Shown here piece after piece: positions 1-64,000 of a stretch of DNA of 64,000 nucleotides (position 1 is its first letter; every line of letters starts with the position of its first letter). The DNA comes from Porphyra umbilicalis (lineage: Eukaryota; Rhodophyta; Bangiophyceae; Bangiales; Bangiaceae). Below the pieces are notes generated by a model. That model saw nothing but the letters and a program-made list of their open reading frames with translations. It was not told the origin of the DNA and ran no database searches. The translations under genes were made by a program, and so were the position numbers. The stretch is taken from the NCBI GenBank assembly GCA_002049455.2, contig KV918793.1, positions 342,128-406,127 of the forward strand. The letters are read 5' to 3'.

Positions 1-1416
1 GAAGCGCAACCAAGCGAGTTTGTAGGCACCAGATCAACTATTCTCATATGAAGGAACGCTGGAATCGACGACTTCCTGAAAGGATCAAATGATCCTTTTT
101 GCTGGATCAATTGATCCTCGCTCATGGTAAAATAGACACTAGTACATGCCATATCACTCAGGCCCACTCTATACGGCGGGAGCACGTGCACGTGTTTGTG
201 CCCGAATCACATCGTAAGTCCTGCGCACACACGTGATTTGACATCGGCTGTTTTGACGGCACACGAGAAATATTGAATGCAAGAGGCTGAATACTTGGAT
301 CCTGGAACTGGCAGATCAGATCACACAGCTACCGCACAGCCCCATTCATCCCCCCTGCGCGGTGTCGTGAATCAATACTAATTGCATCCCTTGATCCGCT
401 TGATGCAATCCCAAGAGGCACACGCTTGTCCAATCATTCGTGCGGAGTCGTCGGCGGCCCAAACGGAAGTGTCCCCCCCCCTCCCCCTCTACCGCCGCTA
501 CCGCAATCTGTGCCCTCCTTTCCCGCCACCGCTCGCCTCCCCCCCCACCACGGCCACAGCGATCCGCACCTTCCCCCCCCATCGCGACCGTCGAGGCCGG
601 CGCCGGCGCCGCGCCTCCTCAAATCTTCATGCGCTCGTCACCGCTGCTGTTGCTCTCGTCAGGCGTCCTCGCCCTCTTGCACGTTTCTTTTTGTCCTCTG
701 GCTCGTCAACGTGGCTGTCTCCTGGAGACGTCAAGTACTCAAGCTGTTGTTTCTTCCTTTGCCAACTGGTCTTGGAGCTTTTGGTACGGGACTCAAAGCG
801 GAGTCGTCGCAATTAAGTGCACCGCATCTCTGTTGGCATCGTTCCTCAGGGCCTGTTCAACAATGCACAGAACATACTCGCTGAGAGCGAGAGGGAGATG
901 CGCTCTCGGACCAGTACGAACAGGCCTCAAACAAAAACGCGAGCCCATTTTTTCCCTAGACAAGAGCACAGCAAACAAACGGCAAAAGGGAGCACCAACA
1001 AGACAGCCACAGTGGTAATCGGCAGCAAAGGGCGAGGGCGGGGAAGCGATGCGGGCTGCTAACCGGTCGAATGCAGTGCGGGGGGAGGAAAGGGGGCAGG
1101 TGTGGCGGTCGGGGGTCTTACAGTTGGAAGGGGCGTGGCCCCTCAGCTGTGTACAGCACACCCCCGGGGGCCGTCCCAAAATATCCCGATCCCGGCCAGC
1201 AAGGGAATGATCTGTCCAGATCTCGGGGAGATCGGATTCGGTCGGGGGCGGGGCTTTTCCCCAGTGGTCTTCCCAACCCCCCTACTACTTGTTTGAACTC
1301 TTCGCTTTGGAGGGATTTATCTGTTTGGCGCATTTGGGGTGGCTACTTTGGCCACCGGCGTTCGGGTTGGGGAGTGGTTTATTGACAACGCGGACGCCGT
1401 CTCCGTCGCCGTTTGA
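1..1416. other. No supported gene; GC-skewed leader region
   Basis: I see no convincing coding region here. Positions 430-620 are C-rich and give overlapping Pro/Arg-rich open frames on both strands, as expected from composition alone. Two short palindromes built on GGATCA lie at 81-96 and 104-117. A C/G-rich stretch with several C runs lies around 1150-1260. The TIR of the next element begins at 1417. Confidence 0.5.
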
Positions 1417-1454
1417 TATTGCTGTTTGCCTAATTTTGGCCGATGCCAAGCGCT
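1417..1454 (+). repeat. Left TIR of element A
   Basis: This 38-bp arm starts TATTGCTG and contains the core GGCCGATGCCAAGCGCT. It is the reverse complement of 4104-4141 except at one base. Homology between the arms stops abruptly on both sides. A close relative with the same outer TATTGCT and the same core occurs at 20266-20303. Confidence 0.8.
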
Positions 1455-1649
1455 TCGTCGGCGTGTCCACCAATTGTACAGTTCAAAACTGCATGAGCGT
1501 TTCTGTTCAAGATGCTCGTGCAAGCCAGTATCAGGCTCGTCTGATTGGTTCAAAATCAGGATCGGCCGTAACTTTCAGAATATTTTCATGAGCACCAGCG
1601 GCCGCTGGCACGTCATTACCACAGCTGTCCTGCTTGACGCGCATTTGTC

Positions 1650-1784
1650 TGGGATGCATTCCTTGACGTGGTCAATGTCATTCCCAATGAGGGTGTCACA
1701 AACGGGCTCAGCGGTGAGATGCGCAAGCTTCTTGGACCTCGCACCCAAACGGAGCCAGCACTGGCCCAGGTTGCAACAAATTGA
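1650..1784 (+). pseudogene. Decayed reading-frame remnant of element A
   Basis: The frame read through 1656-1784 ends in TGA at 1782. It includes the peptide GLSGEMRKLLGP. The opposite strand of the second element copy (about 32628-32680) encodes a related SCEMRRLLGR, and the DNA of the two copies matches at about 32 of 34 bases there (1707-1740 against the complement of 32628-32661). Peptide-level similarity in corresponding frames suggests a former shared protein, perhaps a transposase, but the fragment is too short to assign. It carries no start codon of its own. Confidence 0.4.
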
Positions 1785-2159
1785 GTGACTGCGGCTTCGA
1801 AGCGACTCGGAGTGCAGAGAATCTGACGGCAGGCGCCTGAATGTGCGGGACAGCCTGAGCACAGCTCGGCGTCCTGCCAGTGATCGCTCTCGTCGACGGC
1901 TTGGCCGTTGCGTCTTTCCAACGCTGCCTTGCATGATGCACCACTTCTTGTCGACCCCGCAACCACCCCCTCAGTATCCGCTCCCAATCAACCCACCGCC
2001 ATCTTTTGAGCCCAACCCCTGCAGCGCCGTAGTTCCATAAGTCCCTGGAGACACGTCGGCGCCTCGTGGAGATGGTTGTGCGTTTTTACGACCTCTATAT
2101 TCCGTCACAACAAAGATGGTCCTCATTTGTAAGCTTCCGGACAAAGAGAACCATAACCC

Positions 2160-3950
2160 AGCATGCTTGACGAACCCTCGCGCCGCCGCGCCGCTGCGTC
2201 GCCAACCACCTCGGCGGCGGCACCGACGGCAGCGCCGCTACAGCCCGCGTGCAGCAACAGCCTCGCCCTGCCTACGACAGCACCATCAGCCGCCGATAAA
2301 AGACAGCCCCCCCGCGCGGCCGTGCCGCCACCTTGCCACCGCCGCTGCGCTGCCGCCGCTGCGCCACCGCACCGCCGCGGCGACGCCGACCTGGTGCGGG
2401 GCGGCGGCGGCGCGAAGACAATAGCAACGCCGCCGCAGCGGCGGCGGCCTCCGCATGCGGGTGCGGCGGCGGGGCAGGCTTTTTCAGCACCCGCTCCGCC
2501 GCCGCCGCCGCTCGGAAGCCCCCCCCCCCCCGCCGACGACCGCACCAACAGCCCACGCGCACAAACAGCCCCCCCGCGCCGCCGCGCCACCGGTTTGCCG
2601 CTTTCAACTTGCCGCCGCCGCCGCGCCGCCGAACCGCCGCCGCGCCGCCGACCTGATTTGCGGTGGCGATGGCGCGGCAACAATCGCGCCGCTGGCATCG
2701 CGGCGACGGCCGCTGCAAGTCGGGGGCAGCGGCGGGGCGGGCTTTTTCAACACCCGCGCCGCCGCCGCAGCAACCCGGAAGCCACCCCAGGCCACCGATG
2801 ACCGCACGAACAGCCCCCGCGCACCAGCAGCCCCCCCGCGCCGCCGCGCCACCGCCTTGCCGCCGCCGCCGCCGCCCCGCCGCCGCACCGCCGCCGCGCC
2901 GCCGACCTGGCGTGCGGCGGCAGCGGCGCGGCAACGATCGTGCCGCCGCCGCAGCGGGGGGGGCCGCCGCATGCGGGTGCGGCGGCGGGGCGGGCTTTCT
3001 CGGCACCCGCCCCACCGCCGCCGCCACCCGATGCCCCCCCCGCCTCGCAGACGACCGCTCCGACAGCATCCACGCATCAAATTCACCCCCGCGCCGCCGC
3101 GCCGCCGCCTTGCTGGCGCCGTCTTGCCGCCGCCGCCGCGCCGCCGCCTCGCCGCCGCGCCGCCGACCAGGCATGCAGCGACGACGGTGTGGCAACGATT
3201 GCGCCTCCGCAATTACGACGACAGCCGCCGCATCTTGGGGGCGGCGGCGGGGCGGGCTTCTTCAGCACCCAGCCCGCCGCCGACGCCGCCCGGAAACCCC
3301 CGCCCCCACGCCGACGACCGCACCGACAGCCTTTACGCTCCGAATTCACCCCCTCGCCGCCGCGCGGCCACCTTGCTGCCGCCGTCTTGCCGCCGCCGCC
3401 ACGCCGCCGCACCGCTGCCGCGCCGCCGACCTGGCGTGCGGCGGCAGCGGCGTTGCAGCGATCGTGCCGCCGCCGCGGCGGTGGGGGCCGCCGCATGTGG
3501 TTGCGGCGGCGGGGCGGGATTTTTCAGCACCCATCCCGCCGCCACCGCCGTCCGGAAACCACCGCCCCCACGCCGACAACCGCAACTAAAGGCCCCACGC
3601 ACCACATTCACCCCCTCGCCGCCGCGTTGCCGCCTTGCTGCCGCCGCCATGCCGCCGGCGCACCACCGGCGCACCGCCGCCGCGCCGCCGCCCTGATCTG
3701 CGGCGGCGGCGGCGATGGCGCCGCCGCCAACGCCGCAGCGGCCACCACACGTCCAGTGCGGCGGCGGGGTGGGCTTTTACAGCACCCACCCCGCCGCCGC
3801 CGCCGATCGCGCCGGCGCCACCGCCGTGGTGGCCGCCGCATGTCGGGTGCGGCGGCGGGGCGGGCTTTCATAGCACCTGCCCCGCCGCCGCCGCCGCCCG
3901 AACCCCCCCCCCCCCGCCGAGGACCGCATCAACAGCCTATCGATGGTGAC
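2160..3950. repeat. GC-rich ~260-bp tandem repeat array (element A)
   Basis: The landmark GGCTTTTTCAGCAC and its variants recur at about 2479, 2740, 2993, 3255, 3516, 3772 and 3863. The spacings are about 261, 253, 262, 261, 256 and 91 bp, so there are six nearly full units and a shortened last one. Each unit is mostly CCG/GGC trinucleotide sequence around this AT-containing core. Long Arg/Pro/Ala-rich open frames cross the array on both strands in several frames. I treat them as composition artefacts, because no frame is favoured and the proteins follow only the trinucleotide repeats. Confidence 0.85.
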
Positions 3951-4103
3951 GACGGCGACGACGCCGTCAGCCAGGGGCTTTCGACCTGTCTATCTCAATG
4001 TTGAGAGCAAATCGTCCACACTCAATATTTGACGCAGTCATGGGAGTTACACGAAAATCAGAAAAGTTATTTTTGAAATGTAAAGTCCCTCTGTTGCTTG
4101 TGT

Positions 4104-4141
4104 AGCGCTTGGCATCGGCCAAAATTGGGCAAACAGCAATA
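4104..4141 (-). repeat. Right TIR of element A
   Basis: This 38-bp arm ends CAGCAATA and matches the left arm at 37 of 38 bases. The adjoining internal sequence (about 3950-4103) is conserved, inverted, at 20304-20455. That includes the stretch reading AAAGTCCCTCT here and AGAGGGACTTT there. Confidence 0.8.
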
Positions 4142-5152
4142 AAACCAACTGTGCTTCGGACTACGATCCCCCCCTCGGCTTTGCCGTGATCCTCTCCTCC
4201 CGTTGGGGGAAGGCTGGGCTGTGGGTCGATTTCCGGGGCAGTTCCTTCGACAGACCGAGATCATCAAGAGGTCACTTCGGCAAGACGACGAACGAACGTG
4301 GTGATGCTTAGAACCGCTACAATTTCTGGTGGAGCAGCAAGGTATTCCGTCCGTTGTCACCAGGTGTTGGTGAGGATAAATCCTTGGAAGATATATCCGC
4401 ACAGGCTACTTGTATCCATCCGGGATATTTGCTGAGGCTGGAAGCTCGTAATGTACTCAACTCGGAGGGACAGGAGAACAGCCGTCCTTATCGGAGCCCT
4501 TGTGCCAGAATAGACAGTACTCAGATCGGACTTGGGACACTCCGCTTTATCTGGTAAGAATATCGGTGAAAACGATAGCGGCAGTGGCGCCTAGAGATTT
4601 ATATGCAGGCGTGCAATCTAATCGTCAAACAAGCCACCTATCCCATTCGTGCTAGCACAGTTAGTGCAGTCTCCTGAACTTTGGCCGGTCCCGACGAGAA
4701 GAACTGTGCTGAACAGATGTACGCATTCATACATTCGGCCGGATACGAGCTCTTGGCAAATCAGCAGTTGTGCGGACTGCAGGTTGCTCTTGCTCCCATG
4801 GTCCAGAATCGATAAGATTCCAATACGTATCTCGACTGCTGATGCGACGCTCTGAAATGGGGCCGGCGAGAACTGGTTCCAGCCTCCAGCACACGTGTTT
4901 CTGACAGTCCTGCCGACGTCACCAGATGGCGTCAGAACCATTGCAGTCGCCTCTCCGGCCGATCTTTTGTTGTTCCCCATCCCGCTCGCGATGCCAGGAG
5001 AGTTGCGATCTTATCGAATGTTGCAATCGGATTGTATGATAGATTGTTGCAAATGCTCAATCCGATATGACTTGTGATCTCCTCCAGCAATTCCCATCTA
5101 TTCCGTAACTGAGTTTTCGATATTGTCATGAGCCCGGTATGCAATCATAATG
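4142..5152. other. Intergenic, no gene recognised
   Basis: Base composition is balanced. All open frames are short (under about 120 codons) and have no family resemblance. I see no repeats, TIRs or RNA-gene signals. Confidence 0.5.
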
Positions 5153-5154
5153 TA

Positions 5155-5416
5155 CAGTCGTTCCACCAAAAACCTAGCACACCCGCGGGACCAATAGTTC
5201 CATCGGCATCTCACATGTGCCTCTTTTGCTCTCCAATGCTATCTTTTTTAGACATGCGCTGTTGAAATTCCCTCGAACATGACCAATCCACGATTACAGC
5301 GGAGGCCCGGCGGGCCTGAGGGACCTTCTCAAGAGGGACATGTGCTTTCTGAAACAATATTTCCGAGACAGCTGAAGCTGCACCGGATTTCGGAACTCGT
5401 GGTAGGTCCATTGCAC
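5155..5416 (+). repeat. Left foldback arm, outer block
   Basis: These 262 bp are inverted at 9873-10134. The block includes a GC-rich CCCGCCGGGCC-type stretch and ends at TTGCAC, where the 1.8-kb insertion interrupts it. Confidence 0.85.
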
Positions 5417-7235
5417 AGCGCGTTGATGAAATCTCGTGTCAGGTTCCAAGGTATCTGCAACAAGGCCGAACCGTATTGCTGCTCGACCCCTTTGCGTTCA
5501 GAGAGAGATCGAAAATGAGTACATAACTCCTCTTTGCCCAATCTTTAAGGAGAAGTTCACATCCTTCGAGACATATGTTGCGAGACTCGCCGCAATGATC
5601 CCTCGGAGGTCTCGGGGAAGAAGTGGAGCAAGACCCTGACGGAGGAAAGGATGTGACACCGGCCAGCATTGAGGATACATGCCAAAGATGCATTGAAAGA
5701 CACGGTCGCTTTATTGTTGCTCGGCGCGGGCACGGGTGGCAGAGCAGACACGAAATCGATAAGAAAGCCACGGTGTGCTACAGAGTCACGCAGACATGTA
5801 GCTAACTGCACACAGCCGCAAACTCTGACAGAGCTACAGGCCACCGGACAACAGCAAGCTCACCATGTCAGCGACTCGCGGACACCACGCATGCATGTGC
5901 GTATGACACAAGTTACTCGACTTCGATGTCAGCAACACCCATTGGTTTGCAAAGAAACAGAAGCCAAGAAAGAGGAAGCCATCGCACATATGCATGGTAA
6001 GGATACATGGGGGACGGGCGAGCGAACACGAAAAAGAAGTACGTGGTCAGTTCATCCAACCCATCCACCACCCACCCACCGCGCGCGTCACACTATCCAC
6101 ACTGCGCCAGTGTGGATCCCCACCCAATCGCCACCACCACTAGTCCAGCGACTGCAAACGTCGTCCGGCCCGTCGTAGAGTGACTCCCCCCCGCCCCCGT
6201 GCGAGCTGGAGAGAATGCGTGGGATGGAGGGGATGCAGATAAGAATACGACAGGAACGAGGGCGGTCGGCAGGAGGGTGGGCGGGGCGATCGAACAGAGG
6301 GTGGCCGGGGCTTCCGGCCAGGAGGGTGGGTGGGGCGGTCGACCAGAGGGTGGGCGGGGCGGTCCGCCAGGAGGGTGGGCCGAGCGGTCGGCCAGGAGAG
6401 CGAGCGGGGATGTTGGCAGCACTTGTGCACTTGGGCGGCAGCCAGGAGCGGGGCTAGGGGCAGCATGGCAGTCACCTGCACACATGCCGAGGGCGCGCAT
6501 TGGCGCCGCCCAGCACTTCGAATTATTATTAATCGCCCCGCTATCCCCAAGCACAAGGCTTGACGTTTTCCAGCCCGCTGGTTGGCTGCCCGGTTGACCG
6601 GGGGCGCATCCTGGGTCCCCATTGGTAGCAGACTATCATGCCAACAGGTACTGAACAAAGTCTGGCTGACACAAGCTACGACGGTGAGGCGTCCGAGCAG
6701 AGGTCTCCATGTGCCCGCAAGAATGCATACTGTGTACGCCAAGTCTGCCTTGAACTGGGTGTGAAGGGTGCCGTTTGATCGCGCAAGGAGGACCTGCCCC
6801 ATGACCCTGCCAGAGCTCTGCACGGCAATGCCAGCAGCCGTCCCACTCTAGCGACACCGTTTGCGCCCCCATCCTCCCCGACCCCCTCGGCATGTATGTG
6901 CAGCCCCCCTCGCCCCCCCCCCCCTGCCAGCAGGAGAAAGGAGTGGGAGAGGACAGGAAAGGAGGCAAGCACAAGTGTCCGTGGTTGGGCGGTGCCCGCA
7001 GCTATTGGGAGTAGACGAGTACGCACATGGGTAGGGGTGACCAGGTGGGTGGGGTAAGAAGGTCTCTGGGGGTGTCAGAAAGCCTTCTCAGACAGAGCCT
7101 TTTAGAGATCGACACAGCGACATTTGCGAGGATGGTGTCACGAGGTTTGCTGCATGGAAAAACATTGCTCTCACGACCTCTCACGGTTCGCATATATTTT
7201 AAGTTCTCCGTGACCCAATTTGACAACGTGCTGTG
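5417..7235. mobile_element. 1.8-kb insertion splitting the left foldback arm
   Basis: The intact right arm shows the pre-insertion sequence ...CCATTGCACGCGTGG.... In the left arm this is interrupted between two copies of TGCAC (5412-5416 and 7236-7240), which fits a 5-bp target duplication. The termini have weak inverted similarity: the left starts AGCGCGTTG, and the right reads CAGCACGTTG on the complement. A plus-strand open frame (5669-6178) and minus-strand frames (6093-6823) exist but resemble no family I know. Two homopolymer C runs near 6190 and 6910 and a GC minisatellite (6268-6406) lie inside. The element type is unknown. Confidence 0.6.
6268..6406 (+). repeat. 25-bp GC minisatellite, about 5-6 units
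   Basis: Units of 24-25 bp built on CAGGAGGGTGGGCGGGGCGG follow one another with small variations. The G-rich strand has four or more G runs per two units, so quadruplex formation is possible. It lies within the 1.8-kb insertion. Confidence 0.8.
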
Positions 7236-7240
7236 TGCAC

Positions 7241-7386
7241 GCGTGGCGCGAGAATGTCGCCCACGTTCACACGTGTTGGGCACTATCACGCATGGCAGCA
7301 AATTGTTCCCTCGATAGATCCTCCGGCCCTGCGCTCTCATTGGCGCGGGGATCCACAAGGCACTGCCCACATTCTCGCTGATGTGG
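7241..7386 (+). repeat. Left foldback arm, inner block
   Basis: These 146 bp are inverted at 9727-9872, with one difference seen near the inner edge (CATTCTCG here, CATTTTCG on the complement of the right arm). The block continues the outer block once the 1.8-kb insertion is removed. Confidence 0.85.
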
Positions 7387-7559
7387 TGGACCAATGAGAG
7401 AGCCCCAGAGTGCCTCTATTGAGAACAGGCCCTGCAATAGATGCCTCACTTGTTACCGGCTCACACGCAGCGGGAAGGCACATTACGACTCAATGGGATT
7501 GTTCCATTGGAAGCCGTCGCCTTTTTTCGAAATGGGCTCATCACACGCAAGCTGGGCTG

Positions 7560-9222
7560 ACACACGAGGCAGCAAAAAACAGCAAGGACTTCTCGAGGGC
7601 CTTCACTGGCCCCCCACGTCGGAGTGCCAGGCCCGTCGACCAAATTCGCTGTTCCGCCCGTGGCGCGCGTGCCAGGCGTCACACGTCCAGTGTCGATGAT
7701 CAGAGCGCGGCCCCGGGCGTGTCGCCCACTTCAGCTGACAGCCCAGTGCGAGCAGGACTGAGACCAGTAGATCTCGTCCTCCGCGCCATTTCGAACCGCT
7801 GGCAAGTCCATTGCGAAATCATAGGGAATCGCAGCATCTTTTGACCCTATCTTGATCCCTGAACGATGGCCCGACGGTCCAGATCACAGGCCCGTTCTGG
7901 GTCGGTCGAGGTCACGTGATCAAATTTGTGACGATCAGAACGCAAGTGTCGACCCGACGCCGGCGTCGTCGATTCGCACCACGTCGCCGCCGCGATCCGC
8001 AGCCCCCCCACCCCCCCCCCCACCGCCGACGTCGCCGTCGCCGCGGCTGCGGCCGAGGCGTCCCCCCGATCCCCCCCCCTGCCGCCCCACGCTACCCCCC
8101 CCCCCCCCCCCCCACTCCTGTTCCAATCACTTCTGTTTCTCGTCTCGTCTTGCATTCGTTTTTCTTGCTTTCTTTTTCGTGGGTCATCTGCCTTGTTCTT
8201 TGGGCTGTTTCTCTGTGTCGTAGATAAACACACACGCTGCTCCTTTTCTTTTTTGTCGTGGCCTTTCTTCTGCGCTGCGGGACTGAGCTTGCGTTCGCTG
8301 CAGTTTAATGCACTTCTTTACTGTCGGCATCAGTTCTTCTAGCCCGTCCACAGTGCGTCAAATGCTGTTCGAGTCGTGGAGGGAGAAGCCGCCTCGAACT
8401 CAGAGTGCACAAACCTACCGCCGAGACCTTCATTCCCCCTTCAAAAAAAAAAAACGCAAGAGTGCCACCGGCGGTGATCAGCACCAACAAAGGAGATCGC
8501 CGAGGGCGGCTGTGGTCAAAACGACAAGAAAAAAGAACAGCATGTGTTTATCTCAAAGACACGAAGGGACCGCCCACAGAACAAGGCAGATGACCCACGA
8601 AAAAGAAAGCAAGAAAAACGAATGCAAGACGAGACGAGAAACAGAAGTGATTGGAACAGGAGTGGGGGGGGGGGGGGGGGGGTAGCGTGGGGCGGCAGGG
8701 GGGGGGGATCGGGGGGACGCCTCGGCCGCAGCCGCGGCGACGGCGACGTCGGCGGTGGGGGGGGGGTGGGGGGGCTGCGGATCGCGGCGGCGACGTGGTG
8801 CGAATCGACGACGCCGGCGTCGGGTCGACACTTGCGTTCTGATCGTCACAAATTTGATCACGTGACCTCGACCGACCCAGAACGGGCCTGTGATCTGGAC
8901 CGTCGGGCCATCGTTCAGGGATCAAGATAGGGTCAAAAGATGCTGCGATTCCCTATGATTTCGCAATGGACTTGCCAGCGGTTCGAAATGGCGCGGAGGA
9001 CGAGATCTACTGGTCTCAGTCCTGCTCGCACTGGGCTGTCAGCTGAAGTGGGCGACACGCCCGGGGCCGCGCTCTGATCATCGACACTGGACGTGTGACG
9101 CCTGGCACGCACGCCACGGGCGGAACAGCGAATTTGGTCGACGGGCCTGGCATCCCGACGTGGGGGGCCAGTGACGGCCCTGGAGAGCTCTTCGATGTCA
9201 TGCGTTGCCGTGTGTGTCGGAG
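7560..9222. repeat. Large internal palindrome, ~0.7-kb arms
   Basis: Sequence from about 7560 to 8262 is repeated inverted at about 8518-9222, leaving a ~255-bp centre. Long stretches are identical, for example around 7800-7980 and 8815-9000. The differences concentrate in the poly-C/poly-G tracts at 8006-8112 and 8663-8770. The same ~125-codon Pro-rich open frame therefore appears as mirror images (7852-8223 plus, 8548-8925 minus); I do not regard it as a proven gene. The palindrome axis (about 8390) is offset from that of the outer arms, so it is a separate structure inside the foldback element. Confidence 0.85.
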
Positions 9223-9344
9223 CACCCAAAATCTATTGAGCACAGAAGTGGGTTTGAGACTTTTTCTGGGACACGTCACTTAATTTTAGCCGCGCTTGCA
9301 AGAAATCAGGAACATATGGGACGCACTTTTGATGTCGGCCGAAT

Positions 9345-9370
9345 GCTAGGTTTTTTGTGGAACGACTGTA
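9345..9370 (-). repeat. Isolated mariner-like TIR end
   Basis: This stretch reads as a near copy of the right end of the foldback element: GCTAGG, a T run, GTGGAACGACTG, then TA. I found no matching partner nearby, so it is a solo end left by another copy or by a rearrangement. Confidence 0.6.
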
Positions 9371-9726
9371 CTACCATTGATTGTATCGGAATACTGACGA
9401 AATCTCAGATTCCACCAATCCCTGGTCGTCACGCCCGTACCGGGTAGCCGGTTTCCCGATCGTCTGTTGGTTTGTGAGTTCAAGGCGACGTGGATCTCCG
9501 CGTCGGTCTGTCGTCGATTACCGCCCGGCCACTACGACGGCGTCACCGTCCGACATCCCCAAGTCGGTCGCGATCGCTAGCGGTATGCCGGCGGGTACAT
9601 CCGCGGTGACCCTAGCGGTCGCTGCAGCAGGAGGATCCGCGGCCGGATCAGGGATTCCCTTCACTCAGCCTCGGCCATTGCCGGACCTCGTGAGCGAAAC
9701 GGTACGGCGGGTCCCGCCGGGGGCCG

Positions 9727-10134
9727 CCACATCAGCGAAAATGTGGGCAGTGCCTTGTGGATCCCCGCGCCAATGAGAGCGCAGGGCCGGAGGATCTATC
9801 GAGGGAACAATTTGCTGCCATGCGTGATAGTGCCCAACACGTGTGAACGTGGGCGACATTCTCGCGCCACGCGTGCAATGGACCTACCACGAGTTCCGAA
9901 ATCCGGTGCAGCTTCAGCTGTCTCGGAAATATTGTTTCAGAAAGCACATGTCCCTCTTGAGAAGGTCCCTCAGGCCCGCCGGGCCTCCGCTGTAATCGTG
10001 GATTGGTCATGTTCGAGGGAATTTCAACAGCGCATGTCTAAAAAAGATAGCATTGGAGAGCAAAAGAGGCACATGTGAGATGCCGATGGAACTATTGGTC
10101 CCGCGGGTGTGCTAGGTTTTTGGTGGAACGACTG
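9727..10134 (-). repeat. Right foldback arm, uninterrupted
   Basis: This 408-bp arm pairs with 5155-5416 plus 7241-7386. It preserves the uninterrupted junction (around 9872) and so defines the insertion site of the 1.8-kb element in the other arm. Confidence 0.85.
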
Positions 10135-10296
10135 TACGGTGAACTTACCGTAGGACGCGCTCTTCCGCTGCGAAAATTGTTGCGGACCAGATCGATCTTT
10201 CTGGCGCCACCGAGGCGGGTGCGCCAAGTTTACATAGAGTATTACAAGAATTACGCGATTGCGCGTGAATACATCAGAAGTACATTATAAAACGAG

Positions 10297-10428
10297 TTCC
10301 GGTTCGACTCTGTTTCTGCCAATGAAACGCCGTTTGAGTTTCCGATCGAGGCGAGGCCTGACTTCCGGTTCGACTCTGTTTCTGCAAATGAAATGCCGTT
10401 CGAGTTTCCGAGCGAGGAGAGGCCTGCG
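10297..10428 (-). repeat. 66-bp tandem duplication encoding a 22-residue repeat
   Basis: The segment starting TTCCGGTTCGACTCTG at 10297 is repeated at 10363, a 66-bp period, with about eight differences. On the minus strand it lies within a 73-codon open frame (10251-10472), where each copy encodes 22 residues with the core GNSNG-S-AETESNR. The duplication keeps the frame, and the core is conserved while other positions vary. This hints at coding use, but no complete gene is evident. Confidence 0.55.
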
Positions 10429-10472
10429 TCCGCGAAATCGGCGTTTTCTGTGTCTGTTCCAATCCGTTTCAA

Positions 10473-11937
10473 GCATATGGGGAGGTGTGTCAGCGTACTA
10501 GCGTGGGAAGAGTCATGAATGATACGTAGCCGCGTTCTGTTAGAGTGGTTGACTGCACCTCAATACTTCAGCTCTGACACTCAACAGCCTGCTTGCATGG
10601 CCAAGAACGTCGCATCGCTAGAGGTGAACCGATCGAAGCCGATGCCGGCTGTGACGGCGCTGGGCTGCTCGCGGGCCGCGACGTAACCGGGGGGGGGGGG
10701 GGGAGGTGGAGGTGGACGGGAAAAGGCACCAGAGGATACGCGAGGGTACGTCTCGTCAAAGAATGGAGAGAGGGGCGTCGAGGAAAACAGAACGAAGCAG
10801 AAAACAGCGATACACAAAGGGAGGAGAGGTGGGGGGGGGGCTGGCAGTCGAAAAGGCAATGGCAGAGGTCCGGAACATCGCCATGGTGGCGCTTGAGAGA
10901 CGCTGGCAAGGGCAGCGGGCGTCTTTACGACGGCAGGACGTGGACGCCACGGCGCGCCGTTCGGACCAGCTCAGAGCCCCTGCCCGATCCTTCCTCAGGG
11001 TCTTGTTGATTTCAAGTAGGCGTCTCATGCGGACCAACGTCCTCTTAATCCGAACTGTAATCGGTTTCACCGCTTGATCTGTCCCTTTGTACGATTATTC
11101 AGGTCTTGATTGGCCAACAATCTACGATGATGATTGACCCAGTTCGCGCCACTTTGACTTGGAGCGCTTAACATGTTGTCCAACGAAGCTGTCTACGGCT
11201 TCCTGGGTTGCACTCGCCGCGTCAGCGACCTGGCCCCTCCCCGACGTTTTACCTCGCCTATCGCTGTCGCTCACCGCTTCCTTTGCATAATATCCTCAAG
11301 CGCCCCGCTGGTTTCCCCCGCCGAGCCGATATCCGACCCCGCCGTCTTCGCGTCGCTTCTTTCTTTCCGAGCACCGTCGTTTTGGTCTTTGACCTACTGC
11401 ACCTGGACTTTCCAGGTTCCTGTTGCTCATCATATCGATGAGGAAACTGGCACGCTAGCATGGCCCATAGCGTGAGAGTCGTATTACTTGCACTTGGCGA
11501 TAAACGTACTCGGTACTCTAAACATGCGCTCCGGCCATTGCGTACCAATTGGTGCTTGTCCATTGTGGGATGAATACGTTTGCTTTCTCCGTGGTCGTGA
11601 CCAGACGCCGAAGAAGCGAGTCCAAATGCTCTACCAAGGGTACCAGAAACCCATTGTGAAGGACGGGTGCAGTAAGGTCATCTTTTTTTAGTGTCAGCTG
11701 CGCGGATTCCGGCCACACATATGTGTACGGGCCGTACTCACGATTCTGCCGGACGAAATGCCGTTAGACAATATGGGCGGCATACGCAAAGTTGCGGGTC
11801 ATTGAGGGTAGGGAGGACTGAGGCCACTACACAGGAATCACATTTCAATCTGCAGGCTCTGTACTTAAGTCCGATCATGAGACAGTGGCGTGAATAACTC
11901 CGTCCGCGGTGACGTGCACGCGTTGAATGGTGGGCGG
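10473..11937. other. No supported gene
   Basis: A 15-base G run lies near 10690. Open frames around 10593-11077 (plus) and 11173-11475 (plus) reach about 100-140 codons but have no recognisable motif and overlap equally long frames in other phases. The rest looks intergenic. Confidence 0.45.
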
Positions 11938-12648
11938 CTATGTAGACTTTATACCGATGTGTGTGACGGAAGTGAGCCCGGCTTGTTGTCGACTTTTTCG
12001 TGTTGCTATTTTCCAGTAGTACCCCGGTACACGCTTCTTCTTTCTTCGAAGGAAACGCACGAGCATGTTGCGGAGGAGGTTCTCAAGAGGCTCCAAGGTA
12101 TCGACCTTCGACCCGTAGTCGAACCAGCGCACCTTGGCGATGAGGGTACCGCCTGTCTGGCGTAAGCCCAAGAGTTTGTCATTCACATACCCGTCTGCGG
12201 TCGCTGGGGGGTGCTTGGGTTCCTTGATACCGTCTTTCAAGACGTGGGGCACCGTGTTCGTCGTCGTTGGACGCCGAGCTTCGGTCACATGGGCACTGCT
12301 GACGCGCATTTCCTCTTCGACTTTGTTCATGTCGAACGTGGTGGCGTCAGCGTCTAGAACCACGAACGGGCCAGTGGCTTTGCTTTTCAGCTTATGTTGC
12401 CGGTTGTTTTTGGTCGTGTACACGTAGTCGCCAACTTTGACATCCGCGTTGCGGGTCGCTACCGGGTGGTCGAAGTTACGCTTGTCACGATGTGGCGTCT
12501 GACGGAAGGCCTCGACTACTACAGGGATCTGCCGGCGAAGGCGGGCAAGGAACCTGCGTTTGTGAGCCTGGGTTGACCCATCATTGAGATTTTTCTTACT
12601 GGCCAATGGTGGGCCCAGGAGCATCGTCGGCAGCCGCTCCCACTGCAT
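11938..12648 (-). pseudogene. Ty3/gypsy integrase C-terminus with chromodomain-like tail
   Basis: This minus-strand frame of 236 codons has the layout of the end of a Ty3/gypsy pol. A basic segment (KRRFLARLRRQIPVVVEAFR) is followed by the integrase SH3-like region (VKVGDYVYTTKNNRQHKLKS, then TGPFVVLDAD). A chromodomain-like motif follows (LIAKVRWFDYGS, then DTLEPLENLLRNMLVRFLRRK). In intact elements this part guides integration into heterochromatin. Reverse transcriptase, RNase H and the catalytic D,D(35)E part are missing upstream: the sequence beyond 12600 does not continue the family. No LTR is visible. It is a 3' fragment of a chromovirus-type retrotransposon. Confidence 0.75.
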
Positions 12649-13711
12649 CTCAGCCGCATCTCACTGCACTTCGGCTGCATTTCGCAGACCATCGCATTTT
12701 CGAAAGCTTCGCACGACAGGCCTGCAGATGTCCACATATGTGAGTCCAGATGCATGGATTCTTTGCAAAGCAATGTCATCCGTTTAACTGGCTGCGGCGA
12801 GGTGATGTATAATTTGATTTATTTATTTCCTACTTCCTTCAAGCCTTAACGGCGCGCTAATTCTTGTTCTGCCATCCGCCGGTTATCACGTCACGGATGG
12901 AGCTTGCCGCCACTTGCCGTCACTTGCATGAAGTTGTCGCCACTTGACTTGAGCTGCTTTCCAGGCAGGCCACTTGACAGCCCGACATCAGCAGCCTGCT
13001 ATGTCTGGCACCCGTGTCGGGTGGTAAGACACACTGTCGCAGACACCGGGTACACCGCCCTGACGCTGTCGTGTCCGGGAGCACAACCGTGGCTGCTTCT
13101 GAACTGCGGTGCTGCGGCTCTGGGCGAGTCGAGGCTGTGCAACGGGCCAAGTCGAATTGATCAGGTTGCATTTATAATGCACCTGCACTGCATCTTCGTT
13201 CATGTCAACCTCAGAACAGGTGCGTGCCTCCCAAGTATCTCCTGCACAACTCACCCGCCACAGGCGTGGGCGTCATTTCCTCAGCGTGTGCACGAAAATG
13301 GGGCCATCACAGGCAAGCAAGAGTAGCACAGGACGAGCGAAGCGCGCAGGGGAGGCGTCAGTTCGTGCGTCCATGAAAAGCACCAGGTGGCGCCCCCCCC
13401 CCCCACACACGCCCCCACCCCCCCGCCCCCCCCCACACCAACTTACGCACACACCCGCGCCGCTGCCGCCACAGCCGTGGCCACCCGTCCCAGGTGAGCG
13501 GCGGCGCTGAGGGCGGCCTCACCCCGCCCTTCTCCCCACCTACGCCCAAACCCGTGGCATGCCGTGGCCCAACGCCCACCACCCCCTCCCCCCCAAGCAC
13601 ATACCTACACCTGCGGGCGGCTTCTTGCCGCCCTCCTTTCCATCCACGCCCAAACCCGCGGGCTGCGCTGCCTCCCCAGTGGCCTCACACCCCCTCCTTC
13701 CACTCCCCCCC
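12649..13711. other. No supported gene; simple motifs and C tracts
   Basis: The stretch 12895-12955 repeats CCACTTGNCG-like motifs. Positions 13390-13440 are almost pure C with scattered A. Short open frames (up to about 140 codons, 12904-13326 plus) show no family resemblance. The C-rich stretch from 13500 onward runs into the next low-complexity region. Confidence 0.45.
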
Positions 13712-14001
13712 TTAAACCCGCGCGCACATCTGCCCACCGCTGCCATCTCCGTGGGTGCGCGGCAGCGCCGAGGGTGGCCTCTCTCCCCCCCCCCCCCACG
13801 ATAGAACCCGCGGCTCAGCGGCCATCGCCGTAGCCTCACGCCCCCGCCCCCCCCCAACCGGCTGAGACGCGCCCAATGGTCGCTCTTCCGACGGGCGACG
13901 AGGGGCTCGGTGCCGCCGCACCAGGGCACCGCCGCCACCCCTGCGGCGCCGTGAAAGAAGACTCGCCAGGGGGGCCGGGGAGGGGACCGTCGCCCCAAGC
14001 A

Positions 14002-14041
<40 letters not shown>

Positions 14042-15166
14042 CGGCACCGCCGACGCCGCTGCCGCGAGCACGTGCGCGCCCGCCGTAGATCTGTCAACGC
14101 GCGGCGGCGGGGGCGGCGGCGGCGGCGGCGGCGGCGCGTGCGGCGCTGCCGTCGGGCGCAGCGTCACCTGCGCGTTGCGCCACGTATGCGAGCCCGCCGA
14201 CACGCGTGGCACGACGATTGTTGGGGGCGGGGGCGGGGGCGACCACCCCCCCGCCGCCGCCTGGTCGACGGCGAGCGCGGCGGCGAGGGCCACGACGTCT
14301 AGAAGCGACGCGATTTGGTTGTTCAGCTGCCAGTTTATTCCGTCGTAGAGGATGTAGGCGGGGGGGGGGTGGGTGGGAGGGGCGGGGGGTGGGGCCCACC
14401 GGCGCCCGAACGGGCGCCGCCGGGGGGGGGGGGGCGTGCGGGGGCGAGGAAGCTCTGCCGCCCCATCATCGTCGCCTTGAAGGTCGAGGCCGCCCGTGCC
14501 GACGTGGGTGATGGGGGGGGGGAGGGAAGGGGGGGGGGGGTCGCCGTCGCCGCCGCCACCACCGTTGCCGCCGCCGTCGAAGGCGTCGTCGTTGCCGCGA
14601 CGACCGCCCTTGCCGCCGCCATCGGTGCTATCGTCGCCGTCGCTGCCGCCACTGCCGTTGCCGCTGCCGTCGGCGCCGTCGGCGCCGTCGCTGCCGCCAC
14701 TGTTGCCGCCATTGCCGCGGCCGCTGCCGCCACCGCCGCCGGCGTTGCCGCCGTCGCCGCCTTTGCCGCCGCAGGCTCCGCCGCTGCCGTCGCCGCCTTC
14801 TCTGCGGCTGCCACCGCCGCCGCCGCCACCGCCGTCGCCGCCGCCCCTGCCGCCGCCGCCGCCGCCGCCGTCCCCGCCATCACCGCCGCCGTAGCCTCTG
14901 TCGCCACCGACGTCACCTCTGGCGCATTGCCGCCCCGCGGCGTCTCCACAACCGCCTCGTGCCTGCGGCCGGGCGGCGTGAGCGGGCGTCGGGTGGCGGC
15001 GGCGGCCGACGCGGTGTAGGCGGCGGCGGCGGCGGCGGCGGCGGGCGCGCCGACCAGCCCGCCGGCGACGGCGGATGGGACGTCCGCAACGCCGACGGCG
15101 GCCCTGACAGCGGCGGCAGGAAGGGTGGCTTGGAGAAGGCGGCGGCTCGAGGCCATGGCCGTCCAC
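13712..15166 (-). CDS. Possible Gly/Pro-rich low-complexity protein
   Basis: A 484-codon minus-strand frame begins basic. It continues as a long Gly/Asp/Ser-rich stretch, a Pro-rich stretch and a short segment of normal composition around 14260-14345. That segment includes AYILYDGINWQLNNQIASLL and is the only part that looks like folded protein. Polyproline runs follow to the end. The DNA is dominated by GGC/CCG trinucleotides, and equally long frames (for example 14315-15019 plus, poly-Ala) exist in other phases, so coding is far from certain. It could be one or more exons of a low-complexity extracellular or RNA-binding protein. No function is assigned. Confidence 0.3.
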
Positions 15167-15931
15167 ATGTGGTGGCGGGTCCGTGTGGGGTCGCCGCCAC
15201 CGCCGCCGCCGCCGCCGCCATCGCCGTTATGGAAGAGGGTGGGTGGTTGGCACGGAGAAGAGAGGGGGCGGTGCCGGTGCTGGTGGTGGCCGCCGCCGCA
15301 AGGACGACCGTCGACCACCGTCGCGTCACGGATTGCGCGGCAAGGCTCGTGGCCGGCCGGCCGCCGCCGCCGCCGCCGCCGCTGGCCGCCGTGGCGCGCG
15401 GGGCTTCAAGGCGCGCCGCGTGCGGGGCGGCGCGGCGGGGCAATGCGCGGCTGCGGAGGCGGCCGCGGCGGCGGCGGCGGCGGCCGCCGGCGCTCGCGCG
15501 CGCGGCGGTGGAGGCCGCGCGCACGCGCGCGCGCCGGTGCAGCAGTTGGGCGCGCGTGTCGCCGCCGCCGCTGCCTCTGTCACCGCACAACGTCGTTGTC
15601 GGCGCCGTCCAATGCGGCGTAGCCCTCTCCCCTCCCCCTACCCCCCCCGACCCCCCCCCTCTCCGCCCCACCTACCGCCCAGCCCGCTGCCGGCGGTGGC
15701 ATCGGGCTACCGCTCATATACTTTCATCTTTCCCGAAGATGTTACCTTCCTCGTCCAAATTGCGATCAACAGATGTAGCGCAGATGCAGTCTCATGCAGT
15801 GTTGGACATACCAAGTGCAATCCCTGTGTACACATGCGTGGAGCTCTTCTCTTCATCCCGACAGAGAACAGCGCAGGCACTCACATCAGCAAACCAAGAA
15901 GAACAAACCAAAGCGAAAGGTGGAGCTCTTG
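15167..15931. other. GC-rich low-complexity spacer
   Basis: (GGC)n and (CGCG)n tracts continue to about 15700. From 15710 the sequence becomes balanced and forms the 3' flank of the minus-strand gene that ends at 15932. No other feature is seen. Confidence 0.45.
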
Positions 15932-18900
15932 TCACTCGCTCTTCTCCTGCTTCTCGCCATCCTCATCCTCCTTCTTCTCCTCGCCATCGTCCTCCTCCTC
16001 CTCCTCCTCGCCATCGGCCTTCGCCTCCTCCTCCTCCTCCTCGCCGACGCCTTCCTCCTCCTCCTCCTCCTCGCCGTCGCCTTCCGCCTCCTCCTCCTCC
16101 TCGCCTTCTGTCCCACAGTACTTCATCCACTGGGTATCGAACTTCGCCTCGGGGTCTCGTACAGCAGCCACGTGCAGCTCCGCGCCGATGAACTCCCCGG
16201 CGCCCTCCATCGCCCTCTCCTCAAACTCCACGACGCTGTCGTCCGACTCCCGGTCATACGACCCGTCTTTGGAAGAAGAGAGCCACATGGAGAAGTCGTC
16301 GTGGGCGCGGGCGACGACGCTACCCTCGGCCTTGACAGCCAGCTTTTGTGCAGCTGACGTCCCGACACGAGCAGCAGACATCAAACGCTGCCGCCGCTTC
16401 TCGTCGCGAGCGGATGGCGCCGTCGCCATGACAGGGACGGCAACGTAGACGACCTCCCCGTCCGGGGCCAAGTCGGACTCCTTGGCGTCGCTCTCGTCGT
16501 TCAGAGAGTCCTGGATGGCCCGCAGCCCGGTCTGCGACCTCACGAACAGGGTACGGCGCCCGAGCTTGTCGATCCTCGTGTGGGTGCCCAGCGTGGACTC
16601 GGGGTCCTTCAACGCAGCCGAGTAGCGGTCCGTCACGTCCCTGGCGAAGAGCTTGACCCACTGGCAGTCTGTCTGCTCTGCCGAGGCGCGCAGAGCCGTA
16701 AGCTCTTCGCAGAAGTACCCGCGGTGGGACGGGTTCACGTTACCCATCATCTGTTTCAGCCCACCTGCGGTGTACACGTCGGAAAGAAGGTGAGCTCGAA
16801 TCTGCACAAGTCACAGAGTCACAATCACGCCAGAGGCAGTCCAAATGCACAATGCAGATGCAGAACCAATTATATGTGAGATGTCGTCAGATGTAGGATA
16901 TAGGAGTCCAACGCACCCCGTAACAGCTAAACGCCATCAAATAAGGTCATAGGGAGACAACACTCTCATGACAACACAGACGCACGTTCCTTACCTTCGC
17001 GAGGATAAGCGCAATAACGGCCGGCGTGAGACGCAACACCCGTCGCCCCTTATGATAATCATCTTTGAGGGCGTCTGTCACGTCGTACCGATCGATGAAG
17101 GAGGCGAACACATTGTACAGCGCAATGCGCCTACGTTTCGTGTTGAGGAAGCGCCGCCCCTTGAGCCACCACAGACCGATCGCCGGAGTGTGCTCATCGC
17201 TGTCGCTCCCGTCGTTGTCCACCTCCGTGGTGTCGTACACCACAAGCGACGTCCACATGCCCCAGATCCACGTGCTCAACCCATGGTGGGCCGCTGAGCG
17301 AGCCAGGGCGCACTGGCCGAGGATGTCCGTCGTGCGCGCCGTCGTCATCTTATTCTCCGCATCTGCTGGCCGCAGCCGCGCGTTCACAACCGCCGTTTCC
17401 CGCGCCAGCACCTCCGCCCGCTCAATGCTTGCCGGCGCCACCGCCATGATGCAGGCGATGTACATCGCCCGCGAGTCGTCATTGCAAAGATAAACATCGT
17501 CCGCGTCTTCAGGGTTGCCCAAGAGGGCAAGCGTGCGCGCACTCACCTCCCGCCGGACAGCCAGAGTCAGCGCCACCACGGCCAGCTCGTTTGGGTCCAC
17601 CATTGGGCCCTTACCCTTGTCCTTCTTCGCGCTTGCGGGTGTCGCATCCTGTGACTTTCTTTTGGTGCTGGTCGACGGCACCGCCTTGGCTTGGTTTTTC
17701 CGCTCGACGCTCGCCGGCGGCGCCGCCGGCGGTGCCTTCGCGCCGGCCTTCCCCGTCTTGGTGGAGGCCATGCCAGCATCAACGGCAGTAGTGCTTGACG
17801 CTTCGAGTGAGCGCGCACGCGCTGCAGCTTGCTCTTTTAAGGCCGCCGCGGCGGACCCGTTGGAGCCGTCCATGGCATCCTGATCATCCTTGTGCGCAAG
17901 CTCGCGGAGCGACGTCGCCTTCATCGAGCGTCGGCGCTTCTTGTTGGCGACAACAGCGTTCGGCGGACGCGGTGGTGCGCGCTCATCGTCAGTACCGGTT
18001 TCAGACTGTGTCGTCTGTGCAATCAATGAGCCAGGGGGACACACAGTCGGGAGAAACGAGAATCGAGGAATGGTGTGGGCGTCCCGATGGAACTCGAATG
18101 CATGTGAGTTGCCGTCCACATGCGATCCCAATGCATGTGGGTTGAGATCTAGATGCGATCCCAATGCACGTGAGTTGCAGTCTAAATGCGATCAATGACA
18201 TCAGATGTGATGGAAATGACGTCGGATTGCCGCAGTCGACATCGAAATGCAACATGAATAACCCACATCAATCGCGCAAACGTACCGAGTTCCTGCTAGA
18301 CACCTCGTCACTGGCTTTCGCCTGCCGCCCGCGCTTGCTCTTTTCAGCCTGTGTTGCATGCAGACATTGACGCCAAGTCAGAAAGCGGCACAGGGCGTGA
18401 GATGGTGACACTTCCCAGCATACAAGTAAGTGCCAACAGTGCCAGCCAGCATGGACAATAAGCAGATCTACACCCGCATGATCAAGATGGACCACCACAA
18501 AACGTACCGTCAGCTCCGCTGCAGCCGCACCTCGCGCGCCGCCAATTGCCGATGCAGCCCTGCTTCTCCCACCACCACGCGCAGACGCAGCCCCGCCTCG
18601 CGCTCCGCCACGTGCGGATGCGGCCCCGCGCTGCGCACTGCCACGCGCCGATGCAGCCCCGCCTCGCGCGCCGTCACGCGTGGGAAGGTTCTTGAGGGCT
18701 TCTGTCGCGCCCGACTGCGTCAGCGTCGACTGGCGCAGCTGCAAAGAATCCTCCTCAACCGGCGTCCCGACCTTAGGCGTCCCCTCACTGTCTTTGGCCG
18801 CCGCACTCTTCGCCTTGGCCCCCCTCCCTGCCTTCGCCGCCCCCCTCCCTGCCTTGGCAGCCCCCCGCCCGGGCGTGCCCGCACTCGCCGCCGCTCGACC

Positions 18901-19542
18901 TGTCCCCTTCATCTTTCCGGCGGGCGCCGACGCCGGCAGCGTGAGTGCTGCCACCACGGGCCAGGGCGTGGTCAAGATGACGTCGCCCCTCCTCGCGTCG
19001 CCCAAAAAGCCTCCGCCGGCGCCACAAGCCGCGTTTCCCGGCTCGTACCAAACCCCGCCGATCGCCGCGTCGTCCTCCGCGGCAGCGCCCGCGTTTTCCG
19101 CCGCGTTGCCGCCCGCGCGGCCCGCCCCGTCCCCCGCCGCGTCCTTGGGCGCCGAGTCGGCCGCCGGCAACAGCGCCTGGCTTGCCGCCACCAACAACGC
19201 CTTCCCCGCCGCGGAAGCTGGGTCACCGCCGGCGCCGCCGGCCGAAATGTTCGTCGCCTCGCCCGCCGCTGCCAACTCCGCCCCCCCCACCGCCTCGAGT
19301 GTGGCCTCCCCCGCCGCAGCCAGCAGCGCCTCGCCGGCCACTGCCGACACCGGATCGCCACAGGCGCCGCCCACCGAGTCGTCCGCCGCCTCCCACGACA
19401 CCGCCTCTACCGGATCTCCGCCTGCGCCGCGCACGGCCGCAGACCGAGCTGGATCGCTGCTCGCATCGCTCGGGACAGTACCCTCTGTCTCGCGCTTTGC
19501 AAGGGCACTCGGACCCACAGCAAGGGGTAACGTGCGGCTCAT
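15932..19542 (-). CDS. Four-exon gene of unknown function, ~995 residues
   Basis: Proposed minus-strand exons are 19542-18508, 18348-18286, 18014-16995 and 16801-15932. The three introns (159, 271 and 193 bp) have GTACGT, GTACGT and GTAAGG donors and CAG acceptors, and all fall in phase 0. Joined, they give about 995 residues. Exon 1 is Ala/Gly-rich, then basic with repeated RGGAASA-like units. Exon 2 is short and Lys/Ser-rich. Exon 3 opens with a nuclear-type basic patch (KKRRRS) and a Lys-rich linker, then becomes an ordinary globular segment. Exon 4 ends in a long Glu/Asp tract. A basic N-terminal half with an acidic tail suggests a nuclear or chromatin-associated protein, but I recognise no domain. 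The start is uncertain; in-frame Met codons also lie at 19590 and 19677. Confidence 0.6.
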
Positions 19543-20265
19543 GCCAAACGAGGGGGGCACCCCGAAGCACCACAAGCCCTTGGAGATCATATCCAGCCGT
19601 CGTCGTCCCGGCGACGACGGCGGGCCTGCAACGGGCCACAGAAGGCAAACGGTGCCAGATCCTCGAACCACGATCACACTGCGCTCAATAGCTCGCAGTC
19701 ACATCTCACTGCATCTGGTAATGTCTGAACCAATCAAAAGCGCCACAGAAGAGTACAAATGTGACCGTTAAAGCCAGACGTGGGAGCAGCGCGCACAAGC
19801 CGCCCGGGCTTTACCTTGAAAGACCGCTGCGTCAGCCACCGCGCCCCCCCGGCCCCGAACCCCCCCCCCCCCCCCCCCCCACCCCCTCTCCTCGCCCACA
19901 ACCCCCCGCCCCCCACTTCCCCCCCCCCTTTTTCCGTGCGCGCCGCCGCGGCCTTGCCACCGGAGCCGCGACCTGCGCCAGCAGTGAGACGACTGCCTTC
20001 CACCGCTCACTTCCAATCTGCCGTTAGATGGGTCCCCCCAAGGCACCCGAGTGTCAGTTGCTCAGCCGTTGACGACGGTAATAAATTCGCGACGAGATCG
20101 TCGTGACAACAGAGTTGTCAATGTGTGCTCCACATCCATTTTTATTAGATAGTTGTGAGACATACATCTTTTAATCGCGATCAATTGTGACATCGGGCGA
20201 GGTCTTGTACTTCACACTGTGAAGTCCACGCCATCATCCACTCTTGTGGCACGCAGACGCATTGT
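19543..20265. other. Intergenic; C tracts and short palindromes
   Basis: Positions 19850-19935 are C-rich with an 18-base C run. Short palindromes occur in the AT-richer part, such as GACGAGATCGTC near 20090 and CTTCACACTGTGAAG near 20210. I see no gene. Confidence 0.5.
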
Positions 20266-20745
20266 TATTGCTATGAGCCCAATTTTGGCCGATGCCAAGC
20301 GCTACGCAAGCAAGAGAGGGACTTTACATTTCAACGATATCTCTTCTGATTTTTGTGTAACTCCACTGACTGCGTTAATTGTTGAGTGTGGACGACTTGC
20401 TGTCAAACTTGTGATAGACGGGTCAGATGCCCATGGCTGACGGCGTCGGCGCCGTCGTCAGCATCCACTCCAGCGGCAGCGTCGCGATCGCTGCCGCGCC
20501 GCCGCCGCCGCACACCAGGTCGGCGGCGCGGCGGCGGTGCGGCGGCGCGGCAAGGGCGGCAAAGAGGCCGCGTCAAGGCGGTCGTGGCAAGGCGGCGACG
20601 CGGTGGCGCGGTGCGGCAGATGGTGCGTGGAGGATGTTTGCGCGCTGGTAGGCGAAGGGAGGCGGCTTTCCGGGCGGCGGCGGCTGCAAGGCGAAAGCTG
20701 TGGAAGCCTTCCCTGCCGCCACACCCGACGTGCGGGGGCCGCCGC
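20266..20745 (-). mobile_element. Element B (second copy of the 260-bp-repeat element), left part
   Basis: Positions 20266-20455 are the inverted counterpart of the right end of element A (3950-4141). This includes the TIR core at 20283-20303 and the block reading GACGGCGTCGGCGCCGTCG. From 20456 the GC-rich 260-bp repeat follows in inverted orientation; its landmark AAAGCTGTGGAAGCC is near 20695. The element is then cut at 20750 by the outer copia and resumes at 31628. Confidence 0.75.
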
Positions 20746-20750
20746 GGCGG
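20746..20750 (+). repeat. Target-site duplication GGCGG, left
   Basis: GGCGG precedes the outer copia 5' LTR and recurs at 31628-31632 directly after the 3' LTR. Because the target is a GGC repeat, part of this match could be chance. The precise juxtaposition to both LTR ends supports it. Confidence 0.65.
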
Positions 20751-21168
20751 ATTTGGACTGTGATGCTCGTCGCCGACTCCACTGGCGCTTTACGGATGGA
20801 TGATGGTCGGTGACCCTTATGGTACCCCACATGGTACATTTGCAAGACGTGGTCAAGTTGCACACATTCGTGTTGGGTCATCTTGGGGCGTTACTTTTGG
20901 CATGTTTTGGATTTGATCTTCGCTTTGCTCCAGTGGCTTTTGATTTGGTGAGTGATTCGATCTGGTGCGAGGGCGTGGGCGTCGGTGTGGCCACGAGAGG
21001 AGGGAGCACTTTGGCAGGTGGGGACTATTTCAGAGATGCTTTCGGTTTGGAGAGGCGGGCGAGCCTTAGGACAACCAACAAAGCACGTTCGCTCACACAC
21101 ACACACGCTCAAGCCACTCAACCACTTCACCGTGGTCCCCCAACCCCTATCCCCACTGCGTTTCAACA
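20751..21168 (+). repeat. Outer copia 5' LTR (418 bp)
   Basis: It matches 31209-31627 and ends in canonical CA (TTTCAACA). It contains a short CA microsatellite near 21098. The canonical 5' TG has changed to AT in this copy. Confidence 0.92.
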
Positions 21169-21182
21169 GGTTATGGGCCCAG
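21169..21182 (+). other. Primer-binding site, tRNA-iMet anticodon half (outer)
   Basis: GGTTATGGGCCCAG follows the LTR directly. It is complementary to the anticodon stem-loop region of eukaryotic initiator tRNA-Met (CTGGGCCCATAACC), not to the tRNA 3' end. Drosophila copia is known to prime from such a cleaved 5' half-tRNA. The same sequence follows the nested element's LTR at 23773. Confidence 0.85.
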
Positions 21183-21329
21183 AACCGGGGCTGTGGCAAG
21201 AGCAAGGTGTGCCGGCTGGTGTCGCGGCGGCCGCGGCAAGTGCGAAGAGAAGGAGGTCAAGGTGGTTCAAGGACGTGGCGGTCAAGGCGAACGGCTCGGC
21301 AAGGTCGGGCGATACGACAAGACGACATC

Positions 21330-23374
21330 ATGAACGGAGGCGCTGCCGGCATGGGTGGCATCAAGATCGACAAGTTAACGGAGACGAACTTCCACGAGTG
21401 GCGTCAGCGCATTAAGATGGTCCTCGCGCTGCGCGACCTGGACGATATGCTTGACGAAGACGGTAAGCCGACGGACGCGGAGACCCGCGAGTTGGCGGTG
21501 TGGAAGCGTCGAGACACGAAGGCGAGCGCCATCATTGGGCTCACCCTTGGGTCTTAGCAGCTCGAGCACGTGTCGGGCTGCACGACGACGGCGGAAATGT
21601 GGTCGACGCAGCAAGGTGTCTTCCAGCGCAAGAGCTTGATGAACAAGATGAAGGCACGACGCGAGTTCTACACCGTCGAAATGACCGTCAACGAGGGCAT
21701 GCTGGGCTACATCAGCCGCGATCGCAACCTCGGCGAGAACCTCAACGCCATGAGCGGCGAAGTGATGGAGATGGACGTTGCTATGAGCGTCCTTAACGGG
21801 CTGACGTCAAAGTACGAGAACCTGCTGGTGGCTCTCGACGCCAAGGGCGAGGACGAGCTGATCCTCGAGTTTGTCAAGAGCCGCTTGCTTCAGGAGGAGC
21901 GGCGGCAGGCGGACAAGTCACCGGCGAAGAAGCGCATTGGCGACATTGCACTCGTCGGCGCCAATTATCGAGGTCAAGGCCGCCGTGGTGACCTCTTTAA
22001 GATCGAGTGCTACTGCTGCCATAAGCTTGGGCACATTTCTCATGGTTGCCTAGAGCTCAAGGCCAAGAAACAGAGACAGGACAAGGTGACCGCGATTGCG
22101 GCTGAAGATGGTAGCGACAGCGACGACGCCATCTGTCTGGTTGGCAATGCGGCTGACACCGATGACATCTCCAAGTCGTGGCTTTTGGACTCTGCGGCGT
22201 CTGCACACATGTGCTGGATGCGCGGGTGCTTCGACGACTACCATACGACCACGGGACGGAGCGTCACGATGGGTGACAAGGGGTCTGTAGACACAGCGGG
22301 CGTCGGAACCGGCGTGCTCAATGTCATCGTTCACGGCAAGACGCGCAAGATCAAGTTGGAGAAGGTACTCCATGTTCCTACAATGGGCTTCAACCTCATG
22401 TCGGTCGGCATGATGGAGGAGCGTGGGGCGGAAGTGTCATTAAAGGGCGGTAAGACGATCATCAAGATGAACGAGAAGACGGCTGCGTGCGGCACTCGTA
22501 AGAACGGGCTCTACCACCTGGACATGGCCCGTATGTCGGATATTGCTGCGGTGGCTTCTCTTCAGCTCTGGCATGAGCGCCTTGGGCACGTCAACGTGGC
22601 TGGCGTTAAGCGGATGATCAAGAACAAGGACATCAATGGACTCAAGTGCTCTTCCATGGCGGTCAAGGACGTCTGCGAGCCGTGCGTGTATGGGAAGGCG
22701 GCTATGACGCCTATGCCTAGTGCAGGAGGAGGTCGAGTGACCAAGCGCCTGCAGCTCGTGCACTCGGACCTGGGCGGGCCAATGTCGGAGCCGTCGCGTG
22801 GCGGTGCGCTCTACTTCGGCACCTTCACCGACGACTTCTCCCGCTGGACCGACGTGGTCTTCCTGCAGAAGAAGAGCGATTTGCTCTCTGAGTACAAGAA
22901 GTGGCTGACTAAAGCCCAGCTGCACACGGGAACTAAGATCAATATCCTGAGGTCCGACAATGGCGGCGAGTACGTGTCGAACCGCATTCAAGCCTCTTCT
23001 TGATGAGAACGGCACGACGCACCAGATCACGGTGCCCGACACGCCGCAGCAGAACGGAGTTGCTGAGCGGCTCAACCGAGTTCTCGTGGAGATGGCTTGC
23101 ACCATGATGCGACACGAGGACGTCGATCAGGATCTTTTGGCGGATGCCATCAAGACGGCGGTTTACATCAAGAACCGCGTCACGAGCAGGGCGCTTCCCG
23201 TCGGCAAGACGCCTTTTGAGCTGTGGACCGGGAATACGCCCAACGTAAGCCACATTCCGGTGTTTGGGTCGACGTGCTGGGTGGTGCTGCACAAGAGTCA
23301 CATCGACGGCAGGTTTGGCGACAAGGCGGCGAAGGGCGTCTTCTGAGGCTATCCCGACGGCAGCAAGGCGTACA
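21330..23374 (+). pseudogene. Outer copia GAG-protease-integrase (5' part)
   Basis: The polyprotein starts at ATG 21330 (MNGGAAGMGG). GAG contains a CCHC zinc knuckle (CYCCHKLGHISHGC, near 22010). The protease motif is WLLDSAAS (near 22185). Integrase has the HHCC zinc module (HERLGH, later CEPC) and the acidic triad in HSDLGG, RSDNGGEY and GVAERLNR. Lesions are an in-frame TAG at 21555, a one-base insertion near 22986 and an in-frame TGA at 23344. The nested copia then cuts the frame at the codons for AY (23374). It continues at 29290. With the two single-base indels of the whole element removed, the two parts together have a length divisible by three. Confidence 0.92.
23370..23374 (+). repeat. 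Target-site duplication GTACA, left
   Basis: GTACA lies directly before the nested 5' LTR and again at 29285-29289 after its 3' LTR. Removing the nested element plus one copy rejoins the outer integrase frame (AY followed by KVILDDGK). Confidence 0.95.
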
Positions 23375-23772
23375 TGTTGAGGCAGCCCCCCAAGCCCGCG
23401 CAGGTAAGTCGGAGTTACCGCGGACTACCTGGCTAATTCCAGGAGTACTTATGCGGTCATCGGCTTGTTTGGCTGTGCCATTGACATGCATTGCTGTATG
23501 TGTGTGATGTAATTACTTGTACTTGTATCTCGAGGGCAGCTCACTTTGGAGCTGAGCTCGGGGAGATTCTCGTGGGCTCCTCGAGAGGCGTCGCGATTTG
23601 TGGGGTGGTGAGAGCATGTACCCTCCAAGGGAGGAAGCACTGCGCTGGCGGGGGGTGCCCCGGCAGGACGTGGCGAGAGAGGCACACGGAGGGGTTAAGA
23701 GCCAGCTGGCCTCGCGCCTCAGACCGCTCTCGAGTAAAGCAACGCATCCACCCAACTACCGCTCACTTCACA
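23375..23772 (+). repeat. Nested copia 5' LTR (398 bp)
   Basis: It starts TGTTGAGG and ends CTTCACA. It differs from the 3' LTR at four single bases, in the contexts CTTATGCGG, TCACTTTGG, GGGAGGAAG and GGGTTAAGA. Confidence 0.96.
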
Positions 23773-23787
23773 GGTTATGGGCCCAGC
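23773..23787 (+). other. Primer-binding site, tRNA-iMet anticodon half (nested)
   Basis: GGTTATGGGCCCAGC directly follows the LTR and is complementary to 15 bases of the initiator tRNA-Met anticodon arm. The outer element uses the same site although its LTRs are unrelated, so the primer choice is a shared lineage trait. Confidence 0.87.
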
Positions 23788-23929
23788 TGTCGCTGGTGGT
23801 AACCGTCGTCTTCCCTGCGGTCGCTGGCGAGACGACGTGGCTGGGATCGCGGTGTGTTCCGGCGTCGGGCGGGCGTGTTTTGCTCCCTACGTCGTTAGTG
23901 CGGCGCTGTCCGGCGCCGAGGTCGTCAAC

Positions 23930-26356
23930 ATGGCAGACCACGGCCGCTATGGCGGCCCGCGGTTTGCGCAGCTGGACGACGACTACGAGGTGTGGGCAGC
24001 GTACCAGCGTGCGCAGCTCAAGAAGGAGAAGCTCTGGGCGGCGGTCGTGTCGGACCGACCGGCATCTTCGTCCGACGAAAAGAAGTCCGACCCGGTGGTC
24101 GACGCGTGGGACGCCATGAACGAGGCGGCGCTGGCGACCATCCAGATGTCGGTCAAGCCCGTGCATCTCAACACGGTTACTTCGGTGGACACGGCCAAAG
24201 AGGCGTGGGACGCGCTTAAGGTCATGTTCGAGGCGCGAGACAACGCGCAGCTGCTGCGGTTCATGGACGAGCTGAGCAGCCTGAAGAAGGGCGGCGACGA
24301 GAACATCATCAAGTTTGCGTCGCGCGCCAAGATGCTCCGGGACGAGCTCGCCATGCTCGGAAACCCGGTGGACGACAACACGCTTGCGCTGCGTGTCCTG
24401 GCAGGGCTCCCGGCAGAGTACAGGATGCTCAGGACGGTGTTGGAGAACAAGGACACTAAGCTCGTCATGTCGGACGTGACGGCTAAGCTGCTTCAAGTCG
24501 AGCAGCGGAGCAGTTCTGTCGGCGCTTCCAAGCCTTCTGGCAGTGTCAAGTCACAAGCCTTTGCGGCAGCGGCGCCTAAGAAGCCGTTCGACAAGAAGTC
24601 GGTCGTGTGCTTCTACTGCAACAAGAAGGGGCACATGCAGCGCGACTGCTACAAGAAGAAGGCGGACGAGGCCAAGGGCAAGGGCAAGCCCGGCGGTGGT
24701 GGTCGTGAAGGCGGCCACGGTGGCGGGCCCAACGCGGGTGCCGCTCTGGCCTACACTGCTTCTACTGGCAATGCCGGGAGCAGCAAGGCTCACGGGAGCA
24801 CCCTGGGGTCATCAACTTGGGTGCTCGACTCTGGTGCAACCAACCACATGGCCGCCGGGGATAAGGGCTTCACCGTCCGGACGGCGGGAAGCGGGGCCGA
24901 GGTCACCTTGGCCAACGGCGATAAGGTGCCCATCAAGGGGCACGGCCACGTCTCCATGGACGTTGGCAAGGGCAAAACCAAGACGCGCATGGTGCTAGGG
25001 GAGGCCATGCTCGTTCCGAACCTGTCCAGCAACCTGCTGTCGGTTCGAGCGGTCGACCGCAATCGAGGTGCGGTGGTGTTTGTCAACAACGCCTGTTACA
25101 TCCTCAGCGACGGGGATGCTGTTCGCTTGAGCGGGGTGCTCGACAAGGCGACGGTGGTCGGCAAGGTGAACGACCTGGAGCAGTATGTGCTCAACGTAAC
25201 GCCGGTCCAGGCGTCGGCTAACGCGGCATCCACGCGCATAGCTGGGGAGGCGGAGCTGTGGCACCGTCGGTTCAACCACTTGAGGTTGGAGAACCTCAAG
25301 CGGGCGGCCACAATGGTCGACGGCATGCCGTCGTCAGTGGCAGACGCTATGCGCGTCATTGGCACTGTGTGTGTGCCGTGTGTGGACGGCAAGATGGTTC
25401 AGTCGCCGAGCCCCCGCTCGTCGACAGCGACAACCAAGTGCGAACTGGTGCACACCGACATTGGTGGCCCACTCACTGAGTCGCTGGGTGGCTCCCTCTA
25501 CTTTATGACGGCGCTGGAGGACTCAACGGGGTTCATCACGGCTACGCCTATCAATACAAAAGGGATGGCCCCGGACGTGCTCAGGACGCGTATTAAGCAG
25601 CTCGAGACGCTCACGGGGGTCAAGGTCAAGCGCGTCCGTCATGATAGTGCCAAGGAGTACGTCACTAACGACCTCAAGGCATGGTACGAGGACGAGGGCA
25701 TCACGTCGGAGATGACGGCGCCGTACAAGTCACAACAGAACGGCAAAGCGGAGCGGGTGAACCGCACGCTGATGGAGCGCGTGCGTGCTGCTCTGCTCGA
25801 TGCGGGAGCGGAGGAAGAGCTGTGGGCTGAGGCGTTGGCCTCCGTCGTTCATGTTCTGAACCGGTCCCCCAAGGCGGGGCTGGACGTGACGCCGCTGGAG
25901 GCTCTAACGGGTCGACGCCCCTACGTCGCGGGATTCCGCGTTTGGGGGAGTCGGGCGTGGGCGCTCAAACCCAAGAAGCAGCAGCGTAAGCTGGAGCCAA
26001 GGACCGACGTCGGCCGCTTTGTCGGCTACACTGTCGGTGGCAAGGCCTACCGCATCCTCGAGGACGAGACGAACCAAGTCTTCGAGCGTCGAGATGTGCT
26101 GATGGAGGAGAACCCGGCTAAGGTCGAGACGTCGGCGGTCGGGCCAAGCGCTGGTCCCCGGCTAACTGCGGAGGCTGACGCCGACAGCGTCGACGGCACG
26201 GAAGGGAAAATGGACATGCTCCACGCTGAAGGCGGGCGTGGGGACGAGTACACCCCCGACGAAACTTCCACAAGCGACGAAGATGGCAGTCCTCCTTCCC
26301 TCGCTGAAGAGAGCGAGAAAGAGGACGATGACGGCGACGGTGACTCGACACCCTGA
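23930..26356 (+). CDS. Nested copia GAG-protease-integrase polyprotein
   Basis: I chose ATG 23930 (MADHGRYGG); the open frame extends upstream to 23777 but includes the leader. GAG (about residues 1-210) has the copia-type core (AWDALKVMFEARDNAQ). A CCHC zinc knuckle CFYCNKKGHMQRDC follows at about residue 227, and then a Gly/Lys-rich linker. Protease motif: WVLDSGATNH. Integrase: zinc module (HRRFNH, later CVPC) and the catalytic acids in HTDIGG, RHDSAKEY and GKAERVNR. An acidic Ser/Asp/Glu-rich linker ends at TGA 26354-26356. The same frame then continues into reverse transcriptase. The stop may be a recent mutation or, less likely, a readthrough site that limits Pol. Confidence 0.93.
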   Translation: MADHGRYGGPRFAQLDDDYEVWAAYQRAQLKKEKLWAAVVSDRPASSSDEKKSDPVVDAWDAMNEAALATIQMSVKPVHLNTVTSVDTAKEAWDALKVMFEARDNAQLLRFMDELSSLKKGGDENIIKFASRAKMLRDELAMLGNPVDDNTLALRVLAGLPAEYRMLRTVLENKDTKLVMSDVTAKLLQVEQRSSSVGASKPSGSVKSQAFAAAAPKKPFDKKSVVCFYCNKKGHMQRDCYKKKADEAKGKGKPGGGGREGGHGGGPNAGAALAYTASTGNAGSSKAHGSTLGSSTWVLDSGATNHMAAGDKGFTVRTAGSGAEVTLANGDKVPIKGHGHVSMDVGKGKTKTRMVLGEAMLVPNLSSNLLSVRAVDRNRGAVVFVNNACYILSDGDAVRLSGVLDKATVVGKVNDLEQYVLNVTPVQASANAASTRIAGEAELWHRRFNHLRLENLKRAATMVDGMPSSVADAMRVIGTVCVPCVDGKMVQSPSPRSSTATTKCELVHTDIGGPLTESLGGSLYFMTALEDSTGFITATPINTKGMAPDVLRTRIKQLETLTGVKVKRVRHDSAKEYVTNDLKAWYEDEGITSEMTAPYKSQQNGKAERVNRTLMERVRAALLDAGAEEELWAEALASVVHVLNRSPKAGLDVTPLEALTGRRPYVAGFRVWGSRAWALKPKKQQRKLEPRTDVGRFVGYTVGGKAYRILEDETNQVFERRDVLMEENPAKVETSAVGPSAGPRLTAEADADSVDGTEGKMDMLHAEGGRGDEYTPDETSTSDEDGSPPSLAEESEKEDDDGDGDSTP

Positions 26357-28107
26357 GTCGGTCAAGCACCTGTGGCCAGTGACAGCGTCGCACCGGGGCC
26401 TCGTCGCTCGAAGCGCAAGCCAGCGCCCAAGGTAACATGGTGGGAGAGGAAACCCAAGGCGTACCTGGCAAGCGGTACCGCGTCCGCGGCTGAGGCGGGC
26501 TGGGACTTGCACAAACCGCCTGCAAACGAGAAGGAGGCGCGCGCTCGTCCTGACTGGCCGCTGTGGAAGCAGGCCATTAAGGAGGAGGTGGCGGCACACA
26601 AGAACCTTGGCACCTGGTCCAAGACCAACGGTAACAACAAGAAGCACAAGGCCGTCAAGACGCGATTCGTGTTTGACATCAAGCACGACGCGGAGGGCAA
26701 GATGACGTGCTACAAGGCCCGACTCGTGGCCCAAGGTTTCAACCAAGTGCCGGGGCGCGACTTTGATGAGACATGGGCGCCGGTGCCCAACGCGGCTACG
26801 ACACGGTCTCTCTTTGCTGTGGCTGCAGCTACGGGCTGGGAGGTTCATCATGTCGATGTCAAGACAGCCTTCCTCAACGCCAAGATGGACAAGGAGATGT
26901 ACATCAAACTCCCCGACGGTGTCGATCCGAAGGGGCTGGAGGAGATATGTCGGCTAAATCTGGCACTCTACGGGACAAAGCAGGCGGGGCGGCTGTGGGG
27001 CATCCAGCTCGACAAAGAGCTCAAGGAGATGGGGGCGGTCCGCTCCAAGGTGGACCCGTGCCTCTATGAGTGGCACCACCCCGTGCACGGGTGCATCTTT
27101 ATCCTCGTGTACGTCGACGACCTTATCGTGGCGGGTGAGCGGCTGGATGGGGTCGAGGCCGTCAAGCGCTTCGTGTCTGCCAAGTTTGAGGTGCGCGACA
27201 TGGGGGAGGTCAAGGACTTTATCGGCATGAAGGTCATGCGCAACCGGGCGGCCAAGACTCTGACGTTGAGCAACCCGGGGCACACCGCGACGCTGCTGGA
27301 GGCGTTCGGGATGATCAAGGCGACGCCAAACAAGACACCGATGGCGTCGGGGGTCAAGCTGACCAAGACACGGGAGGGCCTGCTGCCGGAAGGCAACCGT
27401 TACGCCGAGTTGGTTGGCTCCCTCCTCTACCTGTCTACCACGACGAGGCCAGACATCACCTTTGCCGTGGGGGTGCTGTCGCGCTCCATGTCCTGCCCTG
27501 AGGAGGACCACATCGCGCGGCCAAGGGGGTTTTGCGCTACCTGCGCGGGACGACTCGCCTGTGGGTGGTCTACGGCGGCAGCGAGCCGCTGCAAGGGTTT
27601 GTCGACGCCGACTGGGCCGGCGACATCGACGGTCGTCGGTCGACAACCGGTTTCGTCTTCACCTGCAATGGCGGGCCGATTGCGTGGGCGAGCAAGCGCC
27701 AGTCGACCGTTGCCACCTCGACGGCCGAGGCCGAGTACGTGGCCGCCGCGATGGCGACCAAGGAGGCGCTGTGGCTACGCAAGCTGCTGTCGGCTCTGGG
27801 CGTCGACGGCGGAGCTGTGCCGATGGGGGAGGACAACCAGTCCTGCCTGGCGCTGGTCAACAACCCCGAGGCGACGGGGCGGACCAAGCATGTCGACGTC
27901 GCCTACCACATGGTTCGCGACTACCAGGCGCGCGGGGATGTGGCCTTCTACTTTCTCCCGAGCGCCGACGTGCCGGCGGATGGGCTCACCAAGCCGCTGC
28001 CGTCGCCGGCGTTCACGGCTTTCCGGGCTGCCGTCGGGGTTGGTGAAGACCTGGGCGCGGCTGCGCGGGGCGCCGAGCTTGGCGACCCCCTGTTGGGGGA
28101 GGGCTGA
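26357..28107 (+). CDS. Nested copia reverse transcriptase and RNase H
   Basis: This continues the GAG-integrase frame after the TGA. Reverse transcriptase motifs are in order: FVFDIKHD, YKARLVAQGFNQ, DVKTAFLNAKMD, LNLALYGTKQAGRLW and the active site YVDDLIVAG (near 27115), then FIGMKV. A one-base deletion near 27515 (a lost G in the stretch GCGCGGCC) moves the frame. The RNase H part is then read from about 27532 with VDADWAGDIDGRRSTTG, STAEAEYVAA and DNQSCLALVNNP, ending TGA at 28105-28107. With the single base restored, the whole coding region would be about 1392 codons, normal for copia. Functional reverse transcription would need both lesions corrected or a source of enzyme in trans. Confidence 0.92.
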
Positions 28108-28886
28108 GGCGCCATGTCGCCACTGGAGACGTCCAGTGGCGCAGCCCCGGATTCGCGGCAGCGACCTCTGTCGACCTTGCTGCGGGCCGGTGCCGGCCGT
28201 GGACGGTTGCGCTACCATCCACTTGCTTGGGGCCGGCAATGGGGCGCTGTTGCCTTGGGGGGACGGCCGGTTGGGACCGTCCTGGGGCGCTGTGGCGCCA
28301 CTGGGGCCGACCAGTGGCGCAGCCGCGGATTCGCGGCGATCGCCCGACTCGATTTGGCCTAAGTCGATTTTGGGCGATTTCGGCCGGGAGCTGTAGGCCT
28401 ACAGCTCCGACGGGTCGAGTCGATTTAGGTGAAGTCGATTTCTTTGTGGTCTTGGGCCCGAATCTGGAAGTCTCCAGCTTCGGGCCAAGTCGGCCGGTCG
28501 GGCCCGACTCGATTTGGTGCAAGTCGATTTTGGCCGATATTGGCTAAGGGAGCTGTAGGCCTACAGCTCCGACGGGTCGAGCCGATTTTCGGCAAAGTCG
28601 ATGAGATGCGTGTACGCCCGCACTTTGACGGGCCGCCGATGCGCCGGATCGTCACCGTTCGAAACGCGCCCTAGTGCGTTGCACTCACCTCGACGTCTGC
28701 TTCACATCGATCGTGATTTTGGTGATTTTGGCGAAGGTCGATTTTGCAGGTGCAACACCTGGAACCTGGGGATCAACTTGGGCATTTTCTCGACTGCGGA
28801 TGATGGCGGGAGATCTCGCGCTGGTCGGAACGGGTTGTGACCGCGCTGAGGCGCCGATGGCGCGGACTGTGGGGTGCTGGGGGGAG
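28108..28886 (+). repeat. Nested copia 3' non-coding region with paired palindromes
   Basis: Two 22-bp perfect palindromes centred on TGTAGGCCTACA lie at 28387-28408 and 28549-28570. Each sits in a ~80-bp direct repeat that begins CGACTCGATTTGG and contains several AAGTCGATTT motifs. Upstream, the segment CCAGTGGCGCAGCC plus GGATTCGCGGC occurs twice (about 28132 and 28309). The purine tract (about 28870-28886) ends the region. Such structured 3' regions could serve packaging or dimerisation, but that is only an inference. Confidence 0.8.
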
Positions 28887-29284
28887 TGTTGAGGCAGCCC
28901 CCCAAGCCCGCGCAGGTAAGTCGGAGTTACCGCGGACTACCTGGCTAATTCCAGGAGTACTTAAGCGGTCATCGGCTTGTTTGGCTGTGCCATTGACATG
29001 CATTGCTGTATGTGTGTGATGTAATTACTTGTACTTGTATCTCGAGGGCAGCTCACATTGGAGCTGAGCTCGGGGAGATTCTCGTGGGCTCCTCGAGAGG
29101 CGTCGCGATTTGTGGGGTGGTGAGAGCATGTACCCTCCAAGGGAGGGAGCACTGCGCTGGCGGGGGGTGCCCCGGCAGGACGTGGCGAGAGAGGCACACG
29201 GAGGGGTTGAGAGCCAGCTGGCCTCGCGCCTCAGACCGCTCTCGAGTAAAGCAACGCATCCACCCAACTACCGCTCACTTCACA
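28887..29284 (+). repeat. Nested copia 3' LTR (398 bp)
   Basis: It is equal in length to the 5' LTR, with four substitutions. It is followed by the duplicated GTACA at 29285-29289. Confidence 0.96.
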
Positions 29285-29289
29285 GTACA

Positions 29290-31173
29290 AGGTCATCCTC
29301 GACGACGGCAAGGTCGTCAAAGCACGAAGCGTTGTGTTCGCCGAGACGAACGTAAGCGAGGTCGCAGAAGTTGCGGAGGAGCTTCCCGAAGACGAAGTTG
29401 ACGAAGTCGAGACGGGCTTGCGTTCTGCAAGCGACGGCGAAGACGTAGATGCTGACAATGACGACAAGGACGACAAGCAAAAAGATGGATCTGACAATTC
29501 CGTGGACGACAATCAAGGTAGTGGCGGCTTTCAAGACACGCTGCGTCGGAGCGGCAGAGCGCGGCGACCACCTGTCGAGTACTGGCGCCCGGTGAGCCTG
29601 GTTTCTCACGAGGCCCCCACGACGTACGTGCAAGCCATTCAGGGGCAAGAATCGGCTAAGTGGAAGATTGCTATGGACAAGGAGCTGGAAGCCATCCGCA
29701 AGAACAAGACTTGGCGCTTGACAATTCGCCCGACCAGTCGAAGCGTGCTGAAGGGCAGGTGTGTTTACAAGGTCAAGAACGAGGTTGACAAGAACAAGAA
29801 CAACACGACGCGGCACAAGGCGCGCCTCTGCTTCATGGGGAACCGGCAGATCAAGGGGCTCGACTTCAACGAGACGTTGGCGCCGGTGGCCAAATTCAGC
29901 ACCATTCGATGCATCCTGGCGATGGCGGCGGCGAACGGGTGGGAGCTGCATCAGATGGACGTCAAGACGGCATTTCTCAACGGCGACCTTGACGAGGAGG
30001 TCTACATGGAGCAGCCAGACGGCTATGTCGATCCGACGTATCCTGACTAGGTGTGTCGTTTCCTCCAAGCGCTGTATGGGCTGAAGCAAGCCCCCAAGAT
30101 GTGGTACGCCAAGTTTGACGACTTTCTCAAGGCGCAGGGGTTTGACATCATCGACTCGGATGCATGCCTCTACCTCCTTATGGATGACGGCGAAATCATC
30201 ATCGTCCTGGTGTACGTCGACGATCTTCTTTTGCTGGCATCAAGCCTGGCGGCGGTCTACAAGATTAAGGACGCTCTGCACAAGCGTTTGGAGATGAAGG
30301 ACCTGGGCGAGGCGAAGGTCATCCTCGGGCTAGATATAAAACGTGACAAGGCGTTGGGCACCCTCAAGCTGTCGCAGGGCAAGTACGCGGCGCAAGTGCT
30401 GGAGAAGTTCTGGATGGCGGAGTGCAACCCGATCGGAACGCCGCTGGAGGTGGGCCTGCAGCTGGTCAAGGCCAACGAGAGCAACGACGCGCTGCCCTAC
30501 CGCGAAGCCGTCGGCAGTCTAATGTACCTGATGGTCGGGACGCGTCCTGACCTCGCCTTCGCTATCGGGAAGCTGAGTCGGTTTGTCTCGTGCTACGGCA
30601 AGGAGCATTGGGCGGCGATCAAGCGCGTTCTACGGTATGTCAAGGGTTCGATGGACAAGGGGCTGGTCTTCGACAAGAGAGCTTCCTGTGTTCTACAAGA
30701 CTACAGTGATGCCGACTGGGCAGGTGACCACGAGACGCGACGCTCTACGACGGGCTCCACCTTCATTTTTGGCGGGGCAGCCGTCAGCTGGGGTTCTATG
30801 TTGCAGAAGACGGTGGCGCTGTCGACGATGGAAGCTGGGTACATGGCTCTACGTGAGGCAAGCAAGGAAGGTTTTTGGCTCAACAAGCTCGTGCAAAGCG
30901 TGGCATCTCAAGGGCTGCGAACAACGATCTCGGGCGGGCCGATCAACATCAAGGTCGACAATAGCGGGTGCATTGACATCTCCAAGAACCCCGTCAAGCA
31001 CAAGCGCACCAAGCACATCGACATTCGATACCACTTCGTGCTCGAGGGTTATCACGACGGAAAAGGTGACACTGGAGCATTGTGTAACTGACGACATGGT
31101 GGCGGACCCGATGACGAAGGAGCTCGGCAAGACCAAGCGCGACAAGCATGTCGAGGCCATGGGGCTTTGCTGA
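29290..31173 (+). pseudogene. Outer copia integrase end, reverse transcriptase, RNase H
   Basis: The outer polyprotein resumes with KVILDDGKVVKARSVVF, the usual integrase/linker border, then an acidic linker. Reverse transcriptase motifs follow: VYKVKNEVD, HKARLCFMGN, DVKTAFLNGDLDEEVYM, LQALYGLKQAPKMW and YVDDLLLLAS (near 30215). RNase H has DYSDADWAGD, RRSTTG and DNSGCIDISKNP. The usual STAEAEY motif reads STMEAGY here, which may weaken the active site. Lesions are TAG at 30048 between DPTYPD and VCRFLQALYG, and a one-base insertion near 31061-31066 (AAAAGG). The last ~35 codons (VTLEHCVTDDMVADPMTK) end at TGA 31171. Confidence 0.92.
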
Positions 31174-31208
31174 ATACAAGAACCTCCGCGGCAACAAGCA
31201 AGGAGGAG

Positions 31209-31627
31209 TGTTGGACTGCGATGCTCGTCGCCGACTCCACTGGCGTTTCGCGGATGGATGATGGTCGGTGACCCTTATGGTACCCCACATGGTACATTTG
31301 CAAGACGTGGTCAAGTTGCACACATTCGTGTTGGGTCATCTTGGGGCGTTACTTTTGGCATGTTTTGGATTTGATCTTCGCTTTGCTCTAGTGGCTTTTG
31401 ATTTGGTGAGTGATTCGATTTGGTGCGAGGGCGTGGGCGTCGGTGTGGCCGCGAGAGGAGGGAGCACTTTGGCCGGTGGGGACTATTTCAGAGATGCTTT
31501 CGGTTGGGAGAGGCGGGCGAACCTTAGGACAACCAACAAAGCACGTTCGCTCACACACACACACGCTCAAGCCACTCAACCACTTCACCGTGGTCCCCCA
31601 ACCCCCTATCCCCACTGCGTTTCAACA
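31209..31627 (+). repeat. Outer copia 3' LTR (419 bp)
   Basis: It starts TGTTGGACTG after the purine tract GCAAGGAGGAG and ends TTTCAACA. It is followed by GGCGG (31628-31632), the second copy of the target duplication. Confidence 0.93.
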
Positions 31628-32787
31628 GGCGGCGGCGTTGCGGCAGCGCGGCGGCGGCGGCAAGGCGGCGGCGTTCAGGCGGCAACGCAGCGGCGCGGGG
31701 TGCCATCTGGTGCGTAGAGGTTGTCGGTGTGGTCGTCGGCATGGGAAGGGGGGGCTTCCGGGCGGCGGCGGCGGCGAGGTGGGTGCTGTAGAAGCCCGCT
31801 TCGTCGCCGCAGCCGACATGCGGCGGCCGGCGCCGCGATGGCGGCGGCGCGATTGTTGCCGCGCCGCCGTTGCTATACACCAGATCCGCGGCGTGGCGCC
31901 GGTGAGGCGGCGCGGCGGCGGTGCTGTGGCGGTGGCGGCAAGGCGGTGGCGGAAAGGCGGCGGTGCGGAAGCGCGAAAATGCTGTTTGTGCGCGGGGGCA
32001 GATTGTTCGGTCGTCGGCGGCAAAACTGGGGCCTGCGGGCGGCGGCCGCGGCGAGGCTGGTTCTGTAGAAGCCCGCCCCGCCGCCGCACCAAACATGGGG
32101 CGGCATCAGCCGCGGCGGCAGCGGCGCGATCGTTGCCGCGCCGCCACTGCCGCACACCAGGTCGGCCGCGCGTCGGCGGTGCGGCACCGCGGCGGCGGCG
32201 GCAAGATGGCTGCAGCCAGGCGGCAGCGCGACGGCGCGGGGGTAATTTTAGTGCGCCCGGGCTGTCGGTGCGGTCGTCGGCGGGGGAGGCGGAGCTTCCG
32301 GTCGGCGGCGGCGGCGGCGGGGCGGGTGCTGTAAGAGCCCGCCCCGTCGCCGTTCCCAACATGCCGCGGCCGTCGCCGCGATGGCGGCGGCGCGATCGCT
32401 GCCGCGCCGCCGCCGCCACACACCAGGTCAGCGGCGCGGCGGCGGTGCGGCGGCGCGGCGGTGGCGTTAAGCCGCCAGCTTCGAGGCGGCGGCACGGCGG
32501 CGCGGGGGGCTTGTTTTGTGCGCGTAAGGTGTTTGTCCGGTCGTAGGTGGCAGAAAGGGGGCTTTCGGGTGGCGGCGTAAGCGGCGGGGCGGGTGTTGAA
32601 AAAGCTCGCTTCGCTGCCGCACCCGTCCAAGAAGCCTGCGCATCTCACAGCTGAGCCCCTTACTCGATAACTTCGATATCACAAAACTGTACCGTTGTGT
32701 GCATTTGCTATGAGGCCCTGCGTCAAAGTTACTTATTTCAGCACTGACCGGTGGGGAGCAAGTGAAGCGCGTGTTCGTGTGTGGCAA
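31628..32787 (-). mobile_element. Element B, right part: 260-bp repeats and frame remnant
   Basis: GC-rich repeat units resume after the outer copia. The inverted landmark (GGTGCTGTAGAAGCCCGC and variants) is at about 31780, 32058, 32327 and 32592, with spacings of about 265-278 bp. From about 32620 the sequence matches the frame remnant of element A (1707-1740), inverted. A minus-strand frame (32467-32787) reads through it with SCEMRRLLGR. I found no right TIR before the next gene, so this copy seems truncated or rearranged on that side. Confidence 0.7.
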
Positions 32788-32948
32788 TCGTCGTGACCTG
32801 GCCGGGAGTCCCGATCTCAGTCACTCCCATCGGCAACGCATTCGCTACCCCGTATCCGAGACGCGTCCTCGTCTCCACTGGCGCATGCTGACGACAACTA
32901 CCGCGAGGCTGATGTCGTGTCTACACTGCCAAGCTTCTTCTACACGTT

Positions 32949-35900
32949 ATGAAGCGGAGGCGGTGCACTGTCGAGGGATATGATGACCGACGTCTGTTCA
33001 CTCCCATGCACTTCGGCCGGGACGTGCGCATTAGGCACCGGCTCGCAAATGCCGCGAATGGCGCGGACCATGCTGGGACTGCAAGACGCCTGGCGATGGG
33101 GAGCTCAACAGAGGAGGAGGATGGGGGCGGTGGGGATGGGACCAGCGAGGAAGAGGATGCCGGAGTTGGGGGGGCTGAAGATGACAATGGCGAGGACGAA
33201 GATGTTGGTCATGATTTGGATGGTGGTGGTGTTGGGGATGGTGGAGGCGGTTGAAGTGATACATGGGAACTTGGATCGGTATTCGACGAAGCAAGCTCCT
33301 CGGAATACGACAGCGACGCCTCGACGACAACTGACGACATTTCTGGTACGTGTTTGAGTGGGGAACCAGATGATGGCAGAACCGTCCAGATGCGGGTCGC
33401 TGACGACCTGCACATTGCGGCTGGTGTGGACCGCGCCACTCCTGTCTTAAGTGATGGTGACCTCGGTGACACGCTTTGTGAAGAAGTGTTGGACTACATC
33501 GATGGCTTTGGAGACGAAGAAGTCTGTCGCTCGGTGTTCGAGGACAAAGCCCCGTCGGACACTTTTGCTTTCATCACACCATCACTGCGTGATGTGTTTT
33601 CCAACACCTGCACGATGTCTGGAGCGCGCATTGCAGCTGCACATCAAATGTGCTTGTCGGTCGAGAGGGCGACCGACGCGATGACAACGCCGTTAAAGGA
33701 CGCGTTCCCCACGCCAGCATCGCTCGATACCGCAGTGCGGAACGAAAAGAAGTGCATGCTACGGAAGCTGGGATGGATGGAAGCCGTCTTCAAGACAAAG
33801 GTTGGTACTCACCAAATCCTCCTCCGCAAGGGTCTTTTAGCTGTGCAAGACTGTCTTTCGGGGGCCTCGACCGTCAGGTGGGAGCGGGGATCAGATGAGT
33901 GTACCTGTGCTGCGGGCGTCTGTTACACGCCAAATGCATCCCACGTTGGGTCAGATGCAGACTCCCAAGACGGGGCAGATGCAGCAACATCAAGAGTGAA
34001 AGACGCGGACGTCCATTTCCGGACCGCGACGCCAACAACCGCGTGCGCTATGTGCACGCCATCGGTCTCGGAAGGAGGCGACGTTCCAGACTCACCCGTG
34101 CTGCAAGACGGAGGCGTACTGCGGGACATCTTTGATGGTCGTGCATATTGGGCCCAGCGCGCAGATGTCAATCACGTGTTTGGCTTGCGCGCACTGATGC
34201 TGGCACTGGCACTCTACTCAGATGGGACGGTGGCGACCTCTTCCGGTGGTACGTTCTCTCACATTCCCGCTTCTGTACATTGCGCGGGCTGGTTGTGGTC
34301 AGTGGTAGCATTACCATACCATCTTTGACTGATTTCGATACCACCTGTACCATGCATCTCGCTACATTCCAATAGCTAACGGGCCCGTGCCACTCCTGTT
34401 TTGGCCTTTTTGTCTTTGTTCATTGTTTCCCTGGCAGGTGTTTCCGCGTACCCACTGCGAATGACAGTGATGAACATCGTGTCAAAGGCGCTAGAATGGG
34501 TCGTCGTGGCATTTATGCCTCAGGTACGGTCTCGGTATGAGGCAATGTCTCAATCCAAGGCTGCAGAGGCTCGAGCAGAGATCCTCCAACGCACCATCGC
34601 GCTGGTCTTCGGAGATGTCATGCTTGCCAGTCACTTCGGCACAGAGATGACTTTGCCGGACGGTGTGGTGATGAACATCAGTCCGAGACTTATTCCGTAC
34701 GTGTCAGACCAGCCCGAAGAGCGCGACGTTGTGTGTCTCAAGCGGCATGGTAGCGCCTACGACTGCACGCCATGTATGGCACGCTATACATCGTGTGGAG
34801 TTCGGCCTTCCAGGGGTAGCTCTCCCAAGAAGCGGAACGTGCTCAAGACCGTCAAACTGCAGCTCAAGGGGGCGCGAATGCGGGGTATACGGGGTAACGG
34901 TGTCGTCATAAATGCCATTGAGACCGCCAACAGCTTCCACTGCGTTGTGCCAGCACTCGCCGGCTGGGCAGGTCTGGGTTCCGGTCCGCTGCTGCTATAC
35001 CAGATCTTTGGGTTTGACCGGCTGCATGTACGTTGCACGTTTTTTTCTTCTTTTGACTATTTCCTACTACGTCTTGCATGCGATTGCGCCAGACGGCATC
35101 TTGACTGACCAGATATCCATGCCATGTACACACCATGCAACTCACACCCTCGTGCTCCTTATTTTGCCGCCCGCAGGTGTTGCACCTCGGCATCTGCAGG
35201 ACGCTGACAACAGCTGTGCATGCCTTTGTTCATGAGTTTGCCGGAACAAAGAAGCTCGCGCACGACACAGCGGGAGAGATGCTCCGGGGTTTTTGTTCGC
35301 TTGCCGAACGCATCGCGTCCCATCCGTCTTTCCCGGGTATGTTTTTGCTCGTCTTGACAGATGCACTGCTTCAACGGTGAGCAATGTGGTCAAAGTGACA
35401 TTGCAATGCCGACAGATGGTGGTGCGCAATGCGATCATTTCTGATGTGGCTGGGCATAGCCCTCGCTGCTTCGTTTGCCTGACTCCATGCATGTTCCACA
35501 CGTACTTTATCAAATATGGAGAGGAACAAGCTACCTTGAAAGGCAAAGAGCACCGTGAGGCGGTGCACTTCTTTGCTTTCGCCGCGGCCGGCTTGTTCGG
35601 GCGGACAGGCGCCGGAGGGCGGGATCACCGCGTCCTCACGTGGGTTCTCTGCGAGCTCGCCGCGATCTTGAAGAGCGCCGTCGACGTGCGGCCGAAGACT
35701 TGGGCGCAGGCCAAGTCGGTCTGTCGTCGGATGAGACGCTGGATTGAAAACGACTTTCAGACCCTCTTTGGGCCCTCGCACACAACTAAGCTGCATCGCG
35801 CCGTGTCTCATTTGTTGGATGAGTTCATCCTTCGAGGCAACCTTCATGACGGCAACACAGGCGTCAACGAGGCGCTGCACAAGTTTGTCAAGCAGGCATT

Positions 35901-36573
35901 TGCTCTCACGAACAAGAGTCGTGACAAGGCAGCACTGCAGATGGTGTTGACGGAGCAGATTGAGAGCCTCGTACGTCGGTCGCGGCAGGTATCAAGAACA
36001 CCTGCCAAAAAAGCTGGAACGGTGCGCCGCGTGCGTGCTCGTGGAGCGGTCAGCCCTGTCTCGGAATTCGCAGCCACGTTAGGCTTGGTCGCCTTGGACG
36101 AGGCCTTGCATTGCTCTACATCTTGCCACATCACGACTCAATCCGGGGCATTGCTTCCTGGTGCGGGAGACCGTCGAGCGCGCGGCGAGCGCACTATGCT
36201 CTGGGCAACAAGGGACCTGGGCGGACGCCCATTGTATGACTGGGTGCGCTACCGTGCGGACGACGGGACTGTTCGTGTCGGGCAGGCACGGGCAGTTGTT
36301 GCGGCGCACAACGGCACCCTCATGCGCACTGTTGTTCAGCATCGTGCTGAGTACGCTAGCACCGTACTCAACTGTCCCCTCACGGCGTATGGGTGCAAGA
36401 GGCTGCAGTGGTGCAGTCAGGTTCACGAGAGAAAGGTACACCCCGACCTTGATGCCATTGTTTTGCACCAGGTCATCGAGGTACTGTGCGTAGAGCACGA
36501 CTGGGAGGAGTGGGTAGATCGTGTCGGGGTGTGTCGATTGCCCCAGAGCTTTTCTTCTGATGCGAGCGACTGA
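32949..36573 (+). CDS. Plavaka/CMC-like DNA transposase, four exons, one internal stop
   Basis: Proposed exons are 32949-34248, 34438-35027, 35177-35336 and 35522-36573. The first two introns (189 and 149 bp) have GTACGT donors and CAG acceptors. The third (35337-35521) has GTATGT and a weaker GAG acceptor, but it exactly repairs a frame change. Phases match throughout and give about 1033 residues. The N-terminal part is acidic and low-complexity. Then come a Cys motif (DECTCAAGVC), the ALYSDGT segment, YPLRMTVMNIVSKA and a CTPCMAR motif. The core GFDRLH-VLHLGICRTL resembles the D.(M/L)H..LGV motif of tnp2/Plavaka transposases. GKEHREAVHFFAFAAAG follows, and LHDGNTGVNEALHKFVKQAF matches the late E-containing motif. 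An in-frame TGA at 33252 interrupts exon 1. I found no flanking TIRs. The family call rests on motif order only. Confidence 0.65.
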
Positions 36574-38203
36574 CGCGACTATCGATTCTTCATCAACAAC
36601 TTAGTGTGAGGAGAGGGCGAGGGTCGAGAGTACGTGATGATGTGTGCATAAACCTCTTCGAGCATCTAGATGATTTTGCTGACAATCTACTACATTTGCT
36701 GACATTGGATGACATCTCATCCGTCACACCTTTCTCACGAGTGGAAACTCGTTCGGTCCTCGCCACCCCAAAGACCTGAATCACTGCCAAGCGTGTGATA
36801 GAGATGCTCTCAACCGGCCTCAAAGGCCCTTTTCCTGAGGCTCGCGCACAGGCTAAGTCATTCGGGAGTGTCTTGGCCGTGAGAGCTGTTCAACCCAGAA
36901 TCGCGGTCGCATAAGAGACGCCCGTCCTCGCTGTGGGTCTCTCTGGTGGCGTCGAGGAGGCACACCTGCGTGATTGGCAATTGTTAGACCACAGGTCCAA
37001 CGAATCATCTGCAATCAGTCCTGCACGCACTCGGTTTACTTCCTGTAGCCCCCCAGCACGTGGTCAAAAAACGTTCCTCGTGTTTGTTTACAGGCAAGGT
37101 GACGCTCACTTGGGCCACTGGACGCACTGGGGTGGATTGCGGACCCACCCTAACGCTTGAGATGCATTTGAAATGATGTCCTAACCGGATCAGAGAACTC
37201 CAGCCGACACAGTTGTTGCGGATGGCCGGATGGTTGCACGCATTTGCCTGCCTTTGGTATCATTATGGACTGCCCTAAGGTCAGGTTGGCGGTCAAGTCC
37301 TCACGCTCTCAGTCTTGGAAGCGACCGGTCGCGGCCATGGACATTGCAGCAGAGAAATGACATATACGGACTAGAAAATGACGACAAGATGCAGCCATGT
37401 ATTTCTTGAAGCACGTTGAGAGCCGTCCCGATGTCGTGCACAGCGCTCGAGATGCGGTGCGATGCAGAAATTGACATCATGATGCAGGTGGGCGCGGCTG
37501 CCGACGATGTTGCGAACCGTCAGGTTGGGGATCCGTTTTGAGATATCAAGCTGAGCGATGCCCGTCGAACAGTGCGGTTGTCTTTTATAGGCTACGGTGA
37601 TTACCGGAAGTCGCCCGTCCCATCGAAATGGACTAGCGACGTACTGTCGCAGTTGAGTTGCGCTGGTACGACTGTACCGTTCGACTTGCCCGTTTGGTTA
37701 GGGGTGGTATGCAGTGGTGCGGACTGTCTAGATGTCCAGAATCTTCATCACGGCAATGAAAAGGTACCCTCCATTATCGATAACTCCGAGACCACGGAGG
37801 GCGCTCTTTGATGAGAAAAATGGGAGAACGCTCAGCGTCCTCCAAGTAAACAAACGTGGCATATTCCATTCAGGGTTTCAGAACTTGGGGGAGACGTTGT
37901 CGCGTGTGCTCTCAGTTTTGGCCGTCACCACCAGCTCGACGCAGTTCCACCCTTTGAGGAGCAGAGTAAATCCGCCAGAGGGAGACGATTGAACCATCGC
38001 CATGGCACATTCGTGCATTTCCCGATGTGAAAACAATAGTCTCTGCATGAAAACGGGGTTCGACACACCCAGATTTGGCCGTAGTCATCAGTACGGCCGA
38101 GTTCCTCGGCTGGATCAGGGGTCAGAAACGGGCTCTTACAGTGCAGGTCAGATGTTGGGCAGCGATCAGCCTGATACTGTAACGGAGCAATAGGGCACAC
38201 ACA
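36574..38203. other. Intergenic, no gene recognised
   Basis: Near 36660-36720 the motif TTTGCTGACA is repeated twice downstream of the transposase gene. The rest has balanced composition and only short frames (under about 92 codons). I see no TIR, LTR or RNA signal. Confidence 0.5.
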
Positions 38204-38346
38204 CAGCCGTTGTGCGAAAAGTTCCGCACTGCAACTGTCCCCGAAGTCAGTCAGTGTACCAAATCGGCCTCTGCGGGGTCGTAGAGCCCGATTTGGAACC
38301 CGATTGCAACAGTTGGCGTGCAGGAGTTTTTGGGAAAACGGCCGTT
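38204..38346. mobile_element. 143-bp mariner-type MITE, copy 2
   Basis: The left end reads CAGCCGTTGTGCGAAAAGTT. The right end, on the complement, reads AACGGCCGTTTTCCCAAAAA. The ends pair over ~35 bp, including a shared GCAC-CAACTG inner motif. Its central part (TCGGCCTCTGCGGGGTCGTA) is related to that of the copy at 39992-40134, and both span 143 bp. The flanking TA is not preserved here, so it is an older copy. Confidence 0.65.
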
Positions 38347-38392
38347 AAGGCGCAATAAACAGAAAACATCGAAAGCTCATGCAGCATTGAGG

Positions 38393-38976
38393 CACTTTCA
38401 CAAACTGTCAAGTTTGAACGAAACTGTCATCTTGCAAAACTCCCCTCAGATGCATCGCCAGGGAGGGTGGTCCGCACTTACAGGGCCATAGAGGCCGATT
38501 CTGAGGACGCTCCTATACGGCCCTACAACAGTGACATATGCATGTAGAAACGGAAAACAAAGCCAGACCCTGTGAGAAGAGGTCACAAGGATGCATCCCA
38601 GGGAGTGGGTGTCTCTGAGGCTGAGAGGGCTTTCTTCATCTTGGTTGACGGCATTTAAAAGCGCTCGATTTGACTCGCCTCAGAGGTGCGTTCAGGGGGA
38701 TCGAGCTGATAATTTATTGGATGTCGTCAAAGAACATGAAGAAAACGCTCTCAGAGACACCCACTCCCTGAGATGCATCCTTGTGACCTCTTCTCACTGG
38801 GTCTGGCTTTGTTTTCCGTTTCTACATGCATATGTCGCTGTTGTTGGGCCGTATCGAAGCGTCCTCAGAATCGGCCTCTATGGCCCTGGGAGTGCGGTCC
38901 ACCCCCCCTGGCGATGCATCTGAGGGGGGTTCTGCAAGATGACAGTTTCGTTCAAACTTGACAGTTTGTGAAAGTG
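38393..38976. mobile_element. 584-bp foldback MITE
   Basis: The arms of about 240-250 bp (38393-38641 and 38737-38976) are inverted copies with scattered differences. The outer ends read CACTTTCACAAACTGTCAAG and its complement. A ~95-bp unrelated centre separates the arms. I see no coding capacity and no clear target duplication. The CACT-type terminus might ally it with CMC elements, for example the Plavaka-like gene 2 kb to the left, but this is speculative. Confidence 0.75.
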
Positions 38977-39989
38977 GCTCATCGTTGACCACATCATGTG
39001 TTGTGCCATGATGGCACACTCCGCTACGCCAATAGCTTCATGTTCATATTTTTCTTGCTCCACGCCGCTCCCAAGTTCTTTTTCTCTGAGTTTCTTTGTA
39101 GTGAGAGGCTGGGTTGCTCACGCGCGCGCCCGGCTAGAGTGCGTGCGTGTGTGCTCGTTCTCCCCCGCGGTAGCTAGACACAGATGAGAGAAGCGTAAAA
39201 CGCTCTGTCTTCTCCCCTGCGCCTGGGGCTAGCCCCCGAGGCGCGTCCTTATTTACCCTCTCAGGCGGCGCCCGCTCTCCTCACGGCACCCGGCCCCCTA
39301 CCCACACCCCACCAACACGCCCTGCCCGCGCGCCCCGTGCGGACTCACTCTCCCCGGCGCGGGCCCCCACGCCCGTCCCTGTTTGCATCCCGCCAGGAGC
39401 GGTGCCCAGGCATGGGCGCCGCTGCCCGCGTGAAGCCGTTCCGCGTCCGCGTCCCCGCGCCTGCCAGGACTCCCCCACATCCTGGCCGGCGGCGACCCCA
39501 CATCGTCGGCACGGCTGGCCACTCAGCCCGGCCGCTTGCCGTCGGTCGCGGCTGCCATGGGTTGCCCCGAGACGGGGACACTCACGGCGGCCACCACCTG
39601 CCGGAGGACTTGACCGGGGTGCCGTGGGCGCGGGGAGCACTTAGTAGTTACTCTCCCCGCCCCCACAACATTCTTCGTTAATAAGGAGGCTGGAAAGAGG
39701 CACCCGCCATGGTTGCGACGTGCACCCACCGCATGGCGCGCGGTGGCTAGTTGCCTCACCTATGAACGGAGGAGGGTGCTGTGCGAGCGCGACGGCCCGG
39801 TGACGTCGGCGCGGGTCCGACCCCGGTGGGTGGCCCCCGGAGCCGAGTTCGATTGTAACGCATGGGTCTGGCAGTACTCGCTCGCCAGGGACAGCACCCT
39901 GCTAGCGGTCAAACCGTGAAGGTTGGCTGGCAGGCGGCACGGTGCCTTGCCGAACCGGGTGTACAGCATACATGTCGTGAGCGACGCCA
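38977..39989. other. No firm gene; possible short coding remnant near 39720-39919
   Basis: The C/G-rich stretch 39200-39680 has overlapping frames on both strands without motifs. A plus-strand frame ending TGA at 39919 (PRWVAPGAEFDCNAWVWQYS) has more natural composition and could be the end of an exon, but nothing upstream supports a gene. Confidence 0.35.
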
Positions 39990-39991
39990 TA

Positions 39992-40134
39992 CAGTCGTTC
40001 CCTGAAGAATCCCGCACTCCAACAGGTGCAAAAGAGTTCCAAACCGGCCTCTACGACCCCGCAGTACGACCCCGCAGAGGCCGATATGACACTCTTGTAA
40101 CAGTTGAAGTGCGGGATTTTTGGGAGAACGGCTG
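39992..40134. mobile_element. 143-bp mariner/Stowaway-type MITE, copy 1
   Basis: The ends are TA-CAGTCGTTCCCTGAAGAA at 39990 and, inverted, TA-CAGCCGTTCTCCCAAAAA at 40136, so TA flanks both sides. The inverted similarity extends ~35 bp, to CAACAG/CAACTG. The CAGTCGTTCC start is shared with the large foldback element at 5155, which suggests they use the same transposase source. The centre holds a short internal palindrome-like duplication (CGACCCCGCAG twice). Confidence 0.75.
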
Positions 40135-40920
40135 TAGTTACAGAACCTCTTCTCGTCGGGTCATCCGTTTGTAGGACTTTGTTGTCTGGAGTCGTACCTT
40201 GGGCAGCTTGCCGAAGAGCATACCGTTGGCAGCCGTGCATGAGAGAAAGGGTCGTTCTCTTGTTGTCTAGTCCCACGGGTCTTCCCCTGTCCTCTCTCTC
40301 CACTGCTTGTATACGCAGGCGGCCCTCCTTGCCCCCCGACCAAAGAGACGCCTGCTCCTCCACTCCTTGCGCACCCGCGCGGCACCGCCGTCACGCACCG
40401 CGCCTGTCAGCAGGCCGCGCCCAAACGCACGCCTGCTTCTCCACCCCGCGCGCACACGCGATGCACCGTCGTCCCGCACGCGCCGGGCGGCAGGGCCGTG
40501 GCCATGCATTCGCCGAGGAGCGACCGCGTCGGCGTGCCCCCTCGCGCCGCCACGTCAGCTCTCCAGACAGGCGTCTGCCCCCCCCCTGCTTGTCACGGGG
40601 GGAAGCACTTGCGACCGCCCAGCAGCTTGGCACGGCCGCGCCCTTGCGTCCACCGTCCCAACGCAACGGAAGCCTCCATGCTTGCCGCCGAGTGGGCGCG
40701 CCGCCCCCGGCGCCATATAATTCACAGTGCATCTGAATAAGGAGGACAAGAGGGATAGAACAAGGAGGGAAAATGCAACGCCAGGACTCCAAGCGAGGAG
40801 TTTGAAGGACAAGCGGATGAAACGAAGAAAACCAAGGAAGACAAAGGAACAAGACGAACGCACGACTGACGAGCGGCCACGCTCCTATGCGCCCGCCCGA
40901 CCGCCCCCACACGCGGCGCG
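40135..40920. other. Intergenic region 3' of the bZIP gene
   Basis: This is a GC-rich stretch with overlapping Arg/Pro-rich frames on both strands (40267-40740). One internal duplication is visible: the CTGCTCCTCCACTCC / CTGCTTCTCCACCCC units near 40350 and 40430, each followed by GCGCAC..GCG. A TATA-like CATATAATTC is at 40713. No gene is supported. Confidence 0.4.
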
Positions 40921-42970
40921 TCAACCGTACGGCCGTGGCTGGCGACGGTACGGTGGCGCGCCCTCGGCCTTTTCCGCATCCGTCGAGGGCGATGGCAGGA
41001 GGTGCCAGCGGCGCCCGCGCGCGCGTAGCGGCGGCGGTGCGCGGCCGCCATTAACAGCTGGGTGCAGGCCGCCCCCGCCGCCGCCGAGTGCAGCCCCGCC
41101 GGCTCCTTTCGGCGCGAGGTGCCGCGGGTCGTGGGTGCACGCAGCCAGCTGCCGGCGCAACAGCGCAGTCTCCTGCATCAAGTGCTTGAGGAAGAGCTGC
41201 ATTTGGTCGAACATCGCATTGCGGCGGATGCGGGAGCGGTAGGCCGACTCGCGGTTGCGCTGCTTGCGGATCTCCTTGGCGTCGGCTTTGGTGTCGGCGC
41301 CCTCGTTGCTCGCGCCGTCGCCACCGTTGCCGCTGCCGTCGCCGCATGGCTCATCGTCGTGGTCGTCGTCGTCCTCCCGCAGGGCCGCGTCCTCCACGTC
41401 GACCGAGCCGCTCGTAGCGCTTTCGCGAAGGGCATCAGACGTCAACGAGCGACCCGCCGAGCCAGCGGCGGGGGAGCCAGACAAGGAGAGGCGCCGGCGG
41501 ATAGCGACACGCTTCTGCTCGTCGGCCGCCCCGCGCTCGTCGCCCTCAAAGGGACCGGCGTTGCCCGGGTGCGGCCCGCGCTCGCCTCCATACTCGCCGT
41601 GCCCGTCCGTGTGCGGCTGCCATGCCCCCTGCGGGCGTCGCGGGTCATCGCCCATCGCCCCGCCGCCGCCAAAGGTGGCCGACGGGCGCCACCGGTCCAG
41701 CTCTGGGGCCGGCCGAGGCCCCGATGGCGTGCCACGGTAGGCGGGCGGCGGGGCACCAGAAGCCGGGAAGTGCCGCCAATCCACCATTCCCGCACTGGAC
41801 GGGGCTCCTTCCTGCCGACCACCGCCAGCAGAGTAGAAGAGGGCGCGTCCCCCCCCCCCCCGCCGCGCCCGACCGCGCCCGGGTAGCCGGGCGCTGGCGG
41901 CGGCGGCAGCCCGGGCCTCGCGTACCCCTCCTGCTGTCACTGCTCCGTGCGCTGCGCGGCCGGTGGCTGCTGCTGCTCGGGCTGCCACCCCGCCCGCCGC
42001 TACCGCCGCCGCCGTCGCCGGGCGCGCCTCGAGGCACTGCCGCGTAGGCGGCGTGATACGCGGCCGCGTGCGGAGGGTGGTCGACGGCGGGTTGGCCGTA
42101 GCCCGCCGCCATGGCACGCGACGGGGGCGGCGCAGGGTATGCGCCGCCAAGCGCGCCTCGAGGCCCTGCCGCGTAGGCGGCGTCATAAGTGGCCTCATAT
42201 GAAGGGTGGTCGGCGGCGGGGTGGCTGTAGCCCGCCGCCATGGCACGCGACGGGGGCGGGGCTATGTATGCGCACCGTGTCGCACCCGCCGGGGCGTGCG
42301 GATAGCCGCCGCCATTGCCGCCAATGCCAGGCGGTGCGCCGTACGCCCGCTCCAAAGGCGTGATGCCGGTCGGCGACGCCGATGCGCGGCCGCTACGGCT
42401 TCGGGGCGGCGGGAAGGGGGCCACTGCCGACTGGGGCGGCCCCAGGTGCGGTCGAAAGCGACCACGGCCGTAGACAGGCCGCTGGGGCGCGTACGCTAAC
42501 GATGTGAGCGGCGGGAGAGAGCCGCCGCTCATGCCCGCCGAGCCGACAGGCACCAGCGTGCCTCCTCCCACGGCAGCGTCCGGCTCGCGCGTGCGCTTGC
42601 GCACAAATACAACCGCGCCGCCCGAGAAGGAGCGGGCTCCGCGGCCGCCCGCGGCCAAAGGCGGAGACGGTGCGTTGTGGACAGCGACCGTGGGCGGCGA
42701 CGTGGCCACACCAGTCTCCTGGTGTACGAGGCCAGAGGAAGGTACTCGGCCGGGCGCACCGGTCATCCACTCCCTGTCACCACCACCGCTGCTGTTGCCA
42801 TTACCGCCGCCGCCGCCGCCGCCGCCACCCACACCACCCCCGCCACCACCACCACCGCCACCTCCACCACGACCATCGCCACCTCCACCACCACCACCGT
42901 CACGCCCATCATCAGTACCAAGAATGTCAAATACCCTAGCCTTGTTCACCGCCAACCGGCCGGTCGCCAT
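40921..42970 (-). CDS. bZIP transcription factor-like protein
   Basis: The minus-strand frame ending at 40921 encodes a bZIP domain at about 41140-41285. It has an acidic linker, the basic region KQRNRESAYRSRIRRN (the N-x7-R signature NRESAYRSR is present) and a short zipper (MQLFLKHLMQETALLRRQL). The tail is Gly/Pro-rich. Upstream, the same frame is open to 42246. From 42970 (ATG, MATGRLAVNKARVFDILG) a second frame encodes a Gly-rich stretch, then repeated YAA/PPPSRAMAAGY-type units. The two frames overlap and must be joined between about 41860 and 42040. A 13-base G run (41849-41861) is the likeliest place for a missing or extra base; an intron is the alternative. It would bind DNA as a dimer in the nucleus. 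The target is unknown. Confidence 0.65.
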
Positions 42971-43787
42971 GGCAGCGTCCCGCGCGCGACGACTCGCCCC
43001 GACAGTAAAGGAAACGCACGTCACCTGCTCACCGGGACACCACAGCTGCGTGCGCACTCGTGCGACCGGTCGTCGTCCACGACGCCGGTCGACGCGCACG
43101 CGGCGTCGGGCGCCCTTGGGGAACAAAGACAAACAAGGCGGTGGCCCGTCGTGGTGGCACACACTCCACCGGCGGCCGCGTTGGCCCGGGCCGGGCTCGC
43201 TGCGACGGCCGCGCCGCGTTGCCCACGTCTCTGGCCGAAGCGCCGTCCGCGACGCCGACTCGCCACGCAGCTGGGCTGTGTCAAGGCCGCCGCCGAGGCC
43301 ACCACCGTGCCACAACTGATTGGCTGGCCGCAGCGCAGCGCCGTGCCGGGCCGCCTGGCGCTCAGATCTGAGGTGCGCGGGGGGGGGGGATGGATGGGCC
43401 GGCATCAACCACAGACGTGCCTCGCGGCCCCCTCTCACCCCTCCACAGACTGACGTAGGCGGGCGGTGCGAGACCCGTGGGCGTGACGTGCCAGCGCAGC
43501 ACCACAGACGTTCGTCTCTGCACGGGCAGCCTCAACAGAACGCGATTCTATTCCGGCGCGCCGAACGAGCAGGCAACAAACGCGATTCTGTTGAGTTCTT
43601 CGTCTACTTCAAAGATTTCTCCATCAAAAGTCTATCCCATTCTATGAGAGCACACCGAACAACGTCTTCCCCAAGTTCGAATACGGTGACGCGTCAGAAA
43701 CGTGTCTTGTAAATGCGCCACGTGCCGGAATCTCAGCTCTTGGGGATGGGGAGGGTCCCACAGCAACGTCAGGCACCCCAAAATGCT
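42971..43787. other. GC-rich upstream region, no gene
   Basis: Overlapping Arg/Ala-rich frames run on both strands. A G run of at least 12 bases lies near 43380. CGCGATTCT occurs twice in 43540-43590 (ACGCGATTCTATTCC and ACGCGATTCTGTTGAG). The region probably includes the upstream region of the bZIP gene. The left target duplication of the composite element is at its right end. Confidence 0.4.
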
Positions 43788-43794
43788 CAGATCG
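43788..43794 (+). repeat. 7-bp direct repeat CAGATCG, left flank of composite element
   Basis: CAGATCG directly precedes the TIR at 43795 and recurs at 63910-63916 directly after the last TIR base at 63909. No equivalent repeat flanks either half alone. Confidence 0.7.
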
Positions 43795-43856
43795 GGCGTA
43801 GGAATATCTACAATCCGCCGGCACGCCGCCGTCATCTGGGCATACGGGCTCCATTG
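43795..43856 (+). repeat. Left TIR of half-element X (62 bp)
   Basis: It starts GGCGTAGGAATATCTAC. It is the reverse complement of 53234-53295 with two mismatches; beyond 62 bp the arms diverge. Confidence 0.88.
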
Positions 43857-44631
43857 GCTGCCTTTCCGCGCCCTGAGGGCCTGCCGGCACGCCGCGTCCA
43901 CTGCCGATTGACGCCCGTGCCACTGCCACGGCCAATCATGTGCCTGCGTGACCCCCGTTCCAGGCCCCTTTGGCACGCCCTCCACAGCCTCGAAAATTGC
44001 CCGGGCTCGCCACAATTTTACTGCTTCCCACAAATCTCAGCATCACATTATGCGACCTGTTGTGACCGTTCCTCCTTACATTAATCAGGTGGACCGCGGA
44101 CCACCGACCACATGCCCAGCACCCCTTCAGGTGGGTCCCTCGGGCGGCCGCGCAGGCTCGCTCTCCGACTGCGCGCGCGTGGTGGTCTGGGTGCCCGCCC
44201 TGCAACGTTGGTGATGCTCCCACTTCCTGGGGCCCGGCCTGCTCGCCGATTGTCCTCTTCCCGCCTCGCCCCGGCGGCACGCTGCAACATGGTCGCACGT
44301 CGCACCCTCGCCCCATCACCCCCGGACGTCGGGGGGTGAGAACTCACTATCGGCCTACACCGTTGAATCCCCCTGGCCTCCCCGCACCCGGCTCCCCTCG
44401 ACGACGCTCTCTTCGGCTTTACCCCTCTCCTTGCGCCGTTGGCCCGCCTACTCTTCCCCCACGCATTCAATCGACCACCCCCCGGCACTTCCCCGTCTCC
44501 TCCCGCCACCCTCCTCTACCTGCTCTCGACTGGCCCCCGCACGGCCGCCCGGTGGCCTGTCACCGCCCAACCCGCGGCGGCTGGGCGGCACCGCACCACC
44601 GTTGGTCCTGGTGCCTGCTCTGGTGGTTGAC

Positions 44632-47600
44632 ATGGTCTCCAAAGCGGTGCGTGAGACGCACGCCAAGCTGAAAAAGAACATCAACCGTTTGGTCGGGAGC
44701 CGTATGACAACGGCGTCCGTAGCCAAGATCGAGGTATTGCTCGACCTGGTGGAGCATTTTTCCATTGACAACCCGACGATTAACTTCCACTTGCACATGT
44801 CCGGCTACGACCTCGGCGGCAAGGTGTTTTGGGTGCCCATCTTCGAGGATCAGGTCGTCCTGGACAGCCCTGCCAAGCGCGTGCTCAACATGGTCAACCG
44901 CTACATCGAGAGCGCGGACAGCATGCTTGCCGGCTCCACAACTTTACTGGAGGCAAAGCCCTGGCTTGCTCGTGCTAATAATCGGTCCTTCAAGAAGTCG
45001 CGCCCGCGTGGGCGTCCACCTTCGGCTTCTAACCTCACTGCTTCGACCACACCGTTAGCGGCGGGGGCTCCCTCGACTAAAGGAGCACCACCCGACGCAC
45101 CCCCCCCGTCTACTTTGCCGGATGATCCAGACGGCGCGGACGGCAACCGTACGGGCAGCGACGACGCGGCAACCGACAATGACGCGGGCAGCAACAACTC
45201 GGCCACCGACATGGATGATGAAATCCATTCGAGGGCGGTTCCAACGGGCGGCCGCAACCGGCCGTCGGCAAAGACCTGTCCCGAGACCGCCACCGCGCCT
45301 CTGCCGGTCATCACGAGCATGGCCACTAAGAACGTGGTGATGGAGTTTTTGACACGGTCAAGCAAGCCGCTGACGCTGATGAGGACCCTGGTACCTGCAA
45401 TGGTCAAGAGTGTGTGCAGCGGGGCCTCAGTCGCCAAGATCCGGATCAGCCGCCGCTGGTGGCCCAAGACGGACAAGGGCGAGTTGTGGGAGCAAACCGT
45501 CGAGGTGGAAAACAAGCTGCTGCGCGCGGCGGACAAGACCAAAGGCCCGACCGACGGCGAGACGCTGGTGTACCTGCGGAGAATGCTGGCCACGCGCTCG
45601 GCGCCCGCCACCGAGAGGGTGGCCGACATGCTGCTGATGGTCGAGAGGGAGCCCAATGCCAAGGCGACGCTCATCAAGTACAACCTCCGGCTGAAGCGGA
45701 CGCAGCTACGCCGCACCGTGACGATCGCGCCGATGACAGGCATCGCCATTGCGTCTGCAGAACCTGCCGGCCAAGGCCAGCCCGCTGCGCCAGCCGGCCA
45801 CAGCCAGCCCTCGGCGCACACTGGCCAAGGTCATCACACGGCGCCCGGACCTGCTGCCGTCGCGCGTCCCCAGAGCGCCCGCCTATCGCTTGCCGCGGCT
45901 GCGGCAGCGAGCGAGAGAGCACAAGAAAGTGCACCTGGCTCCGGGAATTGGCTCCATCATTCTGGGCTTTCGCATGGACCACGTGCTGTGGCGCCAGCGT
46001 TCGACCAGACGCGTGTGCGCGAGGCACTAGCGGCCGCCAAAGCCGCGATCGAAGAAGGCGCCGCGGCCGGAACGGCGGCGGCAGGGACTGCGGTGGCAAG
46101 GCTGCCTGCGCTAAGACCCGCGTTTAGAAGCACAGCGGCGGCACGGCCAGCGGCAGCACCACCTGCGGCGGTAAGGACGCCTGCGGCAAGGACGGTGGCG
46201 GTACCAACGGCCGCGGCAATGCTGCCTGCGGTAACGACGGCAGCGGCACCAACGGCGGCGACAAGGCCGCCTGCGGTAAGGACGGCGGCGGCACCAGCGG
46301 TGGCCGCAAGGACGTCTGCGGAATGGACGGTGGCTGGACCAACGGCGGCGGCAAGGCCACCTGCGGCAAGGACGGCGTTAAAACGTACGGCTGCAACAAC
46401 GCCGACCGCGGTACAGACGGCGGCGAAAAGGCCGCCTGCTGCAAGGTCAGCGTCCACAAGCTCGGCTGCGGCACCAACGGCGGCATCGCCAATGGCGTCG
46501 GCAATGCCGTGTGCGGCAAGGACAGTGCCTGCAAGCACGGCGGGAGTACGAAAGGTGACGGCATCAAGCGCGGCGACAAGGCCACCTGCAGCAAGAACGG
46601 CGTTGACGGGCACGGCGGCGGCACCGACGGCGGCGGCACCGACGACGTCGGCAAGGCCGTCTGCGGCAAGGACGGCACCTGCTGGCACGGCGGGGGTACG
46701 GACGGTGGCGGCACCAACGGCGGCGGCAAGGCCGCCTGCTGCAAGACCGGCGTTCACAGGCGCGGCGGCGGCACCGACGGTGGCGGAACCGAATGTGGTG
46801 GCACCTGCGGCTTGGGCTCCAGCGGTAGAGGCACCGACGGTGGCGGCAGGGGCGGCGGTGGCACCGATGGTGGCGGCAAGTGCGACGGCGGCACGGAAGG
46901 TGGCGGCAACGATGTCGGCGGCAAGGTCGTTGGCGGAAAGCACTGCGTTGGCAGGGGAGGCTGTGGCAAGCGCGGAGGCGGCAGGGACGCACAGGATGAG
47001 GTCGAAAACGCCGGGTGGGGCTGCGGCGTCGAACATTGCTGTTGCCGCTGCGGCTGTGGCAGTTCAGACGAAAGCGTCGCCTGCTGCACCATCGCGTACG
47101 CAGCGGCCTCCGACGGCGGCACCCCTGGCATTGACAACGCGTCCTCAGCCACCTCCACTGCTGACGCCGATGGTGCCAGACTCCACGTGGGCGCGGTTGC
47201 CCCCTACGGCGCAAGAGGTCCAGCCAGCAAATTTGCCGTGGGCGCGCTCGCTGCTGCCAAGATCTTCTCGTGCCGTCGGATCGGCGGCCGCTGCGAGGGC
47301 GACGCCATCGACGACTTCAACAGAGAGCAGGAACGAGCAGTCAAGTGCGTCAACTGCGGCGCCGTCGACAACAACGGCAGCATCGTCTCATAAGCCACCC
47401 CCGATTGCGTCTACGGCGTTTCCTGTGTTGCCGGTGGTGCCCGCCGCCATCGGCGTCCATGCGCGGCCGCCCTCCGCATTCCTGTCGACGTCCTCGAAAA
47501 ACGCGAGCGCTTCCGTCTCTGCTGTCGAGCCCTCTTCCAGTTCTCCCCTGAGACTACAGCCCGAAGCCCCGCCCCCCAAACCCCGTCTACCGTCTCACCG

Positions 47601-47805
47601 ACGCCCAACTTACCGAAACCGGGCGGTACTCTCGCCGATTTACCGGCTCCCGACGAGATGCCGCACGACGAGATGCCACCCAACGAGCGGCAGCTGCACA
47701 AGCTGCCACCTGAGGAAGTCCAGAGAGGCAGAACGGCACATCTGGTGGGTGCTCCTGCCCCGCCACCCAAGCGGCCCACGGCTGCAGCCCCACCACGGCG
47801 GCTAA
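44632..47805 (+). CDS. Unknown large protein with Ala/Pro/Thr repeat region
   Basis: ATG 44632 follows a pyrimidine-rich leader and opens a 1057-codon frame. Residues 1-125 look globular (KLKKNINRLVGSRM, HLHMSGYDLGGKVFWVP). An acidic Asp/Asn-rich linker follows, then a second globular part at about 220-370 (KNVVMEFLTRSSKPLTLMRT, ISRRWWPKTDKGELWEQ). From about 46080 to 46990 the frame is a degenerate tandem repeat of Ala/Pro/Thr/Arg units, and a Ser/Pro-rich tail follows. The frame probably leaves the true coding phase near 47530-47600, where the overlapping next frame takes over. I recognise no domain. As the first gene inside the TIR of X it may encode an element-specific DNA-binding or accessory protein. 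That is inference from position. Confidence 0.5.
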   Translation: MVSKAVRETHAKLKKNINRLVGSRMTTASVAKIEVLLDLVEHFSIDNPTINFHLHMSGYDLGGKVFWVPIFEDQVVLDSPAKRVLNMVNRYIESADSMLAGSTTLLEAKPWLARANNRSFKKSRPRGRPPSASNLTASTTPLAAGAPSTKGAPPDAPPPSTLPDDPDGADGNRTGSDDAATDNDAGSNNSATDMDDEIHSRAVPTGGRNRPSAKTCPETATAPLPVITSMATKNVVMEFLTRSSKPLTLMRTLVPAMVKSVCSGASVAKIRISRRWWPKTDKGELWEQTVEVENKLLRAADKTKGPTDGETLVYLRRMLATRSAPATERVADMLLMVEREPNAKATLIKYNLRLKRTQLRRTVTIAPMTGIAIASAEPAGQGQPAAPAGHSQPSAHTGQGHHTAPGPAAVARPQSARLSLAAAAAASERAQESAPGSGNWLHHSGLSHGPRAVAPAFDQTRVREALAAAKAAIEEGAAAGTAAAGTAVARLPALRPAFRSTAAARPAAAPPAAVRTPAARTVAVPTAAAMLPAVTTAAAPTAATRPPAVRTAAAPAVAARTSAEWTVAGPTAAARPPAARTALKRTAATTPTAVQTAAKRPPAARSASTSSAAAPTAASPMASAMPCAARTVPASTAGVRKVTASSAATRPPAARTALTGTAAAPTAAAPTTSARPSAARTAPAGTAGVRTVAAPTAAARPPAARPAFTGAAAAPTVAEPNVVAPAAWAPAVEAPTVAAGAAVAPMVAASATAARKVAATMSAARSLAESTALAGEAVASAEAAGTHRMRSKTPGGAAASNIAVAAAAVAVQTKASPAAPSRTQRPPTAAPLALTTRPQPPPLLTPMVPDSTWARLPPTAQEVQPANLPWARSLLPRSSRAVGSAAAARATPSTTSTESRNEQSSASTAAPSTTTAASSHKPPPIASTAFPVLPVVPAAIGVHARPPSAFLSTSSKNASASVSAVEPSSSSPLRLQPEAPPPKPRLPSHRRPTYRNRAVLSPIYRLPTRCRTTRCHPTSGSCTSCHLRKSREAERHIWWVLLPRHPSGPRLQPHHGG

Positions 47806-48758
47806 GGGCGGCAGCAAGGACGTCGGCGGTAACTGCCGCCCCTTCTGTGAGGTCGATGGCAGCCAGGCAGCTGGCAGCAGCCGCTGCGGCTGGCGCATCC
47901 AAACCGCAGCCAGCCCAAAGACGGCCGCCAGCTGCCAAGCCGCCGCCGCCGGCCAAGCCACCTGCGGTGCCAGAGCCGCCCTTGGCCCAGACGCCAGAGG
48001 CCCAGCCGCCGCCAGCGGCCAAGCCGCCGCCGCCGGCCAAGCTGCCATCGGTTCCTAGGCCCCCGTCGGCCGAGCCGCGAGTGGCGCGCAATGTGCGAGT
48101 GGCATCTAAGCCGCCGCTGCCGCCCAAGCCGCCGTTGCCGCCTAAGACAAATTCCGCCCCATCTACAAGGGGTGCGCACTCCACGGCGATGCGGGCGGCC
48201 TCCGGGTCATCGACGGCGGCGGCGTCAAGGCGGGCAACGACACCGGCCGTGCGCACAACTCGTGCTGCAATGAAGGCATCCCTGCGAAAAGGGACGCCCG
48301 CAATGGCGACGCGGGGGACCACCAAAGCGTCGGCGCCGGCTCCCCAAGAGCGAAACCCCGCGACTACACCGATGTCAGTTGCGCGCGGAAGCCGCGCGCC
48401 GACTGCCACGTCGGCGTCCCCCCCAAGGCCCTCACGAACCGGCATTGCGGCGGCAGTGGCCGCCATGACTGCGGCGCTGACCCCGTGGCCACCTCTAGCG
48501 ACGGGCGGTACGTCGGCGAGGGAGGACGGCGAGGCTTCCGCAAGCCCGACTGCTGGACGGGGTGGAGACCAGGCGGCCCGTCTTCGCGGTTCAAAGCGAC
48601 CACGTGCTAGCCCTGGCGACACTGTGCGCAATGCGGAAGAGCCGGCCCCCAAGTCTTTGCGGAGAGCGTCGGCCGCCAAGTCGGCGCCACAAGAGCCAGC
48701 GAAGAAGCCGGTGCGACGGTCGCCCCGTAAGACGGGGCGCGGTGGTCAAGGGCGTTGA
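47658..48758 (+). CDS. Pro/Ala/Lys-rich basic protein, likely 3' part of the previous gene
   Basis: This 366-codon frame overlaps the end of the preceding frame in another phase. Open sequence in this phase reaches back to about 47525 with natural composition (KPGGTLADLPAPDEMPHDEM). That suggests it is joined to the upstream gene by an intron or a single-base indel (a CAG acceptor-like site precedes TTCTCCCCTGAG near 47541). The protein is rich in KPP/PAKPP units, then Arg/Lys, ending KKPVRRSPRKTGRGG, an AT-hook-like basic tail that suits DNA binding. No family is recognised. It ends at TGA, 48756-48758. Confidence 0.4.
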   Translation: MPHDEMPPNERQLHKLPPEEVQRGRTAHLVGAPAPPPKRPTAAAPPRRLRAAARTSAVTAAPSVRSMAARQLAAAAAAGASKPQPAQRRPPAAKPPPPAKPPAVPEPPLAQTPEAQPPPAAKPPPPAKLPSVPRPPSAEPRVARNVRVASKPPLPPKPPLPPKTNSAPSTRGAHSTAMRAASGSSTAAASRRATTPAVRTTRAAMKASLRKGTPAMATRGTTKASAPAPQERNPATTPMSVARGSRAPTATSASPPRPSRTGIAAAVAAMTAALTPWPPLATGGTSAREDGEASASPTAGRGGDQAARLRGSKRPRASPGDTVRNAEEPAPKSLRRASAAKSAPQEPAKKPVRRSPRKTGRGGQGR

Positions 48759-49060
48759 AGATGCAGACTGACGTGTTCTTGCCGTGTCTATTTTGGCGTT
48801 CATCATGCTTCTCTCCGCTTGACCTTTTGGACTGCTTTGTACAATGAGTGCGTAGGCAATGGCAGGCTCTTTATCATCCAATGGACAGCTAAATGACAGA
48901 AAAACATGCCTCGCCGCGCTCGGCTGCCAAGCGTACGGTTCCTGGATGGGACTCACACACAACGCAAGTCAGCTCCAGGAAGAAGACGAGTTCAACGATG
49001 AAGCGGTTTGTATTTTCTCCTGGAGTTAGTATCCATCGTCGTCAAAGTGCAGCAGTCGCA

Positions 49061-49068
49061 TATAAATA
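49061..49068 (+). promoter_or_regulatory. TATA-like box TATAAATA
   Basis: TATAAATA stands out in a GC-rich region 30-40 bp upstream of the first ATG at 49100 and 374 bp upstream of ATG 49442. It is probably the core promoter of the following small gene. Confidence 0.4.
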
Positions 49069-49441
49069 TGAAGAGAAGTACTTCACATGATCAAGTTCTA
49101 TGGCATGTCTGACCCCAAAGTACGGTGGACGCAAGAAGCGGTTGACCGCCTTTTTGGGAGCTGCCCCAGAGCATGCCTTTCAGGGGGCGGGTGGGGGGGC
49201 TGCTCAAGTGGTCCTCGAGGCGCTCGCGGTAGTCGCAGGCACCCGCCTCCATCGGGCAGTATATCATGCCACCCGCTGGCCTCGTTCGTCCCCAGCATCC
49301 TCTTCTTGCCCCTCGCCATCTGCCCCGCTCATGTGTGCGCTTTTTTTCCGCCCCCCCCCCTCATCCCCGCTTCCTCCACTTCACTTCGCTTCCTCATTCC
49401 CCGCCTTTGCCATCCTCCCTCTTACTCCACTCTCCCTGACC

Positions 49442-49897
49442 ATGGACGCCCCCCACATTCCGGTCTGCCTCCACACTGACCGCACCGCGCCCTTGAAGCA
49501 CCCGATGTACCTGGCGGCGGTCAAGCGCGGGGAGGCGCACCCAGCCGTCACCGCCTTCATCGCTCACGATGTTTTGCGCATGGTGGCAACACACGTCGTC
49601 AAGCTGGTGCCGCCACCCAACCAAGCGAACATGTTCAAGGCGCAGCGTTTTTTGCGGACCGTGCGGGAGGGGTGCTTTTCGCGTCCTGTGTTTTGTATTT
49701 CGATCTGTGAACTGCTTTTTGTACCGGTGGGCGAGTCAGACACCGAGTATCGTAGGTCCCTCCGCCGGGTTGTCGCTGAGTTTGCGGGTAGTGTCTGGGA
49801 CGTGATGTACCGCGCTGAGTGTGCGTGCAAGGAGCACGGAGGTGCGGCGGGGGCGGACGACGACGTGCATCCGCAGTCACACGCCTGCTTTGAGTAG
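49442..49897 (+). CDS. Unknown 151-residue protein in X
   Basis: ATG 49442 follows a CT-rich tract (CTCCACTCTCCCTGACC) and opens a frame of 151 residues of ordinary composition. The frame is also open upstream to ATG 49100, but that part is Ser/Pro-rich leader-like sequence. Visible segments are HPMYLAAVKRGEAHPAVTAF, an alternating hydrophobic helix (VLRMVATHVVKLVP) and a C-terminal Cys pair (ECACKEH). A TATA-like box lies upstream. I recognise no family. It sits between the large X genes and the VAPTAA repeat array, so it may be an accessory protein of the element. Confidence 0.45.
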   Translation: MDAPHIPVCLHTDRTAPLKHPMYLAAVKRGEAHPAVTAFIAHDVLRMVATHVVKLVPPPNQANMFKAQRFLRTVREGCFSRPVFCISICELLFVPVGESDTEYRRSLRRVVAEFAGSVWDVMYRAECACKEHGGAAGADDDVHPQSHACFE

Positions 49898-50279
49898 CTC
49901 GAGTCTGATTACATATGTCCATATCTTCTTTGTCCACTACCTCATTAATGTTGGCTACGTTCGAGAGCCCGAGGGGATACATGCTATATCATGGGTGGAG
50001 TTCTCGTCAACACACCCCACCGTCCTACCCCAACCGACGACGCGTGCTAGTGACGACGAGAATCACATTTCTATCCGATATCCCACCCGCGTAGCCCGCC
50101 TGCAGCTTCTCCATCCAACGCCGCCACGCTGACGGCTACGACAGACCGCATCGTCGGTCACAGCCATATCCGCCACCACAACAGCCCCGGCGGCGCACGA
50201 CCGCCCGCTGCACGACGAAGTGCGCGGCAGTCGCGACAGGCACACTGCCACCGGCCGCCTCCTCCATCTAAACGGCCAT

Positions 50280-51620
50280 CGCCTTATCGGACGCGATCAT
50301 CTTGGCTCGTCGTTGGCCCCAACGACTGTGGCGGCAGCGCGCCTACGTTTGTCGGCCAACGGAGAAACCTCAGCAGGGTGCGCGCCGCCCGGCGCGCCGG
50401 CGCGTTGGCAGGCGCCGTTGGCACCATCAGGAGCGTGCCATCAGCCACTTCGACCATGTTGCAGGCCACCAGCATGTCGTGGCCGAATGCCTGATCGCCG
50501 ATGGCGGCCGCGGCGGTGGGCGCAACGTCCGACTCCACCACCGCTAGCGTGTCACCTGGCGCCACGTCGGCGGGCGTTGTGGTGCACGACTGGTTGCAGT
50601 TCGCCGCCTCCCCCTTTGTGGTGGCCAACACCTGAGCTTTGGCGGTCGGCTGGGCGACAACGGGGGCGGCGACGGTCACGGCTACGCCTGCTCCGACCCA
50701 CACAGCCGCATCGGTCGGCCGCGAAAGCACAAAAGCAGCAGACGCGAGCTTGCCCTCGGCCGGCAGGTTGGCGCCGACGGCGGCGGCGGTGGACGTCGCC
50801 ACGCCCGCCCCCAGCAACACCTCTGCGCCCGCGGGCGGCGGCGGGCGGCCGCGTACACCGTCTTGATGGCGACGGCCTCGTAGACGGCGGTCGGTCAGTG
50901 GCCGACAGGGGCGGCGGCGGGATGCGCTCGTCGTCGTCGGCTGCGTCCCACTTCTTGGTGGCCACCGCCTGGTCGGCGCTGGTTGGCTTAGCGACGACTA
51001 GGGCGTCGACGGTCGCGGCCACATTCGGCCCCATCACCGCCACCGCGTCGGCGTGGCAAACGTCGGAGGGCGGCCGTGAGCTACCAGACGGTCACGACCA
51101 CGTCAGTCTGCTGCCGGTAGGCGTGCGTCGCTCGTCATACGGGCAGATTGCCGTTGGCAATCTCTACCGTCTTCTTGGCCACAACCCCGTCGGCGGCGGT
51201 CGGAGAGGCGCCGACGGCGGCGGTGTCGGTCGGCGCCATGTCCATCTCCACCACTGCCGCCGTGTCAGCCCGCAACATGTCGGCAGGCGTGGTGGACAAG
51301 ATAGGCTCGTCTGCGGCGACCGCCTCTTTCTCATTGGTGGCCATCGCCTCGTCGTTGGCGGTCGGCTTCGCGACATTGGAAGAGGCAGCGGTCGGGGCCA
51401 CGCCAGTCTCCACCACCGCCGCCGCGCCGGCCGGCGGAACGTCTCCAGAGGTGGTGCACGGGACGCGCAGGCTTCCGTGGTCGGCTTGGCGACAATACCG
51501 AAGGCAGCGGTCGCGGCCACGCCAGTCTCCACCACCGCCGACGCGTCGGCCGGCGAAACGTCACCAGGGTGGTGCACAGGACGGGCAGGCTTCCGTGGGT
51601 CGATTCTCGCGGATGGTGGT
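50280..51620 (-). repeat. VAPTAA-type repeat array in X
   Basis: Degenerate direct repeats with a period of roughly 150-170 bp carry the landmark GGCGGTCGGCT(T/G)..GCGAC (about 50645, 50978, 51195, 51360, 51479). On the minus strand they encode variants of a ~50-residue unit with the core VETGVAPTAA...VAKPTANDEA.AT. Similar arrays lie in K at 56020-57130 (same strand) and 58100-59460 (opposite strand). Frames are often broken. It may be a decayed repeat protein or a purely structural subrepeat of this element family. Confidence 0.65.
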
Positions 51621-51679
51621 GACCACCGCCTTCTTTGCGGCCGCCAGGCAGCCGCGCATGATCTCCACGACTGTGGCGT

Positions 51680-53233
51680 TCCCTTAGATCTCGGCCACGT
51701 GCGATCGCTTACCGGCAGCGACTGCGACGCGGCGCCTCTCGGGTGGTCCGTGCGAGAGGGAGTGGAAAGCAAGGGGTAGCAGGGGGTACCAAGAAAATGA
51801 GGGGCGGGAGTCAGAAGCAGGGGAAAGAGGGTAGAAAAGCGGGGGGGGATCGGGTACCCAGGCGAGGGGGTGGGGAAAGCATGGAGAGTTACAATGCACG
51901 ATGGCGGTAGTCCCGGCTGAAGTGCACACCTGCGATGGTTTGCACGCCGCTCCGGGCCGCCGCCAAAGTCGGTAGGGCTGGTGGGAGACGGTAGTGCGAA
52001 GCGGGAGCGGCCGAAAAAAATGCTGTCCCTCACAAACGGAAGAGGTCAGCTCCGCGCCGTCGTGACGGTGGCATGGCACTGCGGGGCACCTGTCCGACGG
52101 TCACAGACCGGTGATGTGGGGGAAAGGGCTGGCCGCCACCGAGGCCACGAGAGTGGCGCTGAGGTGCACCAGGGCGGGTTCCACAAGGTTCCTGGAGGGT
52201 CCAGCCAGAAGAAGCCGCTGGGGGCCCCCCAAGTGCCGCGTGGAGCCCTCAAACTGCTACGTGGAGCCCGTGGGTGTGCGTGAGGCTATCACCACAAGAG
52301 CGCACCCTCTTGTGACAGCAGGAGGACATTGAAACTGTAAAGGGGGGGCGACAATCAATGTAAACGATGCCACGGTGGCGATCTGCACGGTCATTCTGGC
52401 GCGCTGTATGCGTGTAGCAAAGCAGCGCGTGTGTGGTGAAAGGGGTGCCGACGTTGTGGCCACCTCCACCCCACCCTCCTGACCTGATGAGGACAGGAAC
52501 CAGAGCGACAGGAAACCGGCGGTGGACGACCGGCTGACCTGCAATTGAAAAGGTGTCGGCATGCATGCTTCGGCAGCACATCCATGGTTGGGATCGAACT
52601 TTGGCAATAGTGTATCAGATACAGATTCTGCAACGAGCCTCTTCCGCCAATGAGGCCCGCACTCGAGACGACGCCAAGATCTAACCGTGTGAGATCCAAA
52701 ATATTTCCGATGGATATCTAGAGTTTCAGTGATTGCTCGCTACAAGATCGCCAGCCATCCAAAATGACCTGCGTTTCCAGGTCGTCAAGGGGGGTAAATG
52801 TGAACAACTGCGAGGGCCTTGCTAATTCACTCCCAATGTTCTAGCGAGAACTCACTGTACTGACAGAAACTGGTGCCTTCAGAGCATTGTTTTATTGTCA
52901 TTGCTCTGCTCGTCGGCGATCCTTGCAACCGGCTGATCCAACCAGTTGAGGCCGGGTCACGTGGGACGGAAGGACAGCGTTGCGAGGAGAATCTTGCAGC
53001 GTCCCATTGCCGTTGCACTCCACCATCCTCCAGGAGTGTGCCCCCTTCCCACACGGTTACGGCTGCAGCTCCCCGGTGTACATCCACCTGCCAGTGGCAT
53101 GGTGCTTCCTGGGCTGCTGGCGCATGCTCATTTGCCGGTGGCCTTGTGTTCTCTGGGATGTTCGCGTCTCTCTGAGGCAGGACCCGAGTCTGACACTACT
53201 GCATGGCAAGATGTCCCGCATTGGCAGGCTCAG
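51680..53233. other. Non-coding right part of X
   Basis: There is a G run near 51840 and a GGAGCC(C/T)-type duplication near 52215-52270. A 15-base match to the conserved 5' stem of U6 snRNA (52567-52581) lacks the rest of U6. Open frames are short and without motifs. I see no gene. Confidence 0.45.
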
Positions 53234-53295
53234 CAATGGAGCCCGTATGCCCAGATGACGGCGGCGTGCCGGCGGATCGTAGGTATTCCTACGCC
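53234..53295 (-). repeat. Right TIR of half-element X
   Basis: It is the inverted copy of 43795-43856 with two mismatches. It abuts, and shares one base with, the left TIR of K, giving an imperfect palindrome at 53234-53395. Confidence 0.88.
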
Positions 53296-53395
53296 ACAAA
53301 GGAACCCACCGGATCCGCCGGCACGCCAACGTCACCGGCTCTTACGTGCTCCATTGGCCGCCGATCCAGGCCGTATGCGACTGTCGGCACGGCAC
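53295..53395 (+). repeat. Left TIR of half-element K (101 bp)
   Basis: It starts CACAAAGGAACCCACC. On my reading it is identical over 101 bp to the reverse complement of 63809-63909. It is related to the X TIR by the blocks GATCCGCCGGCACGCC and GCTCCATTG. Confidence 0.92.
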
Positions 53396-53496
53396 ATCCG
53401 CTGCTCGGATACTGCGAAAGTTTCGGCGCCCTGGCGCGGGCGCGCCCACGCGGCGGCGAGCGTGGAGGAGCCCGTTGCGTCGGCACGTCACATGCC

Positions 53497-53690
53497 CACA
53501 CGTGCCCTGCGCAGGGGCGCGCGCTGGTCTGAGCGATTGGTCGCTCGCCTACGCCGGCACGTGTGCTGCGCATGGGCGCGTGCTGGTCAGGGTGATTGGT
53601 CGCGCGCCTACGCTGGCACGTGTGCTACGCAGGGGCGCGCGCAGGTCTGGGTGATTGGTCGCGCGCGCTGCGCCGGATGCGAGCCACCCT
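53497..53690 (+). repeat. 59-bp subterminal tandem repeats, about three units
   Basis: The motif GATTGGTCGC recurs at 53535, 53594 and 53653, an exact 59-bp spacing. It alternates with CACGTGTGCT(G/A)CGCA(T/G)GGGCGCG. Subterminal direct repeats often serve as transposase binding sites; that role is inferred here. Confidence 0.8.
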
Positions 53691-54459
53691 GTCGTCGGGG
53701 GACGTGGCTGTGCGAGGCGACGCGCACGTGCTGTTGCGGCCGCACCGCAGTAAATGCGGGGCCGTGATGAAAGAAGGAGCCTGCAAGGGCGCGATGACAG
53801 GCGCGATGCGAGTCGGTGAAGCCGCGCGAAGGCGCACGCGCGGGCGGGCGGGAGTGTTTGCCAGACGTGCTGCTGAAGTGAGGAGCGTGCGGACATCTGC
53901 TCAGGCGCGCCGTTGGATGGGGAAGCCTGCGGACGTCTGCGGATATGACGAGGGACGAAAGGGGGCACAGGGAGCCCTGGGTTATGGAAAAAGAGTACCA
54001 CCTTTTCGCTCAGTAATGGCCAGGCCACAATGTAGGCTGCACCCGCAGACAGACACCATCAGGTGGCATGTGCCTCTCTCATCGGAAGAACTCTCAACAG
54101 ACGCAGGCGGGGCCTCGCGGAGTGCCACCGCTGACGGCATGCTGGACACCTCTGCCCCGTGGCCGCACCGTCCTGCTGGGTACGCCTGTCGGCGACCCCA
54201 ACACGGAGCAGTTGTCATGCCTGCCCCAAAAAGGTGGGGCGGTGTGAAGCGCAACGCGAGGAGAAGGAGCGGTCGGCCTAGCCGCGCGGCCAGCTTGAGG
54301 TCCCCGCGGACCACGACACCTCCTACTTTCCGCCGGCACCCCGTTAGAGCCCTTTACTGGGTACGGTTCCTTATTCATGAAGATGGGAGTGTATGGATCA
54401 CCCGGGGAAAACAACGTGTTGCTACAACTTGGTCTCGAGCCCAAAAGCCTGACCCTGCC

Positions 54460-55963
54460 CTATCTCACCCTCACGACAGCTGCACCCTTCACGCTCACAG
54501 TGCTGCACGATATTCCAGTGAAAGTACGTTTCGACTGGGTGATGTTGGATCTCCTTTGACGTCTTGGCCTCGCCCGGGAGACGGCCGGCGGCGTGAGCTT
54601 GCGGGCTTGTCGCCTCTGAGACAAGCGGATGTTATTGTGGGCCGCAATATAGCGGGAGCGAACGATGAAACGCCGCTGCGTCATGTAGGTGAGGGCGTTC
54701 TTGTACTTCTTTTTGATAGAGTGCTGCCTCTCGGCACCCGACGTGTCGTGCCCCTGGGAGAGCACCGGGTACTGGTCGGCGTTGAAGACCGGCGAGCAGT
54801 TGTGTCCAACGCGGTGAAAGCGGTCCACAAACCAGGCTGTCAGGGACTGGTGGAAAGCCACGGCACACGGCGAAGCGCGTTGCGCTGTGCTTGGCAAGCA
54901 GAGTCAAAATAAACCACTCGAGGGAGCTTTACAAACCGTTGCGACAACGACGACACGACGTGTGCCGGGCTCTCCGTCTCCCGCAGTAGCTCGAAGCCGA
55001 CAATGTAACCGCACCCGCACATAAACGTGAGAACCCCAGGTGCCCGCAGCACGTTGTCAGGGAAGTGGTGACGGCAGTCATCCTCATCCCAGGCCTTGCG
55101 CTCCTTCTTCTTTCCTGCCTTTTCGCCGCCCTTGCCGCCCTTCTTTCCGCCATTCTTGCCACCGGTCTTGCCGCCCGCCTTGTCAGCCGCCCTCTTGTCA
55201 GCCGCCTTCTTCCGCTGCCGCTCGGCCGTGTAGTCCTCAAGGAAGGGCGAACCGCCTTGCGGCCAGGCCACACCTGGCCGGAGCGTAGCTCGTTGGCTTG
55301 CTCAGCGACGCGGGCGGCGCTCGGCCCGATGGCGACGACGTGCGTTTCCGCGTCGCGGACGCCCTGGCTCAGCAGCCACGCCTCGTGCTTCTCAACCGAG
55401 GCGTCCGCCCACAAATCCTTAAACTTCTTGGCGTCCTCGCCGGCCTTGGCCTCCCAAAGCACCAGCGCCTGCGTGTCTGTGCGGCATGCAAAGAACAGGA
55501 GCTCGCCGACAGCGCGGCTCAGCGCTGGCGACGCGTCCATATGGTCGCTCATCAGCAACAGAAACTGCCACACGAAGACGACGCCCTGGACACAATCGAG
55601 GTAGTCGAGCCAAACCTCACTGGGCACGCCAGCGATCAGGGCCCGCGCCAAGACCTCCACGTCGAGCATGTCGCAGCCGTTGAACATGTTGAGCGCCGGC
55701 TCCGCCAAAAACGCCGACACGAAGACGCGCACCTTGCGCCACCGGTCCAGCTCCAGGTCGGCATCGTCAGTGGGCGCGAACACCGACACGACGGTAGCGA
55801 AAATGAAGTTGCTCGATGCTGGCGCCGCGCCGCCGTTGCCAACCACAGCATCGAGAGGCACGGCCTCCGCCATGACGCACCCGACCAGCACGACCTCTGC
55901 GTCTCGTCCGTGACGGTCGGCTTTGGGCCAACGGTATAGCGGAAATCGCCGCTCCCCACCCAC
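54460..55963 (-). CDS. KDZ (Kyakuja-Dileera-Zisupton)-like transposase core
   Basis: The minus-strand coding is spread over three overlapping frames: 55963-about 55260, about 55271-54850 and about 54857-54460. A Lys/Gly-rich linker leads into HHFPDNVLRAPGVLTFMCG, then RFVKLPRVVYFDSACQAQRN (the YD.AC acidic motif of KDZ transposases). Then come AWFVDRFHRVGHNC (the VD.FH..H..C motif) and, after a Ser/Gly turn, GAERQHSIKKKYK and LTYMTQRRF (the E-containing terminal motif). Motif order fits KDZ RNase-H-fold transposases. A missing base near 54851-54857 and a shift or intron near 55262 break the frame. The first catalytic Asp region is not clearly visible. This is the likely cut-and-paste enzyme of K. 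Confidence 0.72.
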
Positions 55964-56019
55964 AGCGCCGCGTCAACCAGCTGCTCGTCGCCGGGGGTGA
56001 CTTACGGGACGGGGAGCGT

Positions 56020-57130
56020 GCCCTAGACGGCCTGTAGGTCGCTGGCATCCACCGCCAAATAGGCGTCCGTCGGCTTGTCGGCGAGAGTGCATGCGGCAGT
56101 TCCCGCCTTGTCCGTCCCTACAACCGCTGCCGCGTCAGCCGGCTGCAAGACGGCGCGTGCGGCAAACGAGACCAGCACTTGGGTGGCACCCGCCAGCTCT
56201 TTGTTATTGGCCACCGCCTCGTCTGCTGCGGTTGGCTCGGCCACGACAGCTGCGACGGTCGTCGCGGCCACGTCCACCCCAACTCACCACCGCGTTGGCT
56301 GGTCGGATGTCGACCGGCACGGCTGAAGAGATCGGCAGGTTGCAGTTGGCCGCCTTTCCTTTGTTGGCGGCCACCGTCTCGTGCGCGGCGGTCGGCTTTG
56401 CACCGTCAGCGGGGCCGTCGTCGACGCCACGAGCGTCACCCACCCTAACGCCGCAGAGGCCGGCAGCGCGTCGACTGGCTGCGCGTCGGCCGGCGAGGTA
56501 GAGGCCACAATCAGGCTGCCGCAGCCAGCATCGCCGGTCTTGAAGCTTTCCGACTCGTCGTCGTCACCCGACGTGGCGCCGACGGCGGCGGTTGCCGTCG
56601 CCTCTCCAGCCACCCTCAGTCGCGACAACGCGTCCGCAGGCTGCGCGTCGGCCAGCGAGAGACAGGCTACCAGAAAGCCACCCTCGTTTGCCTCCCCAGT
56701 CTTGTCGGCTGGCGCCTCGTCGGCGTTGCTCGGCGTGGTGCCTCAAACCCGCCAGCACGTCGGCAGGCGGGGCTTCGACCGCCCTGCCAGAGGCGACCGG
56801 CAGGCTGCGTTCGTCCACCTCCCCGGTATAGACGCCTCTTGCCTCTTTGGCGTCGGTCGGCGTGGTGCCGAAGGCGACGGTGGCGGTCGCCGCTGCGGCC
56901 GTCCTCAAACCCGCCAACTAGGTGGCCGGCTGCGCGTCGACCGACGCGGCAGACGCAACGGGCTGGCTGCAGTCTGACGCCTCTCCGGTGTTGACGCCTT
57001 TGCCTCGTTGGAGTCAGTTGACGTGGTGCCGACGGAGGCGGTGGCGGTCACCGCTACGGCTGTCCACAACGCCGCCGACACGTCTGCCAGCTGCAGGCCG
57101 CCGTCGCCTGCCTCCCTCGTCGCAAAGGTG
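56020..57130 (-). repeat. VAPTAA-type repeat array 1 in K
   Basis: Seven or so degenerate units of about 150-170 bp, with landmark positions about 56060, 56228, 56388, 56570, 56735, 56850 and 57008. The minus-strand peptide core is like that in X (VVAEPTAADEAVANNKE; then AADAAAVVGTD). The array directly precedes the transposase coding region on the same strand, and the motif even grades into it (KPTVTDETQ). It could therefore have been an N-terminal repeat domain. Stops and shifts now interrupt it. Confidence 0.65.
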
Positions 57131-58099
57131 CCCTACGCCTCGGCAGAGAGGGACTAGGCGCTCAAGGGGGCACGGGAGAGGGCACTGCTATAGCACCTGG
57201 CCGTGAAGGGGACGCCAGAACGTCATCGCGACAGTGGCCGCCACAATCCATGCAGAGAGGGTGTGCAGCCAAAGCTCCAAGCAGAGGAGGGGGGGGGCGG
57301 GCAGAAGCAGCAACCCAGGGCACGCCACCGGTGCGTGGAAACCAGTAGAGTACGTCTCGAGTGACGCCGGTCCGCAAGAGAGCCGTTGCCATGCCCCACC
57401 TGTGGGCCTCGGCCCACAGATGGGTGTCCTCTGGGACCCCGCTTGGCAGACCCAACGCGGGGAGTGGAGCGAAGCGCCGAGGACGGGTGCCAGGAGCGTG
57501 GAGGCCGAGCTCTCGGGTGAAGCCTCCCAGACCGGCGCACGGTCTGCCGGGTTGATCGGTGGGTCGGTGCCTGCACGATCCAAGCATCGAGGGACCGCAG
57601 TCGCTTACAGACGGCGACTGTCGAGGATATTCCACGCTTCAGGATCGCGCCGTTGTCAGTCACTGGAGCGGTGCGATCGGGGTTTCGGCAGGAGTCTCCA
57701 GATCGGGAGAATGGACGCACTGGGCAGCCTCCAGTTGCGAAAGGACGGCACGAGCCTAGTTTGGGAAAAGGACACGGCCTCGCAGCATCAGCGGTCCACA
57801 GGCAACCCGTCTGAAGACAGTGATCCGGGCCCTCTCCGCCCCACGCTATGGCTGCTCTCGACTGTCCTTCTTTGCATATGGTGGCGGTTGCGACGGCGAA
57901 AAGCACGAACCTCGTGAGCGCGCCAGGAGATCTCACTGTCCTCGGTTAAGTACGAGATTTTTGAGGAACTGGAGTGGTCTGCTATCGACTTGCATTGCTG
58001 AGAATGTCAACTACTAAGTCTGCATATCTGACCGAGATTCGGCGATTACTCTGAATGATGGCGGGCATTTCCGGACATGGGGCGTCAGATCATGGGCTC
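57131..58099. other. Spacer between inverted repeat arrays of K
   Basis: Overlapping frames of about 130-240 codons exist on both strands (57223-57936), but none has motifs or favoured composition. GGGCCTCGGCCCACAG near 57405 forms a short hairpin. I support no gene here. Confidence 0.4.
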
Positions 58100-59460
58100 G
58101 TCGACCCCCGGAAAGGGGCTCCGCAAGTGCACCGCGACGAGCTGGCGGGGGCAACCGACACTAGTGGCGTCTGGCCGACCGTGGCCGAAGGTGGAATGAC
58201 GCCCAAAGCGGGGGAGATGGCCAAGGCTGAGCTGCTGGCTGCGACTGCCGCGACCGCCGACGCGCGGACCGCCAACGCGACGGCAGTGGTGGCTAAGGAC
58301 GCGAAGGATGCCACCGCCGCCGCCATCGGCTTTAAGCCAAGTGCCGTCCAAACGGTGGAGGCCTCCAACATGAGAGGCAAGGCTGGCAGCAGCTTTCCGC
58401 TTTCGTGCCCCGCACCCTCCAACTCGCGTCCCGCCGACGCGAGGCTAGTGGCGGGCACGGACCTGGCCGCGACCACCCGGCCCCGCCGTTGGCGGCAAGC
58501 TCGTCGCCGCTTTGCCACTGGCGGCCTATGCGGCGAACGGCCAGCGGCTCTTCGTGTCTGAGGCGCCCACCGACGCGCAGTTTGCGACAGTGGCGGTTCA
58601 GTGGCGCCGGACGTGGCGTCGACCGCCGCCGCCGCCGCCGGGGCCACACCAACGGGCACCGGCTCGGCCGTGGTAGTCGAGTCGGGCGAGGGGCCGAAGC
58701 CACATGCCCGTCTCGTCCGCCTTGCGCATCGACGCGGAGCCGGCCGACGTGGCGACAGTGACGGCGACGGATTTGGCGGTCACTACAACTGCAGCGGTCA
58801 GGTTCAAGGCAAGGGGTGCCAACGAGGGGTCGGCCGTTGGGTCGATGCAGCGGTCACCAACGAGGCGGTGGCTGTGAGGACGGGTTTGGAGGACGAGACT
58901 AACCTACTGTTCGTGTTTGTCGCGCCCGCCGACGTGCGGACGTCCCAAGGGCGGCGGTGGTGACGACGGACCAGGCAGCACCCGCCACAGCCACCGTCCG
59001 CGAGAAGCCGACCGACGCCGGCGGGGCGCTGGCCACCACCAAGACGGAGGCCACCACGGCGATAAGCTGATTGCCTCTGCCGCGCCCACCAACATGCATT
59101 CCGCCGACGCGGCGGAGGCGGTCGCGACGGGGCGGCGATGGCGCCGACGGACGAGGCGGCACGGTCACCGCCGCCGTCCACACAGAGCCAACCGACGCAA
59201 ATGGGACTGTGGCCACCAAACGACGGACACGGCCAACAGCAACAACCATTCAACTCGGACGCGCCTGCCGACGTCCATTCGACCGACGCCGCGGAGGCGG
59301 TGGCGACGAGGCGGCTGTCGAGGCGACGAAAGGTGCGGCTCCCGCTACCGCCGCCGTCCGCGCCAAGCCGGCTGCCGCCAACGGGGCGGTGGTCGCCTAC
59401 GGAGGGAGGTGGCCGATGGCGCCGACCGTTGACAAGCTGAAGAGACCACGTCGACAGGCT
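58100..59460 (+). repeat. VAPTAA-type repeat array 2 in K, opposite orientation
   Basis: The same repeat family as at 56020-57130 and 50280-51620, but coding on the plus strand: TAAVHTEPTDANGTVATK near 59170, AAVRAKPAAANGAVVAYGG near 59350. Arrays 1 and 2 thus form a loose inverted pair around the 57131-58099 spacer. Confidence 0.6.
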
Positions 59461-59663
59461 GATGGAGGGATGAGTGTTCTATGATTGCTTTATTCTCTTC
59501 GCTGAGCACTCAACTGTTCCACCCGTCCACTTCTTGATCGATGCTATTGTCAAGGAGATCTTGGTGGCGGTTGCAGTAGGGAGCGCAAGAAAAGGAGTAT
59601 AGGGTCGTGTTCATGCAGGACAAAGCGACGGCACAATGACAAATAGAGGCAGCATGCAAACAT

Positions 59664-60304
59664 TTACAGGGAACCGGACAGCAACTCGGCTGCTATCCGA
59701 CGGCGATGGTACGAAGAGCTCCCGCCCCAACCGACGACCGCTTCGCCCTTGGACATGAGCTCCATATGCCGGCACATGAAGACACCGCAATGGTCATTGT
59801 TTTCTTGAATGCGGCAAGGCATTGTGACGACGCTCCAATCTTCTTGGGCCAAGCCGTGCAAGGAGGCCTCCTTCTCGGCCCACCGCGCAAGATTCTTTCC
59901 CATGTGCTCCTGTGCGCCGCCGAAGAGTCGTGGAGCTCGACGCGCCCCGCCCGCCGGGATGACCACCGCCAAAAACCAATGCGCATCTGTGACATTAACA
60001 GGGACGAAGATCTTGCGGGCCTTGAGCACGACCTCTTTCTCGTCCAGCGCCGCACCGCGTCGTGGTTGAAGCGGCCATTCTCTGTGAGCTTGTCGAAGAA
60101 GAAAGAGTTAAAAAAGATGTAGCGCGGCTTAGGACGCACGGACGACGCAAACTTCATCTGGCGGACGCGCAGCAACTCGACGTACGCGTTGACGAGCTCG
60201 TCATTAAACCACTGCTTCGGCAGCGTCAGCAGGAAGTCCTCTAGCTGCACGGATGGGACCGATCTTGACAAGCACGGTGGCGACGCCATCGGGCGGCGCG
60301 ACAA
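59664..60304 (-). pseudogene. ULP1/C48-type SUMO protease (frame-disrupted)
   Basis: This minus-strand sequence shows the ULP1 order. QWFNDELVNAYVELL is the start motif W..D..I. YIFFNSFFFDKL follows. VNVTDAHWFLAVV holds the catalytic His with its Trp. RVELHDSS holds the catalytic Asp. CRIQENNDHCGVFMCRHM holds the oxyanion Gln and the catalytic Cys in HCG. The motifs alternate between two reading frames (changes near 60050, about 59940 and about 59900), so at least three indels separate it from an open gene. ULP1-like proteases are common passengers of KDZ, CMC and MULE transposons, where they may counter SUMO-linked silencing. Its place inside K agrees. The C-terminus ends at 59664 with a hydrophobic SGSL. 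Confidence 0.8.
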
Positions 60305-61279
60305 TGGCGTCAGCGGTCGCCTTGATGGCGCGCAGCGTCAGCGGTGACAGCGGATCCGCCCGATCAACAGCGACTGGGTCCTCGCTGGCGTTTCCCCCTT
60401 CCGGGCACCTCCTCGGTCTCCCCCTCCTCCAGCCGCCACGCGTCGCCACCACCCGTGTGGCCGACCGACGCCGTGACCGCCGCGTAGGGCGCGGTAAGCG
60501 GGCGGCAGTGCTGTACCTCGGCGGCGTCTCGTTGGAGGCGGAGAGGAAGAGGACGAGGAAGAGCCCGACCCCGCAGCAGGACGGCGGCGACGATGGGGAG
60601 CGCGGCGCAGGCGGCTGAATGCCATCGAACGCCGAGGCCCCGTTGGCGGACAACAAGCTGCACTCGGGTTGTTACCCGCCGCACCTGTTTCCCCGACTTG
60701 CACCGCACCGCCCTCGAGCTCCATCGCACTGCCGCCGTCGTCGGTGGCGTTGCCGACCGAATCCCCGCTGCCAGCGTCGGCATCGGCTTGGTCGATCTCT
60801 TCATCGCTGGTGCCGCTGTCGTCGTCCGTTGCTGCTGCTGGTCTCTTGGCCGCTCGCCAGGTCCACTCATCGTATTCGTCCCCGGAAGCGGCGCTGCTTC
60901 GATGCCGGCAGCATGCGGGGGGGGGTCGAGCACGGCGGCAGGCGCGGCTTGCACAGCGGGCGCCTAGCATCCCCGCGCCCGTGGACCGCCAATAAAGTGT
61001 TTGACAACTTGGCTGCAGACCACCTGAGCGCCCGCTCGTCATCGATCGGCGCACGCTGCATGTCACCATCGGCCGTGGGCAGTGGTGGGGCTGCGGGAGG
61101 TGGCTCATCTGCAGCAGCCACAAATTGGGGCCACACGCGCGACTCGGGCAATGGTCAGCTCGACCCCCTCCTCCGGCTTGGCCCGGAAGCGGCGGCGCCA
61201 CAAGCCCCCGCATCGATGAAGTCCGGATCGCACACGCGAAAAGGATGGAGAAGTCGACCGTGGCGCGTTGCTGCTTGGC

Positions 61280-62200
61280 CGAAACATCTCCTAGACGTGT
61301 GCTTGGAGCACCGAAAGCATTTGACCGTCACACACAATGCACTTGAACGGCCCGCCGGCGGACTCCTCCCGGCCACAGTGGTGGCACTTGAAAGCCGCGG
61401 CCGGCACAACCAGCGTGTCCGAGAACTCGCCCGGTCGCGTCGGATAGCAGCTGCCGGGCGTTGACTAGGCTCGCCCTCTCCGTAGGCTCCGTTGTTCCTC
61501 AGCAGCCCCGTCAGGTACTGGCATGCCGCCGCCATAGTCGACCCGCGCGATTAACGCACAGCTCCAGCACCAGGTCCAAGAAGATGCGCGCGTAGACACC
61601 TCTTGTGTTGCAGCAAACAGCCCGTCGCCCGCCCCGTCATACAAGACGTCATGGCCGTTGACGCATCTCCACTGGTCCAACCAAGATTTGCATGCGTCCC
61701 CTCACGGTGACCAGAAGGGAATGTTCTGGGACGACAGCGAGTCGCCCCGCGGCTCCTGGCACACGATGCACTTCTCCTCCACGTGAAGCCTCGAGGTCGT
61801 ACCGGTACATGTTGTCGGCTGCGCGGGCCGCGTCCACAAACTTGCAGTAGACGTCGCACAACGCCACCTCCTGCGTGCACGGAACATATTGCGTGCACGA
61901 CGGGGGCGCGGAGGTGCGCGGCAATGCGGAGTTAGCGGAGGCGGCGGCCGCGGGCTCGGCGGGGGCGGGTCGCCCATCTCGTTAAGCACACCAGTAGGTC
62001 CAAATCGCAACGCCTCTTGAGCACCCGCTGCAGCCTCCGACGCAGCCGACGCCTCGACTCGGTTGAACTTGTTGACGGCCTTGGCATGCGGGCACCCCCA
62101 AGGCTGGGTTTGGCAGGACAGGAGGCAGCACGTGGCCAACTTGTACCGGTTTCCACCCGTCGGACGATGGCCGGAGCCAGATGCTGCTGTAGCAGATAGC
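61280..62200 (-). pseudogene. Cys-cluster part of KDZ-type protein (frame-disrupted)
   Basis: On the minus strand, Cys/His-rich segments follow the SWIM-like part in shifting frames. They are CCLLSCQTQPWGCPHAKAVN (about 62100), EKCIVCQEPRG (about 61765), DQWRCVNGHDVLYD (about 61660), FLDLVLELCVNRAG (about 61575) and a tidy pair, AFKCHHCGREES then FKCIVCDGQM (about 61320-61395). The last ends at TAG near 61292. KDZ transposases are usually preceded by such CxC clusters, and the spacing of hydrophobic and Cys segments agrees. At least three indels or introns are needed to join them. As the protein upstream of the protease and transposase, it would be the DNA-binding part of the element's machinery. 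Confidence 0.5.
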
Positions 62201-62235
62201 GTACAGCGGGATGTTCATCCGCCTGCCGACCTTGC

Positions 62236-62950
62236 CTACGTTGTGGACGACCGTCTCGTACGGTTTCCGTCTGCCGTTAGGTTGGGGCCGCGCAAGGACG
62301 GCATCACGCGGATCAGCGCCTCGGGCGTTTGCAGGCCCAACTCAGCCGACATCATGCGGTAGGCCGCCAGCAGCGCCGCCGCGTGGCGACAAGTGGAGCT
62401 CTTCTTGCGCTTCCACTGTATCTCGACGTGTTCGAGCGCGTGATCCACCGTGGTCGCCGAGCCGCTGCCCATGACGCCGCCGCAGGAGCAGAAGGCGGCG
62501 ACGTTGCCCTTGATCAGCGCCGTCCAGACGCAGATGGGGTCGAAAGCCTCGACAAAGCCAATGACGTTCGCGCCGTGGACGCACCCGCCCTCGAGCTCGT
62601 CGTCGCCGCCCATGCGCGCGTCGAGGCCGACTGCCACGCGGAGCTCCGAGAGGAAGACCGTTACCAGCTCCTCCACGGAGTACGCCCGCTCCATCTTGGT
62701 AGGCTGGCGCGGCTTCTTGGGGCGGGTGCTCGAAGCGGCAGTCGATGCAGCCGCCTTCAGCCCCCGACGGCGGCTTGCTCGCTGTGCTTTGGAGAGCGCA
62801 GCCGGCGTCGGTGCCGCCCCCGGTCCGTCGGTGTCGGCACTTTGCAGTGCAGCGTGGCTGGCGTCTTGCGCACTGTCAGGCGGCCCGCCGTCATTGTCGT
62901 CGTAGCCGTCATCATGCGTGGCCCCGGGGTTGCGCCAACCGAGGCGTCTC
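62236..62950 (-). CDS. SWIM-like zinc-binding N-terminal part of K protein
   Basis: The minus-strand frame is open from about 62950 to a TAG near 62236. It begins with an acidic linker (DDGYDDNDGGPPDSAQ) and a basic patch (RRRGLK; RPKKPRQPTK). A globular segment follows (MERAYSVEELVTVFLSELRV, Met at 62694), then VWTALIKGNVAAFCSCGG and, ~30 residues later, SSTCRHAAALLAAYRM. CxC...CxH followed by an Ala/Leu helix is the SWIM zinc-finger pattern found in KDZ and MULE transposases. After LRGPNLTADG the frame probably shifts by one base into RKPYETVVHNVGKVGRRMNI, which continues the protein towards the Cys clusters. The true start is not certain. Confidence 0.55.
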
Positions 62951-62959
62951 CCGCATCGT

Positions 62960-63808
62960 GGTTGGCAATGTAGTCGGTGTAGGCGCTCCGCCTGGACAAG
63001 TAGCGACTGAGACGAGTCTCCTACGGGAGGTACGCGTCTTCAGCGTTGTCCTCAACGACGGGTAGGCTGTGGAGAAACCCACACATGAGGAGGCGACGGA
63101 GCGGTTGGCCGTGGGCGCCCTCTCCATGTTGTTCCCCGAGGGGGCACAGCGGACGAGAAGAGCGGGGGGAGACGGTGGGGGTGGGGGATACGGTGGGAGC
63201 CGATGGGGGTGGGGGTGTCAGAGGTAGGGCAGCACGGGGGGATGGTGCGATGGGGTAGTCTCGACAGTTCAATACATGCATGGAGGGGTGTGGTACTCGT
63301 TGAAAAATGCCGGGTGGGTGGCAGCGGGTGTTGGCTCCGGGGTAGTCCGTCGGGGTCGGGTGTGGCGAAGCGGACGACGCTCCGCGCTCCGTGGACGCGC
63401 GGCGGGCGTCACGTCGGAGTGGAGGCGGTTCCAGTGCGCGCGCGCGCCCTGCCTGACACGCTCGAACCGAGGTCCATGTGAACCGATGCGGGGTCCTTGC
63501 AGGTGCGGCCGGGCCGAAATTCTGTCGCCTGTCACATTTCATGGACGATGCTCATTGGTGCGTCAAGTGCTGACCGCGCATGCTCATCCAATCGTTCAGC
63601 GGCTGACAGCATCAAGCCCCCCCCGTCAGAGTGCAGCAGAGGGCGCTGTGGGAGCACGAAAATTGCATTACCAGGGGCCAAATTTTGTAGCAGCGGCCGG
63701 TGAAAAGAGGCCCCCTACCCCCAGAATGCCCCATCAGCGCGGCCCGGAATTGTGGAATCTCGCTCTCTGATTGGCCGGGCCGCAGGCAAGGTGTGATCGG
63801 CATGGGAC
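62960..63808. other. Right subterminal region of K, no gene
   Basis: A G-rich stretch at 63160-63240 repeats GGGGG(T/A)G motifs. GC-rich sequence follows up to the right TIR. Only short frames without motifs are present. The region probably holds the promoter and leader of the minus-strand K gene. Confidence 0.45.
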
Positions 63809-63909
63809 GTGCCGTGCCGACAGTCGCATACGGCCTGGATCGGCGGCCAATGGAGCACGTAAGAGCCGGTGACGTTGGCGTGCCGGCGGATCCGGTGGGT
63901 TCCTTTGTG
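63809..63909 (-). repeat. Right TIR of half-element K (101 bp)
   Basis: It is the inverted copy of 53295-53395, apparently without mismatch. It is followed at once by CAGATCG (63910-63916), the partner of the repeat at 43788. Confidence 0.92.
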
Positions 63910-63916
63910 CAGATCG
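63910..63916 (+). repeat. 7-bp direct repeat CAGATCG, right flank of composite element
   Basis: It is an exact copy of 43788-43794. Allowing 8 bp would add one mismatch (T/G on the outer left side). It closes the 20-kb unit. Confidence 0.7.
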
Positions 63917-64000
63917 AACTTGAATACAGTTAATCTGAATCGGGTAAGTCCTCCGACATTCATGCGTCAGAAGTAGGGGGAGGCGCCGCCGTCCCCCATC

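What the first reader, a model, noticed from the sequence alone, without database searches (positions are those of the whole stretch)
43788..63916. 20-kb paired macro-transposon flanked by one 7-bp duplication
Two TIR-bounded halves (X 43795-53295, K 53295-63909) with related TIRs lie tail to tail. CAGATCG occurs only at the two outer edges of the pair. Neither half has its own duplication. This suggests that the pair moved as one unit, like a bacterial composite transposon, or that K inserted exactly at X's end. Either would be unusual for a eukaryotic KDZ-type element, and the unit carries several unknown genes.
Basis: partly seen in the sequence, partly recalled or inferred. Interest (0 to 1): 0.88.

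Follow-up and report, generated by a model that had tools for sequence, protein, structure and literature searches.

The report
Two-part transposon jumping as one
In what looks like a red alga, two different jumping-gene segments, each with its own matching end repeats, are fused end to end and spread together as one unit of about 20 kb, an unusual architecture for a eukaryotic DNA transposon.

Summary
The X and K halves (43795-53295, 53295-63909) abut with no spacer, and a 7-bp duplication lies only at the outer edges. In the window's unnamed 83.8-Mb genome, all 11 X-inner ends found (10 loci) abut a K-inner end in the same order. All five completely read pairs carry a 7-bp outer duplication (7/7 in four, 6/7 in one). 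Neither half has its own. Paralogous empty sites carry one copy: a 180-nt site near C335, and 38 uninterrupted repeat copies matching the joined C49 flanks. The pair therefore transposes as one unit. K encodes a KDZ-related transposase (borderline family match) and an Ulp1-protease protein; X encodes two unknown proteins. X1 is convergent to a KDZ-like gene in 28 of 33 nearby pairs, so the gene partnership is old. Inner TIRs are nearly as conserved as outer ones. Against: four loci with X1 and a close KDZ relative (C67 twice, C412, C275) showed no inner TIRs. Best reading: two related transposons joined end to end and mobilised through unlike outer ends. Rival: one old transposon that gained a central TIR pair. 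Precedents: KolobokP, maize macrotransposons, multi-TIR MULEs, Teratorn.

The parts
43788..43794 (.). left target site duplication CAGATCG
43795..53295 (.). X half, TIR-bounded
43795..43856 (+). X outer TIR (GGCGTAGG...)
   Evidence: (97% complementary to 53234-53295)
44632..48758 (+). X1 gene region: unknown protein; open frame of 1471 aa in copy C19 (1378 aa from the first conserved Met); split into several frames in the window copy; limits approximate
   Evidence: purifying selection; no Pfam match
49442..49897 (+). X2 gene region: unknown protein of about 150 aa; start approximate
   Evidence: no Pfam match; selection not shown
53234..53295 (-). X inner TIR
53295..53404 (+). K inner TIR (CACAAAGG...), directly abutting the X inner TIR
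53295..63909 (.). K half, TIR-bounded
54422..55972 (-). KDZ-related transposase gene; the window copy has frame breaks, an open 527-aa frame exists in copy C422; limits approximate
   Evidence: borderline KDZ match of a homologue
59664..63127 (-). second K gene: C-terminal Ulp1/SENP-type protease, cysteine pairs and a weak SWIM-like match (open frame of 1253 aa in copy C49); limits approximate
63800..63909 (-). K outer TIR
63910..63916 (.). right target site duplication CAGATCG

Best explanation
This is a compound (double) DNA transposon. Two related TIR transposons are fixed end to end with no spacer: X, with two unknown genes, and K, with a KDZ-related transposase and an Ulp1-protease protein. 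The 18.8-21.1 kb pair is cut and pasted as one unit through the unlike outer ends (X-outer and K-outer), making a single 7-bp duplication. Shown: recurrent exact pairing in fixed order, a duplication at the outer edges only, empty sites with one copy, conserved inner TIRs, purifying selection on X1 and both K genes. Inferred: that K's transposase acts on all four ends (they share a core sequence); that the junction arose once by direct joining of two flush transposon ends, which would explain the missing spacer; and that the back-to-back inner ends, having no flanking DNA between them, rarely release a half alone but still bind transposase and are therefore kept. That the pair moves as one unit I hold at about 0.95; the fusion-of-two reading at the confidence given.
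For: All 11 X-inner ends found abut a K-inner end: 0 bp between them, apart from the window copy's one shared base. Outer 7-bp duplication 7/7 in 4 of 5 complete units and 6/7 in the fifth; at lengths 5, 6, 8, 9 and 10 it is exact in 0 of 5. Empty site at C335:39547-39726, 180 of 180 nt, 99%; 38 of the 40 places scored against the joined C49 flanks are uninterrupted repeat copies, 84-94%, the other 2 being the C49 flanks. TIRs come as half-specific matched pairs: K-in matches its own K-out at 96.4% against 89.6% for other units (1 of 120 permutations as good, five units); X 95.2% against 91.4% (24 of 5040, seven units). Inner TIRs are nearly as conserved as outer (X 92.3 vs 92.9%, K 89.0 vs 91.4%, five units), and over seven units stand above the adjoining 150 nt (X 91.6 vs 77.8%, K 86.6 vs 73.7%). 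Copies 98% identical sit at different sites (C422, C363, C33), so the unit moved fairly recently.
Against: Four loci with X1 and a close KDZ relative show no inner TIR in the searches: C67 (two, with K-outer ends, flanks alike so perhaps one insertion duplicated), C412 (X-type outer end near X1) and C275 (8.5 kb, both outer ends, 6/7 duplication). They may be diverged or deleted, or may have one TIR pair only. X1 lies beside a KDZ-like gene, convergent, in 28 of the 33 KDZ-like loci with X1 within 22 kb, so X and K genes may have shared one transposon before any inner TIRs. For X TIRs the pairing is weaker: the inner ends of C33 and C252 match another unit's outer end better. Half-specific matching could also come from gene conversion. 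X has no recognised transposase.
Confidence: 0.55

Rival explanations
1. One old transposon carrying X1, X2, the transposase and the Ulp1-protease gene, whose centre gained a pair of TIR copies (internal TIRs, as in some plant MULEs and Teratorn); it was never two elements.
For: X1 and KDZ-like genes are convergent in 28 of 33 nearby pairs; in 14 of the 28 the KDZ protein is only 55-64% identical to this one and in 4 only 41-46%. C67 (two), C412 and C275 show no inner TIR. Published internal TIRs also lack their own duplication and are largely conserved (PMC3310237, passages); in Teratorn both excision and integration were seen after an internal TIR was added, though all integrations sequenced there used the internal TIR (PMC5601938, passages).
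Against: The inner ends are an X end and a K end, back to back, resembling the outer end of their own half. Internal duplication of a TIR would not obviously give two different, half-matched ends with zero spacer.
Confidence: 0.38
2. K repeatedly inserted into the exact end of already inserted X elements (targeted nesting).
For: The two halves have related TIRs, so targeting of a transposon end is conceivable.
Against: No 7-bp duplication around K in any of 5 complete pairs; the same inner ends abut in 11 of 11 junctions; no X-inner end without K was found. Two X-type ends that look like chance neighbours (C47) are 14 bp apart.
Confidence: 0.04
3. Spread by segmental duplication or recombination rather than transposition, or an assembly artefact.
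For: C335 lies beside a duplicated flank, C67 carries two K-outer ends in similar flanks, and the window copy sits at a contig end with many indels.
Against: Different flanks with 7-bp duplications at each of the five complete copies, empty sites, 10 separate loci.
Confidence: 0.03

Closest known systems
KDZ (Kyakuja-Dileera-Zisupton) transposons
   Same: A homologue 57% identical to K's transposase matches PF18758 at 1.1e-5; two relatives of the second K gene match the KDZ-associated CxC4 cluster.
   Different: Scores lie just under the curated cut-offs; the family's own proteins have no such match; 7-bp rather than the 8-bp duplication reported for Zisupton (PMC12730594, passages); two TIR-bounded halves.
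KolobokP composite-like transposons of animals
   Same: A eukaryotic lineage with composite-like architecture and extra ends inside (PMC9587614, abstract and section 14).
   Different: There an internal region lies between two direct long terminal repeats, with solo repeats and multimers common; here two unlike halves abut and no solo half was demonstrated.
Ac/Ds macrotransposons and composite insertions of maize
   Same: Ends of two elements mobilise everything between; excision of a 28-kb unit left a modified 8-bp duplication footprint (PMC9910405, passages).
   Different: Described there as alleles arising from reversed-ends transposition; here one junction recurs at 10 loci of a diverged family.
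MULEs with multiple TIRs (plants)
   Same: Internal TIRs without their own duplication, conserved about like external ones over most of their length (PMC3310237, passages).
   Different: Mostly tandem TIRs at the ends of the element; here back-to-back unlike TIRs in the centre of a four-gene 20-kb element.
Teratorn (piggyBac-herpesvirus fusion)
   Same: Fusion of two mobile entities with internal TIRs; excision and integration were seen once an internal TIR was included in the assay (PMC5601938, passages).
   Different: Partner is a virus and the element is 180 kb; different transposase superfamily.
Bacterial composite transposons (Tn5/Tn10 type; recalled)
   Same: Outside ends of two elements move the whole.
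   Different: Two copies of one IS flank a third segment; here two unlike elements abut with nothing between.

Membership tests
KDZ transposon superfamily | KDZ transposase domain (PF18758) | tested here: inconclusive
   Own protein: 0 families. 1 of 18 aligned members matches, 25.7 bits against a cut-off of 26.6.
KDZ transposon superfamily | CxC cysteine clusters associated with KDZ transposases | tested here: inconclusive
   PF18717 in 2 of 36 relatives of the second K gene, 24.9 and 26.3 bits against 26.9; not in the family's own protein.
Zisupton | 8-bp target site duplication | tested here: not met
   7 bp exact in 4 of 5 complete units, 8 bp in 0 of 5.
Bacterial-type composite transposon | outer ends of two elements mobilise the whole, one duplication around it | tested here: met
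   (inferred from sites; no movement observed)
Bacterial-type composite transposon | a third segment between two copies of one element | tested here: not met
   zero spacer, two different halves
KolobokP | long terminal direct repeats around an internal region | tested here: not met
   The end repeats found are inverted and the halves differ in content.
Macrotransposon (Ac/Ds sense) | unit bounded by ends of two separate elements with a duplication outside only | tested here: met
Macrotransposon (Ac/Ds sense) | observed excision or reinsertion | not testable with these tools
   Only paralogous empty sites.
MULE with internal TIRs | MULE transposase and 9-11 bp duplication | tested here: not met
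   7-bp duplication; no MULE domain in the proteins scanned.

The most novel reading that the evidence does not exclude
An obligate four-ended transposon: the transposase must engage the back-to-back inner ends together with the outer pair, so that two elements with separate genes and separate end types live as one replicating unit, and this architecture runs through the wider X1-KDZ lineage of this algal group.
Probability: 0.22. Interest if true: 0.82.

Novelty: new variant of a known kind. Interest (0 to 1): 0.62.

Why it matters
Composite transposons are standard in bacteria, but long-lived, diversified ones are rarely described in eukaryotes, as far as my searches went. Here one junction persists in copies whose noncoding parts are below 70% identical (C18 against the others), and the unit moves with outer ends only about 70-76% alike. 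That makes a mechanistic question testable: how a transposase chooses among four ends, and why inner ends not seen to be used alone stay conserved. It also shows how a eukaryotic DNA transposon can carry a second gene set.

Tried and rejected
AlphaFold models of the K transposase (mean pLDDT 42) and of the X1 N-terminal part (34) were too poor for a fold search; none was run. X1 has no PDB relative, no Pfam match and one hit in the protein collection (P0092). The viral-contig scan for the transposase gave no relative. No Rfam match in the window or in two C335 stretches. ARAGORN's one tRNA-Ala (47955-48046) lies in repetitive GC-rich sequence of the X1 region and I disregard it. The inner junction folds as a strong hairpin in the 3 of 3 junctions folded, of 11 known, but two related TIRs placed back to back do that anyway, so I do not take it as evidence for a terminator. 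A pattern for back-to-back cores found 6 places, control 0; all 6 are among the 11 known junctions, so it missed 5 and says nothing about divergent families. Contig-end copies (C422, C363, C457) lack the X-outer end, so their duplications could not be tested; the same holds for C19, C252 and C13, where an outer end was not found or not tied to the unit. Unresolved loci: X-outer without X-inner at C90, C247, C236, C275 (and an X-type end at C412); K-outer without K-inner at C67 (two) and C275; C252's X-outer 50 kb from its X-inner; ends at C189 and C47 not assigned. A solo or truncated half at some of these is not excluded. After rechecking the calls I lowered the fusion reading from 0.60 to 0.55 and raised the internal-TIR rival from 0.33 to 0.38, because C67 and C412 had been left out of the evidence against.
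Full report
Origin of the window. The window is G000:C33:342128-406127, at the end of a contig of an unnamed 83.8-Mb genome in 665 contigs; the window is 63% GC. The relatives of its K proteins that carry an organism name are from Pyropia yezoensis and Pyropia vietnamensis, so a Bangiales red alga is likely but not proven. All genome-wide counts below come from searches that score only the best candidates, so they are lower bounds.

The observation. X (43795-53295) and K (53295-63909) are each bounded by inverted repeats (62 nt and 110 nt, 97% complementary); X-outer and K-outer TIRs are 76% alike over 96 nt. CAGATCG flanks the pair. The motif also occurs elsewhere in the window (8 places in all, both strands), so 'only at the two outer edges' is not literally right, but the flush position is. 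The window copy shares one C between the inner ends. Its K half differs from the overlapping contig C457 (same right flank, 91 nt identical) by 6 mismatches but 67 gap positions in 8006 aligned columns, whereas C457 against C363 has 113 mismatches and no gap in 7986. I therefore treat the one-base overlap and the frame breaks of the window copy as probable contig-end errors.

Recurrence. A K-TIR search gave 30 matches (22 K-type, 8 X-type) and an X-TIR search 23. By position and adjoining sequence the 22 are 11 K-inner and 11 K-outer ends. With a later search and a fetched stretch there are 11 X-inner ends. All 11 (C33, C457, C335, C49, C15, C18, C19, C422, C363, C252, C13) abut a K-inner end directly; the window copy lacks one base there and C457 has one substituted end base. 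C33 and C457 are one locus, so this is 10 loci. The inner end is always the same end of each half, so the order is fixed. No X-inner or K-inner end without its partner was found. Loci where only some ends were found (C90, C247, C236, C67 twice, C275, C412, C252's distant outer end, C189, C47) are unresolved, and solo or truncated halves there are not excluded.

Outer duplication and empty sites. Five pairs, 18.8-21.1 kb long, are readable from end to end: CAGATCG (C33), GCCGCCG (C335), AAGCCCA (C15) and ACGTGGG (C18) match 7 of 7; AAAACAT/AAAACAC (C49) matches 6 of 7. C275, an 8.5-kb derivative with X-outer and K-outer ends whose middle was not read, has TCCGCCA/TTCGCCA, 6 of 7. Cross pairs of different loci average 2.00 matches, maximum 5, in 30 comparisons; exact lengths of 5, 6, 8, 9 and 10 occur in 0 of 5 units. 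Around the inner junction neither half shows a duplication in any of the five. I searched two of the five joined flanks. The C335 empty site exists 16.6 kb upstream on the same contig, 180 of 180 nt at 99%, with one GCCGCCG. The C49 unit interrupts a dispersed repeat: 60 candidates were seen and 40 scored; 38 of the 40 run across the join at 84-94% identity and the other 2 are the C49 flanks themselves. The pair thus entered as one block.

Gene content. K: one open frame of 1253 aa in copy C49 with a C-terminal Ulp1/SENP-type protease (PF02902, 1.3e-21; SENP1 structures, 6.6e-19), with a weak SWIM-type match only in a window piece (14.3 bits, cut-off 19.6); and a 527-aa open frame in copy C422 related to KDZ transposases. 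The KDZ label is indirect: one of 18 aligned members matches PF18758 (25.7 bits, cut-off 26.6), and two of 36 relatives of the other protein match the KDZ-associated CxC4 cluster, also just below cut-off. X: X1, a 1471-aa open frame in copy C19, and X2, about 150 aa; neither has a Pfam match. dN/dS: X1 0.20-0.36 in 20 of 21 pairs (0.52 in one); transposase C-terminal part 0.04-0.07 in 5 of 6; SWIM part 0.24-0.36 in 5 of 6; Ulp1 domain 0.15-0.24 in 9 of 10. The exceptions in the last three sets are near-identical pairs. X2 gives no sign of purifying selection there (0.46-1.70 in the 9 of 10 pairs that could be computed), although 61-65% of its residues are kept in the distant copies C18 and C19.

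An old partnership. Genome-wide, matches cluster into 61 X1 loci and 74 KDZ-like loci; 33 KDZ-like loci have X1 within 22 kb, 28 of them convergent, 4 in tandem, 1 divergent. In 14 of the 28 the KDZ protein is 55-64% identical to this one and in 4 it is 41-46%. So X1 and the transposase travel together well beyond this family. Nearer relatives give a warning: C67 (two loci with K-outer ends), C412 (X-type outer end) and C275 have X1 and a close KDZ relative but no inner TIR. They may be decayed, deleted or built with one TIR pair.

Inner ends. Over five complete units mean pairwise identity is 92.9% for X-outer and 92.3% for X-inner TIRs, 91.4% for K-outer and 89.0% for K-inner; the 150 nt inside the outer TIRs are 88.0% and 87.6%. 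Over seven units the inner TIRs average 91.6% (X) and 86.6% (K) against 77.8% and 73.7% for the next 150 nt. Each half's inner end resembles its own outer end: K 96.4% against 89.6% for other units (five units; 1 of 120 permutations reaches it; C422, C363 and C457 left out as near-copies of C33), X 95.2% against 91.4% (seven units; 24 of 5040), although the X-inner ends of C33 and C252 match another unit's outer end better. Selection and gene conversion between inverted copies both explain this. A mosaic comparison of the five units shows a change of closest relative near 49.8 kb inside X, not at the X|K junction, so the junction is not a visible shuffling point.

Mechanism. Shown: movement as one unit with a 7-bp duplication. 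Inferred: K's transposase cuts at X-outer and K-outer, whose shared core gives it a binding site at all four ends. Two flush transposon ends joined directly would give exactly the zero-spacer junction; insertion of K next to X would have left 7 bp on both sides of K. With no DNA between the inner ends, releasing one half alone would cut the other as well, which may keep the pair together. Why the inner ends stay conserved is open. Teratorn, where both excision and integration were seen after an internal TIR was added to the reporter (and the integrations sequenced used that internal TIR; PMC5601938, passages read), is a precedent for a functional inner end.

Comparison. Closest in print, as far as my searches went: KolobokP (PMC9587614, abstract and section 14), multi-TIR MULEs (PMC3310237, passages), Ac macrotransposons (PMC9910405, passages), Teratorn (PMC5601938 and PMC10175614, passages), giant transposons in general (PMC6431247, passages). 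Chlamydomonas is reported to have Zisupton and Kyakuja elements (PMC8226300, passages). None of the passages I read describes two unlike, TIR-bounded halves fused back to back as a standing family; that is a statement about those searches and passages only.

Verdict. A real, recurrent compound transposon; a new variant of a known kind (composite or macro-transposition, internal TIRs). One unit: about 0.95. Fusion of two elements 0.55, one element with later inner TIRs 0.38.

Noticed in passing
window 53295-63909 (C33) against C457: The window's K half has 67 gap positions but only 6 mismatches in 8 kb against the overlapping contig of the same locus: contig-end sequence is indel-rich, so frames in this part of the window are unreliable.
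   Followed up: yes
L031 (C47, around 123522-123620 of the contig): Two X-type ends face outward back to back with 14 bp (two times 7) between them, perhaps two neighbouring insertions and a contrast to the zero-spacer X|K junction.
   Followed up: partly
C67 around 24323 and 108638: Two K-outer ends lie in very similar flanks about 84 kb apart on one contig, so a flank with its insertion seems to have been duplicated.
   Followed up: no
window 21558-31088: Copia-type LTR retrotransposon genes (gag, integrase, reverse transcriptase), apparently two elements or fragments.
   Followed up: no
L045-L046 (C19, 355001-370000): The K-outer end of the C19 unit was not found within the fetched stretch although X and the inner junction are present; its K half may be interrupted or truncated.
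   Followed up: no
   Followed up: no
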